The notes beneath the pieces were generated by a model. The model saw only the letters and a list, made by a program, of their open reading frames with translations. It did not search any database and had not been told where the DNA came from. Below, piece by piece: positions 1-64,000 of a stretch of DNA of 64,000 bases; the stretch's first letter is position 1; each line of letters starts with the position of its first letter. This DNA is from a virus. The stretch covers positions 1 to 64,000 of the IMG/VR virus record IMGVR_UViG_3300048586_000548; one strand, given 5' to 3'. The position numbers and the translations under genes are program-made.

Positions 1-35
1 CGCCACTCGGCCTTCCCTCTCACATTGAGTTGACC

Positions 36-311
36 ATGCAATTGAGTCGCGCACATGTCCGTGCGGTGCTTCGGCTGTCCAAGATCAACTGGATCCACGT
101 CGGCCCTCGCCGTGCGGAGCGGATCACGACCCAGTGCGAGCACTTGCTGCGGCGCGTGCCGCGTGTGACATCCGTGGCGGGCGTGCAGGCGCCGCGTCGC
201 GTGCTGGCCCACTACACCCGGGCCTTGCGATCGATCATGGACCAACTGGGCATGCCGGTCCCACTGGACGCCCCGCGTGGGCTGCCGCGCGCCATGCGCG
301 GGGGGCGGTAA
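36..311 (+). CDS. Small basic protein, unknown
   Basis: A 91-residue, strongly arginine-rich protein with no domain I recognise. ATG at 36 is preferred to the in-frame TTG two codons earlier, although no clear ribosome site precedes either. The stop codon overlaps the next start (TAATG), so it heads a small overlapping operon with the next two genes. The net positive charge would suit nucleic-acid binding, but that is only inference. It ends in Arg-Gly-Gly-Arg; I see no ubiquitin-like fold that would give this ending meaning. Confidence 0.6.
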   Translation: MQLSRAHVRAVLRLSKINWIHVGPRRAERITTQCEHLLRRVPRVTSVAGVQAPRRVLAHYTRALRSIMDQLGMPVPLDAPRGLPRAMRGGR

Positions 312-529
312 TGGCGGAGTTCACGCTCCTCGAGTACCAGCTGCAGCGCGGCCCCCTGGCAGGCGTGCGGGGCACGTGCGCGGCGGGCTGTACGGAGTAC
401 GGCACGCGCCTGCTCGCCCCGCCCACCATGCTGGTCCTCCCCGGCGCGAGTGGGGGCTGGTACCAGCTCGTCGGCATCGTGGACGGGGAGCTCCACTACG
501 CCTGGCAGGAAAGCACTGGGCTCGAGTGA
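311..529 (+). CDS. Small hypothetical protein (72 aa)
   Basis: Begins at an ATG that shares a base with the preceding TAA stop and ends with a GTGA overlap into the next gene, which argues for translational coupling. It has two cysteines in a C-A-A-G-C arrangement near residues 22-26, and its second half looks like alternating beta strands. No family recognised. Confidence 0.6.
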   Translation: MAEFTLLEYQLQRGPLAGVRGTCAAGCTEYGTRLLAPPTMLVLPGASGGWYQLVGIVDGELHYAWQESTGLE

Positions 530-702
530 CCAGCGTCTACGTCTGGGCGGATCTGCTGGGCGGGTGCGCCGACGGGGACGTTCTGCTCGTCGATGTCTGC
601 GACCCGCCGCCGCACTGCATGCGGCGTACCCGCCTCGGGACGACGCAGCAGTACGTGCTGCACGATCACCCCCGCTGGGGGCTGTGCTACGTGCCGATGT
701 AA
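526..702 (+). CDS. Small hypothetical protein (58 aa)
   Basis: GTG start overlapping the previous TGA (GTGA). The product contains three cysteines, two within a C-D-P-P-P-H-C stretch that could bind a metal, and ends in an aromatic-rich segment. Its TAA stop begins a TAAGGT element at 700-705, a partial copy of the bipartite motif found at other unit boundaries. No function assigned. Confidence 0.55.
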   Translation: MTSVYVWADLLGGCADGDVLLVDVCDPPPHCMRRTRLGTTQQYVLHDHPRWGLCYVPM

Positions 703-724
703 GGTCTGTGCGCGCTCCTGAAAT
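700..724 (+). promoter_or_regulatory. Degenerate copy of the TAAGGT-N14-CGAAY element
   Basis: TAAGGT at 700-705 is followed after 14 bases by GAAAT, which matches the CGAAC/T consensus at three of five positions. It sits between 526-702 and the metallophosphoesterase at 752, as the exact copies do elsewhere. It may be a weaker promoter of the same class. Confidence 0.35.
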
Positions 725-751
725 GACACCTGTACACCACTGGGAGCCGCT

Positions 752-1258
752 ATGCACGTGTTTGTCACCTCCGATTCGCACTTCGGGCAGGCGGGAATGC
801 TCGAGTTTCTACGCCCAGACGGGTCGCGACTGCGGCCGTTTGCGTCGGTCGAAGAGCACGACGACCACCTGGTCGCGGCCTGGAACGCCCGGGTGCAGCC
901 CACGGATAAGGTCTATCACCTGGGCGACGTGGCCATGCACCATCGCGCGATCGCGACGATCGGCCGATGCAACGGACGGAAGGTGCTGATCAAGGGCAAC
1001 CACGACACGCACCGGTTGACCAAGTACCTGCCCTGGTTCTACGACGTGCGAGCGTATCACGTCCTCGACAAACTGGTGCTGAGCCACGTACCGATTCACC
1101 CCGAATCGTTGGGGCGCTTCCGCGGCAACGTGCACGGGCATTTGCATGCCCAGCAGTTGGCGGATCCCCGGTACCAGAACGTGTGCGTTGAGCACACCCA
1201 CTGGGCGCCGCTCGAATTGAGCGAAGTCCAGCAGTTGTTCCGGAGCCCCACGTCATGA
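752..1258 (+). CDS. Metallophosphoesterase (calcineurin-like)
   Basis: A 168-residue phosphoesterase with the family motifs in order: S-D-S-H-F near the N-terminus, H-L-G-D-V, G-N-H-D, S-H-V-P-I-H and a C-terminal G-H-L-H. These supply the metal ligands of the two-metal site. The length is typical of compact YfcE-like phage and bacterial enzymes; the substrate cannot be read from sequence. A GGGAG sequence precedes the ATG. A second, unrelated-looking metallophosphoesterase lies at 35583-36275, so the phage carries two. Confidence 0.85.
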   Translation: MHVFVTSDSHFGQAGMLEFLRPDGSRLRPFASVEEHDDHLVAAWNARVQPTDKVYHLGDVAMHHRAIATIGRCNGRKVLIKGNHDTHRLTKYLPWFYDVRAYHVLDKLVLSHVPIHPESLGRFRGNVHGHLHAQQLADPRYQNVCVEHTHWAPLELSEVQQLFRSPTS

Positions 1259-1298
1259 CGTGGGGCATCGACGGACCGAACACTCACGCGGTGCCACA

Positions 1299-1460
1299 CG
1301 GCTTCGCCGCTAGTGGTCTTCGGTACGTGTGTCGCATGGTCCGGCATGCGACGGCACCTGGAGTGAGGGCACGGCTTGCCGTCCCGCGCTCTGACGTGCG
1401 CGCGGGACGCCAAGCCTCGCTGCCCTTGGCGTGATCGAGTGCTCACACACTTCCGTGTGA
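1299..1460 (+). promoter_or_regulatory. Cluster of consecutive stem-loops in an intergenic leader
   Basis: The 245-base gap between 1258 and 1504 contains several perfect inverted repeats in a row: 1299-1302 with 1306-1309; 1331-1338 with 1345-1352 (8 bp, 6-base loop); 1381-1389 with 1400-1408 (9 bp); 1409-1414 with 1425-1430; and 1443-1448 with 1455-1460. A small one lies around 1371-1382. No U-run follows any of them, so they are not obvious terminators. They could be a structured 5' leader, a small RNA or a replication/packaging element. No coding frame is apparent. Confidence 0.6.
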
Positions 1461-1503
1461 CCCTCCCGTGGCTGGTCAGTGAACCCTTCTGAAGGAGTTG
1501 TAT

Positions 1504-1989
1504 ATGCAGTCGAACGACATCGTGATGGTCAACGTCACCGGGACCAACGGCACCACCCGGCACCAGAAGACCATCTCCCGCCGGTTCAACGGTGCGGGCC
1601 TCCCGCTGAACGACGACGGCAAGCCCGTCGGCGACAGCGCCGAGGTGCTCCGCAACCTGCCGAGCGGCACGGCGACCAAGGCCCCGGACTTCCCGACGGC
1701 CAAGTTCCTCGAGGCGCAGGGCAAGGGCGCCGAGGGCGCGGCGGAGATCAAGGCGATCCAGATCGCCTACGCCCAGCAGTTCAGCGACTGGGAGAAGTCC
1801 CAGGGCGGCGGGTCGGAGAACCTGCAGGTGGCGAAGTCGGTCCTCGAGTACGCGAAGGAGTTCCACGCGTTCCAGGAGACCGATGGTGACCACTTCGTGA
1901 TGAAGCTGGACAACCTCGACGTGGTCACCACCACGCTCAGCGACGGGCGTACGCTGTACACCGTCACCGGCACGGCTGTCTTCGGCTGA
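1504..1989 (+). CDS. Hypothetical protein after structured leader (161 aa)
   Basis: The ATG at 1504 is chosen over TTG at 1498 because GAAGGAG lies six bases upstream of it. The protein is soluble, with a Thr/Asn-rich N-terminus, a helical centre and a beta-rich C-terminus (Val-Thr repeats). I recognise no family. A monocistronic arrangement, a strong ribosome site and a long structured leader suggest an abundant or tightly controlled protein. A hairpin at 2029-2067 follows it. Confidence 0.7.
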   Translation: MQSNDIVMVNVTGTNGTTRHQKTISRRFNGAGLPLNDDGKPVGDSAEVLRNLPSGTATKAPDFPTAKFLEAQGKGAEGAAEIKAIQIAYAQQFSDWEKSQGGGSENLQVAKSVLEYAKEFHAFQETDGDHFVMKLDNLDVVTTTLSDGRTLYTVTGTAVFG

Positions 1990-2028
1990 GCCTGTACACC
2001 GGTCTCTGGGGGTTCCCGGGGGCCGTTC

Positions 2029-2067
2029 GGTTGGGGCATCCGCTGCGTAGCGGAGGGTGTCCCAACC
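2029..2067 (+). terminator. Nested hairpin between genes
   Basis: GGTTGGG (2029-2035) pairs with CCCAACC (2061-2067), and inside it TCCGCT (2039-2044) pairs with AGCGGA (2049-2054) around a GCGT loop. CCTTTTG follows a few bases later. It may be a weak terminator of 1504-1989 or a leader structure for 2095. Confidence 0.5.
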
Positions 2068-2094
2068 ACCCACCTTTTGACCGCAGGAGACCAG

Positions 2095-2409
2095 GTGACG
2101 TTTCTGAATGCGATACACAACGCGCTCGGCACTGGACTGCGGCTGTACGTGGCAGAGTCCTACGCTCCCGAACCGCACAAGCCCGAGATGGACTGGCTGC
2201 AGAACTACGTGCTGCTGGTGGCCCCCGACATCGAGGCGGCCGCCGAGCTCGCCCGGGCCGAAGCGTCCCGCCCTGGCAGCACGCTGCAGAACGAGCCCCA
2301 CGAGCCTGCGGTGACGCAGATCTGGGTCCGCGACTTTGGCGCGCCTGCGGCGGCGGGGCTGCTTCGCGATCGTGGAACGCTGCTGGTGTGGGCCGTAGAC
2401 GATGCTTGA
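2095..2409 (+). CDS. Hypothetical protein (104 aa)
   Basis: GTG at 2095 is chosen because GCAGGAG lies just upstream; the earlier in-frame TTG at 2077 has no ribosome site. The product has one region like a beta-alpha ferredoxin-like fold (I-E-A-A-A-E-L-A-R-A-E near residue 45), a pattern shared with other small proteins in the window that have a strand followed by an 'A-x-x-A' helix. Its stop overlaps the ATG of 2402, so it is coupled to the three-gene ELYA family. Function unknown. Confidence 0.65.
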   Translation: MTFLNAIHNALGTGLRLYVAESYAPEPHKPEMDWLQNYVLLVAPDIEAAAELARAEASRPGSTLQNEPHEPAVTQIWVRDFGAPAAAGLLRDRGTLLVWAVDDA

Positions 2410-2752
2410 CGAACTCTACGCTACGCTGGGGCTCGCTGCCCCACCGCGCGACCTGCTGGTGTTCCGCTGGAAGGGTGAGGCGCTCGAGCAGGACTGGTGC
2501 GACTACACCCTGGAACCCGGGGAGCGGCCTAGTGCCCGGGCGGACAGGACGCTGATGGCCGAAATGTTCTATCCGGTCGGGGACGGGTGGTTCGCTCCGG
2601 TGCAACGCCACCCACCGCGAGACCAGTGGAAGATCCGGTACGGCTGCGCGCATCCGCGCGACCACCTCAATCAACAGACGATGGAGTGGACCGTGCGCTC
2701 GGTGTCGCTGCCCGAGTGGGTCCTGGACTGGGACGGCGAGCATGCTGGCTGA
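2402..2752 (+). CDS. ELYA-family paralogue 1 (116 aa)
   Basis: First of three tandem paralogues that open with Met-Leu-x-Glu-Leu-Tyr-Ala-x-Leu-Gly-Leu. After this N-terminal helix comes a beta-rich body with a shared G-D-G-W segment (near residue 60) and a C-terminal W-T-V-R-S-V-x-L-P motif. The N-terminal helix also resembles the terminal tag seen on many other proteins here. Coupled by overlap at both ends. No known domain recognised. Confidence 0.75.
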   Translation: MLDELYATLGLAAPPRDLLVFRWKGEALEQDWCDYTLEPGERPSARADRTLMAEMFYPVGDGWFAPVQRHPPRDQWKIRYGCAHPRDHLNQQTMEWTVRSVSLPEWVLDWDGEHAG

Positions 2753-3170
2753 ACTGTATGCGGCACTGGGCTTGCCCGTCGCCGCGCCGACGGACGTGTT
2801 GGCGTTCCGCGCGCTCGAGTCGGGCTACAAGCACCCGCGTTGCCTTCAGGCCGACACCCGGCCGATCGACGTTCCGGCGCTCGACGGCGGAGAATACTTC
2901 GTTCCGATCGGCGAGGGGTGGTACATCATTGTGGTCGCCCATGCGCTGGTGGTCCCGCGCGACGCCGGAGTGCCGCTGGAGAACGGGTGGCTCGTGCGGT
3001 ACGCGGCAGACTACCCGTCGTCCGGGATGAACAACTACCTCTACGAGTGGGCGGCGCGTTCCGTGGTGTTGCCGGACGGCGTGCAGGTCCTGCCCACCTA
3101 CTGTCTCGACGCGCCTGAGCCCTACGACGACGACGACGACTACGACGAGGATCTCTACGATGATGACTGA
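2742..3170 (+). CDS. ELYA-family paralogue 2 (142 aa)
   Basis: Second tandem paralogue. It shares the N-terminal E-L-Y-A-A-L-G-L helix, the G-E-G-W position and the A-A-R-S-V-V-L-P segment with its neighbours. It adds a C-terminal acidic tail of Asp and Tyr built on a short GAC repeat (about 3125-3140). The start overlaps the previous gene by 11 bases and the end overlaps the next by 11, which suggests duplication with coupling retained. Function unknown. Confidence 0.75.
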   Translation: MLAELYAALGLPVAAPTDVLAFRALESGYKHPRCLQADTRPIDVPALDGGEYFVPIGEGWYIIVVAHALVVPRDAGVPLENGWLVRYAADYPSSGMNNYLYEWAARSVVLPDGVQVLPTYCLDAPEPYDDDDDYDEDLYDDD

Positions 3171-3510
3171 GCTCTATGCGGCGCTGGGGCTGACGGCACG
3201 ATGCTGCCGCGCGCTGTGCTTTCAGTGGGATCTGGACCTGATGGAAAGCTGGACGCGGGACCGCATCTTGGGTACCGCCGACAGTCCCCCGGTTGCTGAT
3301 CGCCGCAACCGCGAGCACTACCTGCTCCTGGACGACGGGTGGCACATGGTGGTGCAATACGTCGACGGGCAATGGACGCCAAAGTTCGCGCCGACGAAAA
3401 ACACGTCGACCCTCAACAAAGAGCTCTTTCAGCAGTGGACCGTGCGCACCATCCTGGCGCCTGCGGGGCTGCACGTTCCCGACGAGCACTGGAGTACCGC
3501 ATGTCCCTGA
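3160..3510 (+). CDS. ELYA-family paralogue 3 (116 aa)
   Basis: Third tandem paralogue: M-M-T-E-L-Y-A-A-L-G-L at the N-terminus, D-D-G-W near residue 60 and W-T-V-R-T-I-L-A-P near the end. Two adjacent ATG codons (3160 and 3163) could both serve. It carries an extra Cys pair (C-C) after the helix, absent from the other two. Function unknown. Confidence 0.75.
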   Translation: MMTELYAALGLTARCCRALCFQWDLDLMESWTRDRILGTADSPPVADRRNREHYLLLDDGWHMVVQYVDGQWTPKFAPTKNTSTLNKELFQQWTVRTILAPAGLHVPDEHWSTACP

Positions 3511-3878
3511 ACGATGACATTACCAAGATCCTGGTCCCGAACGCCCCGGCACCGCTACCACCGGGCTGGGCCCCGCCACGCCCGCACGGACGCTACCGTA
3601 TCCGGCTGGACGTGCAGTTCAGCGGCAGCGTGGAACAGGTCGTGGAAGTCACGACCGCGGACCCCAGCGCCCTCGGGTTCTACGAGCTCGCCGAGCTGCT
3701 CGACGTGGCTGCGTTGTCTGCGGAAGATGTGCTCGCCGAGGCGAAGGAGACGGCGGAAGTCGCGGATTACAACTACGACGACGACGCCGAGAACCAGGAC
3801 GAACTCGACGCGTGGGACAAGCAGTTCGCGGACACGCATGATCCGGAGAGCGGTCTGCCGCTCGACGACGACGACTGA
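3501..3878 (+). CDS. Hypothetical acidic protein (125 aa)
   Basis: ATG at 3501 follows GGAG and overlaps the end of paralogue 3. After a proline-rich N-terminus comes a beta strand plus helix like those of other small proteins here. The last 45 residues are very acidic and end in four aspartates. Such tails often mimic DNA or bind basic partners; that is inference. A T-rich gap of 36 bases separates it from the next gene. Confidence 0.65.
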   Translation: MSLNDDITKILVPNAPAPLPPGWAPPRPHGRYRIRLDVQFSGSVEQVVEVTTADPSALGFYELAELLDVAALSAEDVLAEAKETAEVADYNYDDDAENQDELDAWDKQFADTHDPESGLPLDDDD

Positions 3879-3914
3879 CCTTTCCTCTTTTACCCTGTGC
3901 TGGGAGTGCAACGC

Positions 3915-5423
3915 ATGACTGCTCGGTGGATGTACCTGTCGGACCTGGCCCCGCAGGCCAACATCATGAACCTCGAGACCGGGGAGCTACGGTCGATCAA
4001 CAGCGCCGCGGTCAAGGACCGCGCGCCGATCGGGCTCCGCCGGTACGTGCTCGAAGAATCGTCGGGCGGGTCGTACCGGGAGACCGGGGAGTGTATGCCG
4101 ATGACCGAGGAGCTCTTCGCGGAGCTCGAGGACAACATGCGGCTGCCCAACAACTGGAACTACGACTGGCCGCATCTCCAGGTGGAGATCGAGGGTGACG
4201 GCGCGGACCATCCGATCCGCCTGGCGATCCTCGAGCGCCTCAACCGCGAGATGGCCGACCACCCGTACACCTTCCAGGTGACCGGGCTGCAGCGGCGGTA
4301 CTTGATGTACTTCTCCGACGGCAACTACCAGTCGCAGCAGGCGTTCGAGCGGTACGTGCCGCGTCCGGACAGCTCGCCCTTCCGGCGGGACGGCTCGCTG
4401 CGCAAGAAGTACAACTGGATCTGGAACTCGAACATGCGGGACGCCAAGGTGCCGGTGCCCCAGACCGAGTCGAAGCTCTACGGCAACCTCGCGCCGTGCC
4501 TCTACACCGGTCCGGCGTGGGTCGTGCGGTTCCAGCTCGACGGCCAGGACCCGCTGCTCGAGCGGTGCCGCGTGTACGTCACCGACGAGGGCGAGTTCAT
4601 CTGCTCCGACTGGTGCCAGCGGCACGACCAGACCAGCTACGGCGACGGCATCAACCTGCAGCGCGGGATCTACAGTTTCGGCGCCTGGGTGACCGGCCCG
4701 TGCGTGACCTTCGCGTCGGGACGAGGCGGGTTCAAGCCCACCAGCACGACCTTCACGCGTACCGCGGTCAAGGACCTGATCAAGCAGCACGGGCTGCTCC
4801 GGCCGCCGCGCGCCTTCGATGACGTCTTCGCGCAGGCCCAGAAGACCGTGGCGAGCTTCGAGTCGGTGGTCCCGGCCGGTGCGCCGAAGCTGGCGCACGA
4901 CGCCGGAGACATCACGGCGGCGGCGGTGGCCGAGGCGGAAGCTGTGGCCGATGCCCGCCTGGCCGAGGTGGGGGAGACGCTGAAGCTCCCCGAGGGCGTG
5001 GTGCCGCAGTCGCTGCGCTCGGCGGGCCTGAGCCTGTCCAACTACGCGTACTTCGAGGTCGACCTGCCGAGCCACAAGTCTGGCCTGGCCTCGACGCACA
5101 AGCGCGGGGTCGTGGGCCTGAAGCTGAACCTCGACGGCTCGGTGACGGCGGCCCTGGTGAGCAACAAGTTCGGTCTGCCCCAGGAGGCGTACGAAGCGCT
5201 GCGGGTGGCCAGCGCGAACGTTGTCCACGGCGCGTTCGCCGTCAATGCGGACTTCGTGCCGGGCGTCCCGGCCACGAACGCCTGCCCGGAGTTCTGGTAC
5301 CTCGGAGACAGCGAGAAGCCGACCAAGGCGGTTGGCGTCGAGGCGCTGAAGCCGTGGTGGCTGTACGACGCGGCGGTCTACTACCGGGACGCCGTGAGCG
5401 TCCCGGCGGAGCTCGTCGGGTGA
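3915..5423 (+). CDS. Large hypothetical protein (502 aa)
   Basis: ATG at 3915 lies nine bases after GGGAG; an earlier in-frame start at 3897 has less support. No transmembrane segment is seen. It has an Ala/Glu-rich probable helix around residues 330-355 and a C-terminal beta-rich region. The middle section contains cysteines and many aromatic residues. I recognise no domain. It is the largest unknown in this early block and is directly coupled (TGATG) to the paralogous pair 5423/5850, so the three may act together. Confidence 0.7.
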   Translation: MTARWMYLSDLAPQANIMNLETGELRSINSAAVKDRAPIGLRRYVLEESSGGSYRETGECMPMTEELFAELEDNMRLPNNWNYDWPHLQVEIEGDGADHPIRLAILERLNREMADHPYTFQVTGLQRRYLMYFSDGNYQSQQAFERYVPRPDSSPFRRDGSLRKKYNWIWNSNMRDAKVPVPQTESKLYGNLAPCLYTGPAWVVRFQLDGQDPLLERCRVYVTDEGEFICSDWCQRHDQTSYGDGINLQRGIYSFGAWVTGPCVTFASGRGGFKPTSTTFTRTAVKDLIKQHGLLRPPRAFDDVFAQAQKTVASFESVVPAGAPKLAHDAGDITAAAVAEAEAVADARLAEVGETLKLPEGVVPQSLRSAGLSLSNYAYFEVDLPSHKSGLASTHKRGVVGLKLNLDGSVTAALVSNKFGLPQEAYEALRVASANVVHGAFAVNADFVPGVPATNACPEFWYLGDSEKPTKAVGVEALKPWWLYDAAVYYRDAVSVPAELVG

Positions 5424-5839
5424 TGTTGTTCACCGGCACCCTCGACCGCACGATCATGGAGCACTACCCGTACGCGGCGCAGCACGCCGCGACGGGGGAG
5501 GACTTCGAGTACGGGCGCACGAAAGCCATCTCCCCCGCGCCCGTGGTCATCCGGCGGGTGTCGCTGTCGGAACGCTACGAGTGGTACCGGTGCACGCGCA
5601 TGACGAGCGCGGGGGAGCCCCGGGAGGACGCCGTGATCGCCTTCGAGCCCGCCACCGGCGCTTACTGGTTCTGCGGGGGCACCTCCTCCGTACCGCACAT
5701 TCCGTACACCGACCCCCGCCCGCGCAAGGAACCGCTGCGCGCGGGCTGGTGGGCCTCGATGTGCGTGGCCTGGCTGGAACAGCAACGGACCCAACCCCGA
5801 GACCTGGTCGGCGCGCTGCGCGCCGTCCTGCACGGATAA
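5423..5839 (+). CDS. CGG-pair paralogue 1 (138 aa)
   Basis: Paralogous to the next gene. Both share an N-terminal Y/F-P-x-A-A-x-H-A segment, a central T/H-G-x-(Y/F)-W-(F/Y)-C-G-G motif, a W-W-A-x-x-x-A-W-L helix and a C-terminal D-L-(V/L)-x-A-L tag. The motif 'acidic strand, T-G-A-Y' also resembles the D-L-R-T-G-A motif of the 11054-14325 family, so the groups may be distantly related. Function unknown. Confidence 0.7.
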   Translation: MLFTGTLDRTIMEHYPYAAQHAATGEDFEYGRTKAISPAPVVIRRVSLSERYEWYRCTRMTSAGEPREDAVIAFEPATGAYWFCGGTSSVPHIPYTDPRPRKEPLRAGWWASMCVAWLEQQRTQPRDLVGALRAVLHG

Positions 5840-5849
5840 GGAGCAGTCG

Positions 5850-6305
5850 ATGTGGACCGTCAACCTGACCGCGGACGACATTCACGACTTCCCGCTCGCG
5901 GCGCACCACGCATACATGCGGGCGACGTGGCCTGGAGTCTACGAGGACGACGACTCCCTGCCCGAGCTGGACGAAGAATTGGCCTCGCACACGATTCGTG
6001 TGCTCCAGGTGGGGACTACGGGGGACTACACGCTGTACGCGCTGGGCGAGCCGGACGACGAGTACTCGTACGGCACCGGGATCACCTGGGACCGCAAGCA
6101 CGGCGTGTTCTGGTACTGCGGCGGCATTGACTGCTCCTCACCGTGGTCCGACCAAGAACTGGCGGACTACGTGGCACAGAACGCGGACGAACTGCTCGAC
6201 CCGACCTGGTGGGCCGCGCTCGTCGCCGGATGGCTGCACCGGACCCACTGCGCGCCCAAGCCGACGGATCTGCTGTCGGCGTTGAACCAACTTCTTCATT
6301 CTTGA
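5850..6305 (+). CDS. CGG-pair paralogue 2 (151 aa)
   Basis: Second member of the pair, with F-P-L-A-A-H-H-A, H-G-V-F-W-Y-C-G-G, W-W-A-A-L-V-A-G-W-L and the C-terminal D-L-L-S-A-L helix aligning to 5423-5839. A clear AAGGAG ribosome site lies upstream of the ATG. It lies immediately before the E1-like gene; a functional link is possible but unproven. Confidence 0.7.
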   Translation: MWTVNLTADDIHDFPLAAHHAYMRATWPGVYEDDDSLPELDEELASHTIRVLQVGTTGDYTLYALGEPDDEYSYGTGITWDRKHGVFWYCGGIDCSSPWSDQELADYVAQNADELLDPTWWAALVAGWLHRTHCAPKPTDLLSALNQLLHS

Positions 6306-6320
6306 CCCCAAGGAACTCTC

Positions 6321-7010
6321 ATGCAACTCGCACTCGTCGGCTGTGGTTTCGTCGGCTCCGTGTTCACGACCGAAATGCTGAAGCGCTGTTTCGCGGGCAA
6401 AATTCCCCTCGACTTCCACTTCATCGATGACGACACCGTGGAAGCGCGGAACTGCGCCAATCAGAACTTCTCCCAGGCGAACATTGGGCAGCCGAAGGCC
6501 CAGGTGATGCAAGGGTTGGCGCTCGACGCCGACCGAGCGGCCACGTACGTTGCGACGCGGCTGACGCCGGAGAACATCGACGCTCTATTGGGCGACGCCA
6601 CGCTCATCGTCGACGGGGTGGACAACCTCGCCACCCGCCAGCTGTTGTGGGGATACGGCATGCGCACGGGCACCCCGGTGCTGCACATCGGCATCACCGA
6701 GCAGGGCACCGGCAAGGTCGAGTGGACCCATCCGGCGCACCAGACCTTTTCGCTCCGCCCTGAACACACGGCGGGCAAGGACATCCCGGACCCGGCCAGC
6801 GGGGTGACCCCGCCGTGCGAGCTCGCTCGGATGCGCGGCGTGGGCCTGAACGCGGGCTTCGCGGCGGCGTGCGCCGCGGCGATCTACTTCGGGTTCGATC
6901 CCGAGAGCCACTTGAAGGGCGACACCTCGCCCGGGTGGTTGACCGAATGGCACGCCAGCCCGATGGGCTTCCTGCCGCAGACCGAAACCTGGGGGAACGT
7001 GCATGTCTGA
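6321..7010 (+). CDS. E1-like (ThiF-family) adenylating enzyme
   Basis: A 229-residue Rossmann protein of the ThiF/MoeB/E1 superfamily. It shows the nucleotide loop G-C-G-F-V-G-S (residues 7-13), the acidic I-D-D-D-T-V strand (35-40), a lysine at about 59 in G-Q-P-K-A and D-G-V-D-N (98-102). The usual arginine of the N-R-Q motif is replaced: here it reads R-N-C-A-N-Q. A lone Cys near 166 (T-P-P-C-E) is a possible thioester site. The size and I-D-D-D-T-V pattern recall PRTRC-type ThiF proteins. No ubiquitin-like partner is evident next to it. It overlaps the next gene by eight bases. Confidence 0.8.
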   Translation: MQLALVGCGFVGSVFTTEMLKRCFAGKIPLDFHFIDDDTVEARNCANQNFSQANIGQPKAQVMQGLALDADRAATYVATRLTPENIDALLGDATLIVDGVDNLATRQLLWGYGMRTGTPVLHIGITEQGTGKVEWTHPAHQTFSLRPEHTAGKDIPDPASGVTPPCELARMRGVGLNAGFAAACAAAIYFGFDPESHLKGDTSPGWLTEWHASPMGFLPQTETWGNVHV

Positions 7011-8535
7011 CCTGTCCGCGGATATCAAGGGGCTGTTGTCGCCTGCCGCCAAGCCGCCCGCCTCGGCCGGAACCCCGCGCCGCTGGTGGGGCGACGGGCC
7101 GGACGACGAGGGATACTACACCCGGCAGATGTACGGGCACGGTGTGCAGCCGCACAAGCCCACGACGCCGTACCGGCCGCAGACCACGTACGGGTCCGCA
7201 GGCTACCAGAACAGCTACGCGCCGATGCGCGTGGCGGTGGTGCACGCCGACGAGCGGGACGACCGCTACACCATTCCCTACGAGGGACGCGCGTGGTTCG
7301 CCATTGCCTCGACGGTGTGGCCCACGGTCGACAACGTGATGCGCGTGCCGGTGGAGCACTGCCAGTTCACCTACGCGGATCCGCCGTTCAACGCGTGCGT
7401 GTTCACCGCCGCGAACGACTATCTGCAGGCCCGATGGGGCCGCAAGATGGACCACAGCGACCAGCGGTGGTTGGCCCTGCACCCGTACGCCACCGATGGC
7501 GGCGTGCCGCAGGAGTACACCGCCACGTGCGTGCACCAGCTGGTGGCCCCGTACGGCATGGTCGTGAGCCGTGTGCGCTTGCGCCGCGGAAGCTTGGTGC
7601 TGGGCGACTCGGTGATGGCGTGGTTGAACAGCCTGGGCTGCAACCCGTTCGCCATGGCGGACCGCAGCACGACCAACGCCGAGGCCGCCGCCAAGATGGG
7701 TATCACCCCGGCGGAAGCCGATGCGCTCTGGCGGGTGGAGTTCCATGACGATCCGCTGCCCGGCTCGATCATTGGCGAGCGCGGCTGGAGCAACCAGGCC
7801 AGCTCGTCCACTACGGGGAGTGTGGTCACCGGCAACTTCGGTGGGCATGCCCGGTACCTGGCCCCGCGGGGTCGGGCCGGGGACTGGTTCATCTCGGTGC
7901 AGCTCGCCCCGGACGACCGGGTGGAATACTTGGTGCCGCCGCCGGACCCGGCGTACGAGCCGCGCAAGGGCAACCCGACGCTGCTGTACGGCAGTGTCAC
8001 CGGACTGGACGGCCAGCCGATCGCCGTGAAGGACGGGACCAGCTGGCGCCGGGTGGGCGATGCGCCCGCCGCCGCGGCTGGGACGGCCAGCTTGCCCACG
8101 CTTCCGGACGTGCCGAAGAAGCCCGCCGCAAGCCACGGGCATTTGGTCACGTGCGGACTGTGCGCGGAAGACGTGAGCACCGCCGGGGTCCTGCGGGAAG
8201 CGGACGTGTGCTACGAGTGCGCGGAAGCGCTGTGGGACGGCATGGTCTGCCCCCACTGCAAGGTGAGCCTGAGGCGGCAGATCCCGTATCCGCTCACGTA
8301 CAGCATCACCGACCAAGGCCTGGTCGAGGACTACGAGTACAGCTGCAACGCCTGCCGGGAGACGATCGTGTTCCAGTCGTTGGACGCCACGCCCGAGCCG
8401 ACGGAGCACGACTTCATGCTTGAGCACTATCACGAGCTGGTGTTCAACCTCGAGCCGCTGACGGACGACAAGATTGATCAGATCGTCCAGGACGAGCAGG
8501 ACCAGCTCGAGTTCCCACCCACCGACCCGGCGTAA
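7003..8535 (+). CDS. Candidate papain-like cysteine peptidase with zinc ribbons
   Basis: A 510-residue protein coupled to the E1-like gene. The centre has a plausible cysteine-peptidase layout: Cys132 in F-N-A-C-V-F-T-A-A-N at a helix start, then His282 in G-G-H-A-R-Y-L, then Asp294-Trp295, as in C39/papain-like folds. The C-terminal part has four C-x-x-C pairs (384/387, 403/406, 416/419, 448/451), a two-zinc arrangement. The Gly/Pro-rich N-terminus looks disordered. The peptidase assignment is my inference from motif spacing. If right, E1 plus peptidase plus zinc module suggests a modifier-like system. A terminator follows. Confidence 0.5.
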   Translation: MSDLSADIKGLLSPAAKPPASAGTPRRWWGDGPDDEGYYTRQMYGHGVQPHKPTTPYRPQTTYGSAGYQNSYAPMRVAVVHADERDDRYTIPYEGRAWFAIASTVWPTVDNVMRVPVEHCQFTYADPPFNACVFTAANDYLQARWGRKMDHSDQRWLALHPYATDGGVPQEYTATCVHQLVAPYGMVVSRVRLRRGSLVLGDSVMAWLNSLGCNPFAMADRSTTNAEAAAKMGITPAEADALWRVEFHDDPLPGSIIGERGWSNQASSSTTGSVVTGNFGGHARYLAPRGRAGDWFISVQLAPDDRVEYLVPPPDPAYEPRKGNPTLLYGSVTGLDGQPIAVKDGTSWRRVGDAPAAAAGTASLPTLPDVPKKPAASHGHLVTCGLCAEDVSTAGVLREADVCYECAEALWDGMVCPHCKVSLRRQIPYPLTYSITDQGLVEDYEYSCNACRETIVFQSLDATPEPTEHDFMLEHYHELVFNLEPLTDDKIDQIVQDEQDQLEFPPTDPA

Positions 8536-8552
8536 GCCGCTTCGCTGTCTAC

Positions 8553-8601
8553 GACGCCCTCCGGGGAGCGGCCTGCTGTGCGCCGCTCCCCGGGAGGCGT
8601 C
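8553..8601 (+). terminator. Strong intrinsic terminator
   Basis: Two 20-base arms (8553-8572 and 8582-8601) pair at 18 of 20 positions around a nine-base loop CTGCTGTGC, and TGTGGTTTT follows. It closes the 2095-8535 block. The loop resembles that of the hairpin at 58056-58087. Confidence 0.8.
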
Positions 8602-8629
8602 TGTGGTTTTCATTCTTCCAAGGAACTCT

Positions 8630-9091
8630 ATGTCCACCGATACACTGTCGCGCTTCCAGGCGCTGTCTCCGGCTGCCCAGGAGCAGCTGCTCGCGCAGCT
8701 CACCGCGGCACCTGCCGCCCCCACCCCGGCCCCCGGCACGCGCTCGGCGGCGCCGGAGTCGTACTACGACATGGACGCTGCGGTGCCCGTGACGTTCAAG
8801 GCCAAGCTGTCCCCCAGCCCCAAGGCCCGGGACAAGTCGTACGCCGAGCGCTTCGATCACATCTGGGTCAAGGGCCACTACCAGGTGGTCGGCCCCAAGG
8901 GCGGCCAGTACTGCGTGGGCCGCGTGGTCCTCGGGGTGAAGAAGGGCCAGCAGGTCAAGGGTATCCTGCGGATCTCCAACGCCAAGTTCCTCGAACTGCA
9001 GGCAGGCGGCACCGTGGACGGCTGGATGCGCCCGGATGACAGCAAGGACTCGGTGTTGCTGGGTGAGTTGTCGGGCTATCAGGCCGTGTAA
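8630..9091 (+). CDS. Hypothetical protein (153 aa)
   Basis: Starts at ATG 8630 after AAGGAA and lies alone between a terminator and the thyX promoter. The N-terminal third is helical then Ala/Pro-rich. The rest looks like a compact beta domain with K-G-x-Y-x-V-x-G-P-K-G-G-Q-Y and a V-K-G-I-L-R strand, suggestive of an OB-like or nucleic-acid-binding barrel, but I cannot name a family. Its stop codon forms the TAA of the exact promoter-like element at 9089. Confidence 0.65.
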   Translation: MSTDTLSRFQALSPAAQEQLLAQLTAAPAAPTPAPGTRSAAPESYYDMDAAVPVTFKAKLSPSPKARDKSYAERFDHIWVKGHYQVVGPKGGQYCVGRVVLGVKKGQQVKGILRISNAKFLELQAGGTVDGWMRPDDSKDSVLLGELSGYQAV

Positions 9092-9113
9092 GGTCTCGAC
9101 CGCACGGTCGAAC
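9089..9113 (+). promoter_or_regulatory. Bipartite promoter-like element, exact copy A
   Basis: TAAGGT (9089-9094), 14 bases, CGAAC (9109-9113). Only seven bases separate it from the thyX ATG and they contain no ribosome site. If CGAAC is a -10 element, the thyX message would start at or next to its AUG. One of six exact copies in the window. Confidence 0.65.
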
Positions 9114-9120
9114 ACCCAAC

Positions 9121-9888
9121 ATGACGACACCCCTCAACATGTACGAAGCCCCGAGGGTCACGGTGCTGTCCGTGCCCTCGTTTCTGGAGCCCGCCCACTT
9201 GCCGGTCGAGTGGGCGGAGGGCCCGGAACCGGTCAGCGCGCAGGAAAAGCTGATCGAATACGCCGGACGGCTGTGCTACATGAGTCAGCACAACCCGGCG
9301 AAGCGCACCACGCCAGAATACCTGGCGAACGTGATGGACCTCGGTCATGGCAGCGTGCTCGAGCACGGGCAGCTGGTGTTCCTGCTCGAAGGCGTGAGCC
9401 GCTCGTTGACCCACGAGCTGATCCGCCACCGGGTGGGCATTGCCATCAGCCAACTGAGCCAGCGGTACGTCGACGCCTCGGACACCGCGTTCGTGGTGCC
9501 GCCGATGGTGCTGGCATACCCGGACACGCGTCCGGCGTGGGAAGCGCAGTGCCGGGCGGCACTGGCGTGCTACCAAGCCTTGGTCGCCCGCTGGGAAGAC
9601 CCGCTGGTGATGCCCGAGCTGCTGCCCACGATGCGCCGCAAGCGTGCACGAGAAGCCGCGCGGTCGGTGCTGCCCAACTGCACGGAGACCAAGTTGGTCT
9701 GGAGCTGCAACCTGCGCGAGCTGCGGCATGTGCTGCGCCTGCGTGGTGATGCCTCGGCCGACTGGGAGATCCGTCGCTGGGCGCTGGCGTTGCACGCCGC
9801 GTCGCTGCCACACGCCCCGTCGGTGTTGGGAGACATCACCGCCGACCCGGATGAGGACACCCTCGCCTTCGGGCGGGAAGGAATCTGA
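9121..9888 (+). CDS. thyX: Flavin-dependent thymidylate synthase ThyX
   Basis: A 255-residue ThyX, which makes dTMP from dUMP with FAD, NADPH and methylene-tetrahydrofolate. The signature is R-H-R at 102-104 followed by Q-L-S-Q-R-Y (111-116). The serine lies eight residues after R-H-R rather than the usual seven, by my count. The G-H-G-S-V-L-E-H segment (about 75-82) and C-T-E-T-K near the C-terminal domain fit the family. It works with the dUTPase (42708) and ribonucleotide reductase (31687) of this phage. It has no ribosome site and lies directly behind a promoter-like element, so it is probably leaderless. Confidence 0.92.
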   Translation: MTTPLNMYEAPRVTVLSVPSFLEPAHLPVEWAEGPEPVSAQEKLIEYAGRLCYMSQHNPAKRTTPEYLANVMDLGHGSVLEHGQLVFLLEGVSRSLTHELIRHRVGIAISQLSQRYVDASDTAFVVPPMVLAYPDTRPAWEAQCRAALACYQALVARWEDPLVMPELLPTMRRKRAREAARSVLPNCTETKLVWSCNLRELRHVLRLRGDASADWEIRRWALALHAASLPHAPSVLGDITADPDEDTLAFGREGI

Positions 9889-9890
9889 GC

Positions 9891-10394
9891 ATGAGCTACG
9901 AAACGGACATCGAAACGCACCTCCTGCCCACGGGGGTGGAGGTCACGGTGAAGATCGAGCGCCGCTGGAGTGACGACGAGTGGGACACCGGGGAAGTGGT
10001 GGTCTGCTACCCGGACGGCACGGAGCATGTGTTCTACGCGCCGTCGTGGAGCCCGTACACCATGTCCGACGTGTTCGACGCGCTGACCCGGAAGGGCGCT
10101 GAGCCCGCCCGCCCGTCGTGGGCGCTGGAGCGGGTGTGTGCCGCGCAGGCCGCCCTCGTCCAGGCGGAACAGCGGCGGGCGGAGGCGCTGGCCACGTTGC
10201 AGGCGTACCCGCCCGTGCCCACGGGGGACGTGTCCGCGGAGTTCGCGCGGGGCTTGCAGTCCGTCGCCTGGGGCTATGTCATGGCGTGCTCGACTGTGGG
10301 TCGGCACGAGGCCGACCTGCAGGCGCGGCGCCGGGAGTACTTCGCGGCCGGTGGGTCGGAAGTCGAACTGCTGTTGACGCCGGGAGGTGCGTGA
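9891..10394 (+). CDS. Hypothetical protein (167 aa)
   Basis: Starts two bases after the thyX stop, with GGAAGGAAT upstream. The N-terminal half is beta-rich and acidic, and the C-terminal half is a long, Ala/Gln/Arg-rich probable coiled coil (about residues 75-150). Its TGA shares a base with the next ATG. No family recognised. Confidence 0.65.
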   Translation: MSYETDIETHLLPTGVEVTVKIERRWSDDEWDTGEVVVCYPDGTEHVFYAPSWSPYTMSDVFDALTRKGAEPARPSWALERVCAAQAALVQAEQRRAEALATLQAYPPVPTGDVSAEFARGLQSVAWGYVMACSTVGRHEADLQARRREYFAAGGSEVELLLTPGGA

Positions 10395-10876
10395 TGGCCC
10401 ACAGCCACTACCACGCCGTGTCCAGTGCGCGTCGCTACGGCGGCGTGGCCGAGGATTACCTGCCGCTGCACAACTTCTTGGACTCAAGCAAGGCAAGCTG
10501 GGCGGACCAGCGACACCGGGCGGTGCTGCACCACGCCTTCGGCGTGTTCGTCGCCGAGCAGGTGATTGGGCAACAGGAAGAAGTCCGCCTGCTGCGGGCC
10601 GCGCTGGCGCGGGTGCCGCGCTGGGCCCAGCGCCTGCTGGGCCTGCGGATCCCCGCCACCACGCCCGTGACCCTGGAGGTCACCGGCGGTAAGCAGGTGC
10701 CCATTCGCCTGGTCGCGGAGCAGCACATCATCGAAGACTGTGGGTTTGTGCCCTCGGTCGAAGACTATCTGCAGGCGGTGCCGCGCGAGAAGTGGATCAC
10801 CCGTGGCGCGATGCGCTTGAGCGCGGTGCTCGCCGATCCGGACGCCGCCCCGCCTGCGCTGGCGCCCCATGGCTAA
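10394..10876 (+). CDS. DUF6915-like protein (160 aa)
   Basis: Begins M-A-H-S-H-Y-H-A-V-S-S-A-R-R-Y-G-G, then a D-x-x-D-Y-L-P-L-H helix, a R-H-R-A-V-L-H-H-A-F-G-V-F segment and an A-E-Q-H-I-I-E-D-x-G-F-V-P-S motif. I know this series from the family annotated as DUF6915. The family has conserved histidines but no known activity. Length is usual for the family. The central A-A-L-A-R-V-P-R-W insertion may be lineage-specific. Confidence 0.7.
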   Translation: MAHSHYHAVSSARRYGGVAEDYLPLHNFLDSSKASWADQRHRAVLHHAFGVFVAEQVIGQQEEVRLLRAALARVPRWAQRLLGLRIPATTPVTLEVTGGKQVPIRLVAEQHIIEDCGFVPSVEDYLQAVPREKWITRGAMRLSAVLADPDAAPPALAPHG

Positions 10877-11057
10877 GCGTACCTACGCGACCCCCGTCGA
10901 AGCCGAGCAGTACCGCGCGCGAGCGCGGGACCTGGTTGGCTCCGCGGACGGCGTGCTCGTGAGCCGCGTCGGACGGGTCGCGTTGTCAACCCGCGCGTGC
11001 GACGACACCGTCGAAGGCGCCTGGGTACCTGCGTTTGTGTTCGTGGAGGCGGAATGA
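10869..11057 (+). CDS. Small hypothetical protein (62 aa)
   Basis: Overlaps the preceding gene by eight bases and the next by four (ATGA). Basic N-terminal helix, then a short beta-rich part. Nothing identifiable; real by its tight coupling and codon pattern. Confidence 0.55.
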   Translation: MAKRTYATPVEAEQYRARARDLVGSADGVLVSRVGRVALSTRACDDTVEGAWVPAFVFVEAE

Positions 11058-11527
11058 CCTTCGACCCGACAGCGCTGCGTGAATGTATCGCCGACGCCCA
11101 AGCCGCCATGCCTTTTCCGGTGCGCCGGATGGCAGTGTGCTGGGACCGAGATCACCTCTCCCCCAACATCATCGAGTACGAGTTCTTTCCGGAAGGCTTC
11201 GGTCCGTATGGGACGTGTGCGCCCAGCGCGTTGAGTCCGGATGACGTGCGCGCATACTTCGACGACCTGTACGATTACGACGAAGACATCCCCAACTGGG
11301 ACGCCCAGTACGAGCTGGCCTGCCATGTCGCGGATGCCCTCACCCCGGCGGACACACCCGCGTACTGGATGGCCCGCGTTGTGATCGACCTCGAGACCGG
11401 GGAGTATGTCCTGTGCGCTGGGGTGTACGGTGCCGCACCCGGCGATCGGGTCACCGGCGTCTATGCGCCGCGGCCGCTGACGTTCCTGGAAGCCCTGCAC
11501 GCCACGCTGGGCCCGGCGCATGAGTAA
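11054..11527 (+). CDS. DLETG/LRTG-group protein with C-terminal tag (157 aa)
   Basis: Starts at ATGA overlap 11054. It carries an H/Y-E-Y-E-F strand, a D-D-V-R-A-Y-F helix, then V-I-D-L-E-T-G-E-Y and a C-terminal F-L-E-A-L-H-A-T-L-G tag. Closest relative is the next gene: same strand, helix and D-L-x-T-G order. First of six consecutive genes with this 'D-L-R-T-G then terminal helix' plan. Function unknown. Confidence 0.7.
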   Translation: MTFDPTALRECIADAQAAMPFPVRRMAVCWDRDHLSPNIIEYEFFPEGFGPYGTCAPSALSPDDVRAYFDDLYDYDEDIPNWDAQYELACHVADALTPADTPAYWMARVVIDLETGEYVLCAGVYGAAPGDRVTGVYAPRPLTFLEALHATLGPAHE

Positions 11528-11978
11528 CGTTGACCTCCGGGCACAGATTGCCGCCGTCCAACAGCTGCTGCAGCCGCACGCCGATACGCTGGTGGCGGAG
11601 TGCAGTTGGTACTCGGGAGACGCCGACCCCTGCGTGCACGAGTACGAAGTGCACGTGGCGGCCGACTGCCCCGCAGCCCGCCACCTGCAGGACTTGTCGA
11701 TGGAAGACGTGCGCTCAGCCGTGTGGGCGTACTTCGCCGGGATGGACCTCAGCGACACCGGCGAAGCGCTGCAAGACCTGACCTACGATATCGCCGCGGC
11801 CGTGCTGGCGGAGACGATCGCTCCCGGGCAGGAGGCCACGTTCGCGTTCGACCTTCGGACGGGCGCGTATAACGTCTGGGCCCGCCCCTTCGGGGGCGAA
11901 GCGTGGGAGCAAGTCGTCGGGGAACTGTTCAACCCACCCACGAATCTGCTGGACGCGCTCCGGCTGACCCTCAACTAA
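11520..11978 (+). CDS. LRTG-group protein with C-terminal tag (152 aa)
   Basis: Paralogue of 11054-11527: H-E-Y-E-V strand, M-E-D-V-R-S-A-V-W helix, F-D-L-R-T-G-A-Y and C-terminal N-L-L-D-A-L-R-L-T-L-N. The N-terminus also has an amphipathic Leu-rich helix. Overlaps its upstream neighbour by eight bases. No known family. Confidence 0.7.
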   Translation: MSNVDLRAQIAAVQQLLQPHADTLVAECSWYSGDADPCVHEYEVHVAADCPAARHLQDLSMEDVRSAVWAYFAGMDLSDTGEALQDLTYDIAAAVLAETIAPGQEATFAFDLRTGAYNVWARPFGGEAWEQVVGELFNPPTNLLDALRLTLN

Positions 11979-11991
11979 CAAAGGCACTCCC

Positions 11992-12483
11992 ATGGACCCG
12001 ACACATCTGGCCGCCATACGCCTCCTGCGTGACGCAGGCGCGGTCGCGCTGACCTGGGAATTTGAAGGTCGTAACGGCGCCGGGGTCGCCGTCGACCTCG
12101 GCGCGCTGGTCGAGGACGACTTGCCGGAGGCCCTGACCCCCGGCAGCAGCGCGCTCGGTTCCCACTTCGACTCGGCCGAAGAGTGCGTCAACGCCAGCTA
12201 CTCGCTGCAGCACCTGCCGGGCGGACCGGCGGTGCCGTCCCCCGAAGTTGTCGCTGCGTTGTGCTGCTGGCTGCTGTCGACCTACTGGCCGATCGATCCG
12301 TACGGCATGGATTGGCGTACCGGCCACGGCTCGTCAGGCTCGGCTGTGCTCGACCTGCGCACCGGCGCGCTGATTGTCGACGGCGTCCGGTGTGTGCCGA
12401 CGTTCCACCAGAACTACCGCGCGGCCGCGGTGCCGCTCGGCCCGACGACCTTGACGGACACCATTACCGGACTGTTGACATGA
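11992..12483 (+). CDS. LRTG-group, DUF6878-like protein (163 aa)
   Basis: An L-L-R-D-A-G-A-V-A-L-T-W-E-F-E-G opening followed by D-D-L-P-E-A-L, then V-L-D-L-R-T-G-A-L-I-V-D-G. This order (aliphatic helix, W/C-x-F-x-G strand, acidic loop, D-L-R-T-G) is shared with the next three genes and recalls DUF6878. It lacks the W-x-N-N-E-G-G-Y-G motif of 12480 and 13477. The C-terminal tag is degenerate (T-L-T-D-T-I-T-G-L-L). Confidence 0.65.
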   Translation: MDPTHLAAIRLLRDAGAVALTWEFEGRNGAGVAVDLGALVEDDLPEALTPGSSALGSHFDSAEECVNASYSLQHLPGGPAVPSPEVVAALCCWLLSTYWPIDPYGMDWRTGHGSSGSAVLDLRTGALIVDGVRCVPTFHQNYRAAAVPLGPTTLTDTITGLLT

Positions 12484-13019
12484 CCAATCACGTACCGTTC
12501 GGCACACCCGGGTGGCTCGCCGAGTTCCACCAGAAGCAAGCGGAAGCCGCAGCACAACAGGCCGCCGCCTTTGCCGAAGAGCAGACCGCACTGCTTGCCG
12601 CGGGTGTGGTGGCGGTCGGCTGTGAATTCTCCGGCAGCGGCGACGATGGGGAAATCAATGACATCCGCGTGCTGATGGCCGAGGATGTACCGGCGCCGGT
12701 CGCGGCGTCCGTTGATCTGTCCGAGAGCGTTGCGGAGCTGGTCGATCGCGGCTGCGACCCGGCCGACGTGTCGGGAGCCCCCGACCCCCGGGACTTGATG
12801 TACTTCGCCTTGGACCGCTTCGACGGGGACTGGGTCAACAACGAGGGCGGCTACGGCCACGCGCTGCTGGATCTGCGCACCGGGGTGCTGATCATCGACG
12901 GGTACCAGTATGTGCAGCACACGGAAGCTGCCTGGACGGAGTGCAAGTTGCTCGCCCCTGGTGTCGCGACCCCCCGGAACTTGGAGCAGGTCCTGAAGCA
13001 GACGCTGGGGGACACGTGA
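12480..13019 (+). CDS. DUF6878-like protein (179 aa)
   Basis: A full version of the group. After a Gln/Ala-rich helical N-terminus come G-V-V-A-V-G-C-E-F-S-G-S-G-D-D-G, D-G-D-W-V-N-N-E-G-G-Y-G and L-D-L-R-T-G-V-L-I-I-D-G, ending N-L-E-Q-V-L-K-Q-T-L-G. The G-S-G-D-x-G and W-x-N-N-E-G-G-Y-G pattern is what I associate with DUF6878, a family of unknown activity. A near copy forms the second half of 13477-14325. Coupled by ATGA overlap. Confidence 0.7.
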   Translation: MTNHVPFGTPGWLAEFHQKQAEAAAQQAAAFAEEQTALLAAGVVAVGCEFSGSGDDGEINDIRVLMAEDVPAPVAASVDLSESVAELVDRGCDPADVSGAPDPRDLMYFALDRFDGDWVNNEGGYGHALLDLRTGVLIIDGYQYVQHTEAAWTECKLLAPGVATPRNLEQVLKQTLGDT

Positions 13020-13480
13020 GCACCAAGGAATTGGTGGCGCAGCTGCTGGACGCCGGAATTGTTGCGGTGGCGTGGGACTTTGACGGCGAGGACGGCGACG
13101 GTACGATCGACGGGGTGGGCGGGTGTAGCCCCGATGACCTGCCCCAGCCGCTCGTGCCGGGAGAACCGCACACCACCTCCGTGCGGGATCTGTACGACGG
13201 CACGGAAGGCTTGGGCAGCTTTCAGGCATCGCAGTACGGCAACGCGGTGCGTGCGCTGTGCGATGATCTGCTGGTGGCCCACTTCCCGGTGCTCTGGACC
13301 CACGGCGGCGGGACCTACGGGTACGGCGTGGTGGACTTGCGCACCGGGGCGGTCGTGATTGAGGGGCACCAGAGGCTGGTCACAGTCGTGCCCGTGACCG
13401 CGACCACGCACGCGTCCACGGTGCACGCCCCTCCAGCGGACTTGCTCGGAGCGGTGCACCAGGCCCTGGGGTCCCCATGA
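13016..13480 (+). CDS. LRTG-group, DUF6878-like protein (154 aa)
   Basis: GTG start in a GTGA overlap. Shares A-G-I-V-A-V-A-W-D-F-D-G-E-D-G-D-G-T-I, D-D-L-P-Q-P-L, G-Y-G-V-V-D-L-R-T-G-A-V-V-I-E-G and C-terminal D-L-L-G-A-V-H-Q-A-L-G with its neighbours. The N-N-E-G-G part is reduced to T-H-G-G-G-T-Y. This divergence inside one operon points to old duplication. Confidence 0.7.
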   Translation: MSTKELVAQLLDAGIVAVAWDFDGEDGDGTIDGVGGCSPDDLPQPLVPGEPHTTSVRDLYDGTEGLGSFQASQYGNAVRALCDDLLVAHFPVLWTHGGGTYGYGVVDLRTGAVVIEGHQRLVTVVPVTATTHASTVHAPPADLLGAVHQALGSP

Positions 13481-14325
13481 CCCTCGCGCATGGACTGTGG
13501 TACGGCACGCACGGCATGCTGGTGACCAACGCGGCGGGACGCGTGCTCCCCGCGTTGTCCACGTATGACGGCCCGGCGTACGCCACGGTCGTGGCCATCG
13601 ATACCACGGCGCTGCGCGCGTTGTACGCGGCGCATGGGCGCGCGTTCACGTTCGGCGGCGACGTCTTGACGGTAGACCTGATCCACGCCGACGGCTCGCG
13701 CACTCCAGCAGAGCCGGAATGCCTGCAGGACGTGGCCACGTTCCTGGCGCAAGCGGCCGCACTACCACCACCACCACCACCACCAAAGGGCACCCCGATG
13801 TACGATCCGCACACGTGGCTTGAGACATTCAAGCTGAAGGCCGCCGCGACCAAGGCGGCGAAGCAGGCCGAACTGCGCACCGTGCAGGACGCGCTGCTGG
13901 CGGTCGGCGTGGTCGCGGTCGGCTGTGAATTCTCAGGAGGCGGCGACGAGGGGTCGATTGACACCGTGAGCCTGCTCACGACGGAGCACCTGCCCGATCC
14001 GATCACGGACGACTGCGATCTGCCCGACAGCGCACAGACACTCGTGCAAGACGGCCTCGGCACCGACGAGGTGGCGGGCGGTCCGAGCGAGGATGCCGTG
14101 CGGGAGCTGTGCTACTTCGGACTGGAACGCTTCGACGGGGACTGGATCAACAACGAGGGCGGCTACGGCTTCGCGCTGATGGACTTGCGCACGGGGTTCT
14201 TGATCATCGACGGCACGCAACGCACGGAATGCAGCGCCTTTACCGCGTGTCAGCTGCTTGACCCGGTGGCCGCACCCCCGCTGACGTTGGAGCAGGTGCT
14301 CCGCCAGACGCTGGGGGAAACGTGA
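13477..14325 (+). CDS. Fusion: unknown N-domain, polyproline linker, DUF6878-like C-domain
   Basis: The first 95 residues form an unrelated beta-rich domain. Seven consecutive CCA codons (13765-13785) encode a polyproline linker. From Met108 (ATG 13798) the rest is a close paralogue of 12480-13019, with C-E-F-S-G-G-G-D-E-G, D-W-I-N-N-E-G-G-Y-G, D-L-R-T-G-F-L-I-I-D-G and T-L-E-Q-V-L-R-Q-T-L-G. Elsewhere the family starts with its own ATG, so a repeat expansion that removed a stop may have fused two genes. The internal ATG, after AAAGGG, could still be used. Confidence 0.7.
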   Translation: MTLAHGLWYGTHGMLVTNAAGRVLPALSTYDGPAYATVVAIDTTALRALYAAHGRAFTFGGDVLTVDLIHADGSRTPAEPECLQDVATFLAQAAALPPPPPPPKGTPMYDPHTWLETFKLKAAATKAAKQAELRTVQDALLAVGVVAVGCEFSGGGDEGSIDTVSLLTTEHLPDPITDDCDLPDSAQTLVQDGLGTDEVAGGPSEDAVRELCYFGLERFDGDWINNEGGYGFALMDLRTGFLIIDGTQRTECSAFTACQLLDPVAAPPLTLEQVLRQTLGET

Positions 14326-14642
14326 GCTTGACCCGCGAGGACGTGCTGGCGCTCAGTGGACGGGTCGACGGGAGCCGCGTGCGGGTCACGGATCGATGGG
14401 GCGGCAGCACGGTCGGGTATATCGTGCACGCCACGTCAGCGTACTTCGGACTGCGCTTCTACCAGGACTGCTACGGGAGCGACCGCTCGATCTTCTACCA
14501 CGACGTGGTCCGCATCGAAGGCACGCGCAAGAACCGGCGCGGCTACCCGCTCTATTGGGCGAAGACCGCGGTGGTCCAAGACGGCGCGGCGCTGGATCTG
14601 ACCGGCACGCTGCAGAACCTGCTGGCTGGGGCGCAGTTGTGA
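14322..14642 (+). CDS. Hypothetical protein (106 aa)
   Basis: GTG start in a GTGA overlap. A small beta-barrel-like body (D-G-S-R-V-R-V-T-D-R-W-G-G) with aromatic residues, ending in the helix L-D-L-T-G-T-L-Q-N-L-L, a weak version of the shared C-terminal tag. No family known. Confidence 0.6.
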   Translation: MSLTREDVLALSGRVDGSRVRVTDRWGGSTVGYIVHATSAYFGLRFYQDCYGSDRSIFYHDVVRIEGTRKNRRGYPLYWAKTAVVQDGAALDLTGTLQNLLAGAQL

Positions 14643-14716
14643 CCGCCCTGGCCGTGGCCACCTTGGGCCTGTGGCTTGCCTTGGTGGCACATCTGCGTAA
14701 CGAGCACCTGCTGTAA
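14639..14716 (+). CDS. 25-residue membrane peptide
   Basis: GTG start in a GTGA overlap; encodes one hydrophobic segment (Ala/Leu/Trp-rich, about residues 3-19) followed by a short charged tail. A tiny integral membrane protein is plausible; its neighbours at 14978, 15086 and 15312 are also membrane proteins. Its TAA begins the exact promoter-like copy B. Confidence 0.5.
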   Translation: MTALAVATLGLWLALVAHLRNEHLL

Positions 14717-14738
14717 GGTCAGTGTCCGCTTGCCGAAC
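14714..14738 (+). promoter_or_regulatory. Bipartite promoter-like element, exact copy B
   Basis: TAAGGT (14714-14719), 14 bases, CGAAC (14734-14738), upstream of the DUF3310 and membrane-protein operon. Its spacer shares GTCCGCT with the copy at 30285. Confidence 0.65.
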
Positions 14739-14740
14739 AG

Positions 14741-14767
14741 ACGTACACCCTTACGAGGAGCGTACGT
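14741..14767 (+). promoter_or_regulatory. Leader hairpin presenting the ribosome site in its loop
   Basis: ACGTAC (14741-14746) pairs with GTACGT (14762-14767). The GAGGAG ribosome site lies in the loop and the 3' arm overlaps the GTG start at 14766. The same layout occurs at 30310-30340 behind another copy of the promoter-like element. Confidence 0.5.
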
Positions 14768-14981
14768 GGCGGACACCCCGGACCTGGTCAATCAGCCTCC
14801 GCACTACAAGACGGGCGGCATCGAAGTCATCGACTTCATCGAAGCCAAGCAGCTGGACTTTCACTGCGGCAACGTAGTGAAATATGTGGCACGTGCCGCC
14901 CACAAGGGCGCCGAGCTGCAAGACCTCGAAAAAGCGCGATGGTACTTGAACCGCGCCATCGCCAAGCGGGGTGGCGCATGA
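14766..14981 (+). CDS. DUF3310 protein
   Basis: A 71-residue protein with P-P-H-Y-K-T-G-G-I-E-V-I-D, F-H-C-G-N-V-V-K-Y-V-A-R-A and D-L-E-K-A-R-W-Y-L, the full signature of phage DUF3310 (SaV-like) proteins. These are common in phage nucleotide and replication modules but have no proven activity. GTG at 14766 is chosen because GAGGAG lies just upstream and the family starts near this point. Confidence 0.88.
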   Translation: MADTPDLVNQPPHYKTGGIEVIDFIEAKQLDFHCGNVVKYVARAAHKGAELQDLEKARWYLNRAIAKRGGA

Positions 14982-15073
14982 TGGCCCATCTCGTGGTGTT
15001 CGGCGGCGTCGTGTTCGTGGTGAGCCTGCTCATCCGAATCGCGCGCGTGCTGGGCGCCAACAACCCTCGTTAA
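14978..15073 (+). CDS. 31-residue single-span membrane protein
   Basis: ATG in an ATGA overlap with DUF3310. It has one strongly hydrophobic segment (V-V-F-G-G-V-V-F-V-V-S-L-L-I) followed by basic residues, which predicts a single membrane span. AAAAGGAGC for the next gene follows directly. Function unknown. Confidence 0.55.
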   Translation: MMAHLVVFGGVVFVVSLLIRIARVLGANNPR

Positions 15074-15085
15074 AAGGAGCTTTGC

Positions 15086-15319
15086 ATGGGCGTCGTTGCC
15101 CTGACCAAGCACCCGCCCGGACTGGTGCGGGACATTTCGACCTGGTTTGATCGCGATCGGGGCGCCTTGATTGCCACGGCGCTGCTCGTGCGGGTGATCG
15201 CGGACATCGCCCTGCGTCCCGATTTCGCCGGGACCCCGCGCTTGGCGTTCCTGCTGTTCATCGCCGCCAGCGCGTACGTGCTGCTGCGGCCCTGGGGCCG
15301 CACGGTGCTCGATGACTAG
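15086..15319 (+). CDS. Small membrane protein (77 aa)
   Basis: Good ribosome site (AAAAGGAG). Two hydrophobic segments, around residues 27-42 and 52-68, linked by a short Asp/Pro loop, with a basic N-terminus. Probably a two-span membrane protein. Overlaps the CREST-like gene by eight bases, so the two are likely co-translated. Confidence 0.6.
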   Translation: MGVVALTKHPPGLVRDISTWFDRDRGALIATALLVRVIADIALRPDFAGTPRLAFLLFIAASAYVLLRPWGRTVLDD

Positions 15320-15944
15320 CTGGCTCGCCGACACCGCGGACTGCGATCGGCGCATTGCCCGCGGGCAGTGGGGCGAGGACCGACTGCGCAACAGCTGTCG
15401 CTGGCCGGTGGGCCCCTGGAACACGGCCAGCAACCTCGCCTACGTGGTGGCCGGGGCGGTGGTGTACTGGCAACGGCCGGGTGCCGCCGCCGCGGTGATG
15501 GCGCTGGCCCTGGTGGCGTTGGGGCTTGGCAGTGCCGCGTACCACGCGTGGAAAACGCTGTGGGCGAACCGCCTGGACCACATCGGGATGTACCTGGTGT
15601 TCGGGGCGTTGCCGATGTACGCCATGGCCCCCGACCACCCCGCCACGCCCTGGCTGATGGCCACGACCGGCATCGGGCTGGTGGTGCTCTTCATCTACGT
15701 CTCGCCGCAGGTGTCGATGGACATCCAGATGGCCCTGCTGTTCTGGTTCAGCGGGCTGCCTGCATTGCTGCTGGGCGACACCCTGCTGGCCGCCACGGGC
15801 ATCGGCTGCTTCGTCGTGAGCTACGCGGCGTGGCACCTGGATCGTCGCCCAACGCCCGCGCTGGGCCGTTACGGCCACGCAGTGTGGCATCTGGGGACCG
15901 CCGCAGGCATTCCCCTCTTATTCCTCGCACGGAAGGCACTATGA
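15312..15944 (+). CDS. CREST/alkaline-ceramidase-like membrane hydrolase
   Basis: A 210-residue, about seven-span membrane protein. It shows the CREST (ceramidase, PAQR, Per1, SID-1, TMEM8) motif order: N-T-A-S-N (37-41), G-L-G-S-A-A-Y-H (71-78), Asp89 in L-D-H-I-G-M, and a C-terminal H-x-x-x-H (189/193) in G-H-A-V-W-H. In the family these hold a zinc for amide or ester hydrolysis of lipids. Presence in a phage is unusual; altering or sensing host membrane lipids is one possibility. It sits in a membrane-protein cluster behind promoter-like copy B. Confidence 0.75.
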   Translation: MTSWLADTADCDRRIARGQWGEDRLRNSCRWPVGPWNTASNLAYVVAGAVVYWQRPGAAAAVMALALVALGLGSAAYHAWKTLWANRLDHIGMYLVFGALPMYAMAPDHPATPWLMATTGIGLVVLFIYVSPQVSMDIQMALLFWFSGLPALLLGDTLLAATGIGCFVVSYAAWHLDRRPTPALGRYGHAVWHLGTAAGIPLLFLARKAL

Positions 15945-16072
15945 CTCCCGAGCTCGCTGCCCGCGTGGCGGCCATTGACGCGGAACTGGTGCGCCGGTCC
16001 CAAACCGGCGAAGGCGGACTCATACCGCTGGCTCGAGAGCGCGGGGCGCTACTGCGCGCGGAGGCCGCATGA
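15941..16072 (+). CDS. Small hypothetical protein (43 aa)
   Basis: ATGA overlaps at both ends link it to the CREST-like gene and to 16069. The product is a single amphipathic, Arg/Glu-rich helix pair. Too short to classify. Confidence 0.5.
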   Translation: MTPELAARVAAIDAELVRRSQTGEGGLIPLARERGALLRAEAA

Positions 16073-16308
16073 CCTGGAAACTGCTGGGACGCTCGCCCGA
16101 CGACAGTGAAGACGCGTACATGCACGTCGTGGCCCTGGAGAACGGGGCGCTGCTGTGCCTGAACGTGTACATCCCGGTGGAAGACCACGACGGCTGCGCT
16201 GCACTGGAAGTGCTGGTGCGGGATGCGGACGGCGGCACGGTGTTCGACCGCTACAGCGACGCCGTGCCGCGTACTGCGGCCTTGGCAATGGCGGGGTTGT
16301 CCACATGA
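16069..16308 (+). CDS. ALAM-family paralogue 1 (79 aa)
   Basis: Begins M-T-W, has A-L-E-N-G-A-L-L-C-L-N-V, a D-A-D-G-G-T-V strand and ends A-A-L-A-M-A-G-L. The next gene has the same plan, and 17170 and 17477 share the C-terminal A-x-A-M-T-G-A-P. Together they form a second duplicated family in this operon. Function unknown. Confidence 0.65.
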   Translation: MTWKLLGRSPDDSEDAYMHVVALENGALLCLNVYIPVEDHDGCAALEVLVRDADGGTVFDRYSDAVPRTAALAMAGLST

Positions 16309-16538
16309 CCTGGTTACCACCCGTCATCGACGATGATGATCGTGTGTTCGAGCGCACCGTCAAGCTAGGGGGCGGGTACGAACTGCGGCTGGCGTTGTGC
16401 ATTCCGCATAACGAGTGTCCAGACTCTACGACGCTGAATACCTACCTGGTCGCCTCCGACGGCACGCTGGTCAACGACGCGCATTACGACTGTGTCTCAC
16501 GCGCTGTTGCGCTTGCTATGGCGGGGGTGCGCAAATGA
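16305..16538 (+). CDS. ALAM-family paralogue 2 (77 aa)
   Basis: Starts M-T-W in an ATGA overlap. Aligns to 16069 along G-G-G-Y-E-L-R-L-A-L, V-A-S-D-G-T-L-V and the terminal A-V-A-L-A-M-A-G-V. A run of four aspartates follows the start. No family known outside this window to me. Confidence 0.65.
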   Translation: MTWLPPVIDDDDRVFERTVKLGGGYELRLALCIPHNECPDSTTLNTYLVASDGTLVNDAHYDCVSRAVALAMAGVRK

Positions 16539-16777
16539 CGGCGCTCGCCCCGCCGCGCGGGCCGGTGCCCCCGGCGCGGCTCCCTATCGCACGCTGGTGG
16601 GCCGAGCCCGACCCCGCGTACGTCAGCATTGAACCTGTCACGCGCTGGGAAGAAGTCAACCAGTGGGGCCACACCGTGGCCCTGCGGGTGAATCACCGCC
16701 TGAGCGCTGAGCTTACGCGCCGGTTCCCGGACGCCAGCTACCCGCCGGGATTCCCCGCCATTTCCCTGACCACCTGA
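16535..16777 (+). CDS. Small hypothetical protein (80 aa)
   Basis: ATGA-coupled. Proline-rich N-terminal 20 residues, then a short mixed domain containing a W-G-H-T-V-A-L-R-V strand. Not similar to the flanking paralogues. Function unknown. Confidence 0.5.
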   Translation: MTALAPPRGPVPPARLPIARWWAEPDPAYVSIEPVTRWEEVNQWGHTVALRVNHRLSAELTRRFPDASYPPGFPAISLTT

Positions 16778-16784
16778 GGTTGGC

Positions 16785-16970
16785 ATGCCGTGGTACACCG
16801 TGCGCTACCGCGAGGTGGCGGATTACAGCGTGGACGTTGAAGCCGCGTCCCCCGAGCAAGCCGCTGAGTCGGTCCGCTCGGACGATTTCCCGCAGGGGGT
16901 CACCGTGCTGGAGTCGCTCGACGAGCGCGTGATCTACGACGTGGAACCCTGCGACCCGGTGGCGGGCTAA
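16785..16970 (+). CDS. Small beta-alpha protein (61 aa)
   Basis: Pattern of a strand with alternating Tyr/Val (Y-T-V-R-Y-R-E-V, Y-S-V-D-V-E-A), then a helix P-E-Q-A-A-E-S-V, then a strand. This is a common phage small-protein plan, shared with 16971 and 20963. Adjacent to 16971 without a gap. No function known. Confidence 0.6.
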   Translation: MPWYTVRYREVADYSVDVEAASPEQAAESVRSDDFPQGVTVLESLDERVIYDVEPCDPVAG

Positions 16971-17177
16971 ATGCGCACCGCGCGCGCCAAGCCCACGAAG
17001 CAGTTCGAGATACGCGTCACGGAGAGCCGTGAGTATTGGATCACGGTCGACGCGGTGGACAAGGGCGATGCACTACGGCAGGCGTGGGCGATGCAGGGGG
17101 CACTGGACCCCAACGACGCCAATGAGATCCACTTCCACAACGTCGAGTTGATACACGAAGAGGACGACGATGACTGA
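16971..17177 (+). CDS. Small beta-alpha protein, acidic tail (68 aa)
   Basis: Basic N-terminus, then F-E-I-R-V-T and Y-W-I-T-V-D-A strands followed by a G-D-A-L-R-Q-A-W helix, like 16785. The C-terminus ends in Glu-Glu and four Asp. Overlaps 17170 by eight bases. Confidence 0.6.
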   Translation: MRTARAKPTKQFEIRVTESREYWITVDAVDKGDALRQAWAMQGALDPNDANEIHFHNVELIHEEDDDD

Positions 17178-17490
17178 CTTGCTGACAACCATGCACGCCA
17201 CCCTGGGCGGTGCCCCACCCCAGCAGGTGTGGTACCTCGAGGCGCGTTCGGACGAATTCGACGACTACGTCTGCGAACTACCCGACCACAACGAGCGGGG
17301 CGGCTACGTGCGGATCACCATCGAGTATGAGGACGGCACGGACGAGGCGCTGAATGCGAGCGTGGCGCTGGTGCTGAATTCCATCCACGGTGAGGAGATC
17401 GCGGAGTGCTACGGCACGCTGTCGCTGGAGCACGCGCTCGCGATGACGGGTGCTCCGGCGGTGCGGACGGTGTCCAATGGCCACACCTGA
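17170..17490 (+). CDS. ALAM-family paralogue 3 with N-terminal tag (106 aa)
   Basis: Carries two shared modules: an N-terminal M-T-D-L-L-T-T-M-H-A-T-L-G-G helix matching the terminal tag on many neighbours, and a C-terminal L-E-H-A-L-A-M-T-G-A-P as in 17477. The centre is a beta-rich I-T-I-E-Y-E-D-G-T domain. It therefore links the tag-bearing and ALAM families. Confidence 0.65.
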   Translation: MTDLLTTMHATLGGAPPQQVWYLEARSDEFDDYVCELPDHNERGGYVRITIEYEDGTDEALNASVALVLNSIHGEEIAECYGTLSLEHALAMTGAPAVRTVSNGHT

Positions 17491-17989
17491 CCCGGAGCAG
17501 TATGTGCCGACGATGACACGCTTTGTCACCAAGGCGGACTGTTACAACGACGGCGGCAGCTGCCACGTCGCCGTCAAGAGTGCCCAGGGGCAGGTGACGA
17601 CCGTCGTGACCCACGACCCTGCGACCGACACCGAGCACGTCCGCGTGACACACGCGTTCTTTGACGGCACCACGCCGACGCGTGTGGTGTACGAGGGTCC
17701 GCTCGGTCCCACGCCCGTCACCTCCCGCTGGACCCTCGCGCTCGAGGACGGCATGGTCTTGGAATACAAGATCTGGATGGACGAGCAGGACACGCTCGGC
17801 GGTTGGCTCTCGGTGTGGCTGACCTACGCCGACGACGGCATGCTGGAGGAAGCGTCGATGGGCCTCACCCTTCAGAACGACGCCACCGGCAAGGTGCTCA
17901 CCGAGATGTCAACGAACCTGGGCCTGGACGCCGCTGTCGCCATGACCGGGGCGCCCGTGTACCGCGAGCCGACGTGGGTCACGCTGTGA
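17477..17989 (+). CDS. ALAM-family paralogue 4 (170 aa)
   Basis: The longest member. The second half follows the family plan: L-A-L-E-D-G-M-V-L-E-Y-K-I-W, G-G-W-L-S-V-W-L-T, then L-D-A-A-V-A-M-T-G-A-P. The N-terminal half is a separate beta-rich domain with two cysteines. ATG 17477 overlaps the previous gene by 14 bases. GTG at 17504, seven bases after GGAG, is an alternative start. Confidence 0.65.
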   Translation: MATPDPEQYVPTMTRFVTKADCYNDGGSCHVAVKSAQGQVTTVVTHDPATDTEHVRVTHAFFDGTTPTRVVYEGPLGPTPVTSRWTLALEDGMVLEYKIWMDEQDTLGGWLSVWLTYADDGMLEEASMGLTLQNDATGKVLTEMSTNLGLDAAVAMTGAPVYREPTWVTL

Positions 17990-18270
17990 CCCACCGCACC
18001 GTATGGTGGCATAACTACTTCGAGTTCGCCACCCGGGAAGAAGCGGACGCCTTCATGGACGGCATTCGCGTGGGGAGCGGCGAAGACGTCGCCGCCACCG
18101 CGAGTCCCCGCCCGGGGACCACGGCATGGGTGGTGGTGACGTGCGACCCGAACGACCCGTACGACCCGCGCGAGCATCCACAACACGTCCGCGCCGAGCA
18201 AGACGCCCTGGCCAAGCTGCTCGTCACGGGGTTGTGGTCGAACTGCCTGCCGCCGCAGGAAACTGAGTAG
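17986..18270 (+). CDS. Hypothetical protein (94 aa)
   Basis: GTG in a GTGA overlap. Opens with aromatic-rich T-V-W-W-H-N-Y-F-E-F and has R-E-E-A-D-A-F helix and W-V-V-V-T-C-D strand, the small beta-alpha plan again. Last gene before the hairpin at 18287. Function unknown. Confidence 0.6.
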   Translation: MTHRTVWWHNYFEFATREEADAFMDGIRVGSGEDVAATASPRPGTTAWVVVTCDPNDPYDPREHPQHVRAEQDALAKLLVTGLWSNCLPPQETE

Positions 18271-18286
18271 TGAGCCCCACCCCCGC

Positions 18287-18330
18287 GCTTCGAGTCCGTC
18301 GGCTTCGGCGTGCGCCGACGTCCTCGAAGC
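18287..18330 (+). promoter_or_regulatory. Two-tier hairpin before the helicase gene
   Basis: GCTTCGAG (18287-18294) pairs with CTCGAAGC (18323-18330), and inside it GTCGGC (18298-18303) pairs with GCCGAC (18314-18319), separated by a symmetric 3-base internal loop. TTTGGAG, the helicase ribosome site, follows at once. It could end the upstream operon or control helicase translation; there is no long U-run. Confidence 0.6.
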
Positions 18331-18342
18331 TTTGGAGTGTTC

Positions 18343-20241
18343 GTGTCCGCTACTGATCCCCTACCCTTTGGCAAGTTCGCTGGGCGTACCCTCGCCAGTT
18401 TGGCGCAAGGCGCCGAGGGCGAGCAAGGCTACGTCCGGTGGATGGCCGCCAACTTTCGGGACGGCCCCTGGAAGCAGGCGGCCACCGACGCGTTGGCGGT
18501 ACAGGTCGACGCCGAGCCGATCGCCGCCACGACCTTGCAGGTCGGGTGCGTCGACGACCGGATGGCCTGGATCGACTACCCCTACGACCCCGCGGTGACC
18601 GCCGCGCTGCGGAGCGCCATCGATGGGCTGAACTGGCACCGCGCCTCGCGCCGGTGGCTCTTCCCCCGGGCGCAGCTGCTGCGTCTGCTGGATCGCGTGC
18701 AGGCGCTGGGGCACGCGGTCGATTTGACCACGGAGGCTGCGGACGCAGTAGCGGCGGAACGCGCGCGCCGTGCGACCCTCGACACCATCCGGGCGCAGGG
18801 GTCCAGTGGACTGCAGGTGCCCACGGTGCTGCCGTTGTTTCCGTTCCAGACCGTCGGCGTCGAATTTGTCCTGGCTGCTGGGGGTCGCGCCGCAATCACG
18901 GACGAGATGGGCCTCGGCAAGACCCCGCAAGGTATTGGCGTCTGCTTGATGCTGTCCCAGCAGCAGCAGATCGAACGCACGTTGGTCCTCTGCCCCGCGT
19001 CGCTGAAGATCAATTGGTACCGGGAGTTCCGCAAATTCGCGGATCTCGAGGCTACGATCTGGTCCGGCAAGAAGGTCGTGGGCGACCGCACCGGGCCCGT
19101 GCATATCGTGAACTACGACATCTTCCCCCGGTTCCGGGAAGAGTTCGAGGAGCTGGGCATTGACTTGCTCATCGCCGACGAAGCCCACTACCTGAAAAAC
19201 GGCGACAGCCTGCGCACCCAAGCGGTGTTCGGCGGCACCAACAAGAAGCGGAAGCGCGTGGCGCCGTTTGCGGTACCCTACGCGGTGTTGCTGACCGGCA
19301 CCCCGGTGTTGAACCGGCCCGGCGAGATGTACTCGCTGCTGCACTACTTGTATCCCGATCGGTTTCCGGACTGGTACTCCTTCGCCAACCGGTACGGCGC
19401 CTTTCCGCCAGGCAACCTGCGCGGGCTGCCCAGCACTCCGCGGAACCTGGACGAACTGCACGAGCGCACCAAGGACGTCGTGATCCGCCGCCGCAAGGCG
19501 GAGGTCATGCCGGAGCTGCCGCCGCTGCTGGTCAGCGAGCTGTACGTCGAGTTGTCCGCCACGCAGCGCAAGGCCTATCAGCGCCTGCTGGGAGACCTTG
19601 CCACCGAGTGGACCAAGGACGCCAAGGCCAAGCGTCGGCCGTCGCTGCAGCAGCTGCAAGTGCTGACCGCATTCTTGAACGAAGTCAAGCTCGTCAAGGT
19701 GCGGGAGCTGCTGGCGGAATTGCTGGCGGATGAGGGCCGACAAGTCCTGGTGTTCTGCACCCGTCTGGCTCCGCTGCAAGCGCTGCGACAAGAGCTCGGC
19801 GACCAGGCGATGTACATCGACGGCAAGATGTCCCCCACCGCGCGGATGGCAGAAGTCGACCGCTTCCAGGCGGGGTTGGCCCGCGCGGCGCTGCTGTCGA
19901 TCCGGGCCGCCGGGGTCGGGTTGACCCTGACCAACGCCGACGTGGGCATCTTCATCGACCAGGACTTTGTTCCGGCGACGCACCAGCAGGCCGAGGCCCG
20001 CGCCCACCGGTTTGGGCAGGTCAACCCCGTGAACATGTACTACGTGCTGGTCGACGATACGATCGACATCGACTTGCGTGCCTTGCTGGCGGAAAAGCTG
20101 CTGGTGACCAGCCAGGTCACGGACGGTATGGCCGAAGACTCGGCCCGGCTGCAGTCGGTCTTCACCGACTTCGTGCGCCGCTTGCGCGCGCGCTACACCC
20201 AATTTGCCGAGGTCTTGGACCCGGGAGACAATGATGACTGA
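18343..20241 (+). CDS. SNF2-family DNA helicase, SMARCAL1-like
   Basis: A 632-residue SF2 translocase. The N-terminus has F-G-K-F-A-G-R-T-L with Y-V-R-W-M, a small module also found at the C-end of ExoX-like nucleases. Next comes a stretch like a HARP domain (Y-P-Y-D-P ... L-N-W-H ... R-R-W-L-F-P), as in the annealing helicase SMARCAL1. Helicase motifs follow: D-E-M-G-L-G-K-T, D-E-A-H, L-T-G-T-P and A-R-A-H-R-F-G-Q. GTG 18343 is chosen for its TTGGAG site. Likely acts in phage replication or fork repair. Confidence 0.9.
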   Translation: MSATDPLPFGKFAGRTLASLAQGAEGEQGYVRWMAANFRDGPWKQAATDALAVQVDAEPIAATTLQVGCVDDRMAWIDYPYDPAVTAALRSAIDGLNWHRASRRWLFPRAQLLRLLDRVQALGHAVDLTTEAADAVAAERARRATLDTIRAQGSSGLQVPTVLPLFPFQTVGVEFVLAAGGRAAITDEMGLGKTPQGIGVCLMLSQQQQIERTLVLCPASLKINWYREFRKFADLEATIWSGKKVVGDRTGPVHIVNYDIFPRFREEFEELGIDLLIADEAHYLKNGDSLRTQAVFGGTNKKRKRVAPFAVPYAVLLTGTPVLNRPGEMYSLLHYLYPDRFPDWYSFANRYGAFPPGNLRGLPSTPRNLDELHERTKDVVIRRRKAEVMPELPPLLVSELYVELSATQRKAYQRLLGDLATEWTKDAKAKRRPSLQQLQVLTAFLNEVKLVKVRELLAELLADEGRQVLVFCTRLAPLQALRQELGDQAMYIDGKMSPTARMAEVDRFQAGLARAALLSIRAAGVGLTLTNADVGIFIDQDFVPATHQQAEARAHRFGQVNPVNMYYVLVDDTIDIDLRALLAEKLLVTSQVTDGMAEDSARLQSVFTDFVRRLRARYTQFAEVLDPGDNDD

Positions 20242-20572
20242 TCTGGTCCAGGCGGTGAGCAACGCCCTGAACCCCAAGCCGGTCGAGCGCCTGCGCTCGT
20301 TCCGCATGAGTGTGGTCGGGGAGCTCTGCTTCACGGTGTACGCCAAGAACGCCGACGATGCGGTTACGCAGGGAGAGCGCGTGCTGGAATACTTGGACGA
20401 CATCGATCTGATGCCGCCGGTGTCGCTGTCTCCAGCCGACGCCGCTGCGTATGGCCTGAACCCATGCGCCATGCACCTTATGGCGTATCACGCTCCGTAC
20501 ACGGAGCCTGTCGTCGCGGAGTACAACCCGGATGACGACTGGACTGAGGACGACTGGGAGGTTTTCCCATGA
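20234..20572 (+). CDS. DDA-family paralogue 1 with N-terminal tag (112 aa)
   Basis: N-terminal M-T-D-L-V-Q-A-V-S-N-A-L-N helix, then strands and an N-A-D-D-A-V-T-Q-G-E-R-V-L helix. 21371 and 22353 have the same order and lie nearby, forming a third duplicated family. ATG 20234 is preferred over the adjacent ATG 20231 because GGGAG then lies six bases away. Coupled to the helicase by overlap. Confidence 0.65.
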   Translation: MTDLVQAVSNALNPKPVERLRSFRMSVVGELCFTVYAKNADDAVTQGERVLEYLDDIDLMPPVSLSPADAAAYGLNPCAMHLMAYHAPYTEPVVAEYNPDDDWTEDDWEVFP

Positions 20573-20760
20573 AGCCCGCCCAGCTGGTGGCCCTCGCGAT
20601 TGCCATCGCCGACGCGCTCGACCGCGCGGACTTGTTGAACCACCAACGGACGGACGATCCGGCGGGGGAGGCGATTGACGTGGTGCACGGCGTCCTGGTC
20701 CGCGTTGCGAAGCAGAAGAAGAAGAAGAAGAAGAAGAAGAAGAAGGGGAACACCTCATGA
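20569..20760 (+). CDS. Small protein with ten-lysine tail (63 aa)
   Basis: Begins with a helical A-L-A-I-A-I-A-D-A-L segment and ends with ten consecutive lysines (residues 50-59) encoded by uninterrupted AAG codons (20716-20745), then G-N-T-S. A pure triplet repeat of this kind is prone to slippage, so the tail length may vary. A polylysine tail suggests binding to nucleic acid or acidic partners. Coupled on both sides. Confidence 0.6.
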   Translation: MKPAQLVALAIAIADALDRADLLNHQRTDDPAGEAIDVVHGVLVRVAKQKKKKKKKKKKGNTS

Positions 20761-20981
20761 ACACCGGACTGCTCAAGGGGTGGCAGTGCCCATCCTGCGG
20801 AAACACGGCCAGCTTCGAGGTGACCGCGGTGTGTACGGTGGTGCTGGCGGATTCCGGTGCGGCGCAGGTGCTGGACTGGAATCCTCGCTACGAAAACGCA
20901 GTGTGTAGCGGATGTGGGATGACAGGTGTGTCCGAAGATTTTCACCAACGAGAGGATGGGCCATGCCTAAGTTCGCCGTGA
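20757..20981 (+). CDS. Zinc-ribbon protein (74 aa)
   Basis: Two C-x-x-C knuckles (C-P-S-C near residue 11 and C-S-G-C near residue 51) frame a short beta-rich region, the usual layout of a zinc ribbon. The C-terminal end overlaps the next gene by 19 bases. Probably binds nucleic acid or protein; no more can be said. Confidence 0.65.
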   Translation: MNTGLLKGWQCPSCGNTASFEVTAVCTVVLADSGAAQVLDWNPRYENAVCSGCGMTGVSEDFHQREDGPCLSSP

Positions 20982-21220
20982 CCATGCTGGTCACCGAAGA
21001 GTTTCGCGCGGTGATCGACGCGCCCAACGAGCAGCTGGCGATGGCCAAGCTCGAGGATCTCCGCTGCCAGGGAAGCGTGGACGACTACTTTTTCACCACG
21101 CCCGACGTGGAACACGACGCGGAGCGGCTGGAGGATGACAGCGACGACGTGCCAGACGAGGTGGTCCTCGAAGACGACGCCGAGGACCTGCGCGCCAACT
21201 ACGACTGGATGTGTGGCTGA
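20963..21220 (+). CDS. Small beta-alpha protein with acidic tail (85 aa)
   Basis: F-A-V-T-M-L-V-T strand, A-V-I-D-A-P-N-E-Q-L-A-M-A-K-L helix: the same plan as 16785 and 16971. The second half is dominated by Asp/Glu. AGAGGA precedes the ATG. Function unknown. Confidence 0.6.
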   Translation: MPKFAVTMLVTEEFRAVIDAPNEQLAMAKLEDLRCQGSVDDYFFTTPDVEHDAERLEDDSDDVPDEVVLEDDAEDLRANYDWMCG

Positions 21221-21381
21221 TGTCGGATCCCAACACCCCACCTGAGGGCGTCGACTACTGGGCCGACGATCCCCAGCACCCGGTCGCGGAATGGCAAATC
21301 GAAGTCGCAGATGGCGACACCCGCCAGGGGTACTGGGCGTGGGTCGCTGTGCGGCGACTGTTGTGTGCCGATGACGATTGA
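21220..21381 (+). CDS. Small acidic protein (53 aa)
   Basis: ATG shares a base with the preceding TGA. Acidic, with several tryptophans (G-Y-W-A-W-V-A-V), ending in Ala followed by three Asp. Its end overlaps the next gene by 11 bases. Supported only by tight packing and codon pattern. Confidence 0.5.
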   Translation: MSDPNTPPEGVDYWADDPQHPVAEWQIEVADGDTRQGYWAWVAVRRLLCADDD

Positions 21382-21682
21382 TCTCCAGGACCCGCTGATC
21401 GCGGCGTTGTGCGGGCAATTCGAGATCCCCACGCACGCGCGGACCTACCAGGTGGTGCTCCCGAGCGAGCTCACGTTCGTGGTCTCCGCGTTCAACAGCG
21501 ACGATGCGCTCGCGCAGGGCTTGCGGGTTGCCGCGACGCTGCACGCCTTGGGGCGCGGGCCCGCGTGGCTCGACCTGCCCAAGCTGGCCGCGGCGCAGCA
21601 TGACGTCCGGCTCGCGCGCTTCCTGGCGTCGGCGATGCCCCTCCCCAACGCCGTTCCGGCGGCGGTCACCTTGCTCCCTTAA
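21371..21682 (+). CDS. DDA-family paralogue 2 with N-terminal tag (103 aa)
   Basis: N-terminal D-L-Q-D-P-L-I-A-A-L helix, L-T-F-V-V-S-A-F strand and N-S-D-D-A-L-A-Q-G-L-R-V helix align with 20234 and 22353. Function unknown; the conserved S/A-x-D-D-A-x-x-Q helix is the family marker. Confidence 0.65.
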   Translation: MTIDLQDPLIAALCGQFEIPTHARTYQVVLPSELTFVVSAFNSDDALAQGLRVAATLHALGRGPAWLDLPKLAAAQHDVRLARFLASAMPLPNAVPAAVTLLP

Positions 21683-21696
21683 CCCCCGAGCTGCCT

Positions 21697-21981
21697 ATGG
21701 AGGTCCGACTAGGACCCCGCGCGTCTGCCGAGCTGGACGCCCTCCCAATGCGTGAACAGAAAGCTTTCCGCAAAGTCATGGAACGCTTTCGTGGTGCCCC
21801 GCCGGACGCGCGGCGGCAGATGCTCACAGCGATGTACGCGCCTGCTTTTCGCGACCGCGGGGTGACGCACGCCATTCGCCTGAACCGGAAGTACCGGATT
21901 CTGGTCGGGCGTGCGGACGACACGTATGTCGTGGAAGGCGTGGTTTCTCGCGGCGACAGCCGCTTCTACCGATCGGAGTAA
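21697..21981 (+). CDS. RelE/ParE-superfamily toxin-like protein
   Basis: A 94-residue protein with an N-terminal strand, an F-R-K-V-M-E-R-F helix, then H-A-I-R-L-N-R-K-Y-R-I-L-V-G and a Y-V-V-E-G-V-V strand. This is the order of RelE-like mRNA interferases, where 'R-x-x-x-x-x-R-I-L' carries catalytic basic residues. No antitoxin-like gene is adjacent: 21984 and 21371 do not look like one. It could be a degenerate toxin or a host-takeover RNase. Confidence 0.55.
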   Translation: MEVRLGPRASAELDALPMREQKAFRKVMERFRGAPPDARRQMLTAMYAPAFRDRGVTHAIRLNRKYRILVGRADDTYVVEGVVSRGDSRFYRSE

Positions 21982-21983
21982 GT

Positions 21984-22220
21984 ATGGAAGCACCCGCCCA
22001 CGCCCCCAATGTTGGGGGGACGCTACTGGTGTGTTGGACCAACGCGGCCCTTGGTCCGGGAGACGAAGCCACGGACCACTACGAAGTATTCCGCTGGGAT
22101 CACCCCCAACACGAGCTCGAGCAGGTGGTCGCCGCCCAGGCGCGGTACCAAGCATTGGTGCAAGCTGGGGCCACGATCGTGTCCTTGGCGCGCGTCGAGC
22201 GCTCCACCGACTACCCGTGA
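21984..22220 (+). CDS. Small hypothetical protein (78 aa)
   Basis: Starts two bases after the RelE-like stop. Short beta part followed by a helix E-L-E-Q-V-V-A-A-Q-A-R-Y. It lacks the DNA-binding pattern expected of an antitoxin. Ends in a GTGA overlap with 22217. Confidence 0.5.
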   Translation: MEAPAHAPNVGGTLLVCWTNAALGPGDEATDHYEVFRWDHPQHELEQVVAAQARYQALVQAGATIVSLARVERSTDYP

Positions 22221-22372
22221 GCCCGCCGGGTGAGCACCCTGTCCACACCCGAATGCGGTGGTCGATGAGCATTTGCTGCGGCGGCCCCTGGATGCTGTAC
22301 GCCGAGTGGGTCGCCGTCCAACAACACGCCGCGCTGATCGCGCAGGGGAACTATGTCGGACCTCGTAGCTGA
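22217..22372 (+). CDS. Small hypothetical protein (51 aa)
   Basis: GTG in a GTGA overlap. Contains C-C-G-G and an aromatic helix. Its end overlaps 22353 by 20 bases, and GCAGGGGAA inside it serves as the ribosome site of that gene. Weak candidate supported only by gene packing. Confidence 0.4.
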   Translation: MSPPGEHPVHTRMRWSMSICCGGPWMLYAEWVAVQQHAALIAQGNYVGPRS

Positions 22373-22667
22373 AGTGACTGCCGCGCTCGGGCAGCTGAAG
22401 CGCATGTGCTACCGAGCGGAGATCCCGGCGTCTGTGTTTGTGGACGTGTGGGCGACTTCCGTCGACGACGCCTTTGCGCAGGCTCGCGGGCTGGGGAGCA
22501 TTCTGCATGACGTCTGGAACCCAAGCTTGGTAGAGACCGATCCCGAGTACACCGCGGCGGAAGGCGTGCATTCGCCGGTACTCAACGCCGTGGTAGTGCC
22601 TGCCGACAACCCTGCGCAGCATGAGATCGTCCTCACGTACACCGCCGCGTACATCGGAGAGCTGTAA
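22353..22667 (+). CDS. DDA-family paralogue 3 with N-terminal tag (104 aa)
   Basis: M-S-D-L-V-A-E-V-T-A-A-L-G tag, then V-F-V-D-V-W-A-T-S strand and V-D-D-A-F-A-Q-A-R-G-L helix align with 20234 and 21371. The C-terminal half differs. TAATG overlap with the next gene. Confidence 0.65.
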   Translation: MSDLVAEVTAALGQLKRMCYRAEIPASVFVDVWATSVDDAFAQARGLGSILHDVWNPSLVETDPEYTAAEGVHSPVLNAVVVPADNPAQHEIVLTYTAAYIGEL

Positions 22668-23026
22668 TGCTTGAATACAACGTCTGGTCTGAGTGCCACG
22701 ATCTCGACGAATGGTTCGGGGACCCCGCGGACGCTGAGGCGGCCTACCATATCCACCGCCTCAGCGGGCAGTGGACTGAGGTCCGGTTGACGGCCTACGC
22801 CCTGGACGCCAATGGGGATGTCGACACGAGCCGGTGGCTGCGTCTGCACCCTGGCGTGCCCGATGTGACGGCGGCGCAGTTGGCAACAGTGGTCGGACAT
22901 TGGAACGAATTCCCTGCCCACCCACGCGCAACGTGGAAAGCGCGGGTCGCGGACGACTCCACCAGGGTGGGCTACTGGGACTGGGTCGCCAACCAATTGG
23001 AGGGCGCATGGCTTTTACCCTCGTAG
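22667..23026 (+). CDS. Hypothetical protein (119 aa)
   Basis: Acidic N-terminus with H-D-L-D-E-W-F, a beta-rich centre (E-V-R-L-T-A-Y-A-L-D) and a helical end. Overlaps the following gene by 19 bases. No family known. Confidence 0.6.
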   Translation: MLEYNVWSECHDLDEWFGDPADAEAAYHIHRLSGQWTEVRLTAYALDANGDVDTSRWLRLHPGVPDVTAAQLATVVGHWNEFPAHPRATWKARVADDSTRVGYWDWVANQLEGAWLLPS

Positions 23027-23517
23027 CGACCGACGGGAGCGCACAGCGCTACACGTGTAGCCTGGCCGTGGGGACGCACAGCCTGCTGGCCGAGGTGATC
23101 GTCGAGCCAGACGTAGTTCGGTTCAGGCTGTATATGCGCCCGGTGGCCATGCCGTTGGCTTGGTGGCTCATTGCCTCGGAGGCGTACTACGACGCGCATT
23201 GGCGCGGACGGCTCCTGAGCCTGCTCGACCTGCCCGCGCCCGATCCGTTTCTCTCCGCACTCGACGGCATCTTGAACGACGGCGCGTCGCCCACGATCAC
23301 CGAAGGGGACAGCAGCGGTGTGGTGTCGGTGGACTGGGCGCCGCTCGACGGGCAATACGCAGGCGTAGTGACGTGGGGCGGTCCCACGCCGTCGCCGGAC
23401 TTGTGGACGTGTTACGAACCGGGGCACGACTACACGAACGTCGGTCTGGCGACCGAAGTCGCGAAACCCACCGCCAAGCGGAGTTGGTGGCAAAAGCTGT
23501 GGAGGCGACACGCATGA
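23008..23517 (+). CDS. Hypothetical protein (169 aa)
   Basis: ATG 23008 lies after TTGGAGGG. Beta-rich N-terminal half (T-L-V-A-T-D-G, V-R-F-R-L-Y-M-R), a helical F-L-S-A-L-D-G-I-L-N that weakly recalls the shared tag, and a basic C-terminus with several tryptophans. Function unknown. Confidence 0.6.
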   Translation: MAFTLVATDGSAQRYTCSLAVGTHSLLAEVIVEPDVVRFRLYMRPVAMPLAWWLIASEAYYDAHWRGRLLSLLDLPAPDPFLSALDGILNDGASPTITEGDSSGVVSVDWAPLDGQYAGVVTWGGPTPSPDLWTCYEPGHDYTNVGLATEVAKPTAKRSWWQKLWRRHA

Positions 23518-23717
23518 AAGAATACTACCGCTTCGAAGTCACGGTGGAGTGTGACCCCGCCGTGATGCGGGAGCGCTACCCCAACTGGCGCTTCAATTTC
23601 CGCTCGACGCGCGACTTCGCGCGACACTTGGCGTCGAGCTGGGCGGAACGCCAGCTCCGCCGGTACGGCTACCGCACGCTCGTCAAGCCCTTGCCGAAGG
23701 GGGACCATGTTCCATGA
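23514..23717 (+). CDS. Small basic protein (67 aa)
   Basis: ATGA overlap with 23008. Opens Y-Y-R-F-E-V-T-V-E-C-D, then an Arg-rich helix. It resembles the small beta-alpha group but is basic. Overlaps the DUF7227-like gene by 11 bases. Confidence 0.5.
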   Translation: MKEYYRFEVTVECDPAVMRERYPNWRFNFRSTRDFARHLASSWAERQLRRYGYRTLVKPLPKGDHVP

Positions 23718-24450
23718 CCTGCTGACCCGACCAGCGCATACGCGCTACCGAAAAAGTGTTGTCGACGTCCCCGAGAGCCCGCCTTCCAGCGGGCTCTTTG
23801 TTTTGAAGTCTGCGACGTCCAACAAAAAGCTGGGCGGTGGCAGCAGCGTGGTCACCAAGGGGCGGTACCGGGGCATGCCCTTGTACAGCCTGACCCTGGA
23901 AGAGCGCGCTACCTGCTGGGACGGGTGCCAGAACTGGGGTCGCTGCTACGGAGATAACATGCCCTTCGCGAAGCGCTACGTCCCGGGCGATGCGCTCGAG
24001 GATGCCATCGCCCGTGACGTCGCCCGTTTGCACGCCAAGCATCCCGCGGGATTCGTCGTCCGGCTGCACGTCCTCGGTGATTTCTATTCCCCCGCCTACG
24101 TGCGGTTCTGGCATGAACTGCAACGCGCCACGCCGTCGCTGCATGTGTTTGGCTACACCCATTGGCCGCCTGGCAGTGCGATTGGCTACGAAGTCACCCA
24201 GTGGGTGTTGGCCGAGCCCGATCGCGTGGCCATTCGTCGTTCCGATGCGACCGACCCGCACGACCCCCTGCCCCCGGCCTATACGGTCACGCGCTTGGCG
24301 GATGTCGTGGGTGACAGTGTCGTGTGCCCGGAACAGACCGGTCGCACGGCCAGTTGCTCGACCTGCGGATTGTGCATGGATCAGCGCGTGGCGATCAGCT
24401 TCTTGGACCACTCGCGCCAAGCACTGCGCGTACTCGCAACACCCGGGTAA
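23707..24450 (+). CDS. DUF7227-like phage protein
   Basis: A 247-residue protein with G-R-Y-R-G-M-P-L-Y-S-L-T-L-E-E-R-A-T-C, the Cys cluster C-W-D-G-C-Q-N-W-G-R-C-Y-G, then R-L-H-V-L-G-D-F-Y and F-G-Y-T. I know this series from proteins annotated DUF7227, which recall radical-SAM-like phage proteins. A C-terminal C-S-T-C-G-L-C cluster supports metal or iron-sulfur binding. Activity unknown. Its TAA begins a partial TAAGGT element. Confidence 0.65.
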   Translation: MFHDLLTRPAHTRYRKSVVDVPESPPSSGLFVLKSATSNKKLGGGSSVVTKGRYRGMPLYSLTLEERATCWDGCQNWGRCYGDNMPFAKRYVPGDALEDAIARDVARLHAKHPAGFVVRLHVLGDFYSPAYVRFWHELQRATPSLHVFGYTHWPPGSAIGYEVTQWVLAEPDRVAIRRSDATDPHDPLPPAYTVTRLADVVGDSVVCPEQTGRTASCSTCGLCMDQRVAISFLDHSRQALRVLATPG

Positions 24451-24460
24451 GGTGCGCTGA

Positions 24461-24488
24461 TTGACAGGGAAGTACTACGGATTATCAT
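24461..24488 (+). promoter_or_regulatory. Sigma70-type promoter
   Basis: TTGACA (24461-24466), 16 bases, TATCAT (24483-24488): a perfect -35 and five of six -10 bases. It drives the 24557-28002 unit. A partial TAAGGT element (24448-24453, then GGAAG after 14 bases) overlaps it, so host and phage polymerases might compete here. Confidence 0.7.
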
Positions 24489-24517
24489 TCCGTATTGCTC
24501 TCTATGGTGGACCTCCT

Positions 24518-24543
24518 GCCTCATCCGAGGCACGAGTCTTTTT
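24518..24543 (+). terminator. Leader hairpin with U-run (attenuator-like)
   Basis: GCCTC (24518-24522) pairs with GAGGC (24527-24531) around ATCC, and TTTTT lies at 24538-24543. It lies between the promoter and the ATG at 24557, so it may attenuate transcription of the integrase unit. The stem is short. Confidence 0.4.
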
Positions 24544-24556
24544 CCCTTGGAGCACT

Positions 24557-24922
24557 ATGTCAGACCGGGACCCCCGGCTGGTGTCTGCTGAAGAAATCCT
24601 CCGCGCAATCGGCGGCCCCCGCGACGTGACCAGCAATGTGAATATGCTGCACCCGTTGGAGGTCCAACTGCCGCGCACCTATCTCGAACACGTCATGCGG
24701 GAGAGCCTGGCAACGTTGCGGGCCGGGGCCGCAGACGATCCCGCCACGGTGCGCGCCATCCAGCAGCGCATCGACTTCCTGGGCTGGTTGGCTGGACAGC
24801 CCGAGCTGGTCGAGATCGCCTTGTATCCGGCTGCCGACGACGGCTTGGATGACCTTGAGGACCTTGAAGACCTCGTCGACGACGAGGATGAAGATTTTCA
24901 GGGCGGCCGCCCGCCGTTCTGA
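24557..24922 (+). CDS. Hypothetical protein with SSB-like acidic tip (121 aa)
   Basis: ATG 24557 follows TTGGAG. The body is helical. The last 30 residues are almost all Asp/Glu/Leu and end G-G-R-P-P-F. An acidic tail ending in Pro-Phe is the mark of SSB proteins, which recruit repair enzymes with it; 30766 ends similarly. First gene of the integrase operon. It could recruit the same host partners as SSB, but no OB fold is seen. Confidence 0.6.
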   Translation: MSDRDPRLVSAEEILRAIGGPRDVTSNVNMLHPLEVQLPRTYLEHVMRESLATLRAGAADDPATVRAIQQRIDFLGWLAGQPELVEIALYPAADDGLDDLEDLEDLVDDEDEDFQGGRPPF

Positions 24923-24948
24923 CCTACACAGAGAAAGTAGGCGGGGGT

Positions 24949-25926
24949 ATGGTGGAGTTCGCAGAGGCCCACCGGCAGTGGCAGGCACACTTGGACACGC
25001 TCGGCGCCACGACGCCCCGAACGCGCGGCAACTACGCGTACGCGGTTCGGGCGGTAGCCAAGCGGGTCCCCTTGCTGGGTCCACCTGCCGACGTGCGGGC
25101 GGCGTTGCAGCAGGTGCGGGCCGAACTGCAGGAGCGGGTGCAGGCCGGGGAGGCGAGTCGGAGCCTGATTCGGCTGACCGTCGCCGCCTTGCGGAGCTTT
25201 TATAGCACGCTGGTGGCGCTCGGCACCTACCCGGAGAACCCGGCGGCGGACTTGTCCAGCACCTCCGTGCCGGACGGTGTGCCGCGCCCGTTGGCGCAGA
25301 CCGAAGTGAACAAGCTGTTCACGGCCATCGACCCCAGCACCGCCGAGGGGCTGCAGGACCTGGCCATGGTCTGGCTGTATTACCACTCGCTGCGGAACAG
25401 CGAAGTCGCGGAGTTGCGGGTGCATCACGTCCAATACTCGCCTGGGGACGAAACGTTCCTGCTCCGGTTTCCGGCCAAGGGGGGTAAGACCCGCGTGGTC
25501 ACGCTGATCCCCGAGGCGGCCGAGCCGTTGGCGTTGCACCTGCTGCGCCACTTCGAGCTGCCCACACCCGAGGGCGTGTCGCCCCTGGAGGCGCTGGACC
25601 GTGCGCTGAACGGCCCACTGGCCGAGGAGCGGGGGCCGGTGTTCTGGCACCACGGCAAGCCGATGACTCGGCGGGCGGCGAATCGGCGGTTTGCCGCGCT
25701 GCGCGAGGCGGCGCAGCTGGGGGCGCACGTTGTGCCCCACGCGCTCCGCCACACCTGCGCGACCAACCTGCTGAACGCCGATGTGGACATTCGCACGGTG
25801 CAAGAGATCTTGGGGCACTCGTCGCTGCGGCAGACCCAGGTGTACACGGCCGTGCTGACCAGCAAGAAGCGGCAAGCCATGGGACGGCTGCCCATTCCCG
25901 GAGGCGCGGTCCATGGGAGCCCTTGA
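24949..25926 (+). CDS. Tyrosine recombinase (integrase), XerC/D-like
   Basis: A 325-residue site-specific recombinase. The N-terminal core-binding domain (1-110) is followed by the catalytic set: Arg149 (S-L-R-N-S-E-V), Lys near 180 (K-G-G-K-T-R), His264 and Arg267 (H-A-L-R-H), His290 (L-G-H-S-S) and Tyr299 (V-Y-T-A). All residues are intact. Length and domain plan resemble XerC/D more than large phage integrases. It overlaps the RuvB-like gene by 14 bases and is the first of two integrases in this phage. Confidence 0.9.
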   Translation: MVEFAEAHRQWQAHLDTLGATTPRTRGNYAYAVRAVAKRVPLLGPPADVRAALQQVRAELQERVQAGEASRSLIRLTVAALRSFYSTLVALGTYPENPAADLSSTSVPDGVPRPLAQTEVNKLFTAIDPSTAEGLQDLAMVWLYYHSLRNSEVAELRVHHVQYSPGDETFLLRFPAKGGKTRVVTLIPEAAEPLALHLLRHFELPTPEGVSPLEALDRALNGPLAEERGPVFWHHGKPMTRRAANRRFAALREAAQLGAHVVPHALRHTCATNLLNADVDIRTVQEILGHSSLRQTQVYTAVLTSKKRQAMGRLPIPGGAVHGSP

Positions 25927-27187
25927 AGTCACGCTGCAGTTGCTGGGACTCGCCGCACTGGTGGGCGTCGGGTTGTGGTTCATCTCGACCATGCTGGGCA
26001 CCATTCCGAAGCGCGAACTGGGCAAGCCGTTCCCCGAGCGCATGGCGTACAACTACCAGTACGCCGCGCACTGCACACCTGTGGCCCAGCGACTGAACCG
26101 GGGTGTGGATCAGGCCATGATTCAACACGCCGCCGCCGAGCTCTTGGCGGCGCTCGACGTGTATGATGAGCCCGACACGCCCGATGTGACTGGCGAGGTG
26201 GCCTTCAAGGCGGACGAGCCGCGGACGCTGGCGGAGTTTGACGGACAACAGCACATCGTCCGCCCGCTGTCTCTGGCGATCAAGGCATTGCCGCCCACCA
26301 AGCTGGTCTTGGACCACAAGCTGCTCACGGGTCAGCCCGGCTTGGGCAAGACCCTGTTGGCCAAAGTGATCGCCAACGACCTGCGCCTCCGGGCGGAGGC
26401 CTTGGGGCGGACGCCTCCGGCCTTCGTGGAGACCTACGCGGCGAACCTGAACGGGGTGGACGCCCTGGACCAGGTGGCACGCCAGCTCGAGCAGACCGGC
26501 GGGATCTGGTTCATCGACGAGATCCACGTGCTGAACAAAGAGCTGGCCACCAAGCTGTACCTGTTGATGGAGGACGGGCGGTACGCGTTCGAGGGCACTA
26601 CGACGCCCCGGGCGATGCCGAACGTCATGCTCATTGGGGCCACGACCGACTACGGCGGACTGCACGCAGCCTTGAAGCGTCGCTTCGGGGAACCGCTGCA
26701 CGTGCGCGCGCTCACTCGCGGTGAGTTGCACGCCATGCTGCCGAAGTTCGGGATGCCCATTGACGAGGACGCGGCCGAGCTGCTGCTCAGCCGGTGTCAT
26801 CAGTCTGGCGCCCCCTACGAATTGAAGATCCTGTTCCGCGAGTGTGCGATTTTTGCCACCGCGGCCGGTGAAGCCACGATTACTCGGGAAGTGGTGGACG
26901 ACGTGTTGACAACGTACGAGATCGACGAACACGGCCTGCGCCCGCTGGACCGGGCCGTGATGCGGGCGCTGTTTCAGCGCCCACGGTACCGGGGCAAGGC
27001 CCAGGAGTTTATCTGCTACGGCGGGTCCGAATCGGACGTCTGCGCCGTGGCCCGGTTGGACAAGGTGGAGTTTCAGGAGACCGTTCGGCCCCGACTGCTC
27101 AGCCGGGGGTTCTTGGAGGTTCGCGCGGGGGTGGGCTTGGCCCTGACCCCGCGAGCAGTCACGGAGTACGCCCGGCTCCAGTCGTGA
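25913..27187 (+). CDS. RuvB-like AAA+ ATPase with N-terminal membrane anchor
   Basis: Residues about 105-424 match RuvB throughout: F-D-G-Q, Walker A G-Q-P-G-L-G-K-T (140-147), Walker B W-F-I-D-E-I-H (to 205), M-E-D-G-R, sensor I G-A-T-T (242-245), K-R-R-F-G, then the C-terminal winged helix (V-R-P-R-L-L-S-R-G-F-L and L-T-P-R-A). RuvB is about 340 residues; this has 80-100 extra at the N-terminus, starting with a hydrophobic span (about 5-28). RuvA and RuvC are absent. It could move DNA during integration or excision with the coupled integrase. Confidence 0.85.
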   Translation: MGALEVTLQLLGLAALVGVGLWFISTMLGTIPKRELGKPFPERMAYNYQYAAHCTPVAQRLNRGVDQAMIQHAAAELLAALDVYDEPDTPDVTGEVAFKADEPRTLAEFDGQQHIVRPLSLAIKALPPTKLVLDHKLLTGQPGLGKTLLAKVIANDLRLRAEALGRTPPAFVETYAANLNGVDALDQVARQLEQTGGIWFIDEIHVLNKELATKLYLLMEDGRYAFEGTTTPRAMPNVMLIGATTDYGGLHAALKRRFGEPLHVRALTRGELHAMLPKFGMPIDEDAAELLLSRCHQSGAPYELKILFRECAIFATAAGEATITREVVDDVLTTYEIDEHGLRPLDRAVMRALFQRPRYRGKAQEFICYGGSESDVCAVARLDKVEFQETVRPRLLSRGFLEVRAGVGLALTPRAVTEYARLQS

Positions 27188-28002
27188 TGCAGGTCCTGAA
27201 CCTGCAGGCACGCCCCCAGTTGGGCCCTGCCCTCCACCTCGCACAGCAGCGCCTGGCTTCGGCCATCGGCGCAGGCGTCGAGGTCCTGGCCTTGCCCCTC
27301 GCCGCCCTGGACAGTTGGGCCGAGCGGGCGCATGTGGACATGGTCATTCTGGACATGGCGTCCCTGCCGGGGGCGCAGATCCTGCACGCGGCGGAGCGAG
27401 TGCTGGAGCAGTGCCCGTTTACCAGGGTCGTGATCGTCGCGGTTCCGCTCAATGGCGGCGACGACCCGGAAGTGCTGTTCACCCTGGGAGCAGTTGGGGC
27501 GTGGAAGGTGGTGTCCGGCGCCGACGCGTTGCGCCCCGAATGGTGGGTGGAGACCTGGAGTGCGGCCTTGGACGCCCACGTCAGCCGGGACTTTCGTCGC
27601 CTCGTTGAGCAGCGCTTGCCGGACACACTGGGCGCGGGCGTTGTGGCCCGCCTGGCCGAGCACGCCCACGTCCCCACCGTTAGCGGGGTGGCAGATCGGA
27701 TGATCCGAGTGCCGGGGCTCACGCTGGCGAGCAAACGCCGACGCCTCTGGGAGCTGTGTCAGCAGTACGGCCTGCCTGCACCAGAGAGTGTGCACGACGC
27801 CCTGCGCTTGCGGCTGCTGAAGGAGCTGTGTCAGCGCGAATGGCCGCCGCCCAGGGCCGCAGTGTTCATGGGGTACCAAACTCCTCGGAACATGGCCCGC
27901 TCCGTGAAGCAACGATACGGGGTCACCTTGGCACAAGTGAAGGCCTTGGCGCCAGGGGAACCCGGCTGGCACGTGTTGCCGGAATTGTGGGACGCGGCGT
28001 AG
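27187..28002 (+). CDS. Receiver-like plus AraC-type HTH protein
   Basis: A 271-residue protein. The N-terminal half looks like a response-regulator receiver fold (V-D-M-V-I-L-D-M, then R-V-V-I-V). The C-terminal end, G-Y-Q-T-P-R-N-M-A-R-S-V-K-Q-R-Y-G-V-T, matches the second helix-turn-helix of AraC regulators. Coupled to the RuvB-like gene (TGATG). It probably regulates the integrase unit or assists recombination. No kinase is encoded nearby, and the receiver may be degenerate. Confidence 0.65.
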   Translation: MQVLNLQARPQLGPALHLAQQRLASAIGAGVEVLALPLAALDSWAERAHVDMVILDMASLPGAQILHAAERVLEQCPFTRVVIVAVPLNGGDDPEVLFTLGAVGAWKVVSGADALRPEWWVETWSAALDAHVSRDFRRLVEQRLPDTLGAGVVARLAEHAHVPTVSGVADRMIRVPGLTLASKRRRLWELCQQYGLPAPESVHDALRLRLLKELCQREWPPPRAAVFMGYQTPRNMARSVKQRYGVTLAQVKALAPGEPGWHVLPELWDAA

Positions 28003-28015
28003 CACCAATATTGGG

Positions 28016-28049
28016 GGAAGCGGCTGCGCGCCGCTTCCTCTTTTTTTTT
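28016..28049 (+). terminator. Perfect intrinsic terminator
   Basis: GGAAGCGGC (28016-28024), loop TGCGC, GCCGCTTCC (28030-28038), then nine T at 28041-28049. It ends the integrase-RuvB-AraC unit. Confidence 0.95.
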
Positions 28050-28064
28050 CTGTGCAGGGCACAT

Positions 28065-28181
28065 CGATTAGCCCTCGTCTGCCCCCGCGCAACGACCGGT
28101 AGAGGCCACCCGTGTGTGTCCCTACCCTGGCTCCGCCGAGAGCTACTCACAGCGGCGCGCTGCGTCCCGATTAGCCCTCGT
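28065..28181 (+). repeat. 14-bp direct repeats in a 300-base non-coding gap
   Basis: CGATTAGCCCTCGT occurs at 28065-28078 and 28168-28181; both copies continue with similar T-x-CCC bases. They lie in the gap 28050-28348 between the terminator and the sigma-like gene. No coding frame looks real there. They could be operators or binding sites for the AraC-type protein or a recombinase. Confidence 0.55.
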
Positions 28182-28348
28182 GTACCCTGGCGCACGGTCC
28201 ACCTGCCCTGGTCGGTGTTGGTAGTACTCGTGGATGCGCGCGGAGTCACTCAGGGCGTCGACACGTAACGACACTTAACGACCACTCCCCAAGTCGGCCT
28301 CTAGGCGAACCAAGATGGTGTATTGCGCACCCAGGTGTTGACGCATCT

Positions 28349-29086
28349 TTGGGGCACACCCTTCTTGGAGGCTGTATTTCATCTGTTGCCCTTGGTGCGA
28401 CGCTCGTGCCCCGCCTCGATCGTGTTGCCCGCCATGCCTGCAGGATCTCTACCCGCAATTGTCGTTTCATCATCGGGCTGCAAGGCCCCGCCGAGTGGGA
28501 ACAACACGGCCGCGTGGCCGCGTACCTGGCGTACGTCGCGTTGGGCGGCGACCCGGAAACCCCCGCCGCCTTCGACTGGGAGCACCCGGAGCTGTTGCAG
28601 CGCACCCTGCATGAGCTGCGACGGCTCACCCTCGGGGACCAGTCCGATTTCGTAGACGTGCACCGCCGCAACTCTAACCGCAAGTCGGGGGTCTACAACG
28701 ACGCGTTGTGCTGGGACGCGTGGCGCTGTGCTGCCGACGAGCTGCTGACCGCGAACGAGTCGCGGACCGCGCCCGTCCAAGAGTACCTCGGAGCGGATGA
28801 TGCCGCGGCGGCGCTGGACCTCGCGACGGCTCAGTCGGAACTGCTGACCACCCTGGAACACGCCCTGCCCCCGCGCGAGTACAACTGGTTGGTCCGCCGG
28901 TTCTGCCTCGGCGTGGGCCAGCAGGAGCTGGCCGACGAATTGATCGCGAACACGCCGCGATACCAAGGCCCAGGCGGCCGCGAACGCGCGATCAACTACA
29001 TCAATGTGGTCATCTGCCGGGCCAAGCAGCACGCGCGCGAAGCCTTGGGCTCTCGGTGGGCCGCCCTGGCCGATGGGATGGTCTGA
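28349..29086 (+). CDS. Sigma-70-like RNA polymerase factor, divergent
   Basis: The C-terminal third reads L-L-T-T-L-E-H-A-L-P-P-R-E-Y-N-W-L-V-R-R-F, then Q-Q-E-L-A-D-E-L-I and R-E-R-A-I-N-Y-I-N, followed by A-R-E-A-L-G. This is the plan of sigma region 4, whose helix-turn-helix reads the -35 box. Region 2 is not clear. The TTG start at 28349 gives 245 residues; GTG at 28406 is also possible and the true start is uncertain. It is the best candidate reader of the bipartite promoter-like element. It heads the operon with the nuclease gene. Confidence 0.5.
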   Translation: MGHTLLGGCISSVALGATLVPRLDRVARHACRISTRNCRFIIGLQGPAEWEQHGRVAAYLAYVALGGDPETPAAFDWEHPELLQRTLHELRRLTLGDQSDFVDVHRRNSNRKSGVYNDALCWDAWRCAADELLTANESRTAPVQEYLGADDAAAALDLATAQSELLTTLEHALPPREYNWLVRRFCLGVGQQELADELIANTPRYQGPGGRERAINYINVVICRAKQHAREALGSRWAALADGMV

Positions 29087-29292
29087 TGATTCTCCGCCTC
29101 TTGCCGTTTGAGGACGACGGGCTGGTGAACGTGGCGTTGCACCCGGCCTACCCGTTCGCGGAGCTGGTGGACCTGCTGAACGGGGGTGTGGAGTTCGAGA
29201 CCCCCGTGGAGCTGGTCGCGGCGGACGGTGCGGAGCTCTACGTGGACTTTGCGGACTATCGGGCCGTGAGCGTGGAGGACACATGCCTCTGA
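29086..29292 (+). CDS. Small hypothetical protein (68 aa)
   Basis: ATG shares a base with the sigma-like stop (TGATG). Acidic; beta strands alternate with a short F-A-E-L-V-D-L-L-N helix. Overlaps the nuclease gene by ten bases. Function unknown. Confidence 0.6.
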   Translation: MILRLLPFEDDGLVNVALHPAYPFAELVDLLNGGVEFETPVELVAADGAELYVDFADYRAVSVEDTCL

Positions 29293-30287
29293 TCGGCTAC
29301 ACGTGCCCTCCTGCCGGGGTCGAGCCGGGGCGCACCAACGCGGTCGAGCACTGCTTGACCGAATGCGTCCAGCCCTGCACCACGCCCCCGCTGTTGGCGG
29401 CGATGTATAAGGCGGACGTGGAGAACTACCACCAGGGCGATTACATCAGCGCAAGCATGATGGCCGGGTCGGGCTGTGCCCGGCAGGTGATGTTCGAGCG
29501 GTTCAAGGACTTCCACGAAGTGCCGACACGTCGGTACTGGGCGTTCCGAGGTACCCACGCCCACGCCATCGTGGAGGGTGCGCAGGACTTGATCGCGCAG
29601 TACGGCTGGCTGCAAGAGATTCGGATGGCCACGGAGTTGACGTACGATCTGCCGCAGCCCGTGTTCGAGAACGGCGTGTGGACCGGCGACTTTGATTCCA
29701 CCCAAGACCTGATCATCAAGGTCCGGGGCACGTGTGACGCGTATAACCCGTTGCGGGGTCCGGACTTGGTGGACTGTAAGTCGATGGCGGACAAGAAGGT
29801 CGACATGATGATCAAGGGGTCCACCCCCGGCACGTACAGCAAGAACCTGCAGGACAGCTGGGTGGCCCAGCTCAACATTTACCGGTACCTGATCAGCAAG
29901 ACCCCGGTGCCTGCCGAGGTGCACGCGGCGTACGCGTCCTTCGGGCTGCCTGCGCTCACGGATCCGTTGTTCCCGGCCCCGGAGCGGTTGTTCATCCAGG
30001 GCATTGCGATGATGTCGCACCCGGTGAGCGGGTCGCGGCTGGCCCACAAGCAGTACGGCAAGTACACGATCTACGACATCGACCACGTGCCGGTGTGGTC
30101 GCTGCAGGACATTGAAGACTTCATCCGGCCGCAGGCGCTGATGTGGTACAAGGCGCTGAACATGAAGCAGACCCCGCCGGTGGTCCCGAAGGACAAGGAC
30201 TGGCTGTGCCGGAGCTGCGCATTTGAGGGAAAAGACTGCTTCCCCGCGGACGAGCGCGGCCAGGAAGCCCCCTTCCCCGGGCCGTAA
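29283..30287 (+). CDS. Cas4/RecB-like PD-(D/E)xK nuclease
   Basis: A 334-residue exonuclease of the PD-(D/E)xK superfamily. It has G-T-C-D-A-Y, then D-L-V-D-C-K-S (the D-x-K metal site), then a Q-L-N-I-Y-R-Y-L helix. A C-terminal C-R-S-C-A-F-E-G-K-D-C with an upstream Cys fits the 4Fe-4S cluster of Cas4/AddB-type nucleases. Such phage enzymes process ends for recombination or replication and are common beside SSB-like genes, as here. Confidence 0.85.
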   Translation: MPLIGYTCPPAGVEPGRTNAVEHCLTECVQPCTTPPLLAAMYKADVENYHQGDYISASMMAGSGCARQVMFERFKDFHEVPTRRYWAFRGTHAHAIVEGAQDLIAQYGWLQEIRMATELTYDLPQPVFENGVWTGDFDSTQDLIIKVRGTCDAYNPLRGPDLVDCKSMADKKVDMMIKGSTPGTYSKNLQDSWVAQLNIYRYLISKTPVPAEVHAAYASFGLPALTDPLFPAPERLFIQGIAMMSHPVSGSRLAHKQYGKYTIYDIDHVPVWSLQDIEDFIRPQALMWYKALNMKQTPPVVPKDKDWLCRSCAFEGKDCFPADERGQEAPFPGP

Positions 30288-30309
30288 GGTTTTCGTCCGC
30301 TCGTCGAAT
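30285..30309 (+). promoter_or_regulatory. Bipartite promoter-like element, exact copy C
   Basis: TAAGGT (30285-30290), 14 bases, CGAAT (30305-30309), ahead of the SSB-like and ribonucleotide reductase genes. The TAA is the nuclease stop codon. Confidence 0.65.
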
Positions 30310-30340
30310 AGGGTTGCACCGCTTACTGGAGCGCAACCCT
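30310..30340 (+). promoter_or_regulatory. Leader hairpin with ribosome site in the loop
   Basis: AGGGTTGC (30310-30317) pairs perfectly with GCAACCCT (30333-30340), which abuts the ATG at 30341. GGAG (30328-30331) lies in the 15-base loop. Same layout as 14741-14767. Confidence 0.6.
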
Positions 30341-30742
30341 ATGACGAGCAATCTCTCAGACGCTTTCACCTCCGCCTACACGCTGGCCTACACGGCCCGC
30401 GTGGCGCAGGGGAACGTCGTCGGAGAAGGCTCAGCGCCCTTCCGAGCGGTGTTCAGCGCGCTGGTGGCTGGGGCCCAGCGATGGGCGGACACCCTGAGCG
30501 ATCGGCACACCGACCGGTACGAGCTGTTGACGGTCTCTCCGATCACCCCCTCACCCAGTTTGGAAATTTCCCACCCGCTGGGCTTGGCTCATCAGGTGGA
30601 GCGCGCGCTGCACAACTTCCAGATCCTGCTCGCAGCGTTGCGGATCCCCTACCTGGACGATCCGCTGACGCTCGCAGTGTTGACAGAGGTGCAGCGGGAG
30701 GCTGCGCACCTGTCCCGGACGCTTTCTGCCCAGATGGGCTAA
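30341..30742 (+). CDS. Hypothetical protein (133 aa)
   Basis: First gene behind copy C. All-helical by composition, with repeated Ala/Leu helices and no cysteine. Position between a recombination nuclease and an SSB-like protein suggests a replication role, but no motif confirms it. Confidence 0.65.
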   Translation: MTSNLSDAFTSAYTLAYTARVAQGNVVGEGSAPFRAVFSALVAGAQRWADTLSDRHTDRYELLTVSPITPSPSLEISHPLGLAHQVERALHNFQILLAALRIPYLDDPLTLAVLTEVQREAAHLSRTLSAQMG

Positions 30743-30765
30743 ACCACTTTTTCAGCGAGCAAACT

Positions 30766-31266
30766 ATGGCGAAGACTCTGCGCTTTCGGGTGCACAACTG
30801 CAAGGCTGTCAGCAAGAACTCCCTGATGGTGTTCGATCTGGCGATCGGCTATCAGGACGAGGACACGTTCGTGGGCGTCGTGGACGTGCGCGGCTGCTGG
30901 CTCAAGCAGAAGAACGACGGCTCCGGCAACTACGTGTCGTTCCCCTCGAAGCAGCGCTTTACGCGGGACGGTGAAGCGGTGAAGGACGACAACGGGTACA
31001 ACGTCTACGACAACATCGTGGATCTGTACCTCGAACTGGGGGCCAATCCCGACAAGGCAGACAAGCGGGCGCCGACCAAGGCGGCCTGGGCCTTTCGGAA
31101 GTGGCTGATCGACGAGGCCACGAAGATGTACAAGGAGCTGGGGGCCTCGGCTCCGGCCGCGGCCGCTCCGGCGGCGAAGCCTGCCAGCAAGCCCGCGAGC
31201 AAGCCTGCCCCGGCGCCCATGCCGGATGCGGATGATGACGACGGGGACGGCGGCTACCCCTTCTGA
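30766..31266 (+). CDS. Single-stranded DNA-binding-like protein
   Basis: A 166-residue protein. Residues 1-125 look like a beta-rich nucleic-acid-binding domain, followed by an Ala/Pro/Lys linker and an acidic tip ending D-G-G-Y-P-F. This matches the SSB plan (OB fold, flexible linker, acidic tail with terminal Pro-Phe that recruits partners). The core does not obviously match bacterial SSB, so it is probably a divergent phage form. It lies upstream of the ribonucleotide reductase and downstream of a RecB-like nuclease. Confidence 0.65.
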   Translation: MAKTLRFRVHNCKAVSKNSLMVFDLAIGYQDEDTFVGVVDVRGCWLKQKNDGSGNYVSFPSKQRFTRDGEAVKDDNGYNVYDNIVDLYLELGANPDKADKRAPTKAAWAFRKWLIDEATKMYKELGASAPAAAAPAAKPASKPASKPAPAPMPDADDDDGDGGYPF

Positions 31267-31607
31267 TGACGGACCGACCGGCACTGAGCTACGCCGCGGT
31301 GGCGGTCACCCTGGAGCTCTCCCGGCTGCGCAGCAGCTTGCGGGTCGGGATGGCTCTGGTCCAGCGGTTCCCCCAGGAAGACGACTGGTGGGCGCTGCTG
31401 GACGACCCCGAGATCATTGACAGTTTGAACGCCCTGGCGGAAGTGGTGAACGACATGCGCGTGGATACGGCTGAGGCCACCACGGCAGAAGAAGTGGCTG
31501 CAGGAGTGGCTGCGCACCATGACCGGGCGGTAGAAGCGGTGAGTTTGGTGGCGGAGGTGTTGGGCGTGCCGAGTGAGGATCTCTTGGCCGTGCTGGCCGA
31601 AGCCTAA
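31266..31607 (+). CDS. Hypothetical helical protein (113 aa)
   Basis: Coupled to the SSB-like gene by a shared base (TGATG). Predicted all-alpha and acidic, with an E-D-L-L-A-V-L-A-E-A end. It recalls small helical partners found next to phage nucleotide genes, but no motif is diagnostic. Confidence 0.55.
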   Translation: MTDRPALSYAAVAVTLELSRLRSSLRVGMALVQRFPQEDDWWALLDDPEIIDSLNALAEVVNDMRVDTAEATTAEEVAAGVAAHHDRAVEAVSLVAEVLGVPSEDLLAVLAEA

Positions 31608-31613
31608 GCCGTC

Positions 31614-31659
31614 GTAGGACTAACCACACAATCGAAAACTCGTGGTGGGGTCGACCTAC
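31614..31659 (+). promoter_or_regulatory. Nested hairpin before the ribonucleotide reductase gene
   Basis: GTAGG (31614-31618) pairs with CCTAC (31655-31659) and inner ACCAC (31623-31627) with GTGGT (31642-31646). It lies 27 bases before the ATG at 31687. It is too small for a cobalamin riboswitch. It may be a leader control hairpin. Confidence 0.4.
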
Positions 31660-31686
31660 TGATCCCACTACTCACTGAGGGTTTGC

Positions 31687-34600
31687 ATGCGCACGCCACC
31701 GTTCACGCTGTCTGACGACTTTTTGGCCCCCTACCAGACCATCACTCCGCCCTTCGGCTTCAACGGCCTGGGGGAGTTGGTGTATTTGCGGACGTACAGC
31801 CGCGTCAAAGCGGACGGCACGCAAGAACGGTGGTGGGAAACCGTGCGCCGCGTGGTGGAAGGCACGTACACCATGCAGAAGCGCTGGATCACTGAACACC
31901 ACCTGGGCTGGAGCGAGCGCAAGGCGCAGCGCTCGGCGCAGGAGATGTACGATCGCATGTTCTACATGAAGTTCCTGCCGCCGGGTCGCGGGCTGTGGGC
32001 CATGGGCTCGCCGCTGACGGAAGGTCGGGAGACTTTTGCGGCCTTGAACAACTGCAGTTTTGTCAGCACGAAGGACCTGGCATCGGACCTGGCTGATCCG
32101 TTCACGTTCCTGATGGACGCCTCGATGCTGGGCATCGGGGTGGGCTTCGACACCGCTGGGGCAGGCATGCTGGCGCTGCACGCGCCGAACCCGCTGCTGG
32201 CTGAGACTTACGTCGTGCCGGACACCCGTGAAGGCTGGGTGGAAGCCTTGAAGCTGAAGCTGCTGTCGTACTTCTGCCCGGATCAGGGTGTGGTGGAGTA
32301 CGACTTCTCGCTGGTGCGTCCCGAGGGGGAGCCCATTAAGGGCTTCGGTGGGGTGGCGGCGGGCCCTGGTCCGCTTAAGGACCTGCTGGGCGCCGTGGAC
32401 GGGGTGCTCGAGCGCGAGCGGGCAACCGGCGACGGCACGTTGAGCGTGACTGGGATCACAGACATTTGCAACCTGACCGCCAAGTGCGTGGTAGCAGGTA
32501 ACGTGCGTCGAAGTGCTCTCATTAGTTTCGGCGAAGCCGACGACGAGGAATTCCTCGACCTGAAGAATTACGAAGTGAATCCGCATCGCGCTGCATACGG
32601 GTGGACCAGCAACAACTCGGTGTTCGCCAAGCTTGGCATGGACTACGGTCCGAGCACTGAGCGCGTGGTGCGCAACGGTGAGCCGGGATACATGTGGCTG
32701 GAGAACGCGCAGGCCTACAGTCGCATGGTGGACGAGGCCGATTTCAAGGACGCGCGCGTGATGGGGACCAACCCCTGTGGTGAACAAGGATTGGAATCGT
32801 ATGAGCTGTGCTGTGTCTCGGCCGACACTCGGATCCATACTCGCGCAGGTGCGCTGCCGATTGGAGACCTCGTTGGGCAAGCTGTCGAGGTCTGGAACGG
32901 TGCAGAGTGGTCGGAAGTCACACCATACCTCGCGGGGTACAACAAGCAGATGTACCGGGTTACGCTGTCTGACGGCTCGTTTCTCGATGTGACCGACAAC
33001 CATCGTTGGCTGGCGCGCCCCGACACAGCCCGCAAGTTCCGGGACATGACAACTCTGCAGCTGACGCCCGGCGATGTATTGCCTGAGTTCTCACTGGGAG
33101 ACGTCGTTGGCGAAGCGCAGCCGATGGCGTACGAGTACGGCTTTTTTGCGGGTGATGGATACATGGACAAGGGTGTCCCCATGCTGGCGCTGTTCGGGGA
33201 GGCGAAACAGTCTATCACAAGCTCCATCTCGGGGCGCGTCTATGCGGAGGAGTTCCCGAAGGGGTACAACGTTTCGCGTCAGCGTGTCAACTTGGTGGAC
33301 GTGTGTGATGCTGCGCTTGCGACACAGCTTCGGCGCAGTGACGGTCTTCCCGCGGAGGTGTTTACCTGGGACCGCGAGAGTACGGCGCAGTTTATCGCTG
33401 GATACATCGATGCTGACGGGTCCATTAGCAATTCCGGAACGGGCGGGGAAGGGCTCAAACTGCACGGCCCTGAAGGAAAGATGCGTGACGTGCAAACGCT
33501 GCTGCGGCGTATTGGTGTTGACCACGCGTCCGTGTATGTACTCAAGGGCCAGAAGAGCACGCTGACCATCAATGGCCGGGAGACGCATCGCAATTATGAC
33601 CAGTGGGTTTGCCAGGTCCCCTCCTTCGAGGCGGATGCGGTACCCACTCGGGTCAAAGTGCGTTCTTCCACCGCGAGTCGGTTTGCAAAGAACAATGCCC
33701 ACCCTGAGGGTGCGCTGATTGACCGCGCACGGAAGCAGCGGGTGGTCAGCATTGTGCCGTTGGGTATGCAGGACAGCTACTGCTTCACCGAACCGAAGCG
33801 CGGTATGGGCGTGTTCGGCAACGTACTGACCTACCAGTGCCTGGTGGAAACGTTCCCAACAAACCACGACTCGCTTGAAGACTATCAGCGCACCTTGAAG
33901 TTCGCGTACTTGTACGGCAAGACGGTCACCCTCGGACGCACGCACTGGGAGCGCACGAACCGGGTGATGCTCCGCAACCGCCGCATCGGATTGTCGCAGT
34001 CGGGCATTCAGCAGGCCGTGGCGAAGCTGGGCATCGAGGAGTACCGAGAGTGGTGCGAGGCAGGATACGCCACCGTGCAGTACTACGACAAGGTGTATTC
34101 AGAGTGGCTGGCGATTCCGCGCTCGATCAAGGTCACCACGGTCAAGCCCTCGGGGTCGGTGTCGCTGCTGGCAGGCGCCACGCCGGGTATGCACTGGCCG
34201 GAGGCGTTGACGTACGTGCGCCGCATGCGCCTGGGCCGCAACAGCGATCTGCTGCCTGCACTGCAGGCCGCGGGGTATCCGATCGAACCCGCGGTGGGCA
34301 GTGAAGACTCGACGTTGGTGGTGGAGATTCCGGTCCGCATCGGCGATGCCGTGCGCCCAGCCCACCAAGTGTCGATGTGGGAACAGCTGGCGATGGCCGC
34401 GTTTCTCCAGCGCTACTGGTCGGATAACCAGGTCTCGGCGACGGTCACCTTTGATCCGGCGACGGAAGGTCCGCAGCTGGCGCATGCGCTGGACTACTAC
34501 CAGTACCAGCTCAAGGGCATTTCGTGCTTGCCGCGCACGCCTGCCGGGGCCTACGCCCAGATGCCATACGAGGCGATCACGGTCGAGGAATACGAAGCAC

Positions 34601-34692
34601 GTGCCGCGGCGCTGACCCCCGTGCAGTTCGGGTCGACGCACGACGAGGCCGTGCCTGAGCGATTCTGCTCTAATGACACCTGTACGGTGTAA
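31687..34692 (+). CDS. nrdJ: Class II (B12-dependent) ribonucleotide reductase with intein
   Basis: Reduces ribonucleotides to deoxyribonucleotides. Of 1001 residues, 376-717 form an intein, leaving an extein of about 659 residues, the size of monomeric adenosylcobalamin-dependent reductases. Exteins show N-N-C-S-F, the catalytic N-P-C-G-E-Q just before the intein, V-K-P-S-G-S-V-S-L-L and a C-terminal C-S-N-D-T-C redox pair. No separate small subunit is present, which fits class II. Stands with ThyX, dUTPase and a thioredoxin-like gene in phage nucleotide supply. Confidence 0.9.
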   Translation: MRTPPFTLSDDFLAPYQTITPPFGFNGLGELVYLRTYSRVKADGTQERWWETVRRVVEGTYTMQKRWITEHHLGWSERKAQRSAQEMYDRMFYMKFLPPGRGLWAMGSPLTEGRETFAALNNCSFVSTKDLASDLADPFTFLMDASMLGIGVGFDTAGAGMLALHAPNPLLAETYVVPDTREGWVEALKLKLLSYFCPDQGVVEYDFSLVRPEGEPIKGFGGVAAGPGPLKDLLGAVDGVLERERATGDGTLSVTGITDICNLTAKCVVAGNVRRSALISFGEADDEEFLDLKNYEVNPHRAAYGWTSNNSVFAKLGMDYGPSTERVVRNGEPGYMWLENAQAYSRMVDEADFKDARVMGTNPCGEQGLESYELCCVSADTRIHTRAGALPIGDLVGQAVEVWNGAEWSEVTPYLAGYNKQMYRVTLSDGSFLDVTDNHRWLARPDTARKFRDMTTLQLTPGDVLPEFSLGDVVGEAQPMAYEYGFFAGDGYMDKGVPMLALFGEAKQSITSSISGRVYAEEFPKGYNVSRQRVNLVDVCDAALATQLRRSDGLPAEVFTWDRESTAQFIAGYIDADGSISNSGTGGEGLKLHGPEGKMRDVQTLLRRIGVDHASVYVLKGQKSTLTINGRETHRNYDQWVCQVPSFEADAVPTRVKVRSSTASRFAKNNAHPEGALIDRARKQRVVSIVPLGMQDSYCFTEPKRGMGVFGNVLTYQCLVETFPTNHDSLEDYQRTLKFAYLYGKTVTLGRTHWERTNRVMLRNRRIGLSQSGIQQAVAKLGIEEYREWCEAGYATVQYYDKVYSEWLAIPRSIKVTTVKPSGSVSLLAGATPGMHWPEALTYVRRMRLGRNSDLLPALQAAGYPIEPAVGSEDSTLVVEIPVRIGDAVRPAHQVSMWEQLAMAAFLQRYWSDNQVSATVTFDPATEGPQLAHALDYYQYQLKGISCLPRTPAGAYAQMPYEAITVEEYEARAAALTPVQFGSTHDEAVPERFCSNDTCTV
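32812..33837 (+). mobile_element. Intein with LAGLIDADG homing endonuclease
   Basis: Encodes 342 residues inserted between Cys375 and the next Cys (+1). It starts C-V-S-A-D-T-R-I, has block B T-D-N-H-R-W, and two LAGLIDADG helices (F-F-A-G-D-G-Y and F-I-A-G-Y-I-D-A-D-G-S). It ends V-L-T-Y-Q followed by Cys: the usual His-Asn is Tyr-Gln. Removing it rejoins E-L-C to C-L-V-E-T-F-P, the normal enzyme sequence. Third-position bases look less GC-rich than the exteins, fitting recent arrival. Confidence 0.92.
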
Positions 34693-34702
34693 GGGGACGA
34701 CG

Positions 34703-35026
34703 ATGCACCACAACACCAAGCCGCTCTTCGAAGACATGCACGTGTGCTGCTTCCACCAGCAGTCCAGCTACGGCACGACCTACGGGGCGTACTCGGAGAT
34801 TTGCTGCCACTGCGGCGCGCACCGGATGCGGTACCCGGGCGTGCCGGAAGGGCACGGGCCGTACTACCCGCGGGACAACACCTGGATTCCGTACACACCG
34901 TTCTCGGGCGGCACCACGAGCGGCTCAGGAACGTCCTGGACGTTCGCCGAGTGTGCGAAGGACTGCCAACACCTGAACGACGGACGGTGCACGTGCGGCC
35001 CGACGATCACCAGGGCGCAGCCGTGA
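34703..35026 (+). CDS. Cysteine-rich hypothetical protein (107 aa)
   Basis: AAGGGGA precedes the ATG. Contains C-C-F-H, C-C-H-C and a C-terminal C-A-K-D-C plus C-T-C cluster, with a Gly/Ser/Thr-rich middle. Likely binds zinc. Overlaps the thioredoxin-like gene (GTGA). No family known. Confidence 0.6.
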   Translation: MHHNTKPLFEDMHVCCFHQQSSYGTTYGAYSEICCHCGAHRMRYPGVPEGHGPYYPRDNTWIPYTPFSGGTTSGSGTSWTFAECAKDCQHLNDGRCTCGPTITRAQP

Positions 35027-35292
35027 CCGAGCTGTACTACTTCTTCGACCCGCGGGACAAGGCGTGTACGGTTGGTGAACGCGTGGCGGCTGTTGCCGCC
35101 GCGCTGGAGCTGCCGATGCAGTCGCTGAGCGCGCGGGACGCTCCGGCCGGACGGTTGGTCCTGGCGTTTGGGCTGTTGGACATTCCCGCGGTCGTCGTGG
35201 TGCGCGACAAGCACTACGTGGCGACGATCGACGGGGCGGACCTGCGAAATGCGGTGCGCCTGGAGCGGCGCATCGCCCGGCTGATCGCGTGA
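35023..35292 (+). CDS. Thioredoxin-fold protein lacking the C-x-x-C pair
   Basis: An 89-residue protein with a Y-Y-F-F-D-P-R-D-K-A-C N-terminal strand and a cis-Pro segment D-I-P-A-V-V-V-V-R-D, then G-A and a final helix, the thioredoxin order. Only one cysteine remains at the active site, so the usual dithiol is missing. Close to the ribonucleotide reductase, whose reductant is normally a thioredoxin or glutaredoxin. It may work as a monothiol or be structural. Confidence 0.6.
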   Translation: MTELYYFFDPRDKACTVGERVAAVAAALELPMQSLSARDAPAGRLVLAFGLLDIPAVVVVRDKHYVATIDGADLRNAVRLERRIARLIA

Positions 35293-35429
35293 GCACGAAG
35301 AAGGCGGGCATGCTGACCACCTCGAAAGAGTGGGCCAAGCATTTGCGCGCGTACTGGAAGCGGAAATTCTGGAAACAAGAACGGAAAGCGGCGAAGACCT
35401 ACACCAAGAAAGCCCCCTATGTCGATTAA
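35289..35429 (+). CDS. Small lysine-rich protein (46 aa)
   Basis: GTG in a GTGA overlap. About a quarter of the residues are lysine, with tryptophans in a helix (Y-W-K-R-K-F-W-K). Possibly a nucleic-acid-binding peptide. Overlaps the next gene by 11 bases. Confidence 0.5.
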   Translation: MSTKKAGMLTTSKEWAKHLRAYWKRKFWKQERKAAKTYTKKAPYVD

Positions 35430-35586
35430 GCTGCTCGGGTGGGCCCTGGTGCTCGCGCTGTACGTGACCGTCCTGAGCTGGTTGTTGGAAGATCAAGGGA
35501 CGTGCACCTGCACCGATTGTGGGGCGCGCTTTCCGCAGGGACGTCACAAGTGCCCGCAGACGGGCCGAACCAAGGTGTGCCGATGA
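35419..35586 (+). CDS. Membrane-anchored zinc-ribbon peptide (55 aa)
   Basis: An N-terminal hydrophobic span (W-A-L-V-L-A-L-Y-V-T-V-L-S-W-L-L) is followed by C-T-C-T-D-C-G and a second Cys group ending K-V-C-R. Overlaps the following gene (ATGA). Function unknown. Confidence 0.55.
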   Translation: MSIKLLGWALVLALYVTVLSWLLEDQGTCTCTDCGARFPQGRHKCPQTGRTKVCR

Positions 35587-36275
35587 TTGTGTTCCTGGGA
35601 GACTTGCACGGCCGGTGGCAACGCCTGGAAGAACTCGACGTGCTCCTGGAACCCGGCGTGCCGGTGGTGCAGGTCGGGGATCTGGGCTGGTGGCCGCACT
35701 TGGTGCCGTACTGGGAAGCCTTGGGCCGGAGCCTGCAGCGCCCGGTGTATTGGATCGACGGTAATCACGAACATTTCCCGTCGTTGCCGCTGGAGGCGAC
35801 GCGCCCCGTGGAACTCGCGCCGAACATGCACTATGTCCCGCGCGGCACGATCCTGGAGCTGAACAACCTGCGGTTGGGGTGCATTGGTGGGGCGTCCAGT
35901 GTGAACTACCAAGCGTGCACGGCCGGGGTGGATTGGTTCTGGCAGGAAGAGCTGCGGCCGCGAGACCGGGCGCGCGTCAACGAGTGGGCGCTGCCCGACG
36001 TGGACGTGCTGGTCACCCACGCCGCTCCGCAGTCGGTCGTTAACGTGTACTGCCCAGCGCGTGAGCTTCCGAATTGGGGACTGCCGGTGACGTGGACGAG
36101 CCCGGTCGCGGAGTTCCTCGAAACCACCTGGCAGCGGCTGGGGCAACCCCCGCTGGTGTGTGGTCATTACCACCGACCGGTGCAGCACGACACCGTGCGC
36201 ATTTTGGATATCGAAGAAGCCCTGGATTCGACGACCTGGTTGCGTCGGTTGTTGCTCGTCCAAGAACTCGGGTAG
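35583..36275 (+). CDS. Metallophosphoesterase 2
   Basis: A 230-residue enzyme with all family motifs: G-D-L-H-G near the N-terminus, G-D-L-G-W, G-N-H-E, T-H-A-A-P and a C-terminal G-H-Y-H. The substrate is unknown; related phage enzymes act on phosphodiesters or nucleotides. It is the last gene of the rightward half and ends seven bases from the converging STAS-like gene. Confidence 0.85.
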   Translation: MIVFLGDLHGRWQRLEELDVLLEPGVPVVQVGDLGWWPHLVPYWEALGRSLQRPVYWIDGNHEHFPSLPLEATRPVELAPNMHYVPRGTILELNNLRLGCIGGASSVNYQACTAGVDWFWQEELRPRDRARVNEWALPDVDVLVTHAAPQSVVNVYCPARELPNWGLPVTWTSPVAEFLETTWQRLGQPPLVCGHYHRPVQHDTVRILDIEEALDSTTWLRRLLLVQELG

Positions 36276-36281
36276 CGGTCG

Positions 36282-36668
36282 TCAGGCGGGCGCCAGCCCG
36301 AGCCACACCAACGCGGGGTACCAGTCGTGGAACACCCGCACGTGGGCCAGCACCCCGACCTTGAACAGCACCATCCGCGCGATCCCGGTCTGCTGGCCGG
36401 GGTAGACCACGATCGCGGTACTGCGCTCTTCTAAGAAATCATAGAGCTCGAGGCGTGACACAAACTGCTCGACGTCCGCCTCGGAACGCAGGGCGCGGAT
36501 CTGACGAAAATCCAGGAGGACCTTTTGTGTCGTTGCCCACTCGGGCTGTTGGGAAAGCAAACGCAAGGCGGCGACCAAGTCTTCAACGGAACTGTCTCCC
36601 ACCCCATGAGCAAAAGCACAGAGCTCCGCAGGGACGAAGTGCCAAGCAAACGGGTACCAGCGTTGCAT
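36282..36668 (-). CDS. STAS/SpoIIAA-like protein
   Basis: A 128-residue protein of the bacterial SpoIIAA-like type: K-V-L-L-D-F-R-Q-I strand, a helix, then T-A-I-V-V-Y-P, G-I-A-R-M-V-L-F and a C-terminal V-R-V-F-H-D-W-Y-P-A-L-V-W-L-G. These are common in bacterial chromosomes and rare in phage cores. Its place next to attP-like repeats and the second integrase suggests cargo picked up at integration. Confidence 0.65.
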   Translation of the reverse strand: MQRWYPFAWHFVPAELCAFAHGVGDSSVEDLVAALRLLSQQPEWATTQKVLLDFRQIRALRSEADVEQFVSRLELYDFLEERSTAIVVYPGQQTGIARMVLFKVGVLAHVRVFHDWYPALVWLGLAPA

Positions 36669-36702
36669 AAGCCTCGACGCACTTTAGAAGTTGGGCAGGA
36701 AT

Positions 36703-37005
36703 CCTAGGTGACCCCGCCCCCGCGCGCAACCCCTAACGACGTCTCCTGCAGGACAATTGGTGACCCAATTGGTGACCGCCCCGCGCAAACCCGCATTCCA
36801 TAAGGGCTTTCCGGCTCCGCCTGCGCTCCCAAAGCGGACGCGCTACCGGACTGCGCTACGCCCCGTGTGACCTAAAAGATTGGTCTTTATGCGTTTGCAG
36901 TGTTTCGTAGTTGTCGCTAACTACTCCCTCCGAATGTTTCACTTTGTTCCAAAACACCCCTAAAACCCTATCATTTTTCGCCAATTGGTGACCAATTGGT
37001 GCACC
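36703..37005. other. Probable attP region with arm-type repeats
   Basis: The 340-base gap 36669-37009 has no convincing gene. Copies of CAATTGGTGACC occur at 36754-36765, 36766-36777 and 36982-36993, with a variant at 36993-37005 and a half copy (GGTGACC) at 36707-36713. Two more variants lie at 38172-38192 on the other side of the integrase. Repeats flanking a core beside an integrase are typical of arm-type integrase sites. The T-rich stretch at 36870-36980 could allow bending. Confidence 0.6.
36825..36865 (-). other. 5' half of a tRNA-Pro-like sequence
   Basis: Read on the minus strand from 36865 it has CGGGGCG, TA, a GCGC D-stem with AGTCCGGTA, and an anticodon loop TTTGGGA (anticodon UGG). 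The similarity ends at GGGAGC. There is no T-arm or matching 3' acceptor, so it is not a working tRNA. It lies between the arm-type repeats and may be the attP core identical to the host tRNA-Pro gene. Most tRNA-based sites carry the 3' half, so this is unusual. Confidence 0.55.
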
Positions 37006-37009
37006 CTGT

Positions 37010-38137
37010 TCAGTCCACCTCCATCACCGCGCGGACGTCGGCCTCTGACACCAGCTGGTAGTGGCGCTGCAGGGTTTCGATGTTCTTCCACCCGCCCGCA
37101 AACGCCACGTCCACCACCGGCAGGTGCTTGCGCTTGGTGGCCCACAACCGCCGGTACGGGTGGAACTTTCCACCTTCCAACGGAGGCACACCAGCTGTCT
37201 TTTCTGCGGACTGCAAACACGCCGCGGCGTAGTCGCCGTGCCAGTGCTCCTGGGGGTTGCTGATCTTAGGGAACAACCAAGGCCCTGGCACGTCGAGGGC
37301 TGTACGGGCCTCCAGCAAGGCCGCCAGGCGCGGCTGGAGCCACGAACTCACCGGCACCCACCCTGCCATACCTTCCTTGTCGGACTCCGCGCGCTTGTAC
37401 ACGCGCTCGAGTTGTACGTCCTCGAGCCGCAGTGCGCACAACGCCGAAACGCGCCACCCCAACGCTTTGACCAGATCCAGCAGCCCACCGAACAACCCTT
37501 GCGAACCCACCTGGTCTGCCACGGCACGCACCGCGTCGAAGCGCTCGTCCGACGCGATAGGCCGCCGGGGCTGCGGGGTGTCGGGAATCACGACCTGCAC
37601 GAGTGGGCTTCGAGTGATCAGCATCGCGGGGTTCTTCATCCCCAAGTTCACCACCCGACGAAGCCACTCCAAATCCAATCCCACCACGCGATCGGTGCAG
37701 TTGGCCTTGAGCGTCGTGTCCGGAATGTTCAACGTCCCGGCTTTGCGCTGCAGCTTAAAGCGCTCCAAGATCACCGGAGGCAGTGCGTGCACCGGTTGAT
37801 GCAGCGGCAACACCGCGCGCCAAATGCGGAGCTCCAGGGCATCGGTCTTGGCCTGCTTGGGGCGGCTCAGGGGCAGCCAATATTGGACGTACCAGTCCAG
37901 GAGCTGGGCCCAGGTCGTGCCCGGATCGCGGGTGGTGCCTTCGCGCACCGCGTACAATTCCGTGGCCAGCTCGAGGGCCGCGGCCTTGGCCTTCGTGAGC
38001 ACCTTGTCAGTCAATTGACGGTACCGGCGCTTCCGGGTGTTGGGATCCGTCCAGCGCAGCAACAACGGAGCTCCGGGACGGCGCCGAAGCACCGCCACCT
38101 TCGCGCCGTAGTGTCCCACCGAAGCGAGTTGTTCCAT
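37010..38137 (-). CDS. Tyrosine integrase 2
   Basis: A 375-residue integrase from ATG 38137, counting residues from there: Arg229 (G-W-R-V-S-A-L), a basic/Lys turn, His326 and Arg329 (F-H-P-Y-R-R), Trp350 in the H/W position (G-G-W-K-N) and Tyr360 (R-H-Y-Q). The N-terminus has an arm-binding-like basic strand region. An upstream GTG at 38194 is open, but using it would put the repeats at 38172-38192 inside the gene. No ribosome site is clear at either. Adjacent to the attP-like region. Confidence 0.88.
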   Translation of the reverse strand: MEQLASVGHYGAKVAVLRRRPGAPLLLRWTDPNTRKRRYRQLTDKVLTKAKAAALELATELYAVREGTTRDPGTTWAQLLDWYVQYWLPLSRPKQAKTDALELRIWRAVLPLHQPVHALPPVILERFKLQRKAGTLNIPDTTLKANCTDRVVGLDLEWLRRVVNLGMKNPAMLITRSPLVQVVIPDTPQPRRPIASDERFDAVRAVADQVGSQGLFGGLLDLVKALGWRVSALCALRLEDVQLERVYKRAESDKEGMAGWVPVSSWLQPRLAALLEARTALDVPGPWLFPKISNPQEHWHGDYAAACLQSAEKTAGVPPLEGGKFHPYRRLWATKRKHLPVVDVAFAGGWKNIETLQRHYQLVSEADVRAVMEVD

Positions 38138-38171
38138 GGGGAAAGAAGCTAGCGGGCCGGGTTCCGTTACA

Positions 38172-38192
38172 CAAATGGTGACATTGGTGACC
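38172..38192. repeat. Arm-type repeat variants upstream of integrase 2
   Basis: CAAATGGTGAC (38172-38182) and CATTGGTGACC (38182-38192) match the 12-bp repeats at 36754-37005. They lie where the integrase promoter should be, so they may be arm sites and also autoregulate the gene. Confidence 0.5.
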
Positions 38193-38206
38193 ACTGCCGG
38201 AGCGGA

Positions 38207-38416
38207 CTAGCTGGTGGGCGTTTCATCCTGCGACAACCACGCATGCTGGGCGGCCTGGTCCTGGAGCACCAACCCGTTGGTGCGGGCGAAGGCCAAACAT
38301 GCCGGGCACACCAACTCATAGCTTACTACCCGCTGACCGTCACGGCGACGGACAGCCAGAGCCACCGGCTCCGCCAGCAGCGCGGGCACGGGGTGGGCAC
38401 ACGCTCCGAAGGTCAC
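38207..38416 (-). CDS. Small Cys-containing protein (69 aa)
   Basis: GTG start overlapping the previous stop. C-A-H-P-V-P-A-L-L near the N-terminus and C-P-A-C-L-A-F in the middle suggest a zinc-binding module. Last gene of the leftward accessory cluster before integrase 2. Function unknown. Confidence 0.55.
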   Translation of the reverse strand: MTFGACAHPVPALLAEPVALAVRRRDGQRVVSYELVCPACLAFARTNGLVLQDQAAQHAWLSQDETPTS

Positions 38417-38823
38417 GGGGCACCTCGCACCAGCGCGTCAAGGTCCCACACACCCGCGGCGCGGATCAGTTTCTCGACCGGAGGCTGCGGCATCTGCTTC
38501 CGGCGCATCACGCACCACGCCGCGAGACCCCAGACCTCGTCGTGCTGCCACATGGCATACGCCGTGGGAATGGCGGTGAAGGGAAGCGGTTCCGCGTCGG
38601 CGCATCCCCAAGCAAACACGTCGCTGCAATTCACCGACAACTGCACCGCGTTCAACCGACGGCCCACCTTGTCGTCCTCGCCGTCATGCCAGAAACCATA
38701 CAGGCTCACCACCTCGTTGATCAGCAAGTGGGCCACCCGCAGCGACACCTCGGGAGAAAGGGCGTCGTCCGCGTCGTCCTGTGATTCGGCTGTGACAGCT
38801 CCGGCAGCGATGCTTCGCGTCAC
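38413..38823 (-). CDS. Hypothetical protein (136 aa)
   Basis: GTG start, overlaps at both ends. Mostly helical with several tryptophans (G-F-W-H-D, A-M-W-Q-H, V-W-G-L-A-A-W). No family recognised. Confidence 0.55.
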   Translation of the reverse strand: MTRSIAAGAVTAESQDDADDALSPEVSLRVAHLLINEVVSLYGFWHDGEDDKVGRRLNAVQLSVNCSDVFAWGCADAEPLPFTAIPTAYAMWQHDEVWGLAAWCVMRRKQMPQPPVEKLIRAAGVWDLDALVRGAP

Positions 38824-39050
38824 GCTGCGCTCCCCGCGGTGTCACGGATGTACCGGGCGATCCACTCCTGCAGCTGGCGTTCGGTTTCGTCGCGGAAGCC
38901 CTTCATCGCGGTCAAGCTTTCCTCCAACGCCACCACGCGCTGAGCGAGCGCGATGCTTTCGTTCTCTGATGGACGCGAGCATCCGTGAACGCCGTAGCTA
39001 AAATCGCCCTTGGCGATGTTACGCACACGAGCGTTCGTCAGGTCAGTCAT
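38820..39050 (-). CDS. Hypothetical protein (76 aa)
   Basis: ATG 39050 is chosen to fit the overlap with the upstream stop. A basic N-terminus (N-A-R-V-R-N-I-A-K-G), then a coiled-coil-like helix of about 45 residues. Function unknown. Confidence 0.55.
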   Translation of the reverse strand: MTDLTNARVRNIAKGDFSYGVHGCSRPSENESIALAQRVVALEESLTAMKGFRDETERQLQEWIARYIRDTAGSAA

Positions 39051-39285
39051 GGGGCACTTCTTCAAGGAACGACACCACGCTCCGCCAGACGTCGTCATCC
39101 GCCTCGCTCAGCATCATCCACCCCGCAGCAAAGCACTCGGAGTACGCTTCCCACGCTGCCAGCGCGTCCGGCTCGCTCAAGGCGAATCCCCGGGCCTCCG
39201 CAATGGCCACGATGCGCTCGATATCTGCTTGGTACACATGCGTTTCGGACGAGGGCGCACGAAAGCGCAGGCGACGTTCACTCAT
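39043..39285 (-). CDS. Hypothetical protein (80 aa)
   Basis: Overlaps both neighbours by eight bases. An Arg-rich start followed by helices with A-A-W-E-A-Y-S-E and D-D-V-W-R-S-V. No recognised domain. Confidence 0.55.
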   Translation of the reverse strand: MSERRLRFRAPSSETHVYQADIERIVAIAEARGFALSEPDALAAWEAYSECFAAGWMMLSEADDDVWRSVVSFLEEVPHD

Positions 39286-39535
39286 GCTCCAGCTCCTCCA
39301 TCGGCAGCCGGTACAGTACGAACGGGGTAGAGGGCCCCACGTACCCGCCGACGTAGTTGAACTCCAAGTATTCCTGCGCTTCATCGGCGCACATACCATC
39401 CCGCTCCATCAAGACTTCAATCATTTGCTGAAAGTCGTAGCACGCCACTGGTCCCACGCCGCAGCGTTCCACCAGGCCCAGCCAGGCAGACTCGAAGCCA
39501 GGCCAGCACAACAGTCCGTCCTGTTCAATTGGCAC
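39278..39535 (-). CDS. Conserved phage protein, unknown (85 aa)
   Basis: GTG 39535 lies five bases after GGAGG. The sequence V-P-I-E-Q-D-G-L-L-C-W-P-G-F-E-S-A, then V-A-C-Y-D-F, L-M-E-R-D-G-M and V-G-P-S-T-P-F matches small proteins I have seen in actinobacteriophage genomes. No function is known. Confidence 0.65.
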   Translation of the reverse strand: MPIEQDGLLCWPGFESAWLGLVERCGVGPVACYDFQQMIEVLMERDGMCADEAQEYLEFNYVGGYVGPSTPFVLYRLPMEELEHE

Positions 39536-39689
39536 TCGGCCTCCAACGCAGGTCGACCACATGCAGCAGGCAGATTGCCGAACACACCGCGGCGAAAATC
39601 GCTTCGAGCGGGTGTCCTTGGAGGTCAAGTACGAGTGCTTTCAGCAGGAAGTACGTGCCCAGGGCTCGCAGGATATTTTCCAAGGTCAC
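39525..39689 (-). CDS. Small membrane protein (54 aa)
   Basis: GTG start in an overlap with 39686. Two hydrophobic stretches (T-Y-F-L-L-K-A-L-V-L and A-I-F-A-A-V-C-S-A-I-C-L-L) and an Arg-rich end predict a two-span membrane protein. Function unknown. Confidence 0.5.
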   Translation of the reverse strand: MTLENILRALGTYFLLKALVLDLQGHPLEAIFAAVCSAICLLHVVDLRWRPSAN

Positions 39690-39934
39690 GTGCGCTCCTC
39701 GTAGTCACGGACGCGGGCAAGGGCGTCGTCAACTGCACACGAGAGGTCGAGTCGCAGACCGGACTTGTCCGCATGGACCACCGCCTCCGCGAGCTGCATC
39801 ATCGCCTCGGTGTGACTACCCGTCGGCGCAACGCCCCAGAACGTCCACTCGCCGTTTGCCTCACAGACGGCTTCAGTTTCTTGGCTCCACACCTCCACGC
39901 GGATCGGTGTGTCGGTTCCTCGCCGGGCGCTCAC
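39686..39934 (-). CDS. TEAMMQLAEA paralogue 1 (82 aa)
   Basis: Shares T-E-A-M-M-Q-L-A-E-A and a C-terminal A-L-A-R-V-R helix with 40853-41200. The beta-rich start has a W-S-Q-E-T segment in place of the zinc knuckles of its paralogue. GTG start, coupled at both ends. Confidence 0.6.
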   Translation of the reverse strand: MSARRGTDTPIRVEVWSQETEAVCEANGEWTFWGVAPTGSHTEAMMQLAEAVVHADKSGLRLDLSCAVDDALARVRDYEERT

Positions 39935-40170
39935 GGCGTGACCTTCGGACAGACCTTAATGCCCGGGTTGGCAGCCACGGCGGAATGCTGGATCAAGTGG
40001 ATCGGCAGTGCGATCGGCCACAGCACTCCGCCGAAGCGTGCCTTGTCCAATCCCTGGGGGTCGCCGGGACACGTATCACGGGCCAGCAACGAGGCAGTCC
40101 CCATACCAACCAGCACGTACAGGACCGCCCCTGAGAACAGACCCAAAAAGAACTTCCGAGCGTCGCTCAC
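39931..40170 (-). CDS. Small membrane protein (79 aa)
   Basis: GTG start overlapping the previous TGA. A hydrophobic segment at about residues 7-28 (F-F-L-G-L-F-S-G-A-V-L-Y-V-L-V-G) and a second near 47-58. Function unknown. Confidence 0.5.
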   Translation of the reverse strand: MSDARKFFLGLFSGAVLYVLVGMGTASLLARDTCPGDPQGLDKARFGGVLWPIALPIHLIQHSAVAANPGIKVCPKVTP

Positions 40171-40364
40171 GTGTTCTCCTCGAAAACGATTTCCCCGCTC
40201 ACGTGCTCGTAGTTGGCCGTAAAGCGGCACACCCCGCAGTTGTGCGGGTACATCGGCGGATCCATGGTCAGCACCGCACCCGTCGGATGCAGGGTGCCTC
40301 CGCACTTCGGACATTCGTGATCAATCCGAAAGGCGAGCATGGGGGTCCGGCGGCTATGACGCAT
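40167..40364 (-). CDS. Zinc-ribbon protein (65 aa)
   Basis: C-P-K-C-G-G and C-G-V-C, about 24 residues apart, form a zinc ribbon with a beta-rich surround. An internal Met at residue 9 is another possible start. Overlaps the upstream gene by 11 bases. Confidence 0.6.
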   Translation of the reverse strand: MRHSRRTPMLAFRIDHECPKCGGTLHPTGAVLTMDPPMYPHNCGVCRFTANYEHVSGEIVFEENT

Positions 40365-40545
40365 CAGTCACCTCCCATACCGCTTGGCGGAACGCGTAAT
40401 TCGCATCCGACTGCAGCTGGAGCAACTGCTCCCGATCGGCCTTATGGGCAGCCTCGCGGCTGTCTCCCTCGTACCAGTTGCGGTACCGCGCCTTCGCGTC
40501 CAGGTACTTGGCGAGGGCTTCGTGGTAGTCGTCGATGGGGTGCAT
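40354..40545 (-). CDS. Small helical protein (63 aa)
   Basis: ATG directly adjoins the HNH gene stop. Highly helical and charged (A-L-A-K-Y-L-D-A-K-A-R-Y). No motif. Confidence 0.55.
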   Translation of the reverse strand: MHPIDDYHEALAKYLDAKARYRNWYEGDSREAAHKADREQLLQLQSDANYAFRQAVWEVTDAS

Positions 40546-40860
40546 TCAACTGGTCCTTTGCAATTTGGGGCGCCATACTTGTGCCTTGCGGTCCGGCGCA
40601 CGGCGCTCAGCAGCCGACTGCAGTGGGTAGCCGAGCCCTCGACCCCGGTTGTGATTGCACGTCTGACACGCAGGCCGAAGGTTGTCGTCACGGTTCGTTC
40701 CACCGGCGTGCTTCGGCCGTAAGTGCTCCAACGTCATCTCGTCGAATGGCAGCAGGTTACGGCACCAATGGCACCGTACGATCCCGTCCGGCCAACGCGC
40801 GGCGTTGTACACCCGCAGGCGCCTCGCCTGGCTCGCCGAGCGGCGTGTCGGCTCAGCCAC
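40546..40860 (-). CDS. HNH endonuclease
   Basis: A 104-residue HNH nuclease. It has C-H-W-C-R-N, T-L-E-H-L-R-P-K-H-A-G-G, D-N-L-R-P-A-C and C-N-H-N-R-G: the His-Asn-His catalytic strand framed by zinc knuckles. GTG 40860 is chosen for GGGGGAGGG just upstream. It could be a packaging-associated nuclease or a free-standing homing enzyme. Confidence 0.85.
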   Translation of the reverse strand: MAEPTRRSASQARRLRVYNAARWPDGIVRCHWCRNLLPFDEMTLEHLRPKHAGGTNRDDNLRPACQTCNHNRGRGLGYPLQSAAERRAPDRKAQVWRPKLQRTS

Positions 40861-41200
40861 CCCTCCCCCTAAGCTCGCGGACGCGGGCGAGGGCGGCGCG
40901 GTAGGCCAACATGGCCGTCTGGCATCGCAACGCCACGTCTTGCGGTGGACCTTGTGCTCCATCGGTGAGATCGAAATGATCCTCTGCGGCCTCCATCTCC
41001 TCCGCCGCCTCCGCGAGCTGCATCATGGCCTCGGTGAGCGAGCCGGGGGCGGTCGGCAATGACTCTGTGCCCCGTCCAAGGCATCGGATGCAGGACCACT
41101 GCTTCGGCGGGATGCCGAGGCCCCCGCTACCGTAATGCGGGTCGCGCCCCGTACCAGCGCACGCGGGACAGACCACCTCCACGCTGATCGGCTCACCCAT
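40853..41200 (-). CDS. TEAMMQLAEA paralogue 2 with DnaJ-like zinc knuckles (115 aa)
   Basis: The N-terminal part has C-P-A-C-A-G-T-G and C-I-R-C-L-G-R-G, the paired C-x-x-C-x-G-x-G repeats of DnaJ zinc fingers. The second half repeats T-E-A-M-M-Q-L-A-E-A from 39686-39934 and a final A-L-A-R-V-R-E-L. Role unknown. Confidence 0.65.
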   Translation of the reverse strand: MGEPISVEVVCPACAGTGRDPHYGSGGLGIPPKQWSCIRCLGRGTESLPTAPGSLTEAMMQLAEAAEEMEAAEDHFDLTDGAQGPPQDVALRCQTAMLAYRAALARVRELRGRGG

Positions 41201-41450
41201 CCTTCCCCCCGATCTGGGCGAGGCGGGCTCGAAACGGAGCGGTGTGATAGCACCAATTGTCCATGCGGCATGCCGTCGAGCAGCACATGCTCTCGAGCTC
41301 GGTAAGCGCCGCCCTCGCAATCGCAATAGCCTCGTCGCGCTCCTGCCGCACGTCGGCGCAGGTGCTTCGATACGCGGCCCAATCCAGAATCCAGACCACC
41401 CCGGCCAGCAGAAGCAGCGGCAAGGCGAGCATTTCGATAGCATTGGTCAC
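41193..41450 (-). CDS. Membrane protein with cysteine-rich end (85 aa)
   Basis: GTG start. A hydrophobic segment (L-P-L-L-L-L-A-G-V-V-W-I-L) near the N-terminus, then a helix, then C-C-S-T-A-C and a W-C-Y. Possibly a membrane-anchored small protein. Function unknown. Confidence 0.5.
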   Translation of the reverse strand: MTNAIEMLALPLLLLAGVVWILDWAAYRSTCADVRQERDEAIAIARAALTELESMCCSTACRMDNWCYHTAPFRARLAQIGGKDG

Positions 41451-41659
41451 GGGTCACGCACCTTGACGCAGGAAATGGACACGGCCGCTCTGCTGGTGAC
41501 GTTGTTTGTGAAGCACACCACGCCGTATTCCGCAAACACGTGCACTCGGGGGCGGTCAGGGGCACTTGCGGCAGCCGCGCTCGGGGCCAACCACGCCCGG
41601 ACCACGGAGAGAACCGCGACGCCAAGCATGACCATCACCGCCGCCTCCCTACCCGACAT
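41447..41659 (-). CDS. Small membrane or exported protein (70 aa)
   Basis: An N-terminal hydrophobic helix (V-M-V-M-L-G-V-A-V-L-S-V-V) followed by an Ala-rich stretch (A-A-A-A-S-A) that resembles a signal-peptide cleavage region. Short beta-rich mature part. Function unknown. Confidence 0.5.
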   Translation of the reverse strand: MSGREAAVMVMLGVAVLSVVRAWLAPSAAAASAPDRPRVHVFAEYGVVCFTNNVTSRAAVSISCVKVRDP

Positions 41660-41903
41660 CCGCGGCCTCCCGTTCGTAGATCATCGCGAGCTCCGGCTCG
41701 CCGAGCTGGGAAACCTTGAGCGGTTCCGTACCCACGGACATGCGATAGATGTCCTCGGCGCAGCTACCCACGCACACCATCAACCGACGCCCATCGGGCA
41801 AGTCGCCCACGAAGGTGAAGGAGTACTTGTAGTAGCTGCAGAATTGGACCAGCACGTCGCCGTACCGGGCCAGCTGGTCGGCCGTCAGCTCTTCAGTTTG
41901 CAT
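41649..41903 (-). CDS. Hypothetical protein (84 aa)
   Basis: ATG 41903 is set by the eight-base overlap with the DUF4406 gene. Compact mixed fold with a C-S-Y-Y-K-Y-S-F-T-F strand. Overlaps its downstream neighbour by 11 bases. No family. Confidence 0.55.
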   Translation of the reverse strand: MQTEELTADQLARYGDVLVQFCSYYKYSFTFVGDLPDGRRLMVCVGSCAEDIYRMSVGTEPLKVSQLGEPELAMIYEREAADVG

Positions 41904-42708
41904 GCCGCGCCTCCGCCTGCTCACGCTCACGCACCATGGTCAGCGTTTCGGCGTAGCCCGCGATGTCCACGGCGTTGTCCCGCTTGGCCCGGTTCATCTC
42001 GCGGCTCACCTTGACCAGGATCATGGCCAACGCTACTTCCCCCGGCTCGATCGGGGCCGTGAGTTTTTCCCGCCACATCCCGGACCACATCGCGGCCGTG
42101 CGGCTGAAGTCCACGATCGGGTGACCGTAGTCCGCCCCACGGTTGCCGTGCACCAGCCGCTGGGCTTCCTCGAGTGCCGACTCGTTCGGCACCACCGGCG
42201 GGGGCGCGGTGTCAGGAATGGTCGTATGCAGCAGGGCGTCGCGGACCTCGAGCCCCAGCGCACGGGCAATATCATGCTCCAGCCGCGCCCCCTTGCTGTG
42301 CTCCCAGCCGGGAAGGAGGGCAATGGCGTCCACACTCAGCAGCGCCTTGATGTCTTCGCGCATGTACACGGGGTAGGACAAGGTCTGGTCGCCGTCGAAG
42401 TGGTCGGCCGGGTTGACAACCTGCCACCCTTCACGACGCCAATCCGCGGCAGCCGCATGGAACGCTGGGAAGTTGTAGTCCTCGATGCCTGTCATCGGGC
42501 CGGAGATGTACACTCGACTACTCGTCATCCGTTGCTCCTCAAGATTTGGTGTCAGCCCGGAGCCGCCACAGGCTTCGCAAGCATGTTGTTCTTGTCCAGG
42601 CTCGGGGTCGCCGCAGCATTCCCCCGAGTCTCGTGCGCGCATGCAGCACTGCGGCACCGTAGCGAGGTAATAGCCGTCACCCCCGCACGCCCCGCAGGGG
42701 TGGTACAT
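41893..42708 (-). CDS. DnaJ-like knuckles, DUF4406 and DUF6378 fusion
   Basis: A 271-residue protein in three parts. Residues 1-55 have C-G-A-C-G-G-D-G and C-E-A-C-G-G-S-G knuckles. Next is DUF4406 (V-Y-I-S-G-P-M-T-G, V-V-N-P-A-D-H, A-L-L-P-G-W-E-H-S-K-G-A), related to nucleoside 2-deoxyribosyltransferases. The end is DUF6378 (H-G-N-R-G-A-D-Y-G-H, V-K-V-S-R). ATG 42708 overlaps the dUTPase stop (TGATG); an internal ATG at 42528 with GAGGAG may give a form without knuckles. Points to nucleotide or nucleoside metabolism beside dUTPase. Confidence 0.7.
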   Translation of the reverse strand: MYHPCGACGGDGYYLATVPQCCMRARDSGECCGDPEPGQEQHACEACGGSGLTPNLEEQRMTSSRVYISGPMTGIEDYNFPAFHAAAADWRREGWQVVNPADHFDGDQTLSYPVYMREDIKALLSVDAIALLPGWEHSKGARLEHDIARALGLEVRDALLHTTIPDTAPPPVVPNESALEEAQRLVHGNRGADYGHPIVDFSRTAAMWSGMWREKLTAPIEPGEVALAMILVKVSREMNRAKRDNAVDIAGYAETLTMVREREQAEARHAN

Positions 42709-43223
42709 CAAACACTCACGCCGGTGGACCCGAAGCCGCCCGTACGCTCCGTGGACTGCCCCACCGTCCCGACCTGCCAGTAGGCTTCGTGGCGCGGCTG
42801 GATGACCAGCTGGGCCACGCGATCGTGGTGGTTCAGCAGCGCCGCCCGGCTCGACACGTTGGTCAGCACGACGGCCCACTCGCCGGGGTAGTCCTCGTCG
42901 ATCGTCCCGGGAGAGTTGACCACCACCAGGCCCTGCTTCAGCGCCAGCCCCGAGCGGCTCCGCACCTGACATTCCCAGCCCGTCGGCAGCTGCGCCCGGA
43001 ATCCCAGCGGCACGGCCGCCCGGTCCCCGGGGTTCAGCCAGAAGCCCAGCCCTTCCACCTTGACCACGCGCTGCTCATTGGTGCGGCTGTACACCACCAC
43101 GCCCTGGTCTTCCCGCAGGGCGGACAAGTGCGCGTAGGCGTCCATGCCCGCTGAACCGGCCGTGCTGTACGTCGGCAGCGCGGCGTCCGGGTAGAGCGGT
43201 TCGATTACGACTGTTGCTTGCAC
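42708..43223 (-). CDS. dut: dUTPase
   Basis: A 171-residue trimeric-type dUTP diphosphatase, which hydrolyses dUTP to dUMP for ThyX. The five motifs are present: A-G-M-D-A, R-S-R-S-G-L-A, G-T-I-D-E-D-Y-P-G-E, D-R-V-A-Q-L and a C-terminal G-G-F-G-S-T-G. GTG 43223 is chosen because GGGGGAG lies just upstream. The body overlaps the end of the membrane protein gene at 43205-43417. Confidence 0.93.
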   Translation of the reverse strand: MQATVVIEPLYPDAALPTYSTAGSAGMDAYAHLSALREDQGVVVYSRTNEQRVVKVEGLGFWLNPGDRAAVPLGFRAQLPTGWECQVRSRSGLALKQGLVVVNSPGTIDEDYPGEWAVVLTNVSSRAALLNHHDRVAQLVIQPRHEAYWQVGTVGQSTERTGGFGSTGVSV

Positions 43224-43417
43224 GACGTGCTCCCCCGAAAGGCTGAGGCCACCAGCCACACGCCCGCGCCACCCACCCACGCCGTGCCCGTAGGTACCAC
43301 GCCCGCACGCGCCAGCAGGGACCAGCCCAAAACGCACATGCCCACCTTCACGGCGACCAAGATCACCTTGGCCAGCAACAGTCCCATACCTTCTGCGATC
43401 GTATCCGTATTCGCCAC
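43205..43417 (-). CDS. Small membrane protein (70 aa)
   Basis: First gene after promoter-like copy D. Two hydrophobic segments (L-L-L-A-K-V-I-L-V-A-V-K-V-G and a W-V-G-G-A-G-V-W-L-V) with a short loop. Overlaps the dUTPase start by 19 bases. Function unknown. Confidence 0.55.
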   Translation of the reverse strand: MANTDTIAEGMGLLLAKVILVAVKVGMCVLGWSLLARAGVVPTGTAWVGGAGVWLVASAFRGSTSCKQQS

Positions 43418-43445
43418 TCCGCTACTCCCTCAAAGGTTCCTCACC

Positions 43446-43470
43446 ATTCGCTCGGCAGGGCGCCACCTTA
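43446..43470 (-). promoter_or_regulatory. Bipartite promoter-like element, exact copy D
   Basis: On the minus strand TAAGGT (43470-43465), 14 bases, CGAAT (43450-43446). It lies between a terminator and the 43205-43417/dUTPase operon. Here the TAA is not a stop codon, so the element does not depend on one. Confidence 0.7.
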
Positions 43471-43479
43471 CAAACGACA

Positions 43480-43503
43480 AACGCCAGCTGGTGAGCTGGC
43501 GTT
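43480..43503 (-). terminator. Intrinsic terminator of the tail/lysis operon
   Basis: Perfect ten-base arms, AACGCCAGCT (43480-43489) and AGCTGGCGTT (43494-43503), around a four-base loop. On the minus strand TTTGTCGTTTG follows. It ends the leftward tail operon and protects the next promoter. Confidence 0.85.
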
Positions 43504-43529
43504 GGGGCGACGGACAATCGGGTGGTGGG

Positions 43530-44243
43530 CTAGAACACGTAGCGCAGGCTGACACTGGCGTGGGGACCGCGCATCTTGCCGTCCCACAGGTACATGCCGA
43601 AGTCCGCGGAGGGGACCAGGCCCTTGCCCACCTCAAACGCCATCCCTGCCCGCACCTGGGCGGGACCGGTGGGTGAATACGACCCTTCGATGTAGTTGTA
43701 GACTCGCTTCCGGGGCAGTGGCACGTCCACGTACGGGATCTGCACCTCCGCCAGCTCTCCGCGCCAATTCACCACGGCGAAGTGCGCGTCACCCGTGCGC
43801 ACAATGCCCACCTGAGGGCTGAAGGCGGGACGCGTCAGCTGGTACTCCACACTCAAGGGCCCAAAGGCGGGCGGGGCGGTCACTTTTCCGGCGATCACTC
43901 CCGCAAAGGTGGAGTCCAAGAACTCGGCGGTGCGGGTCTCGCCGATCACCTCGGTGTACAAGGTGTCGTGGCGCACCAGCGTGTCCCGCTTGGGCACCCC
44001 GATCTGCACCCCAGCGATCAGCTTCCCGTTGAGCTGGCGCGCGGCCTTCAGCAGTTCTGCCAGGGAGTCGCGCTCCACGACCGTGACGGCCAAGCGCGCG
44101 GCGGTCTCGGCGCTCAGGCGCTGCTCGGCGATCGCCTTCGCCTTGTTCGTCCGGGACGCGGCAAGCGCGCTCGAGACCACGCGATACCCCAGCGCGGCGA
44201 GCAGCAGCCCACCCACAAGCAACGCCCAATGTTGACGCTTCAT
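43530..44243 (-). CDS. Envelope-spanning protein, possible spanin-like (237 aa)
   Basis: An N-terminal membrane span (about residues 7-29), a helical stretch (30-80), a beta-rich region and a final strand ending V-S-L-R-Y-V-F. A terminal Phe after alternating residues is the usual signal for outer-membrane beta-barrel insertion. A protein fixed in both membranes would fit a unimolecular spanin. It sits just after another membrane protein (44240) and before the terminator, a typical lysis-gene place. No endolysin was found. Confidence 0.5.
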   Translation of the reverse strand: MKRQHWALLVGGLLLAALGYRVVSSALAASRTNKAKAIAEQRLSAETAARLAVTVVERDSLAELLKAARQLNGKLIAGVQIGVPKRDTLVRHDTLYTEVIGETRTAEFLDSTFAGVIAGKVTAPPAFGPLSVEYQLTRPAFSPQVGIVRTGDAHFAVVNWRGELAEVQIPYVDVPLPRKRVYNYIEGSYSPTGPAQVRAGMAFEVGKGLVPSADFGMYLWDGKMRGPHASVSLRYVF

Positions 44244-44572
44244 CGTCCGCGCACCAACAGCGACTGGATCGCGTCGAGCTTTTTGGAGACGTCCTCGAAT
44301 TGCCGCTGGACGGTGTTGCTCAGGTCATCGACGCGGCGGCTCAGCGCAGGCGGGCCGCCACTCGCCAGGTCGCGCTCGAGCAGGGACAGTTGGGTCTCGA
44401 GCTTGGCCACCCGCTCCAACGCGCCGCGGCTGATTTCTCGTTCCCCGCTACTGTTGAGCAGGAGCACAAAAAAGGCTCCCATCACTGCGGGAACCGCCCA
44501 ATTCAGCATGCGGGCAGTAAAACTGGACCAGGTGCCCGTCATGCTGTCGCTGGGGCGCTTTGTTGGTGTCAT
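44240..44572 (-). CDS. Single-span coiled-coil membrane protein (110 aa)
   Basis: One span (W-A-V-P-A-V-M-G-A-F-F-V-L-L-L) near residues 25-41, then a long heptad-rich coil. It could be a holin or an inner-membrane spanin subunit; its place next to 43530 supports a lysis role. ATG 44572 directly follows a long hairpin; Met11 (44542) is an alternative. Confidence 0.5.
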   Translation of the reverse strand: MTPTKRPSDSMTGTWSSFTARMLNWAVPAVMGAFFVLLLNSSGEREISRGALERVAKLETQLSLLERDLASGGPPALSRRVDDLSNTVQRQFEDVSKKLDAIQSLLVRGR

Positions 44573-44573
44573 G

Positions 44574-44625
44574 CCACAGTTCCCCGATTCAATAGGCTAC
44601 GAGTAAGTCGAATCGGGGACTGTGG
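44574..44625 (-). promoter_or_regulatory. Long hairpin burying the ribosome site of 44240-44572
   Basis: Arms 44574-44590 and 44610-44625 pair over 16 bases with one bulged T, around a 19-base loop. Read on the minus strand the GGGGA ribosome site lies in the 3' arm, one base before the start ATG. Translation would need this stem to open. Confidence 0.65.
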
Positions 44626-44635
44626 AATCGTGGGG

Positions 44636-44881
44636 CTACGCGGCGGGGGTCACTCCACCATCCGCCAGCTCCAGCGCCTCGTACACCAACTCGCCCGTCG
44701 CCTCGTCCAGCTGGGCCAGCTGTTCCGGGGCGATGCCCTGGGCGTCGAACACCAGCGTCAGCACCCGCTGCCCTTCACGATCGGCCTCGGCGAGGGCGCT
44801 CCGCAGGGTGTTCACTGCGCGCTGCGTGTCCTGAATCTGCTGCAACTGCACTGCGGTAAGCTTCTTGCGAACTTCGGCCAT
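44636..44881 (-). CDS. Hypothetical protein (81 aa)
   Basis: A helical, Gln/Leu-rich N-terminal half (V-Q-L-Q-Q-I-Q-D-T-Q) and an acidic second half. No motif. Precedes the long hairpin at 44574-44625. Confidence 0.6.
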   Translation of the reverse strand: MAEVRKKLTAVQLQQIQDTQRAVNTLRSALAEADREGQRVLTLVFDAQGIAPEQLAQLDEATGELVYEALELADGGVTPAA

Positions 44882-44884
44882 GCG

Positions 44885-45064
44885 TCATCCCCCTGGTGTA
44901 ACGTGATGCCCCTTGAGCCGCAACGTGGCGGCGAGTTCCAACAATTCCCATGCTCGTGCCTGCCAATTGACCCCCGCGGGCAGTTCCGCTGCGCGATACA
45001 TTGCCATTTCCAGCAACGCACGCCCTCCTGCCTCCAATGCGGTCACACATTCATGACATGCCAT
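44885..45064 (-). CDS. Small hypothetical protein (59 aa)
   Basis: ATG 45064 lies nine bases after promoter-like copy E, following GGAAAGACT. Two cysteines near the start, then a helical Ala/Leu/Arg-rich body, ending T-P-G-G. The very short distance from the element means the message may be almost leaderless, like thyX. Confidence 0.55.
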   Translation of the reverse strand: MACHECVTALEAGGRALLEMAMYRAAELPAGVNWQARAWELLELAATLRLKGHHVTPGG

Positions 45065-45073
45065 AGTCTTTCC

Positions 45074-45098
45074 ATTCGTCGGTGACGCGTAGACCTTA
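45074..45098 (-). promoter_or_regulatory. Bipartite promoter-like element, exact copy E
   Basis: On the minus strand TAAGGT (45098-45093), 14 bases, CGAAT (45078-45074). It follows the stop of 45096-45308 and sits nine bases before the next ATG. Confidence 0.65.
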
Positions 45099-45308
45099 CG
45101 GGACCAGCGTGGCCGCCACCGTTACCACGGCACCCACGGTGAGTCCCGTGGCTTCCGCGGCGGTCATGCCGCCGATACGCACATTGATCGGTGCCACGGC
45201 GGTGCCGTAGCCGGGAGCTTGCGACGGCTCGTTGGGGCTCAGGATCACCGCGTAGGCAGTCCCGGTCATGGTGACAACTTCCTGGCGTTCAATCACGGTG
45301 TACTGCAT
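45096..45308 (-). CDS. Small tail-module protein (70 aa)
   Basis: Beta-rich with a conserved-looking G-Y-G-T-A-V-A-P-I and A-A-E-A-T-G-L-T-V segment. Follows the tail-fibre genes; could be a tail accessory or adhesin-tip protein. No family known. Confidence 0.55.
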   Translation of the reverse strand: MQYTVIERQEVVTMTGTAYAVILSPNEPSQAPGYGTAVAPINVRIGGMTAAEATGLTVGAVVTVAATLVP

Positions 45309-45329
45309 GGGTCGAACCTTTCGTTGCGG

Positions 45330-46253
45330 TTAGCCGCCGCCACACGGATCAATGGCGGTGATATTCACGGTGTCGTAGACGTAGCTGCTGTACTGGAATC
45401 CCGGGTCGTTCGCTGCGTTATAGGCCCGCATGGCCAAGTTGTACGTCCCTCCCGCCACGACGGTGTGGGTGAAGAACTGCCCCGAACCAAACCCCGCGGG
45501 GGTCACGCTCGAGTAGTAGCTGTTCACGTTCGTCACCGTGTACGGTGGTGCCGCATCGATGGACACCTCGATCGGGAAGGCGCTCAGCGGCGACTGGAAC
45601 ACGTGGATCACGTAGCGCGGCTCGAACTCGCCGCCCCCCACGTCTTCACAGTAGGTGACATCGCTGACGACGACACTTGGGGCCGGAGGTGCCACCTGTA
45701 CCGTGATGTTCTTCGACACCACCGGGGTGAAGTCACTCCACTCGCCGTACTCGCCGTTGCGCACGAACCGATGGCGCGCCTTCACGTAGAAGTCGGTATT
45801 GCTGACGTTGTCCAGGCCCGGAAACGACCGCGAGGCCGAATCCAGGCCCCCCGCCCCACCGCCCGTGAAGAACGTGGTCACCGTGAACGGCGTGGCCGCC
45901 GAGTACCCATACGCCCACTCGACTTCCCCGTCGAAGTATTCGTACGGCTCATCGCCCGGAAAGGGGTCCAACGTGGGCGGTGGATTCAGGAAATCCAGCT
46001 CAGCAAGCACGTCCGCGGGAGCGGTCTTCGTCAGGGTCAGCGTACCCACCGGGGCCACCGGCATGGGCACGCGGAAGACTTCCTTCCACACCCCGCCCGT
46101 GCGCAAAAAGGCGCGCCGCAGCCGACGCCAGCTCAGTGTTCCGCCGGACCGGTGCCGCACCCACAGCAGGTACCGATAGTTGACGTCCTGGGTCTTTGGC
46201 GGGATCCAGTCCCAGGTCTCCCCAGTGCGCACGCGCAAAAAGGACTTGTCCAT
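45330..46253 (-). CDS. Tail-module protein (307 aa)
   Basis: A beta-rich protein with two cysteines, several aromatic-rich strands (V-N-Y-R-Y-L-L-W-V-R-H) and a V-V-V-S-D-V-T-Y stretch. Ends C-G-G-G. Placed between the tail-fibre gene and small end-of-operon genes. Probably a tail or receptor-binding protein; inference from position. Confidence 0.55.
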   Translation of the reverse strand: MDKSFLRVRTGETWDWIPPKTQDVNYRYLLWVRHRSGGTLSWRRLRRAFLRTGGVWKEVFRVPMPVAPVGTLTLTKTAPADVLAELDFLNPPPTLDPFPGDEPYEYFDGEVEWAYGYSAATPFTVTTFFTGGGAGGLDSASRSFPGLDNVSNTDFYVKARHRFVRNGEYGEWSDFTPVVSKNITVQVAPPAPSVVVSDVTYCEDVGGGEFEPRYVIHVFQSPLSAFPIEVSIDAAPPYTVTNVNSYYSSVTPAGFGSGQFFTHTVVAGGTYNLAMRAYNAANDPGFQYSSYVYDTVNITAIDPCGGG

Positions 46254-46254
46254 A

Positions 46255-47121
46255 TCAGTCGACGATCAACCACAGCGTACCCTCGGGAGCCGGGTAGTCC
46301 CCGCCCCCAAAGGCCACCGACGGCACCGTGGTGCTGGTGGTGCTGTACACCTTCCCCACCCGCGCGGCGCGCACGGATCCCCCGGCGGCCGCGCCGATCA
46401 GCGGGGCGTCGGCGGGACCATCGTCCCAGCGCACGAACGCGTCGGACCCCGTGGCGTACCCCGCCCCACCGAGCACCGCGCGCGTTGCGTCCGCCGTACC
46501 AGTGATCAGCCCGCCAGAGCGCAGTGCCGCGACCGCCCGAATGTCACCGTTCACGTCCAGCTTGTAGGCCGGATCTGTGCGCGCAATGCCTACGTTGGTG
46601 CCGTTGTCGTACAGCAGCGAATTGCCGACGACCGTCGACGCGGTAAACTTCGCCAGGTAGTTCGTCGTGCCACTGACCGTGCCGCTCCCCCCGCCCCCGC
46701 CACCGCCGCTGGCATCCAGTGCTCCGGTGGTTCCGTTGTAGGTCAGGTTGGTCCCCAGCTTGACCCGCAGCTGCCCCGACGCCGGATCCACTTCCAGCCC
46801 ACCACCCAGGTTGAGCCGCAGGAAGTATTCGGCTTCCATGCCGACCGTCAGGTCTTGCACGAACGTGAAGCCCTGGGGAACGTCCGCCACGGAATACAGC
46901 TTCAAACTCAGCCGACTCGTGGTGTAGGTCTCACCCGCCACAGTCGCGTTGACACTAGTAATCGTCAGTCCCTTGTCCACCCGAGGCTCCACCCGCAGGT
47001 ACGGGAGCCCCGTGGCCGTGTCGCTCAGCCGCATGCCCGACAGCAGCAAGTAGTTCATCGCCACGTCTTGCTTGATCGTATCCACACCCAGGGTGTGCTG
47101 CAGAATGCGCAACTGAATCAT
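46255..47121 (-). CDS. Tail fibre protein (288 aa)
   Basis: Middle part contains N-Y-L-A-K-F-T, L-L-Y-D-N-G-T-N-V-G-I and Y-K-L-D-V-N-G-D-I-R-A, sequences typical of trimeric phage tail fibres and adhesins. A seven-Gly linker separates an N-terminal virion-binding domain from this part. No intramolecular chaperone domain is seen at the end, so the fibre may be complete or need a separate chaperone. Confidence 0.8.
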   Translation of the reverse strand: MIQLRILQHTLGVDTIKQDVAMNYLLLSGMRLSDTATGLPYLRVEPRVDKGLTITSVNATVAGETYTTSRLSLKLYSVADVPQGFTFVQDLTVGMEAEYFLRLNLGGGLEVDPASGQLRVKLGTNLTYNGTTGALDASGGGGGGGSGTVSGTTNYLAKFTASTVVGNSLLYDNGTNVGIARTDPAYKLDVNGDIRAVAALRSGGLITGTADATRAVLGGAGYATGSDAFVRWDDGPADAPLIGAAAGGSVRAARVGKVYSTTSTTVPSVAFGGGDYPAPEGTLWLIVD

Positions 47122-50100
47122 GCGGGTTCTCCGGCATCTTGGCAGTACGCCACCAGGGCCTCAAACTCCACCATGGGGTCGCCCCCGTAGCCCGGCATCG
47201 CCGGACCATTGGTCGCGGCAAAGGTTTGTACCGTCGCCCCACTGGCGGCGTGGACCAGCCGCACGCGATACATCCAATCCGCCCGGAACAAGAACACCCC
47301 CGGGGTGGGCTCGTACGACCCGGGGAACTGGATGTCCAGTGGCACGTAGATGCAGTGGCTGAAGTGTTCCCAGCTGGTGTTGGACACCGGCACGGTCACC
47401 AGCGTGTTCCACACGAACGGGTGCACCGTCGACACGTCGATGGCGATCATGTAGAACGGGCTGGGGAACGACGCGTTCAGCGCGGCACCGTTCCACGTAA
47501 TACGTCGCGTGTGGGGGGCCGCACAGTACGCAGGCTTCTCCGTGCCGGGATAGAACACGCAGATCCCGCGGTCCGTCGTCGCCACCGAGGCGGTGAGCGT
47601 CGCCGGTCCCGGCGGCGGTGGGGTCGCCGTGGAGGCCCAATAGACCGCCTTGGCGGTCTTGTAACTGGTGGGCCCGCCCCCAAACGGGGTGAACGTCACG
47701 GTGTAGTTCCATTCCCGACGCACTGCGTCGGCCACGGAGGACAAACTCACGATGTCCTCGCCCACCGCGTGCAAGAACCCGCCGATGTCCGGGTCACCCG
47801 GCGTCACGCCGCTCGGGTCCATCTGCACATCCCGGCCCGCGACCAGGGAGACGATCGTGCTGGCGGTGTCCGACCGCGACGCCGTGATCGTCACGGTACC
47901 GGTAGTGCTCGGAAAGATCGGGTAGCGCAGTTCCACGTGGTCGGAGGCAGGCGACGCGGTGGCCGTCGCTTCCTTCAGGCCCGGCGTGGATGGTCCCCCC
48001 GAGACGGACGTGGCAAAGGAGCGCGCCCCGTCCCGTCCAAAGGAATTCTCAGGGATCGCGATGCCGTACCACGTCCCCACGGACACGTTGAACGTAAAGT
48101 TCGTTTGCGACACGCTGCCGCTGAACCGCAAGTACTTGTTGTCGACCGGGCCGTCCTGCGACCCCTCAGTCGTGGTGGGCCAGTTGCCCTTCCGCAGGTA
48201 CACGCGCCAGTACTTGGCGTCGTCGTCCGCGCCGCTGATGCTTGCGGTCACGGTATCGGTCGTCGAATCGTAGCTCAAGGCGAAGCCCAGCAGGCGCGCT
48301 TCCGAGTCCGGATCCACCAGGGCGAGACGCGGGTTTTCCTGCACCACGCCGGTCTTGGTCCCAAAGAACTCGAAATAGAACTCGGACGCTCGGCTCCGAA
48401 ACTCCTGCCCCGCGGTTGGCAAGAACGGCGTCACCGTGTCGTCGACGGCGATGTTCGTCCGCACCCGCACTTCCACGGCACCGTCCAGCAGCTCGTAGCC
48501 CTCGGTGTATTCCGCCAAGCGCGGCACCGTGCCGATCAGCGTCATCGTGGTGGCGGTGTTAGCCGCCACCTTCCGGATCACGGGCAAGGGCGGCTTGTCG
48601 GTTTCATCCACCAGGCTCTTCGGCCGAGGCAACAGTCGAATGTAGTAGTGATTCAGTGGTGCGGAGGCGTAGGCGTTCACCGTCCACGCCGCGAGCCCAT
48701 CGGTCAGCAGGGTGTTGCCTTCCACCGTGCTGAGGCCTGTCGTGTCGCCTGCCGACACCACCGCAGGCAGCGGCACCACGGAGAAGGTGGCACGCACCGT
48801 GTTCTCGCTGCGGTCGCCGTTCTCGTCCTTGTTGTCGAACGTGACGTACGAGCGCGGGGTCCGCACCAAATTCCGGGTCACCGTACCGCCCGCGGTGCCC
48901 TCCGTCTCGCTGGCCCCCGTATTCCACCCGGCGTAGGGCACCAGCGTCAAGGTCTTCTGCTGGCCCAGCGTCAAACTCACCGTGCCGGTGACGCGCTTAA
49001 AACTGCGGGTGTCCACGTGCCGCGGCACCAGCTCGGTGGGTTCCGGGGGCACGGCCCCCGCCGCAGGCGGATCGACGTACCACTTCACCCCCAGGGTGTC
49101 ATCATCCACCACCGCGACGAACGTCACGGTGTTGTTGCTCGGATCGATGGACGTTTCCAGCGACGTGATCGACGGGGTGGAGTCGAAGTCCACCAAAAAG
49201 GTCAGGGTGTCGCTGTCCAAGTCGTTCGCGTCGGTCGCCCACACCCGAATCCACATGTTGTCGGACTGCCGCTCGAGGGGCACGAATCGCGACCGCACGC
49301 CGAGCGGGTCGTCCAGCACGGCGTCCAGGGCGTTGTCCACCAGGAACGGGAAGTCTTCCGCCTGCTGCGGCACCGGGAACAGCACGCGCGGCGTGGTGTC
49401 ACCCTTCCGCTGGTAGTACAGCGACACGCCCTCGAACGCGGCTTCTTCGGCGGCCATCGGGCTGTAGGCAAAAATTTCCACGAGCGCGTACTTCGCAGGA
49501 TCGTTGTACGGAGCCCCGAAGAACGTCTGCTCCGCCGCCACCAGCTGCCGGAACGCCACCACCGGGCCCACCGGGGTGTCCGGGTTGACCACGTCGTCCG
49601 CGGGCGTGTAGTTCCACACCGCGGCGTCGCTCATGGGCTGCTCATTGCGGGACCGGTCGAAGCTGGCGAAGTAGTACGGGCCGTAGTCCTCGGCGAAAAA
49701 CGACATTTCGTCTTCGCGGTCAAACAGCCCGAAGTCCGTCATCACCTTATAGTCTTTGTAGATCAGCAGCGCCGTCCCAACGGCTGGGCCAACCGGGGGC
49801 GCAAACGGATCCGCGCTGTTCCCGTAGACCTCTGGGGACTGGTTCAGCGTGATCGCCCCCGCCGTATTGGAGACCACCGTGTACACCAGCGGGTCGTCGC
49901 CAATCTGCACGTTGAAGCCAATCAGTGCGTCAACCTCGAGCTCCGGGTCGTCCACTTCGACCACGGGCCCTGTGACGGAGAACACCTCGTAGGGGTACTC
50001 GTCGTCGGCGGCACCATTCATGATGTCTTCGCGGTAGTACACGTTCACGCCCTGGTAATCGCGGTCATCCGGTGTCTTAAACCGGACAATCGCAATCTTA

Positions 50101-51245
50101 TTGATCACCTTCGGAAAGCCTTCCTCGAAGACAATCGGTCCCGGCGCGAAGGTGTCACCTGCCACCACGTACCGCACATCGCTCAGGCCGGACAGCACAG
50201 CTTCGTCCAGCAGGCCCACCGACTGCAGCGCGTACTCGTAGGGCAGCCCCGCCACCACGGCCAGGTCCTTGTATTCCATGACTGGAGCGCTGCCGGTGCG
50301 GGCGATCCGGATCAGCTCGCTGAACGAGCCCACTGCCGCCTGGGCGCCCACCCAGCCCGGATCAGACTCGCTGAACCCCAGTGGGAGTCGACACCGCACC
50401 TCGGTGTTCTCGTCGTCATCCAGCTGCACGCGCACCACGGTGCCCACCGCATACGAGCCCGACAGCAGATTGGCGCCCGTCGCGATGGTGCCCGTGTGGT
50501 CGCCCTTGATGGTGACCACGAACTGATCGTCCAGCGCCACCGCGCCGACCGTCAAGATCAGTCCGTCGTCGTCCACCAAAGTGCCGATATCCGTCGGGGT
50601 CCGACGCAGCACGCGGTACCCCCCGGCGGTGGCCGCGGCGAACCACGTCAGCGTGTTCACCGCCGCCCCGGTCTGGGCGTCCAAGTACCCCGTGCGCAGG
50701 TTCTGCCACACCGGACGCGGCGGGCTTTCCGACAACCCACTCAGGGGCAGCGACACCGGCACCTGCACCGACGTGCGTGGGGCCTGCAGCAGCACCGCCA
50801 CCACGTACCGGCCCGGAGGAAATTGCAGCGGAATCGAGCCACTGCCCTGCCCGCGGCGCACCAGTGTTTCGTCGACGTACACCGCGTACTTGCCGCCGCT
50901 GCCCCCGAGCTCGAGCTGCAGATTCGCCGACACGGACTTCGGGGTATCGACCACCGCGCGGAGCATTTGCACCGTGCCCGTCGGCGCCGTAAACGACACA
51001 AATCCGTCCGCGCACTGCAGCAGCGCACCGCGGCCGGTCGCCGACAAGAACGCCTGGTAGAACTCTTCCAGCTCCGGCAACACCGTGCCCGGAAGTTCCA
51101 GCAACAGCCAGGACTGCCCACTACCGTCGTTCAGCGCCGACAAGTCGCTCTGCACGGCACCGTACCAATTCCCGACCGGCCCGCCGATCTTGTTGGTATC
51201 CTGCCGAATCAGCTTGCGGACCATTTCCAGCAGTGACAACGCCAT
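47118..51245 (-). CDS. Large tail-tip / fibre protein with FN3-like repeats (1375 aa)
   Basis: N-terminal region (1-120) with helices, then a long series of beta-rich repeats with Trp/Tyr and Gly-Asp turns such as I-V-R-F-K-T-P-D and V-N-V-Y-Y-R-E-D, which fit fibronectin-type domains. No enzyme motif noticed. It lies between the tail-hub protein and the fibre, as central fibre or host-contact proteins do. Family unnamed. Confidence 0.65.
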   Translation of the reverse strand: MALSLLEMVRKLIRQDTNKIGGPVGNWYGAVQSDLSALNDGSGQSWLLLELPGTVLPELEEFYQAFLSATGRGALLQCADGFVSFTAPTGTVQMLRAVVDTPKSVSANLQLELGGSGGKYAVYVDETLVRRGQGSGSIPLQFPPGRYVVAVLLQAPRTSVQVPVSLPLSGLSESPPRPVWQNLRTGYLDAQTGAAVNTLTWFAAATAGGYRVLRRTPTDIGTLVDDDGLILTVGAVALDDQFVVTIKGDHTGTIATGANLLSGSYAVGTVVRVQLDDDENTEVRCRLPLGFSESDPGWVGAQAAVGSFSELIRIARTGSAPVMEYKDLAVVAGLPYEYALQSVGLLDEAVLSGLSDVRYVVAGDTFAPGPIVFEEGFPKVINKIAIVRFKTPDDRDYQGVNVYYREDIMNGAADDEYPYEVFSVTGPVVEVDDPELEVDALIGFNVQIGDDPLVYTVVSNTAGAITLNQSPEVYGNSADPFAPPVGPAVGTALLIYKDYKVMTDFGLFDREDEMSFFAEDYGPYYFASFDRSRNEQPMSDAAVWNYTPADDVVNPDTPVGPVVAFRQLVAAEQTFFGAPYNDPAKYALVEIFAYSPMAAEEAAFEGVSLYYQRKGDTTPRVLFPVPQQAEDFPFLVDNALDAVLDDPLGVRSRFVPLERQSDNMWIRVWATDANDLDSDTLTFLVDFDSTPSITSLETSIDPSNNTVTFVAVVDDDTLGVKWYVDPPAAGAVPPEPTELVPRHVDTRSFKRVTGTVSLTLGQQKTLTLVPYAGWNTGASETEGTAGGTVTRNLVRTPRSYVTFDNKDENGDRSENTVRATFSVVPLPAVVSAGDTTGLSTVEGNTLLTDGLAAWTVNAYASAPLNHYYIRLLPRPKSLVDETDKPPLPVIRKVAANTATTMTLIGTVPRLAEYTEGYELLDGAVEVRVRTNIAVDDTVTPFLPTAGQEFRSRASEFYFEFFGTKTGVVQENPRLALVDPDSEARLLGFALSYDSTTDTVTASISGADDDAKYWRVYLRKGNWPTTTEGSQDGPVDNKYLRFSGSVSQTNFTFNVSVGTWYGIAIPENSFGRDGARSFATSVSGGPSTPGLKEATATASPASDHVELRYPIFPSTTGTVTITASRSDTASTIVSLVAGRDVQMDPSGVTPGDPDIGGFLHAVGEDIVSLSSVADAVRREWNYTVTFTPFGGGPTSYKTAKAVYWASTATPPPPGPATLTASVATTDRGICVFYPGTEKPAYCAAPHTRRITWNGAALNASFPSPFYMIAIDVSTVHPFVWNTLVTVPVSNTSWEHFSHCIYVPLDIQFPGSYEPTPGVFLFRADWMYRVRLVHAASGATVQTFAATNGPAMPGYGGDPMVEFEALVAYCQDAGEPA

Positions 51246-51248
51246 CGC

Positions 51249-54200
51249 TTAGCTCCCACCCCGGCGCGCTGGTACCAAGACCAGGTGCGTCGCCAAATAA
51301 GTCGTCTGTGCCAGTGCCTTGCCCACGGCCACTGGCTGATGTCCGGTCGCGAACGGGGACAACAGCGTTGCCTCGAACTTTTCCGAACTGTTGTGGCCGA
51401 ACGCCCATCCCGAGAGCAGTGATCCGCCCGTGATGTCGTCCTTCCAGCCCACCCATGCGCCCGCGTCGTACCGCACGCTGTTGTTCACCGAGCTGCCCTG
51501 GTAGCGCGTGCGCCACCAGTACGCAGCGGCGTACGCTTCCCGGCCACTCTCAAAGCTGGGGAACAGTCCGGGCGATTCCCACACGTACTCGGACCGGAAC
51601 TTCAGCCCAAACCATTCCAGCACATTGGTATGAAACTTCGGATACGCAGGGTTCTTGCGCGCCATGCCCGTGACAATCTCTTCGTACACATAGTTGTTGA
51701 TGTAGTACGGCCCCGACGGCGCAATTTTGACCGGGGCTTCCCCGGGGCGCTTGTTGCGGCTGTACATCCCGCGCAGCTCTTCGTAATGCGTCCACTCGAC
51801 CTGCCGCACGTAATCAAGGGTGTCGCCAGTAACGGACAACGCGCCCGACCCTACGGCGAGCTTAAAGGGCCACTGGCTGGCGTCCACCTTGGACTTCGGC
51901 CAGAAGCGCAGCGGAGAGCCCGTCGGCTCGCGCACCGGGCTCGACCACACTTCGGCCGCCGCGATGTCCGCCCCTTCGTTCTTCTCTTGCCCGTCCACCT
52001 CGCCCACGTAGTCGTGCCGCTCACTCTCGGTCGTCGCAAAGCAGTAGAACTGCCGCAAGTCGATTTCAGAGTTCTCGGTCAGGTTCAACGCGGCGTAGCT
52101 CGGCGTTTTGGTGCCCAAGTACCGCGGCACGCACATCGGCGGCACCAGGTGGTACGGATGCAGATCTCGGCTGATCGACGGCACCCACGTGGGATTGGTC
52201 TCCCACGTCCAGGTGCCCAGCGCGGCGGGGAGTACCCGGTTATTGGTCGCCCACTGCGCGGGCATGATGCTATCGGCCAGTCCCAAGTGCGCGATGGTGT
52301 ACTGGTCCGCGGCCAGTCCGAGGGTGAGCCACGGCTCCTGGGCGAACCCGATCGTAGTGGCCAGCCCGCTGGTCGTCATCTCGTGCTGCCACCACCAATG
52401 CTCCAGCAGGTGGTCCAACAGAGACCCCGAGCTCGCGCCGTGCGCCGCCAACTGCCCCGACTTCCACCCCGGCTCCTTGGTCCACTGGCGACACACCACC
52501 GTACGCCGGTGCGCGTACATGGCATCGTCTTCCCACGTCACCGCCGTGGTCTGGTTACTGATCTTGGCCTGGTCCACGAAGCTGCGGTTGATGCCCCAAC
52601 TGGATCGTCCGGACCGGTCCGTGGCGTACGCCGACAGGTAGAAGAGGTAGCTCATGAGTGCGAAGTTCAACCGCGCGCGACCTGAGGCGATGCCCCGGGT
52701 CTCGGACCAACCCGGCACCTCCTCGAGCTGCAAGTAATCGCCGAATTCCAGCGACTGCGGCAACCCAGTGAACTCGAAGGCCGCTCGGAAGTCCTGCGGG
52801 CGGAACACCCACTCGGTGACCCCCGCGTCACCGTCGGTCCACTTGAACGTCTTCGCCTTGCGGTACCCCTGGTCATTGAAGCTCAGGGTGTGCTCGTCAT
52901 TGTGCAGCAGCCGGTTCACCAAGATGCGCTGCTCGACCGTCGTTTCCGGGTACACTTGTCCCGTGAACTGTGCCGACTGGTCGCCAATGATTGCCTTGAG
53001 GTGCACCTGGCGATTCAACTTCACTGAAATTTCCGACGTCCGGCCCGCCCACAGGCCCCCGGGGCGATCCGCCACCTTGAAACGCACGCGCACGGGCTTG
53101 TCGTTGGCGATATACGCAGCAAGACTCGTCTTCGACCCCGAACCGCCCGCGGGCGTTTCCCAGCCGCCCGTACCGCCCGGAACGTAGCCGCCCGCGCTGG
53201 TCCAGTCGTCGATCTTGAGCTCGATCTTGGTGGGCTCCGGCAGGTGCGTCAGCACCCGCAACTCGGGCAACGCCAAGTCCTGATCGTCGATCAGCCGCAG
53301 TTCCGCATCCACCGGATCCGTCAAGGCCTCGAGGTACACAAACCACTCCCCGAACGTCCCCTGCCCGATCAGCGGCTTGCCGCTACCGTCCAAGCCGGTC
53401 CACACCACCGCCAGCTCGCCCAGCTTGCCGCCGCTGAGCTCTTGGTTCCAGGCATAGAAGCCCTTGCCGATGCGCGGCCGCTGGTCCGGCTCGAACGTGC
53501 CCTCCACCAGCGTGGCGTACAGCTCGGACTGCGTGGCATTCCACTCGCCCAGCTGGTCCACGCCGTCCCACTTGAACTGCCGCTTAGCGCCGACCGTCAG
53601 GTACTGCCAGTGCCGCTCCGGTTCGGCTGGGTCGGCCGTCGGCTCGGTCAACCAGGCCACGATCGTATTGTCCACCGCTGAACGCACCGACAATCGGTAG
53701 AGCCCGTCCGCCAGGACGTCCATCTGTGCGGTAACGACCTCCCCCAGTTCCGAAGCGTACGGGTCGTAGAACGGGCTGTACGGCAGGGTATTGCTGAGCG
53801 GCACCTTCGCGGCCGTGTACGGCTCTGCGCTCGCCGCCATGCGCCGGTACCGGACGTTGAACGTCGGGTACGCCGGGCGGGCGAAGCGCGCCGCGACGCC
53901 GTCACCCTGCTTCCACGGCAGGGCGAGCTGCGGCGTCGCGTAGTCCACAGTGAAGAATTCATGGTACGGCGTGTTGGCCAACCATCCGGACAGCGCGCCC
54001 ACCACGTGACTGCCGTTCACGCGCGCGCGCCAGTCGATACCCAGTGTGACCGGATACTCCAACGTAAACTTCTTGCCCACGCGCACTTCCACCGCACGAT
54101 TCCCGGTCCGGGGCACCGTGACGATTTCGTAGTAGAACAACCCCAACTTGTCCGTACCCGCCGGGAACATCTGGCCGGACGGCAACTCGGCAAACGCCGC

Positions 54201-57110
54201 AGTGAGCGTCGTGTCGGACCCCAGCTCAACCCGTCCCACGAGCATTCCCTGCTTCGGGACCGCCGGGCCGTCAATAAACGCTGAGTAGAGGGTCACACTG
54301 GTCGGGGCCACGCCCGGAGAACCCGTCGGACTGATCTGCACCGTCCCAGGCTGCGGGGGCCACGGCGCCCCGCCCGGCAGGACCAACGACGGCACGCCGC
54401 CAGGGCTGGTCACCGGCACGTTCGCGTACTCCACGATGTCCCCGCCTGCCGCCACCGGCAGGTCCTTGCTCGGGATGTACGCCTGGCTCGTCGGGTTCAG
54501 GACCTTGTGGCCGCTGACCGAGGTGTAGCCAATCTGCATGCGCGCAATGGGCCGGTTACCGAACTTCGACAAATCGATGTCCGTCCGGGGCTCATACGCC
54601 GGGTAGTCCGGCCACGAGTTGGTATCAAGCGTGGTGCGGAACCGATTGGGCTGCAGGGTGTGCGTGACCTTGCGCACAAACTGCGTGGCCGTGGTGTTTG
54701 TGGTGTCGTAGCGTGTTTCGGCGACCGCAATCGGATCGCCCACTTCCACCATCGGCAGCAGCGGGTGTTCCACCGTCGTGCCCGGAATGGGCACGGACTG
54801 TCGATAGATAAACGTCTGCGCCAAGTAGTTGGCGAAGCCGTCGTCCGCAATCGAGTCGTCGTAGATCACCGCGTGCTTCGGGTAGCCCACGTGGTTCTTG
54901 GCCAGGGGGTTCACGATCGACTGCAGATCCACCGCGTTGGCCACCACGAACTCAGTTTCCGTCGGCGCCTTGGCCTCTTCGAACTTCTCGCTGTCCGTGA
55001 TCGCCGCCTTCTTGCGGCCCACGATCGTGACCTTGTTCCGCACCTCGTCTTGCTGCGCGCGGGTCGTCACGGTCAGCGCCGTGTCGTCAGTCGAAAGCGT
55101 GGGCAGCTTGGTGCGCAGCGGGTCCTGGGCGTAGCAGAGCAAGCAGTCGATGTACGACTTGGTGCCTCCGCTCAGGGTATCCGCCGTCAGTGTGACCACG
55201 TACTCGTCGTAGTCGCCGGAGAACAGCGTCGCCACCGTCGGGTTGGACCCCTGGGCAATCACCGGGCTGTTAAACAGCAATCGCGGGTCTTCCAGCACGT
55301 CACCGGACACACTCGGGTTCACGGTGCCCGTCGCGACCGGATCGCCGCCGCTCGACTTGCTCACCGAGATCTCCCAGGCCCGCGCATCAGCGTTCCGTGG
55401 AAAGGCCGCGTCAATGCGCGAGGCCCGCACCGTCGCCTGCACGGTCACCGGGTCGGTGGTCGTGAAGTACGTGGCGCCGTAGGCCGACGGATCCAGTTGC
55501 TCCGTCAACGTGCCCACCGTTGCGTTGAGTTCGGTCAGCTCCTCGATGTACGTCGGCAAATTCGCGGGGCGCAAGAACGCAGCTCCCGACGCATCGAAGC
55601 CGCACAAGTACCCCAGCCGGTCCGTCAGCTCGCGCGTGCGGGCCCACAGGTCCTTCGTGGGCTCCACCACGAAGATGTATTCGTCGTCGAACGGCCGCGA
55701 TTCCGTGAAGCTGAAGCCCACGTTGCCGTAATGCACCGGGCGCGGCAGCTTGAGCCGCAGCCCCTTGGTGGACACCGCCCGGAAGCGTGGCAAGGTCGAA
55801 CCGCGGACCAGCACCGGCGTGCCGAGGCCGTTCGACTGCACGGCCACTTCGGTGCGGCGGTAGCAGCTGGGGTCCACGCCTGCCCGGACGCCCATCTCCT
55901 CGACGGCGTACGCCAGCGGCCAGTTGTCGAAGGCCGGGACGTTGTACACCGGCTGGGCCCGCTGTCCCGGCTCTGCGTTGAACAAGTCCAGCAGACGGAA
56001 GCCCCGGGCCATGTAGCTAATGCGATCGGGCGTCTGCTCGTACTGCTCGACCATGCGCCCCTCGAGCCCGACACACGTGATCGTCAGCTTGCCGTCCGAG
56101 CCGGATCCGAAGTCGTCCACAAAGCCCGTGAAGAGCGGTGTGTATTCGTCCAGGGTGTCGGGCCGTGCGACGCGGATCTGCACCAGCCGCTTGCGTCGCA
56201 GCGAATGCTGCAACGACCCGCCGTCGTACACGTCCAGCTGTCCCGGGTCCGAGGTCAGCGACGGGCGGTTGAACACCCACCCATGCCCGTCGTTGTTCTC
56301 GGGGTTCAGCAGCGGCACCACGACTTCTGCGCGGCTCGCCGCGCCCGGCTCCTGGGTGATCGACGCGCTCAGAATGAACGGCAGCACGGCCGCCTCGAGC
56401 GGCGCATCGGCCGCGAACAACGATGCGCTCAGGACCGGCGCTTCGGCCGTGGCCCGCTCGAGCTCGTCGTCCGCGGGCAGTGCCCCCGGCAGCGCCTTGA
56501 CGACCAGCCCACCCCAGGGCTCGGTGCCGGACTGCACGTAGTAGACAAACAGCTCGTCGTCGGGCAGGAAGGTGTGGGTCGCGGAGTAGCTGAAGCCGTC
56601 GATCACGAAGCCCACTTCGCTCAGGTCGTCGGCGAACAGGTTCGTGGTTACCCCGCCCCGCACCACGTCAATCCGAACGAAGCCACTCCCAGCCAGCCCA
56701 AACGTCAGCGTGTCGCTCCCCGGCAGCCAGGCCCGCATCGCGGACGGCAGCAGCACCCCGGAGAAGCACACCGCCACCTGGCCCGGCGTGGACACACCCC
56801 ACCAGCCGGGGGCGCCGCTGCCCCAGTACGACTGCACCACCGGCCACCGGCCCGTGCGCCCCGCGCCCTCGTACACCACCGGACGCGACAGCCCGCTCAG
56901 GAAGTCCGACTCCGGGTTCGACGACGCCTGCAGGGCGGCCACGTAGGTGCCCCAGCTCTCACTGGTGACGGCCTCCTGCACCCGGAGCCGCATACCGGTC
57001 GTGGCCTTCCCGTCCTCCAAGGAGGAGTAGGGCGTGTCCCACGCGGCCACTTCAAACTGCCACTGCTGGTCGACGCTGAAGAACGCCGCCGCGCTGGGCA
57101 CTGGTTGCAT
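51249..57110 (-). CDS. Giant tail-tip hub-like protein (1953 aa)
   Basis: One of the largest genes. Residues about 250-560 have features of a baseplate or tail-tip hub (F-T-G-F-V-D-D-F, V-G-L-E-G-R-M-V, L-D-L-F-N-A-E), common after tape measure and distal tail proteins. The rest is repeats of beta domains and a tryptophan-rich C-terminal region. It may join hub and central fibre in one chain. No lysozyme or peptidase motif recognised. Confidence 0.65.
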   Translation of the reverse strand: MQPVPSAAAFFSVDQQWQFEVAAWDTPYSSLEDGKATTGMRLRVQEAVTSESWGTYVAALQASSNPESDFLSGLSRPVVYEGAGRTGRWPVVQSYWGSGAPGWWGVSTPGQVAVCFSGVLLPSAMRAWLPGSDTLTFGLAGSGFVRIDVVRGGVTTNLFADDLSEVGFVIDGFSYSATHTFLPDDELFVYYVQSGTEPWGGLVVKALPGALPADDELERATAEAPVLSASLFAADAPLEAAVLPFILSASITQEPGAASRAEVVVPLLNPENNDGHGWVFNRPSLTSDPGQLDVYDGGSLQHSLRRKRLVQIRVARPDTLDEYTPLFTGFVDDFGSGSDGKLTITCVGLEGRMVEQYEQTPDRISYMARGFRLLDLFNAEPGQRAQPVYNVPAFDNWPLAYAVEEMGVRAGVDPSCYRRTEVAVQSNGLGTPVLVRGSTLPRFRAVSTKGLRLKLPRPVHYGNVGFSFTESRPFDDEYIFVVEPTKDLWARTRELTDRLGYLCGFDASGAAFLRPANLPTYIEELTELNATVGTLTEQLDPSAYGATYFTTTDPVTVQATVRASRIDAAFPRNADARAWEISVSKSSGGDPVATGTVNPSVSGDVLEDPRLLFNSPVIAQGSNPTVATLFSGDYDEYVVTLTADTLSGGTKSYIDCLLCYAQDPLRTKLPTLSTDDTALTVTTRAQQDEVRNKVTIVGRKKAAITDSEKFEEAKAPTETEFVVANAVDLQSIVNPLAKNHVGYPKHAVIYDDSIADDGFANYLAQTFIYRQSVPIPGTTVEHPLLPMVEVGDPIAVAETRYDTTNTTATQFVRKVTHTLQPNRFRTTLDTNSWPDYPAYEPRTDIDLSKFGNRPIARMQIGYTSVSGHKVLNPTSQAYIPSKDLPVAAGGDIVEYANVPVTSPGGVPSLVLPGGAPWPPQPGTVQISPTGSPGVAPTSVTLYSAFIDGPAVPKQGMLVGRVELGSDTTLTAAFAELPSGQMFPAGTDKLGLFYYEIVTVPRTGNRAVEVRVGKKFTLEYPVTLGIDWRARVNGSHVVGALSGWLANTPYHEFFTVDYATPQLALPWKQGDGVAARFARPAYPTFNVRYRRMAASAEPYTAAKVPLSNTLPYSPFYDPYASELGEVVTAQMDVLADGLYRLSVRSAVDNTIVAWLTEPTADPAEPERHWQYLTVGAKRQFKWDGVDQLGEWNATQSELYATLVEGTFEPDQRPRIGKGFYAWNQELSGGKLGELAVVWTGLDGSGKPLIGQGTFGEWFVYLEALTDPVDAELRLIDDQDLALPELRVLTHLPEPTKIELKIDDWTSAGGYVPGGTGGWETPAGGSGSKTSLAAYIANDKPVRVRFKVADRPGGLWAGRTSEISVKLNRQVHLKAIIGDQSAQFTGQVYPETTVEQRILVNRLLHNDEHTLSFNDQGYRKAKTFKWTDGDAGVTEWVFRPQDFRAAFEFTGLPQSLEFGDYLQLEEVPGWSETRGIASGRARLNFALMSYLFYLSAYATDRSGRSSWGINRSFVDQAKISNQTTAVTWEDDAMYAHRRTVVCRQWTKEPGWKSGQLAAHGASSGSLLDHLLEHWWWQHEMTTSGLATTIGFAQEPWLTLGLAADQYTIAHLGLADSIMPAQWATNNRVLPAALGTWTWETNPTWVPSISRDLHPYHLVPPMCVPRYLGTKTPSYAALNLTENSEIDLRQFYCFATTESERHDYVGEVDGQEKNEGADIAAAEVWSSPVREPTGSPLRFWPKSKVDASQWPFKLAVGSGALSVTGDTLDYVRQVEWTHYEELRGMYSRNKRPGEAPVKIAPSGPYYINNYVYEEIVTGMARKNPAYPKFHTNVLEWFGLKFRSEYVWESPGLFPSFESGREAYAAAYWWRTRYQGSSVNNSVRYDAGAWVGWKDDITGGSLLSGWAFGHNSSEKFEATLLSPFATGHQPVAVGKALAQTTYLATHLVLVPARRGGS

Positions 57111-57113
57111 TGC

Positions 57114-58034
57114 TTATGCTCCGGTGTACGAGCCGCCCTCGATCGGACTGCCCGGATCGAGGTAGTCGTCGTCTTCTGCTGCCCCCACCACCTGGCCGCC
57201 CTCGACCATCAGGAGCGTGCCGTCGGGCAGGTACGTCAGGTTTGCGCCCGTACCGCCATACGCCAGAGCCAGAATTCCGCCCGGGAACGACCCGCCGCCC
57301 GAGGTGCCGGTACCGAACTCGCCCACCGGAGGGATCGGGTTCCCCGCGAAATCTTCCACGACGAACGTGAACTTGCTCTCAGAGTAGCGCACCGAGCCGC
57401 CGTCGCCGCGCAGCACGCGGGTGGTGTCCAGGACGCGCACGCGCCACCAGGCCGGTTCGATCCAGCTCACGCGGATCTCGTTGCCCGCGTTCAGGGCGCC
57501 CACCAGCTCCTGCTCCAGCACCAGCGTCGTGCCCGTGGCGTAGTTCACTGAGTGGCGCACCCAGGCCCCGCTGGCCATCAGCGCGTCCACCACGGCGTAC
57601 TTCAGTGTCGTGGGGTGCACTTCCCCGGTCAGATCGGGCACGGTCAGCGTCTGGCCCGAAATGCCCGTGACGGTGGTCTCCAGGCTGCGGCCGCGGTTGA
57701 GCAGGTTGGTAGTGCCGTCGTAGATGTACACATACGGACCAATGCCTCGAGACTGCAGCGAACGACTCTTCAAGCTTTCGAGCCAGCGGTACTGCATCTC
57801 GTAGCGTCGCGCCTCGGGTCCGAAGTTGGACCAAATCCAACTGCGGCGGCGCGGGTCGCGGCTCGGCATCTGGACGATCACGCGTCCGTCAGCGGTTTCC
57901 ACCTGCTCGCCGAGCTCGGTCGAGGGATAGTCCACGCGGGTCGGGGTGGGAAACAGCTCGACTTCGAGGCCCGACTTGGCCCCGTTCTCGTCGGGCATCG
58001 CCACCCAGAACCCCTTCTTCAACACGGTCGTCAT
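57114..58034 (-). CDS. Distal tail protein-like (306 aa)
   Basis: ATG 58034 is chosen because GGAG lies upstream and the next open stretch lies over a terminator-like hairpin. It has P-S-R-D-P-R-R-R-S-W-I-W-S-N, L-N-R-G-R-S-L-E-T and N-E-I-R-V-S-W. Order and size (tape measure, about 300-residue protein, large hub) match siphovirus distal tail proteins. The last third is Gly-rich. Assignment is mainly by position. Confidence 0.55.
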   Translation of the reverse strand: MTTVLKKGFWVAMPDENGAKSGLEVELFPTPTRVDYPSTELGEQVETADGRVIVQMPSRDPRRRSWIWSNFGPEARRYEMQYRWLESLKSRSLQSRGIGPYVYIYDGTTNLLNRGRSLETTVTGISGQTLTVPDLTGEVHPTTLKYAVVDALMASGAWVRHSVNYATGTTLVLEQELVGALNAGNEIRVSWIEPAWWRVRVLDTTRVLRGDGGSVRYSESKFTFVVEDFAGNPIPPVGEFGTGTSGGGSFPGGILALAYGGTGANLTYLPDGTLLMVEGGQVVGAAEDDDYLDPGSPIEGGSYTGA

Positions 58035-58055
58035 GGTCGTCTCCGGATGGCAAAA

Positions 58056-58087
58056 CGCTCCCCAACGGCACAGCACGTCGGGGAGCG
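58056..58087 (-). terminator. Attenuator-like hairpin before the distal tail gene
   Basis: CGCTCCCC (58056-58063) pairs with GGGGAGCG (58080-58087), with a few inner pairs around a TGCTGTGC loop (minus-strand reading). TTTT follows on the minus strand. It may reduce transcription from the tape measure gene into the tail-tip genes. Its loop resembles that of the terminator at 8553-8601. Confidence 0.6.
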
Positions 58088-58121
58088 CTTCGCGCTACTT
58101 TGCAGTCCGCCCCAAACAGAA

Positions 58122-58158
58122 ACTCCCCGTGACACTAGTAGGTCGAGTCACGGAGAGG
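58122..58158 (-). promoter_or_regulatory. Hairpin directly after promoter-like copy F
   Basis: Arms 58122-58133 and 58147-58158 match at 10 of 12 positions around a 13-base loop. The stem begins next to CGAAC of the element, as at 30310. Confidence 0.5.
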
Positions 58159-58182
58159 TTCGTCGAAGCTAGGGAAACCTTA
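58158..58182 (-). promoter_or_regulatory. Bipartite promoter-like element, exact copy F
   Basis: On the minus strand TAAGGT (58182-58177), 14 bases, CGAAC (58162-58158). The TAA is the tape measure stop. It could give the tail-tip operon its own start. Confidence 0.65.
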
Positions 58183-61100
58183 CGCGCTACGGACGTCGAA
58201 GCTGGTGCCACGGCCGCCCAACTGATCCCGGAGAGCCGTCGCCACCTTGTCAGCAATCACGGCTTCCGACTGCCCCGGGGCGCCGTACACGTTGATCTCG
58301 ATCGGACGATCCCCGGCCCCTTCCGTGCCCGTGCCGCCCGACCCAAAGGGCTGGAAGCCCGGGACCACAAATCCGGCCGGGACGTTCAGGAACCGGCTGC
58401 CCAGCGTCAGCTGCTGGGTCTGCACTTCAATCGCCTGGATCTGCTCGCGGGTGTTGCGCTCAATGCGCTCCAGGGCCGCCAGCTGGGGCTCGGTCTCCGG
58501 CGGCTTGGACTTCCCGAACAGCCCGCCCAATGCCCCGCCAAGGATTCCGCCGACAAACGCGCCGACCGGACCCAGCGGGGTGGCGCCACCGATCAACGCA
58601 CCGATCGAGGCCCCCTCCTGCCCGTAGCTGTCCTTGCCGCCGATCGCTCCGCCGATCAGCGCACCGGCCAGCGGCAGGGCGACGTCCGCGGCACGCCCGA
58701 ACTTGCCCAGCTTGCCGCTTCCGGCGAAGCTGAACTGCTTGCTGCCCCCGCTCGTCGACGGGGTGGCCGTGAGCAGCGCCGGATCAAGCGCAATGGGCAC
58801 TCCGCCCGGAATGTCAAGTACCGTCGGCGTCGGTCCCGTCGGGCCCGTCGAACTCGACGTGCCCCGAGACTTAGCGTACCACGCCACCGCGGTCGTCGCG
58901 GCTGCGGCCCCGCCCGCACCGGTCAGCCCACCGACACTCCCCGTCCCGACCACCGAACCAGCCTGCGCGGCGGCTGCGGAGATTTCCTGCTGGGTCGCGG
59001 CCGTCCACGCCGCCACACCCTTTCGGAAGCCCGCCTCGATGGCGGTCTCCGTGGACAGCGCACCGCTGGCAAACGCGGATGTCAGCTTATCCCCGAGCAG
59101 TCCGGTTTCACTGAACACATTCCGCAAGAACACGTCAACCAGGCGGGACTGCGCGGCCTGAGCCACACCCTCGGCCAGCTGCTGCAGGCCCTGCCCGCTA
59201 AAATTACGCGAACTGGACAAGAACGTCCGCAGCGGGGCGACGAGCTCCTGCACCAGCTGCGCAGACTCTTCCCGCGGACGCCGCTGCAGCTGCGCATTGG
59301 CACCGGACAGCACCCCGAAGCGCGCCACCAGCGCTTCAGACTGCGCGTTCAACAGGTCTTCGCCCAACTGGTTGTCGATGTCATTCATGCGTGCCGCAAG
59401 CTGACCATCGCCCACTTCGAACTGTTCCGACGCAAGGCGCCGCTGCTCTGCGGCCGTCGCCTCCGCCAGAGCCGACCGCTGCTGCTCGACCAGGGCAATC
59501 TGCCCCAGCTGCAAGGTCACCCCTGCCTGCGGGCGACGCGGGTCCGCCTGCGCCGCCGCCACATCCGCCTGGTTCAGTGCCCCGGTCAGTGCGGTCTGCC
59601 GCTGGGCGGCGCCCTGAATTCGCGTCAGTCGTCGGTTGATTTCCTGAATGCGCTCCTGTCGCTGAATCTCCGGGAGGATGTCCTTCTCCACCGCATCCGT
59701 CGCCGCCTTCAGCAATTCGCCCAGGCCGCCGATCGTGCTCAGGAGCCGTTCCGTCGTCGCCTGGTCCTCAGCATCCCCAAGCTCTCCCAAATCCGCCAGG
59801 GACTGCTTCAGCTGCAAGCCGATCTCTCCCACAGACCCGCCCGCCTTAATCGCCGTGTTCACAAACGCGCCCAGGCCCTCAGTGCTCGCGATCCGCACCT
59901 GCTCCTTCAGCAGGTTGATGCGGTTAAGTGCCCGGTCGCCTTCCGCCTTGGCCCCAGACACTTCGTCCACCAGCGAGCCAATCGCTGCTGCCTCACCCCG
60001 GCCCGGCGCCAATTCGTCATCAACAATCCGCGCGCCGAACTGCTTCTCGCCTCCGCCGAACTGCCCCTTCGACGCCACAAAGCTCGCCTGCGCGTTAATA
60101 AGGTCCCGCTGCAGGGTGATGGGCAGCGTCCCCAGGTCCTGCAACAGCTGCTGGGCATTGTCCGACCGAGCACGTGTCGCATCGAAAGAGATACCGAACC
60201 GGTCCTGCAAATCCGACTGGACGCGATTCCGCGCGGAGCGCTCCGAAAAGGATACAATCGGAGCAAACAGCCGATCACGCACGCCACCAAGGGCCTGGTT
60301 CTTCGTACTCAACTCCGCCAGCTGGGACGTGCGACCTTGCGCGTCATTCAACGTATTAATGATCCGCTGTGTGCTACTAGTGTCCTGCCCAGCGGTGATC
60401 TCCCGCTGCAGCTGGTCGTCCAGTTTCTCCACGGCCAACTGCAACGCCTGCTTAATTGCTGCGGCGAACGCCGACCCTTCCTCGGACCCCAAAGCGCCGG
60501 TCTCATTGGCCAGCATCTGCACGCGGCCCTGCACATTGATTGCCGGAGCCAGCTGATCAACCAGCGCCTGCGCCACTCGATCCAGGTTCGCAAACCGATA
60601 GTTGCTCTCCGTCAAGGACCGCCGCTGCGGATCGTTAGGGTCGGTAATGCCCCGCTCCGCAATAGCCTGGCGCAGCCGTTCCTGATTGCGGTCCGGCACG
60701 ACAAACGGTACGTTGGCGTCCAGTCGCTGGAACAAGCGCAAATCATCGGCACTCAACAGCAACCGCTCGCGTGCGACCTTATCCAACGCCGCCAAGGGGG
60801 ACTGTCCCGCGTCCGCCGCCTGCTTGGCAATCTGACTAATCGTTCCTGACGCGCCAAACTGCACGGCGCTGAGGTCACCAATCTTCTGCCCTCGGAAACT
60901 CAGCGCAGAGCTGAGCGACTCCAGAATCGCCTGCCCGGGGTCCCGAGAGAATACCCGAGTCCCTGAATATTCTGTCGCGTCCGAGCTCTGCCCCGCGGCG
61001 GATGCCACACTCCGCAGCTGCTTGCTCAGATTCACAGTGTTCTGCTGAAACTCCGCGACTACGTCTGCGAGATCCGTCCGAGCCTCGCTGAGGTACGTAT

Positions 61101-64000
61101 TGGGAACAGCGAGCTCCAACTTCGCCGATTCCTTCAGGAGTCCCGCAGCTGCTGCGATTCGTTCCGATTCGTCGCCAAGCGCAACGAACCCAGGCAGGGC
61201 CTTGTCAAAGAATTCTACGAGCCGATTATTGGTCTCATTGAAGACCTGATTCCGCGGCAACGCGCCACTCGCCCGGTCCCGCTCCACCGAGGCCAGCACT
61301 TCGCCAGCGCCGCGCTGTACGATTTCCAGCAGCGCTTCCGGCGTCTGCCCGAAGCCCAGCGCGCGCTGCTCATACTCCTTGAAGAACGGACTCTGCTGAA
61401 ACTGCTCCCGGTCAAACGGCTCGGCGGTGCGTACCCGCTCACGATCGGAGGCCCGCTGAAACAGCCGAGCGCCAGCTTGAAAGATCCCTACTGCAATTCC
61501 AAAAGCCGCCGTGTACGCCCCAAAGGAGGCCAGCCCGCCGAGAACCGTCGCCCCAAGACCACGGGCGAACGCCGCGCTAGAGTCGAGTCCACGCCGCAGC
61601 AAACTCGGGCCTCCAACGCCGACCATCCCATTCGCGCGCAGGGCGGCACTCTGTGCTGTTGCCTGCGCAGTTCGTGCCGCAGCTGCGGCATCCGCCTGAG
61701 CCGCCGCCGCAGCGGCATCCCTGTACGCCGCCCGACGCGCCTGCAGATCCGCCAATCGGCCCTGGCGCTGCTCGGGCGTCCCCCGGCTCTGCCGCTTCCG
61801 CCGATACTGGCCCGGCTTAAACGTCGGCGGATCCTTCGCCCTACGCGCGGCCCCGAGCATGTCCGCACGCGCGAGGCGTGCCGCCTCACGCAGAGGCACG
61901 GCTTCTTGTTCCGCGCTCACTGCCGCCGTCCGCAGTGACCGCAGGCCCTCAACCACCCCCGCCGCCTCCTCAGCACCAGACTCGGCCAGGACAGGAGCCA
62001 CGCCACGCGACAGTCGCTGCTGCAGCGCCCGAGACACCAGCGACACCCCGCCCAGAGCCGCGCCGCCTAGCGCCACCGGCAGTCCAGGGTTCGCAGCGAC
62101 TGCCCCGAACGCCCCCGCCCCGAGCTTCAGCCCGCCCTTCAGTGCCGCGCCGAGGCCCGTGTCCACGAGCAGCGACGAGGCGAACGCGGTAAACGCGGTG
62201 GCAAACTGGGTCAGGCGCGCACTCACCGAGTCAAGTCGCAAGCGCACACGATCCTGCGTATCCCCGAATGCCAAGGCGCTGACCTGTGCCGTCTTCAGTG
62301 AGTCATTAAACCCGCCCAACAGCGCGGCCGCCAGGTTGACCTGTCGCGCACCGGCAAAGGTGACCAACAGTTGCTGTGCCCGAACGGTATCGCCGCTGGC
62401 GTTCAACTCCTGGAACTTTGCCGCAATGTCCTGCAAGATGTCCTGCAGGGGCCGCAGCGTGTTGGGCGTGTCTCCCGCCAGGTTGATGCCAAACTCACCC
62501 TGCAGCGACCGGGCGACTTCCGGCGCAGACAGCCGCGAGATCATGAACCGAAGACCCGTGGCAGCCTGATTGCCCGACACCCGCGTGCGCTCGATAATGG
62601 TCGTCGACGCGCCGATGATCAGGTCCAGCGCGTCCACCGCACCGAGCGCCTGCGGTTGTAGCTGTGCGGCGATGGAACCGGCACGCTGAATAGCCGTCGA
62701 CAGGTCCGACGCGCTCACGGCGTACTGCGCCTCAATACGCGCGATGCGGTCGAGAATCTCGAAAGGCCGCACGCGCCCTTCCATGATGTTCTCCACCGCG
62801 ATCAGGAATTCAGTGGCCTGCTTGGCGTCAAGATCCGCACCCGTCTGGGCGGCAAGCGACGCTCGAGTCAGATCCACCGTTTCCGTGGAACTGGCACCGG
62901 TCTGCGCGAAGAACTTGCTCGACTGCACCGCCTGACGAAGCGGCACACCGAAGTCAGCGGCTGCCCCAATGACGCCGCGCCCGATATTCTGTGCTTCCCC
63001 GCTCGAGCGCGAGCTCAGCACGCCTTGAATCTGCTTCAAGTCCACTTCAAGACCGACAGCCTCGGTGGCCGCCTGCCGCAGCTGGGACGCCAGCGTGAAC
63101 ACGATTCCGCCCGCAAACACGTACGCACTCAGCGACTGCAACTTGGTCTGCAAGCGATCAATAAACTTACCGCCGCTCTTCTCCACCTCCACCGCCGACC
63201 GACTCGCCTCACCGAGCAGCTGCCCCTGCTTCCCCAGCTCCGCGTTCAGCGCGTTGTACTTCTTGGTCACGGCCTCCACATTCGCCGCGTCCTTTGAGGA
63301 CAACGTGCCGGTGGCCCGCAGGCGCAGGTAGATCGACTCGGTCTCCTTCAACACAGCGTTCAGCTCAGTCTGAAGCGCTCGCTCCTGGTCAGCGCGCCGA
63401 CCCTGCAACGCCTTGTTATCCGTTGGCGCCTTGCTGCGCGCCCCGGCCAGGGCGCTTTCCGTCAACGCACGGCGCGCCTCCAGCTCCTGCAGCTGCGTCA
63501 GGTCTCGACCAAGTTCCGTCCGCTCATTCTGCAGGCCCAACACCGCCGTGGCCGCAGACTTCACTTGCGGGGTGTTGCCCCCAAAGAACCGGGGATTGGC
63601 GTCGGCCACCGACAGCGACCGCTCAGCAAACGACCCGAGCACCGCGTCAAACTGCGCAGACTCCTTGGCCAAGCCGGTACGGATGTTCCCCACTGGCAGA
63701 CCCGTGGCGAGGTACGACTGTTCCAGCAGCTGCAAATCGCGCTGCTTCACCGCCGAGCGCTGCAACTGCTTGAAGTCTTCCGTCAGCAACTTGGCCTGCT
63801 GCGTCACACTCACCGGCAACGCGGGCAGCGCGGTGTCCGCGTCGAGACCCACGAACGGCTGAGCCGCCGCAGCCACCCCACCCGTGCCCGGCAAGCCCCC
63901 CTTCGTCAGCCGACGATTGATTGCGGCCAGCTCGCGCTCCTCCTGGACCACACGTTCCTTATCGCTCGCAAACTTGACCCTCGCCGCACGTTCCTGTGCG
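58180..64000 (-). CDS. Tail tape measure protein (5' end outside the window)
   Basis: At least 1940 residues. No stop lies between GTG 63951 and the right edge, and the frame stays open with a coiled Arg/Glu-rich sequence, so the true start lies beyond the window. The section with L-E-V-D-L-K-Q-I-Q-G-V-L, A-G-A-R-Q-V-N-L-A-A and T-R-V-S-G-N-Q-A-A-T-G-L matches the TP901-type tape measure core. Long Ala/Gln coiled coils and a Gly/Ala-rich membrane-like patch (about G-A-F-V-G-G-I-L-G-G-A-L-G-G) near the C-end are typical. By the usual length rule it predicts a long tail. Confidence 0.88.
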   Translation of the reverse strand, partial: AQERAARVKFASDKERVVQEERELAAINRRLTKGGLPGTGGVAAAAQPFVGLDADTALPALPVSVTQQAKLLTEDFKQLQRSAVKQRDLQLLEQSYLATGLPVGNIRTGLAKESAQFDAVLGSFAERSLSVADANPRFFGGNTPQVKSAATAVLGLQNERTELGRDLTQLQELEARRALTESALAGARSKAPTDNKALQGRRADQERALQTELNAVLKETESIYLRLRATGTLSSKDAANVEAVTKKYNALNAELGKQGQLLGEASRSAVEVEKSGGKFIDRLQTKLQSLSAYVFAGGIVFTLASQLRQAATEAVGLEVDLKQIQGVLSSRSSGEAQNIGRGVIGAAADFGVPLRQAVQSSKFFAQTGASSTETVDLTRASLAAQTGADLDAKQATEFLIAVENIMEGRVRPFEILDRIARIEAQYAVSASDLSTAIQRAGSIAAQLQPQALGAVDALDLIIGASTTIIERTRVSGNQAATGLRFMISRLSAPEVARSLQGEFGINLAGDTPNTLRPLQDILQDIAAKFQELNASGDTVRAQQLLVTFAGARQVNLAAALLGGFNDSLKTAQVSALAFGDTQDRVRLRLDSVSARLTQFATAFTAFASSLLVDTGLGAALKGGLKLGAGAFGAVAANPGLPVALGGAALGGVSLVSRALQQRLSRGVAPVLAESGAEEAAGVVEGLRSLRTAAVSAEQEAVPLREAARLARADMLGAARRAKDPPTFKPGQYRRKRQSRGTPEQRQGRLADLQARRAAYRDAAAAAAQADAAAAARTAQATAQSAALRANGMVGVGGPSLLRRGLDSSAAFARGLGATVLGGLASFGAYTAAFGIAVGIFQAGARLFQRASDRERVRTAEPFDREQFQQSPFFKEYEQRALGFGQTPEALLEIVQRGAGEVLASVERDRASGALPRNQVFNETNNRLVEFFDKALPGFVALGDESERIAAAAGLLKESAKLELAVPNTYLSEARTDLADVVAEFQQNTVNLSKQLRSVASAAGQSSDATEYSGTRVFSRDPGQAILESLSSALSFRGQKIGDLSAVQFGASGTISQIAKQAADAGQSPLAALDKVARERLLLSADDLRLFQRLDANVPFVVPDRNQERLRQAIAERGITDPNDPQRRSLTESNYRFANLDRVAQALVDQLAPAINVQGRVQMLANETGALGSEEGSAFAAAIKQALQLAVEKLDDQLQREITAGQDTSSTQRIINTLNDAQGRTSQLAELSTKNQALGGVRDRLFAPIVSFSERSARNRVQSDLQDRFGISFDATRARSDNAQQLLQDLGTLPITLQRDLINAQASFVASKGQFGGGEKQFGARIVDDELAPGRGEAAAIGSLVDEVSGAKAEGDRALNRINLLKEQVRIASTEGLGAFVNTAIKAGGSVGEIGLQLKQSLADLGELGDAEDQATTERLLSTIGGLGELLKAATDAVEKDILPEIQRQERIQEINRRLTRIQGAAQRQTALTGALNQADVAAAQADPRRPQAGVTLQLGQIALVEQQRSALAEATAAEQRRLASEQFEVGDGQLAARMNDIDNQLGEDLLNAQSEALVARFGVLSGANAQLQRRPREESAQLVQELVAPLRTFLSSSRNFSGQGLQQLAEGVAQAAQSRLVDVFLRNVFSETGLLGDKLTSAFASGALSTETAIEAGFRKGVAAWTAATQQEISAAAAQAGSVVGTGSVGGLTGAGGAAAATTAVAWYAKSRGTSSSTGPTGPTPTVLDIPGGVPIALDPALLTATPSTSGGSKQFSFAGSGKLGKFGRAADVALPLAGALIGGAIGGKDSYGQEGASIGALIGGATPLGPVGAFVGGILGGALGGLFGKSKPPETEPQLAALERIERNTREQIQAIEVQTQQLTLGSRFLNVPAGFVVPGFQPFGSGGTGTEGAGDRPIEINVYGAPGQSEAVIADKVATALRDQLGGRGTSFDVRSA

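Follow-up and report, generated by a model that had tools for sequence, protein, structure and literature searches.

A short amphipathic terminal helix shared by about 25 small proteins of one virus, a candidate docking tag

Why would small viral proteins with different bodies begin or end with the same short segment? The question is raised by the window, the 64,000-base stretch of an uncultured bacterial virus analysed here (bases 1-64000 of a 93,493-base IMG/VR record, GC 0.656), in which a first-pass annotation pointed to about 16 proteins sharing a terminal amphipathic element and proposed that it docks them to one scaffold. Our own gene calls recover every gene that it listed, with the same starts and ends. 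Megablast of the window against 50,697 phage records returned no match, searching IMG/VR with the 3915, 7003, and 18442 proteins yielded matches in the same virus only, and an IMG/VR scan with a helicase alignment (A8) returned distant helicases only. Two more IMG/VR records of the same virus, from metagenome 3300048587, overlap the window's record: G002 (locus L076), 100% identical over the compared loci, and G001 (loci L074 and L075), 99.99% identical. They add 3,066 bases upstream of the window and ~28 kb past the end of the record. According to our gene calls, the plus-strand arm comprises small genes and DNA-metabolism genes, and the long minus-strand arm holds the largest proteins and a candidate capsid gene.

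The tag is a helical segment of ~11 residues at one terminus of ~25 small, mostly unrelated proteins of this virus (Table 1), with the consensus [D/T/N]-[L/F]-[L/V]-x-A-[L/V/I]-x-x-[L/T/A]-L-G. Its alignment covers 11 columns (0-10), of which column 9 is Leu in 27 of 28 tags, columns 1, 2, and 5 are L/F, L/V, and L/V/I, respectively, column 4 is often Ala and column 10 often Gly; small residues are common at columns 4 and 8. The tags are amphipathic (mean hydrophobic moment 0.54 versus 0.26 for the background) and slightly acidic (mean net charge -0.75, with 0.32 K/R per tag). A role as membrane anchor is rejected, the tags being acidic and devoid of a basic face, in contrast with the basic polar face of the membrane-targeting amphipathic helices of the MinD/FtsA type. 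The adjoining Pro/Ala linker is short, Pro amounting to 20.6% against 5.6% in the background (3.7 times).

Table 1. Genes carrying the terminal tag, with borderline cases. Scores are leave-family-out bits; the next column gives the number of control termini, out of 525, that reach the score.
Gene (strand)	Terminus	Tag	Tag position	Bits	Controls	Remark
2095..2409 (+)	N	MTFLNAIHNALG	2098-2130	19.4	0/525	TFLNAIHNALG after Met
2402..2752 (+)	N	MLDELYATLG	2402-2431	9.1	1/525	
2742..3170 (+)	N	MLAELYAALG	2742-2771	7.2	3/525	2402 paralogue (alignment)
3160..3510 (+)	N	MMTELYAALG	3160-3189	4.3	13/525	2402/2742 paralogue
5423..5839 (+)	C	DLVGALRAVLHG	5801-5833	17.2	0/525	
5850..6305 (+)	C	DLLSALNQLLHS	6267-6299	16.0	0/525	
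7003..8535 (+)	N	MSDLSADIKGLLSPAAKPP		6.2	6/525	510 aa, tag-like start; borderline, uncertain member
11054..11527 (+)	C	TFLEALHATLGPAHE	11480-11512	17.0	0/525	
11520..11978 (+)	C	NLLDALRLTLN	11943-11975	9.1	2/525	
11992..12483 (+)	C	TLTDTITGLLT	12448-12480	12.8	0/525	
12480..13019 (+)	C	NLEQVLKQTLGDT	12978-13010	7.4	5/525	DUF6878 protein
13016..13480 (+)	C	DLLGAVHQALGSP	13439-13471	21.9	0/525	DUF6878-like
13477..14325 (+)	C	TLEQVLRQTLGET	14284-14316	8.9	2/525	DUF6878 protein; tag kept in relative
14322..14642 (+)	C	DLTGTLQNLLAGAQL	14595-14627	13.8	0/525	Syntenic gene in relative also tagged
17170..17490 (+)	N	MTDLLTTMHATLGG	17176-17208	15.4	0/525	
20234..20572 (+)	N	MTDLVQAVSNALNP	20240-20272	13.0	0/525	
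21371..21682 (+)				6.3	6/525	Weak tag; probably not a member
22353..22667 (+)	N	MSDLVAEVTAALGQ	22359-22391	16.2	0/525	
Seven-gene array, G001, ext 24691-26864 (ext 1 = G001 base 56000)	C	TFLDHLQAVLQ, AFVNYLQGLLQ, TFVDALQEVLG, DFLTVVTQALQ, DLLSAVQAVLQ, TLLGTLQELLR, TLISALERLLQ				Outside the window
u-1880, u-1623, u-334						Upstream; numbered relative to window base 1

Eleven residues of a generic amphipathic pattern hold little information, and the likeness was assessed with profiles against 525 termini from four control phages of high GC content, together with 150 termini of the virus's own minus strand. When a gene's own body family is removed from the training, 24 of 188 plus-strand termini score at least 8 bits, versus three of 525 control termini (Fisher 5e-12) and one of 150 minus-strand termini, which bears out the common element on different bodies. 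The tag list was partly picked by eye and the fairest tests are therefore two single-family profiles. The first (A6), trained on no tags other than the six C-terminal ones of the DUF6878-like paralogues, reaches at least 6 bits in 20 of 182 plus-strand termini versus six of 525 controls (p 4e-8) and two of 150 minus-strand termini (p 2e-4). It assigns 17.0 bits to the N-termini of 2095 and 17170, and also picks the N-terminus of 20234, the C-termini of 5423, 5850, and 14322, and proteins of the seven-gene array. The second (J7) was trained on the array alone, seven proteins encoded outside the window and hence unseen by the first-pass annotation; it reports at least 8 bits for 13 of 181 plus-strand termini versus one of 525 controls (p 2e-7), none of 150 minus-strand termini, and six of 1379 internal 20-mers. 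Eight N-termini matched the C-trained model where composition-preserving shuffles predict 0.68. Residue order thus counts, beyond Leu/Ala content. All-against-all pairwise comparison reports strong C-C and N-N sharing and weak N-C sharing, barely above shuffles, so the identity of the N- and C-terminal tags depends on the profile test.

Fifteen of the genes originally listed keep their place, 3160 among them because its paralogy to 2402 and 2742 is clear despite its low own score, the tag being nearly invariant across the trio; 21371 is probably not a member, and the set comes to ~25. The tags of 11992 and 14322, described earlier as weak, are both strong. Overlooked at first was 2095. Outside the window lie three upstream genes and the array, which is beyond the record in G001 and comprises seven tandem genes of 79-94 codons, all tagged at the C-terminus. 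Of the upstream genes, two are small paralogues with the N-terminal segments SHVGALIQLLG and SHVDAVTRLLG, and the other carries EIVGAIQAAVHG near its C-terminus, with eight residues behind it. The 3501 gene is unsupported as a member (1.0 bit). A second C-terminal element is shared by the products of 17170-17490, 17477-17989, 16069-16308, and 16155-16538, with the ends LEHALAMTGAP, LDAAVAMTGAP, TAALAMAGLST, and AVALAMAGVRK in this neighbourhood (17170, 17477, 16069, 16155), and the small protein encoded at 20569-20760 has the C-terminal end VAKQKKKKKKKKKKGNTS with a lysine run.

That the bodies differ is true in part: they fall into ~9-11 families, and many members are paralogues, so that the tagged genes do not represent 16 independent events. 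The genes from 11054 to 13477 are largely one paralogue group, with 11054 and 11520 as remote members, 5423 and 5850 form a pair, and 2402, 2742, and 3160 a trio. Pfam, PHROGs, and PADLOC searches with the tested bodies returned no function besides DUF6878 (PF21798, cut-off 24.3 bits), which is assigned to 13477 (42.5 bits, 7.5e-11) and 12480 (38.1 bits, 1.8e-9), 13016 staying just under the cut-off (21.4 bits). In 12480 the domain ends at residue 149 out of 179 in total. Most DUF6878 proteins of 35 other phage loci stop soon after the domain and a few have other tails; the tag was looked for in these proteins and not found, and six DUF6878 proteins from bacterial genomes are all devoid of it. 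The tagged 12480, 13477, and 13016 therefore differ from most of their relatives elsewhere. Of the bacterial proteins, those of Alphaproteobacteria (L078-L082) mostly bear long Asp/Glu-rich tails near the place of the virus tag.

IMG/VR record 3300032116_000082 (G003; 94,271 bases, GC 0.59) shares with this virus a candidate capsid protein (75% identity), another minus-arm protein (79%), the DNA polymerase (65%), and the helicase (58%), and is on these sequence identities a true relative. Its contig begins inside the tagged array, of which two tagged genes are visible: a DUF6878 protein with the C-terminal end DVTTVLRSTLGIT, and the next gene, which occupies the place of 14322 with the same overlap and ends with DMPSIIRAVLTTPR. 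A model trained without the homologous family scores these tags at 7.8 and 7.4 bits, each reached by four of 525 controls. The homology between 14322 and its counterpart is weak in sequence (local E 0.026), the relation resting mainly on position. Over 13 residues, the tag is 54% identical between 13477 and its G003 relative versus 33% for the body, and 46% versus 34% for 12480; between 12480 and 13477 the values are 77% and 52%. No extra tag conservation is observed between 13016 and G003 (23% versus 25% for the body). In a second relative, G004, the sequence ends before the tagged arm. Comparison with G003 also bears on the B12-type ribonucleotide reductase encoded at 31687-34692, which comprises 1001 residues with a LAGLIDADG_3 match inside against 657 residues for its counterpart; the internal match suggests an inserted intein.

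Could the segment simply be a structural helix, packed against the body of the protein that it terminates, in a few old paralogous families, the cross-family likeness reflecting the usual look of helices (D/T/N and G caps) and within-family descent? The abundance of paralogues and the weak N-C pairwise similarity would fit, as would the AlphaFold2 model of the array protein 25510, a small beta-alpha body with a helix at residues 81-89 (pLDDT ~72). However, the model of 12480, built from an alignment of 31 sequences, reports a separate tag helix (residues 168-176) with a pLDDT of ~63, below that of the body (80-98 over most blocks). Moreover, Pro-rich linkers lie between tag and body, most DUF6878 relatives end without the tag, and the profile matches span families and both ends, far above control termini and internal segments. 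We consider this self-packing helix an unlikely account. Fold comparisons of two tagged proteins with the PDB, and of one also with BFVD, returned nothing significant. The helix, the Pro-rich linker, the absence of the tag from most outside homologues, and its retention in the relative support its description as a modular element.

The C-terminal likeness might instead arise at the DNA level, from ribosome-binding sites overlapping the gene end and from ATGA/GTGA stop-start overlaps with the next gene. Indeed, the array end QEVLG* is encoded by CAGGAGGTGCTGGGATGA, and the conserved Q/E/G columns can encode a Shine-Dalgarno-like sequence. Yet C-terminal tags occur where no downstream gene overlaps (5423, 5850, 11520), N-terminal tags exist as well, control phage C-termini rarely score, and the Shine-Dalgarno position falls downstream of the core columns F/L-L/V-x-A-L. 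Such overlap, which may account for no more than a few columns in the C-terminal tags, is largely refuted as a full account and has hardly any chance of being one. Recent fusion, shuffling, or copying of tag DNA is also disfavoured: codons of identical tag residues agree across families at 0.445 versus 0.428 expected from codon usage. Since synonymous codons have diverged to this expectation, the tags are not recent copies; old gene fusions may have been their origin. As for a degradation or turnover signal addressed to a host or phage protease, the terminal position would suit it and early regulatory proteins are often short-lived, but known degrons are usually end-specific, this tag occurs at both ends, and by eye no known degron consensus is recognised in it, which makes this reading very improbable.

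We favour a modular docking helix through which all carriers dock on one common partner, and give this reading a probability of about one half. The acidic amphipathic helix, held by its Pro/Ala linker, would bind a hydrophobic groove on that partner, a phage or host protein present in the infected cell, and the variable small domains of ~25 early or middle proteins would thereby be gathered on it. This presumes that the tag forms a helix in the cell, binds a single partner, and recruits the bodies. Docking to one scaffold appears to be the most economical reading of the sequences, as it would explain the position at either end, the linker, the conservation of the tag above the body in most pairs, the independence from the body family, and the near-confinement to the non-structural arm. 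The virion, one of the scaffolds first proposed, is disfavoured by the location of the tags, as almost all supported ones belong to the non-structural plus-strand arm; in the minus-strand arm, which holds the structural genes, the single terminus of at least 8 bits is N-terminal and belongs to 36282, which is not among the recognised structural genes. A phage compartment, also proposed, is disfavoured in the form of a bacterial microcompartment (BMC): no PF00936 shell domain match was returned at E up to 10 in the three, possibly incomplete, records of this virus (G000, G001, and G002). A BMC shell may be host-encoded.

Alternatively, the tags could bind one another, in homo- or heterotypic oligomers or mixed helical bundles that need no separate scaffold. 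The same amphipathic pattern and the small residues at columns 4 and 8, suited to helix packing, point that way, as does the lack of any scaffold candidate or BMC shell domain among our matches; nevertheless, three helix turns are short for a stable bundle by themselves and the sequences display no complementary charged positions, and we doubt this explanation. Returning to the docking helix, a more specific and tentative version would make the tag a private viral address, collecting ~25 small, fast-changing proteins on a self-made hub or compartment as encapsulation peptides do. Most small early phage genes lack a known function or recognisable relatives. The common tag offers a direct handle on them, and one pull-down could give a common partner for roughly one in four plus-strand genes of this virus.

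The literature searched, with most subscription journals outside its coverage, returned no phage system of matching kind. The closest working analogue is provided by the encapsulation peptides of BMC cargo proteins (PduP, PduD, PduL etc.), to which we do not claim that the tag belongs. These are amphipathic helices at the N- or C-terminus of unrelated cargo, joined by a flexible linker and with hydrophobic residues on one helix face (PMC11157265). The virus tag resembles them, by sequence and prediction, as a short terminal amphipathic helix with a linker. However, they span 15-20 residues against a core of ~11 columns here, no cognate shell domain was found in G000, G001, or G002, and the carriers here are small phage proteins in which no enzyme domain is recognised. 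A parallel is found in the control phage Zuko (Streptomyces; L066, MN204493), where eight small proteins encoded at 34497-41823 have a common terminal element, H-x2-C-x-H-x2-T-K-x-A-R-A-x-C-R or, in a looser form, H-x2-C-x-H-x2-T-x2-A/M-R-x2-C/A. It is N-terminal in six of them and near the C-terminus in 40318 and 40884. Both phages place one short element at either end of small proteins, although the Zuko element is unrelated in sequence, Cys/His-rich, basic, and probably metal-binding. Taken alongside the virus tag, it suggests that private terminal tagging may be a wider phage habit, searchable across genomes.

Follow-up and report, generated by a model that had tools for sequence, protein, structure and literature searches.

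Our data point to a class of phage-specific promoters that is probably read by the RNA polymerase of the host together with a sigma factor which the phage supplies as two proteins. The window, that is the whole stretch of DNA analysed here, makes up positions 1 to 64,000 of a virus record 93,493 bases long (G000, IMGVR_UViG_3300048586_000548), with genes called by a simple script. From sequence we infer that the element is a promoter, that two sigma-domain proteins read it, and where transcripts would start. A phage-specific bipartite promoter had been proposed in an earlier note on this DNA, and the orientation of the element, its spacing, its conservation before orthologous genes and the presence of a predicted phage sigma pair all support it.

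Definition and placement of the element

The element was originally described as TAAGGT and CGAAC/T separated by 14 bases, in six exact copies. All six are present (TAAGGT-N14-CGAAY at 9089, 14714 and 30285 on the plus strand, at 43446, 45074 and 58158 on the minus strand), while dinucleotide shuffles of the window contain 0.01 such copies on average and none of 100 shuffles reaches six, so that the similar counts in shuffled sequence which would speak against the element are absent. The remaining 29 kb of G000 beyond the window hold no exact copy. Two degenerate copies, claimed at 700 and 24448, do exist, but a search of the window allowing two mismatches returns 17 copies against 11.7 expected, which is not significant, and what supports them is their intact upstream box.

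The two-part structure stands, but the boxes have to be redrawn. TAAGGT occurs 18 times in G000, and 12 of these occurrences are in gaps or overlap stop codons; every one of the 12 has a preceding G and, at identical distance, a second box related to CGAAY. The upstream box is therefore GTAAGGT, one base longer at its 5' side, and the second box is looser than CGAAY, being [CGA]GAAY in most copies. The six TAAGGT copies found inside genes, where an abundance of elements would have told against a promoter, have neither the preceding G nor the second box. Scanning the whole record, as the earlier note had proposed, adds four two-box copies beyond the window to the eight inside it (Table 1). GTAAGGT is noncoding in all 12 copies, and noncoding sequence makes up 7.5% of G000. 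The fixed spacing of 14 bases is confirmed: among spacings of 12 to 24, GTAAG-N18-AAY occurs 13 times in G000 against 0–2 at each other spacing, and it is the sole peak in all four records that we compared. The element is non-palindromic and oriented towards the next gene, with its boxes about 21 bases apart.

As for the genes behind these copies, the suggested regulon for nucleotide metabolism, membrane and tail genes holds in its first part, with ThyX, dUTPase, a gene of the PHROG 'nucleotide kinase' group and the primase-helicase/DNA polymerase genes. Its extension to membrane and tail genes is weakly supported: the copy of the tail region, at 58158, has no counterpart that we could find in the relatives G002 or G003, and the motif conserved in that gap is a different one, CGACYTANT.

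Table 1. Copies of the two-box element, CGACYTANT sites and sigma-domain genes in G000, with counterparts of the element in G002 and G003
Feature	Position	Strand	Context	G002	G003
GTAAGGT-N14-GAAAT, degenerate second box	699..724	+	upstream of ORF 752-1258		
GTAAGGT-N14-CGAAC	9088..9113	+	upstream of ThyX; ATG 9121, 7 bases past box		
GTAAGGT-N14-CGAAC	14713..14738	+	upstream of ORF 14766-14981 (PHROG 'nucleotide kinase' group)		
GTAAGGT, degenerate second box GGAAG	24447..24472	+	upstream of ORF 24557-24922		
GTAAGGT-N14-CGAAT	30284..30309	+	upstream of ORFs 56-58, then ribonucleotide reductase	13665	80870
GTAAGGT-N14-CGAAT	43446..43471	-	upstream of dUTPase pair (43205-43417, 42708-43223); preceded by terminator-like hairpin	20775	67723
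GTAAGGT-N14-CGAAT	45074..45099	-	upstream of small Cys-rich ORF (ATG 10 bases past box) and ORF 44636-44881	22630	65859
GTAAGGT-N14-CGAAC	58158..58183	-	upstream of ORF 57114-58034		
Further two-box copies	73144, 85019, 89667, 90718	-	beyond window		
CGACYTANT	31652-31660	+	window		
CGACYTANT	44602-44610	-	window		
CGACYTANT	58137-58145	-	window		
CGACYTANT	69158, 82611	-	record		
Sigma-region-2 protein	82196-82585	-	record; 129 aa		
Sigma-region-4-like protein	82670-82933	-	record; 87 aa; gene just upstream of region-2 gene		

Conservation in related phages

Relatives were found by a terminase search of viral contigs and, for G003, by an alignment search; Megablast and protein searches of an annotated phage collection revealed no close relative of G000. 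G001 (84,877 bases) is near-identical to G000, agreeing with it at 56,687 of 56,746 bases before continuing for an extra 28 kb (G001 56747–84877), and represents the same phage rather than a separate lineage. Together the two span about 121.6 kb, so G000 is a fragment. G002 (94,271 bases) and G003 (84,553 bases) are syntenic relatives whose terminases are 78–79% identical, and the comparison thus covers three distinct phages only.

The extra 28 kb of G001 was not used in deriving the motif, and the two-box pattern was fixed beforehand. It contains four two-box sites, each of them in a gap, and none of the reversed pattern; GTAAGGT is noncoding there in five of five copies, four of which match the preset pattern. 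The GTAAGGT-based pattern has no match in G002. Reading through the gaps of this phage by eye, we noticed GTAAG at gene ends and TCAAY at the identical distance, so that the change from CGAAY to TCAAY, together with the G preceding it, came to light by reading and not by pattern. The neutral pattern GTAAG-N18-AAY recovers the TCAAY form in both G002 and G003. Sixteen sites of G000 and G001 give the profile GTAAGGT-N14-[CG]GAAY, and 18 sites of G002 and G003 give GTAAG[GA][AT]-N13-G-TCAAT (in a broader form GTAAGRW-N14-TCAAY). GTAAG is invariant at 34/34 profile sites, an invariance that is partly built in, as GTAAG and AAY belonged to the search pattern. Orthologous genes follow the element in all three phages at no fewer than six sites (ORFs 56/57, the dUTPase pair, the 85 region, gene 101, the 115 region and the primase-helicase/DNA polymerase genes), and one or two additional sites are common to two phages. 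It should be noted that one gene call on the plus strand of G000 (87606-89372) was wrong; the actual gene is on the minus strand and matches the AEP primase-DnaB helicase of G003.

At six sites (G000 89667; G002 1538 and 16990; G003 14170, 27829 and 76591) the second box is located in the loop of a hairpin with a stem of 10–15 pairs, in which the spacer pairs with sequence past the second box. The hairpins are mostly terminator-like, and a T-rich stretch follows in the five G002 and G003 cases. Stems of at least nine pairs occur at 7 of the 34 sites, against an average of 1.2 and a maximum of 6 when the downstream parts were redealt 500 times. In RNA that reads through from upstream the hairpin would form and could end transcription; RNA begun past the box would be without the 5' arm. 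A promoter nested within a terminator-type hairpin may be a compact means of closing one unit and opening the next.

The element appears to concern phages of Gemmatimonadota, of which, to our knowledge, few or no isolates exist. Beside an integrase gene (37010-38137), the window carries an exact 42-base copy (36824-36865, minus strand) of the 5' half of a Gemmatimonadota tRNA-Pro(TGG) gene, and a 36-base piece of it, sought in 84,980 species genomes, occurs in four stretches, all in Gemmatimonadota bins. The copy is probably an attachment site and points to Gemmatimonadota as the host. At the corresponding position G003 carries a 5' half resembling tRNA-Ala; this piece was not found in three Gemmatimonadota genomes, nor was the terminase in 395 of them. 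A second tyrosine recombinase gene (24949-25926, plus strand) adjoins a gene for a RuvB-like AAA ATPase.

The sigma-domain proteins and a proposed reading of the element

A search of G000 for sigma region 2 gives a single match above the cut-off, at 82358-82549 on the minus strand. For Pfam PF04542, whose cut-off is 24 bits, the scores of this protein in the three phages are 42.5, 42.8 and 34.7 bits (E 5.6e-11, 4.7e-11 and 1.5e-8). Its AlphaFold model has a low pLDDT of 57 and yielded no structural match; the assignment to region 2 rests on Pfam. The protein encoded just upstream stays below the cut-off for region 4 (PF04545, 17.4 and 17 bits against 24.1, Pfam E 0.003), and its G002 copy has no PF04545 match at E <= 1. 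Its model, however, is good (pLDDT 86.8) and shows the four helices ending in a helix-turn-helix that define the sigma-region-4 fold. Nearly all Foldseek matches to it among PDB structures are to sigma region 4, with a best probability of 0.9–1.0 and TM-scores of up to 0.8 by target, yet E-values of 0.16 and up. We regard another sigma-4 match, at 540-602 (E 0.02), as fortuitous.

Both proteins are conserved in G002 and G003 (60–62% and 64–69% identical). Their genes are separate in all three phages and stand in the order 4 then 2, with a gap of 84 bases in G000 and of about 100 in the relatives. This order is the reverse of a normal sigma chain, which rules out a broken single sigma gene as the explanation. 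A gene for a RuvC-like resolvase (82933-83613, minus strand) is directly upstream of the pair. There is no element directly before the sigma genes, and the copy at 85019 is situated upstream within a shared run of genes, which would allow feedback. Between the lineages the region-2 protein differs around its DNP motif (RL to NR/GR, F to Y) and after it (KLSS to RIYN). The corresponding part of ECF sigma factors contains a loop that selects a base of the −10 box (PMC8103513), and the differing residues may fall on that loop.

In the mechanism that we propose, the host core polymerase would take both phage proteins as one sigma; the region-4-like protein would read GTAAGGT as the −35 box, and the region-2 protein would read and melt [CG]GAAY as the −10 box. 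That the pair is the reader is most likely from its co-occurrence with the element in these phages, whose other DNA-binding proteins are only partly annotated. Transcripts would be expected to start about 6–9 bases past the second box, and the class would serve genes of replication and nucleotide metabolism, among others. With the start distance mapped in phage 7-11, leaderless or nearly leaderless messages are possible for ThyX and for the small ORF after the copy at 45074. A two-protein phage sigma with a promoter that uses both boxes would, if true, be a small natural system for studying what each sigma half contributes. It also bears on the evolution of promoter specificity, as between relatives the −35 box stayed and the −10 box changed, alongside changes in the region-2 protein.

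CGACYTANT is mostly located in gaps (5/8 copies in G000, 8/9 in G002, 8/11 in G003) and precedes shared genes in the three phages, including those for ribonucleotide reductase, genes 95 and 91, and the gene of the region-2 sigma protein, which thereby has a box of its own; perhaps it is another promoter class. It often sits in a hairpin loop. The ribonucleotide reductase of G000 (31687-34692, plus strand) is B12-dependent and carries an internal LAGLIDADG domain, probably an intein; the genes of G002 and G003 are about 350 residues shorter.

This second motif enters the reading in which an alternative, ECF-type sigma of the host recognizes the two-box element and the sigma-like proteins of the phage act at other promoters, for example those of the CGACYTANT class. 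The bipartite layout is ECF-like, bacterial hosts usually carry many ECF sigma factors, and a second conserved gap motif does precede the sigma-2 gene in all three phages. We nevertheless hold a host sigma to be rather unlikely, because the upstream box is not of the AAC type, because all three phages retain both sigma-domain proteins, and because the second box changed genome-wide as a block, which is easier with a reader made by the phage, although a switch of host could likewise account for it. A two-tier system, to which we give little weight, would have the region-2 protein read single-box promoters, alone or with another partner, and two-box promoters together with the region-4 protein; gaining or losing the second half would then switch between gene classes.

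It is quite improbable that a phage activator or repressor (MotA-like or operator-like) binds the element in place of a sigma factor. Several early genes lack annotation and site-specific regulators with sites in gaps are common in phages, but an element that is directional and has the box distance of sigma promoters fits the promoter layout mapped in phage 7-11 better. A stop-codon context or translation-coupling signal is extremely improbable. The claim that all copies lie in gaps is true insofar as they are noncoding or overlap a stop codon, but five of the six exact copies and both degenerate ones, hence seven of the window's eight, have a TAA stop codon at their start. The copies at 43446 (for which independence from a stop codon had been claimed, and is borne out), 73144, 89667 and 90718, however, use no stop codon, at G003 936, G001 73141 and G002 22630 the preceding gene ends in a TAG codon located a few bases ahead of the box, and the second box at its fixed distance would be left without a role. 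Chance or compositional artefact, which only the shortness of the boxes could recommend, is refuted by the shuffles, the fresh G001 sequence and the orthologous conservation.

Comparison with known sigma systems

Returning to the promoter read by a two-protein phage sigma, we found in the open-access literature, outside which most subscription papers lie, no phage in which region-4 and region-2 proteins are paired with a two-box promoter, and we know of none. Several known systems share part of the arrangement. The element had been likened to an extracytoplasmic-type promoter, and in layout this is right: ECF (group IV) sigma factors have only regions 2 and 4 and use bipartite promoters with strict boxes. 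However, they are single polypeptides that read an AAC-type −35 box, whereas here the box is GTAAGGT and the presumed sigma has its regions 2 and 4 in two proteins and not in one.

Phage T4 offers a split phage sigma in a broad sense, in which gp55 is region-2-like and gp33 takes the place of sigma 4 on the polymerase (PMC2988020). But gp33 does not read DNA, the two genes are far apart, a sliding clamp is needed, and late promoters of T4 lack a −35 element (PMC2988020). In the phages studied here no part of the element is better conserved than the presumed −35 box, and the single −10-type element of T4 is not what we see.

Late promoters of Salmonella phage 7-11, mapped by experiment, have the form GTAAtg-16-aCTA and are read by the phage sigma SaPh711_gp47, with starts 6–9 bases away from the element (PMC8948821). 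Both systems would combine phage-encoded sigma regions 2 and 4 with a bipartite promoter upstream of phage genes, and the start of the −35 box and the box distance are nearly equal. The second box differs, and gp47 is one chain of 185 aa, whereas here the domains are separate proteins; in sequence comparison gp47 has no recognisable similarity to the region-4 part and only a short one to the region-2 part. The relative of 7-11, phiEco32, uses a different promoter read by a diverged sigma (PMC8948821).

The architecture of the genes themselves is that of the split sigma SigO/RsoA of B. subtilis (PMC8103513), in which sigma-4 and sigma-2 are likewise encoded by separate adjacent genes with sigma-4 first, as in all three phages. 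SigO/RsoA is a chromosomal, bacterial system with demonstrated autoregulation, and the phage pair is likened to it by gene architecture only.
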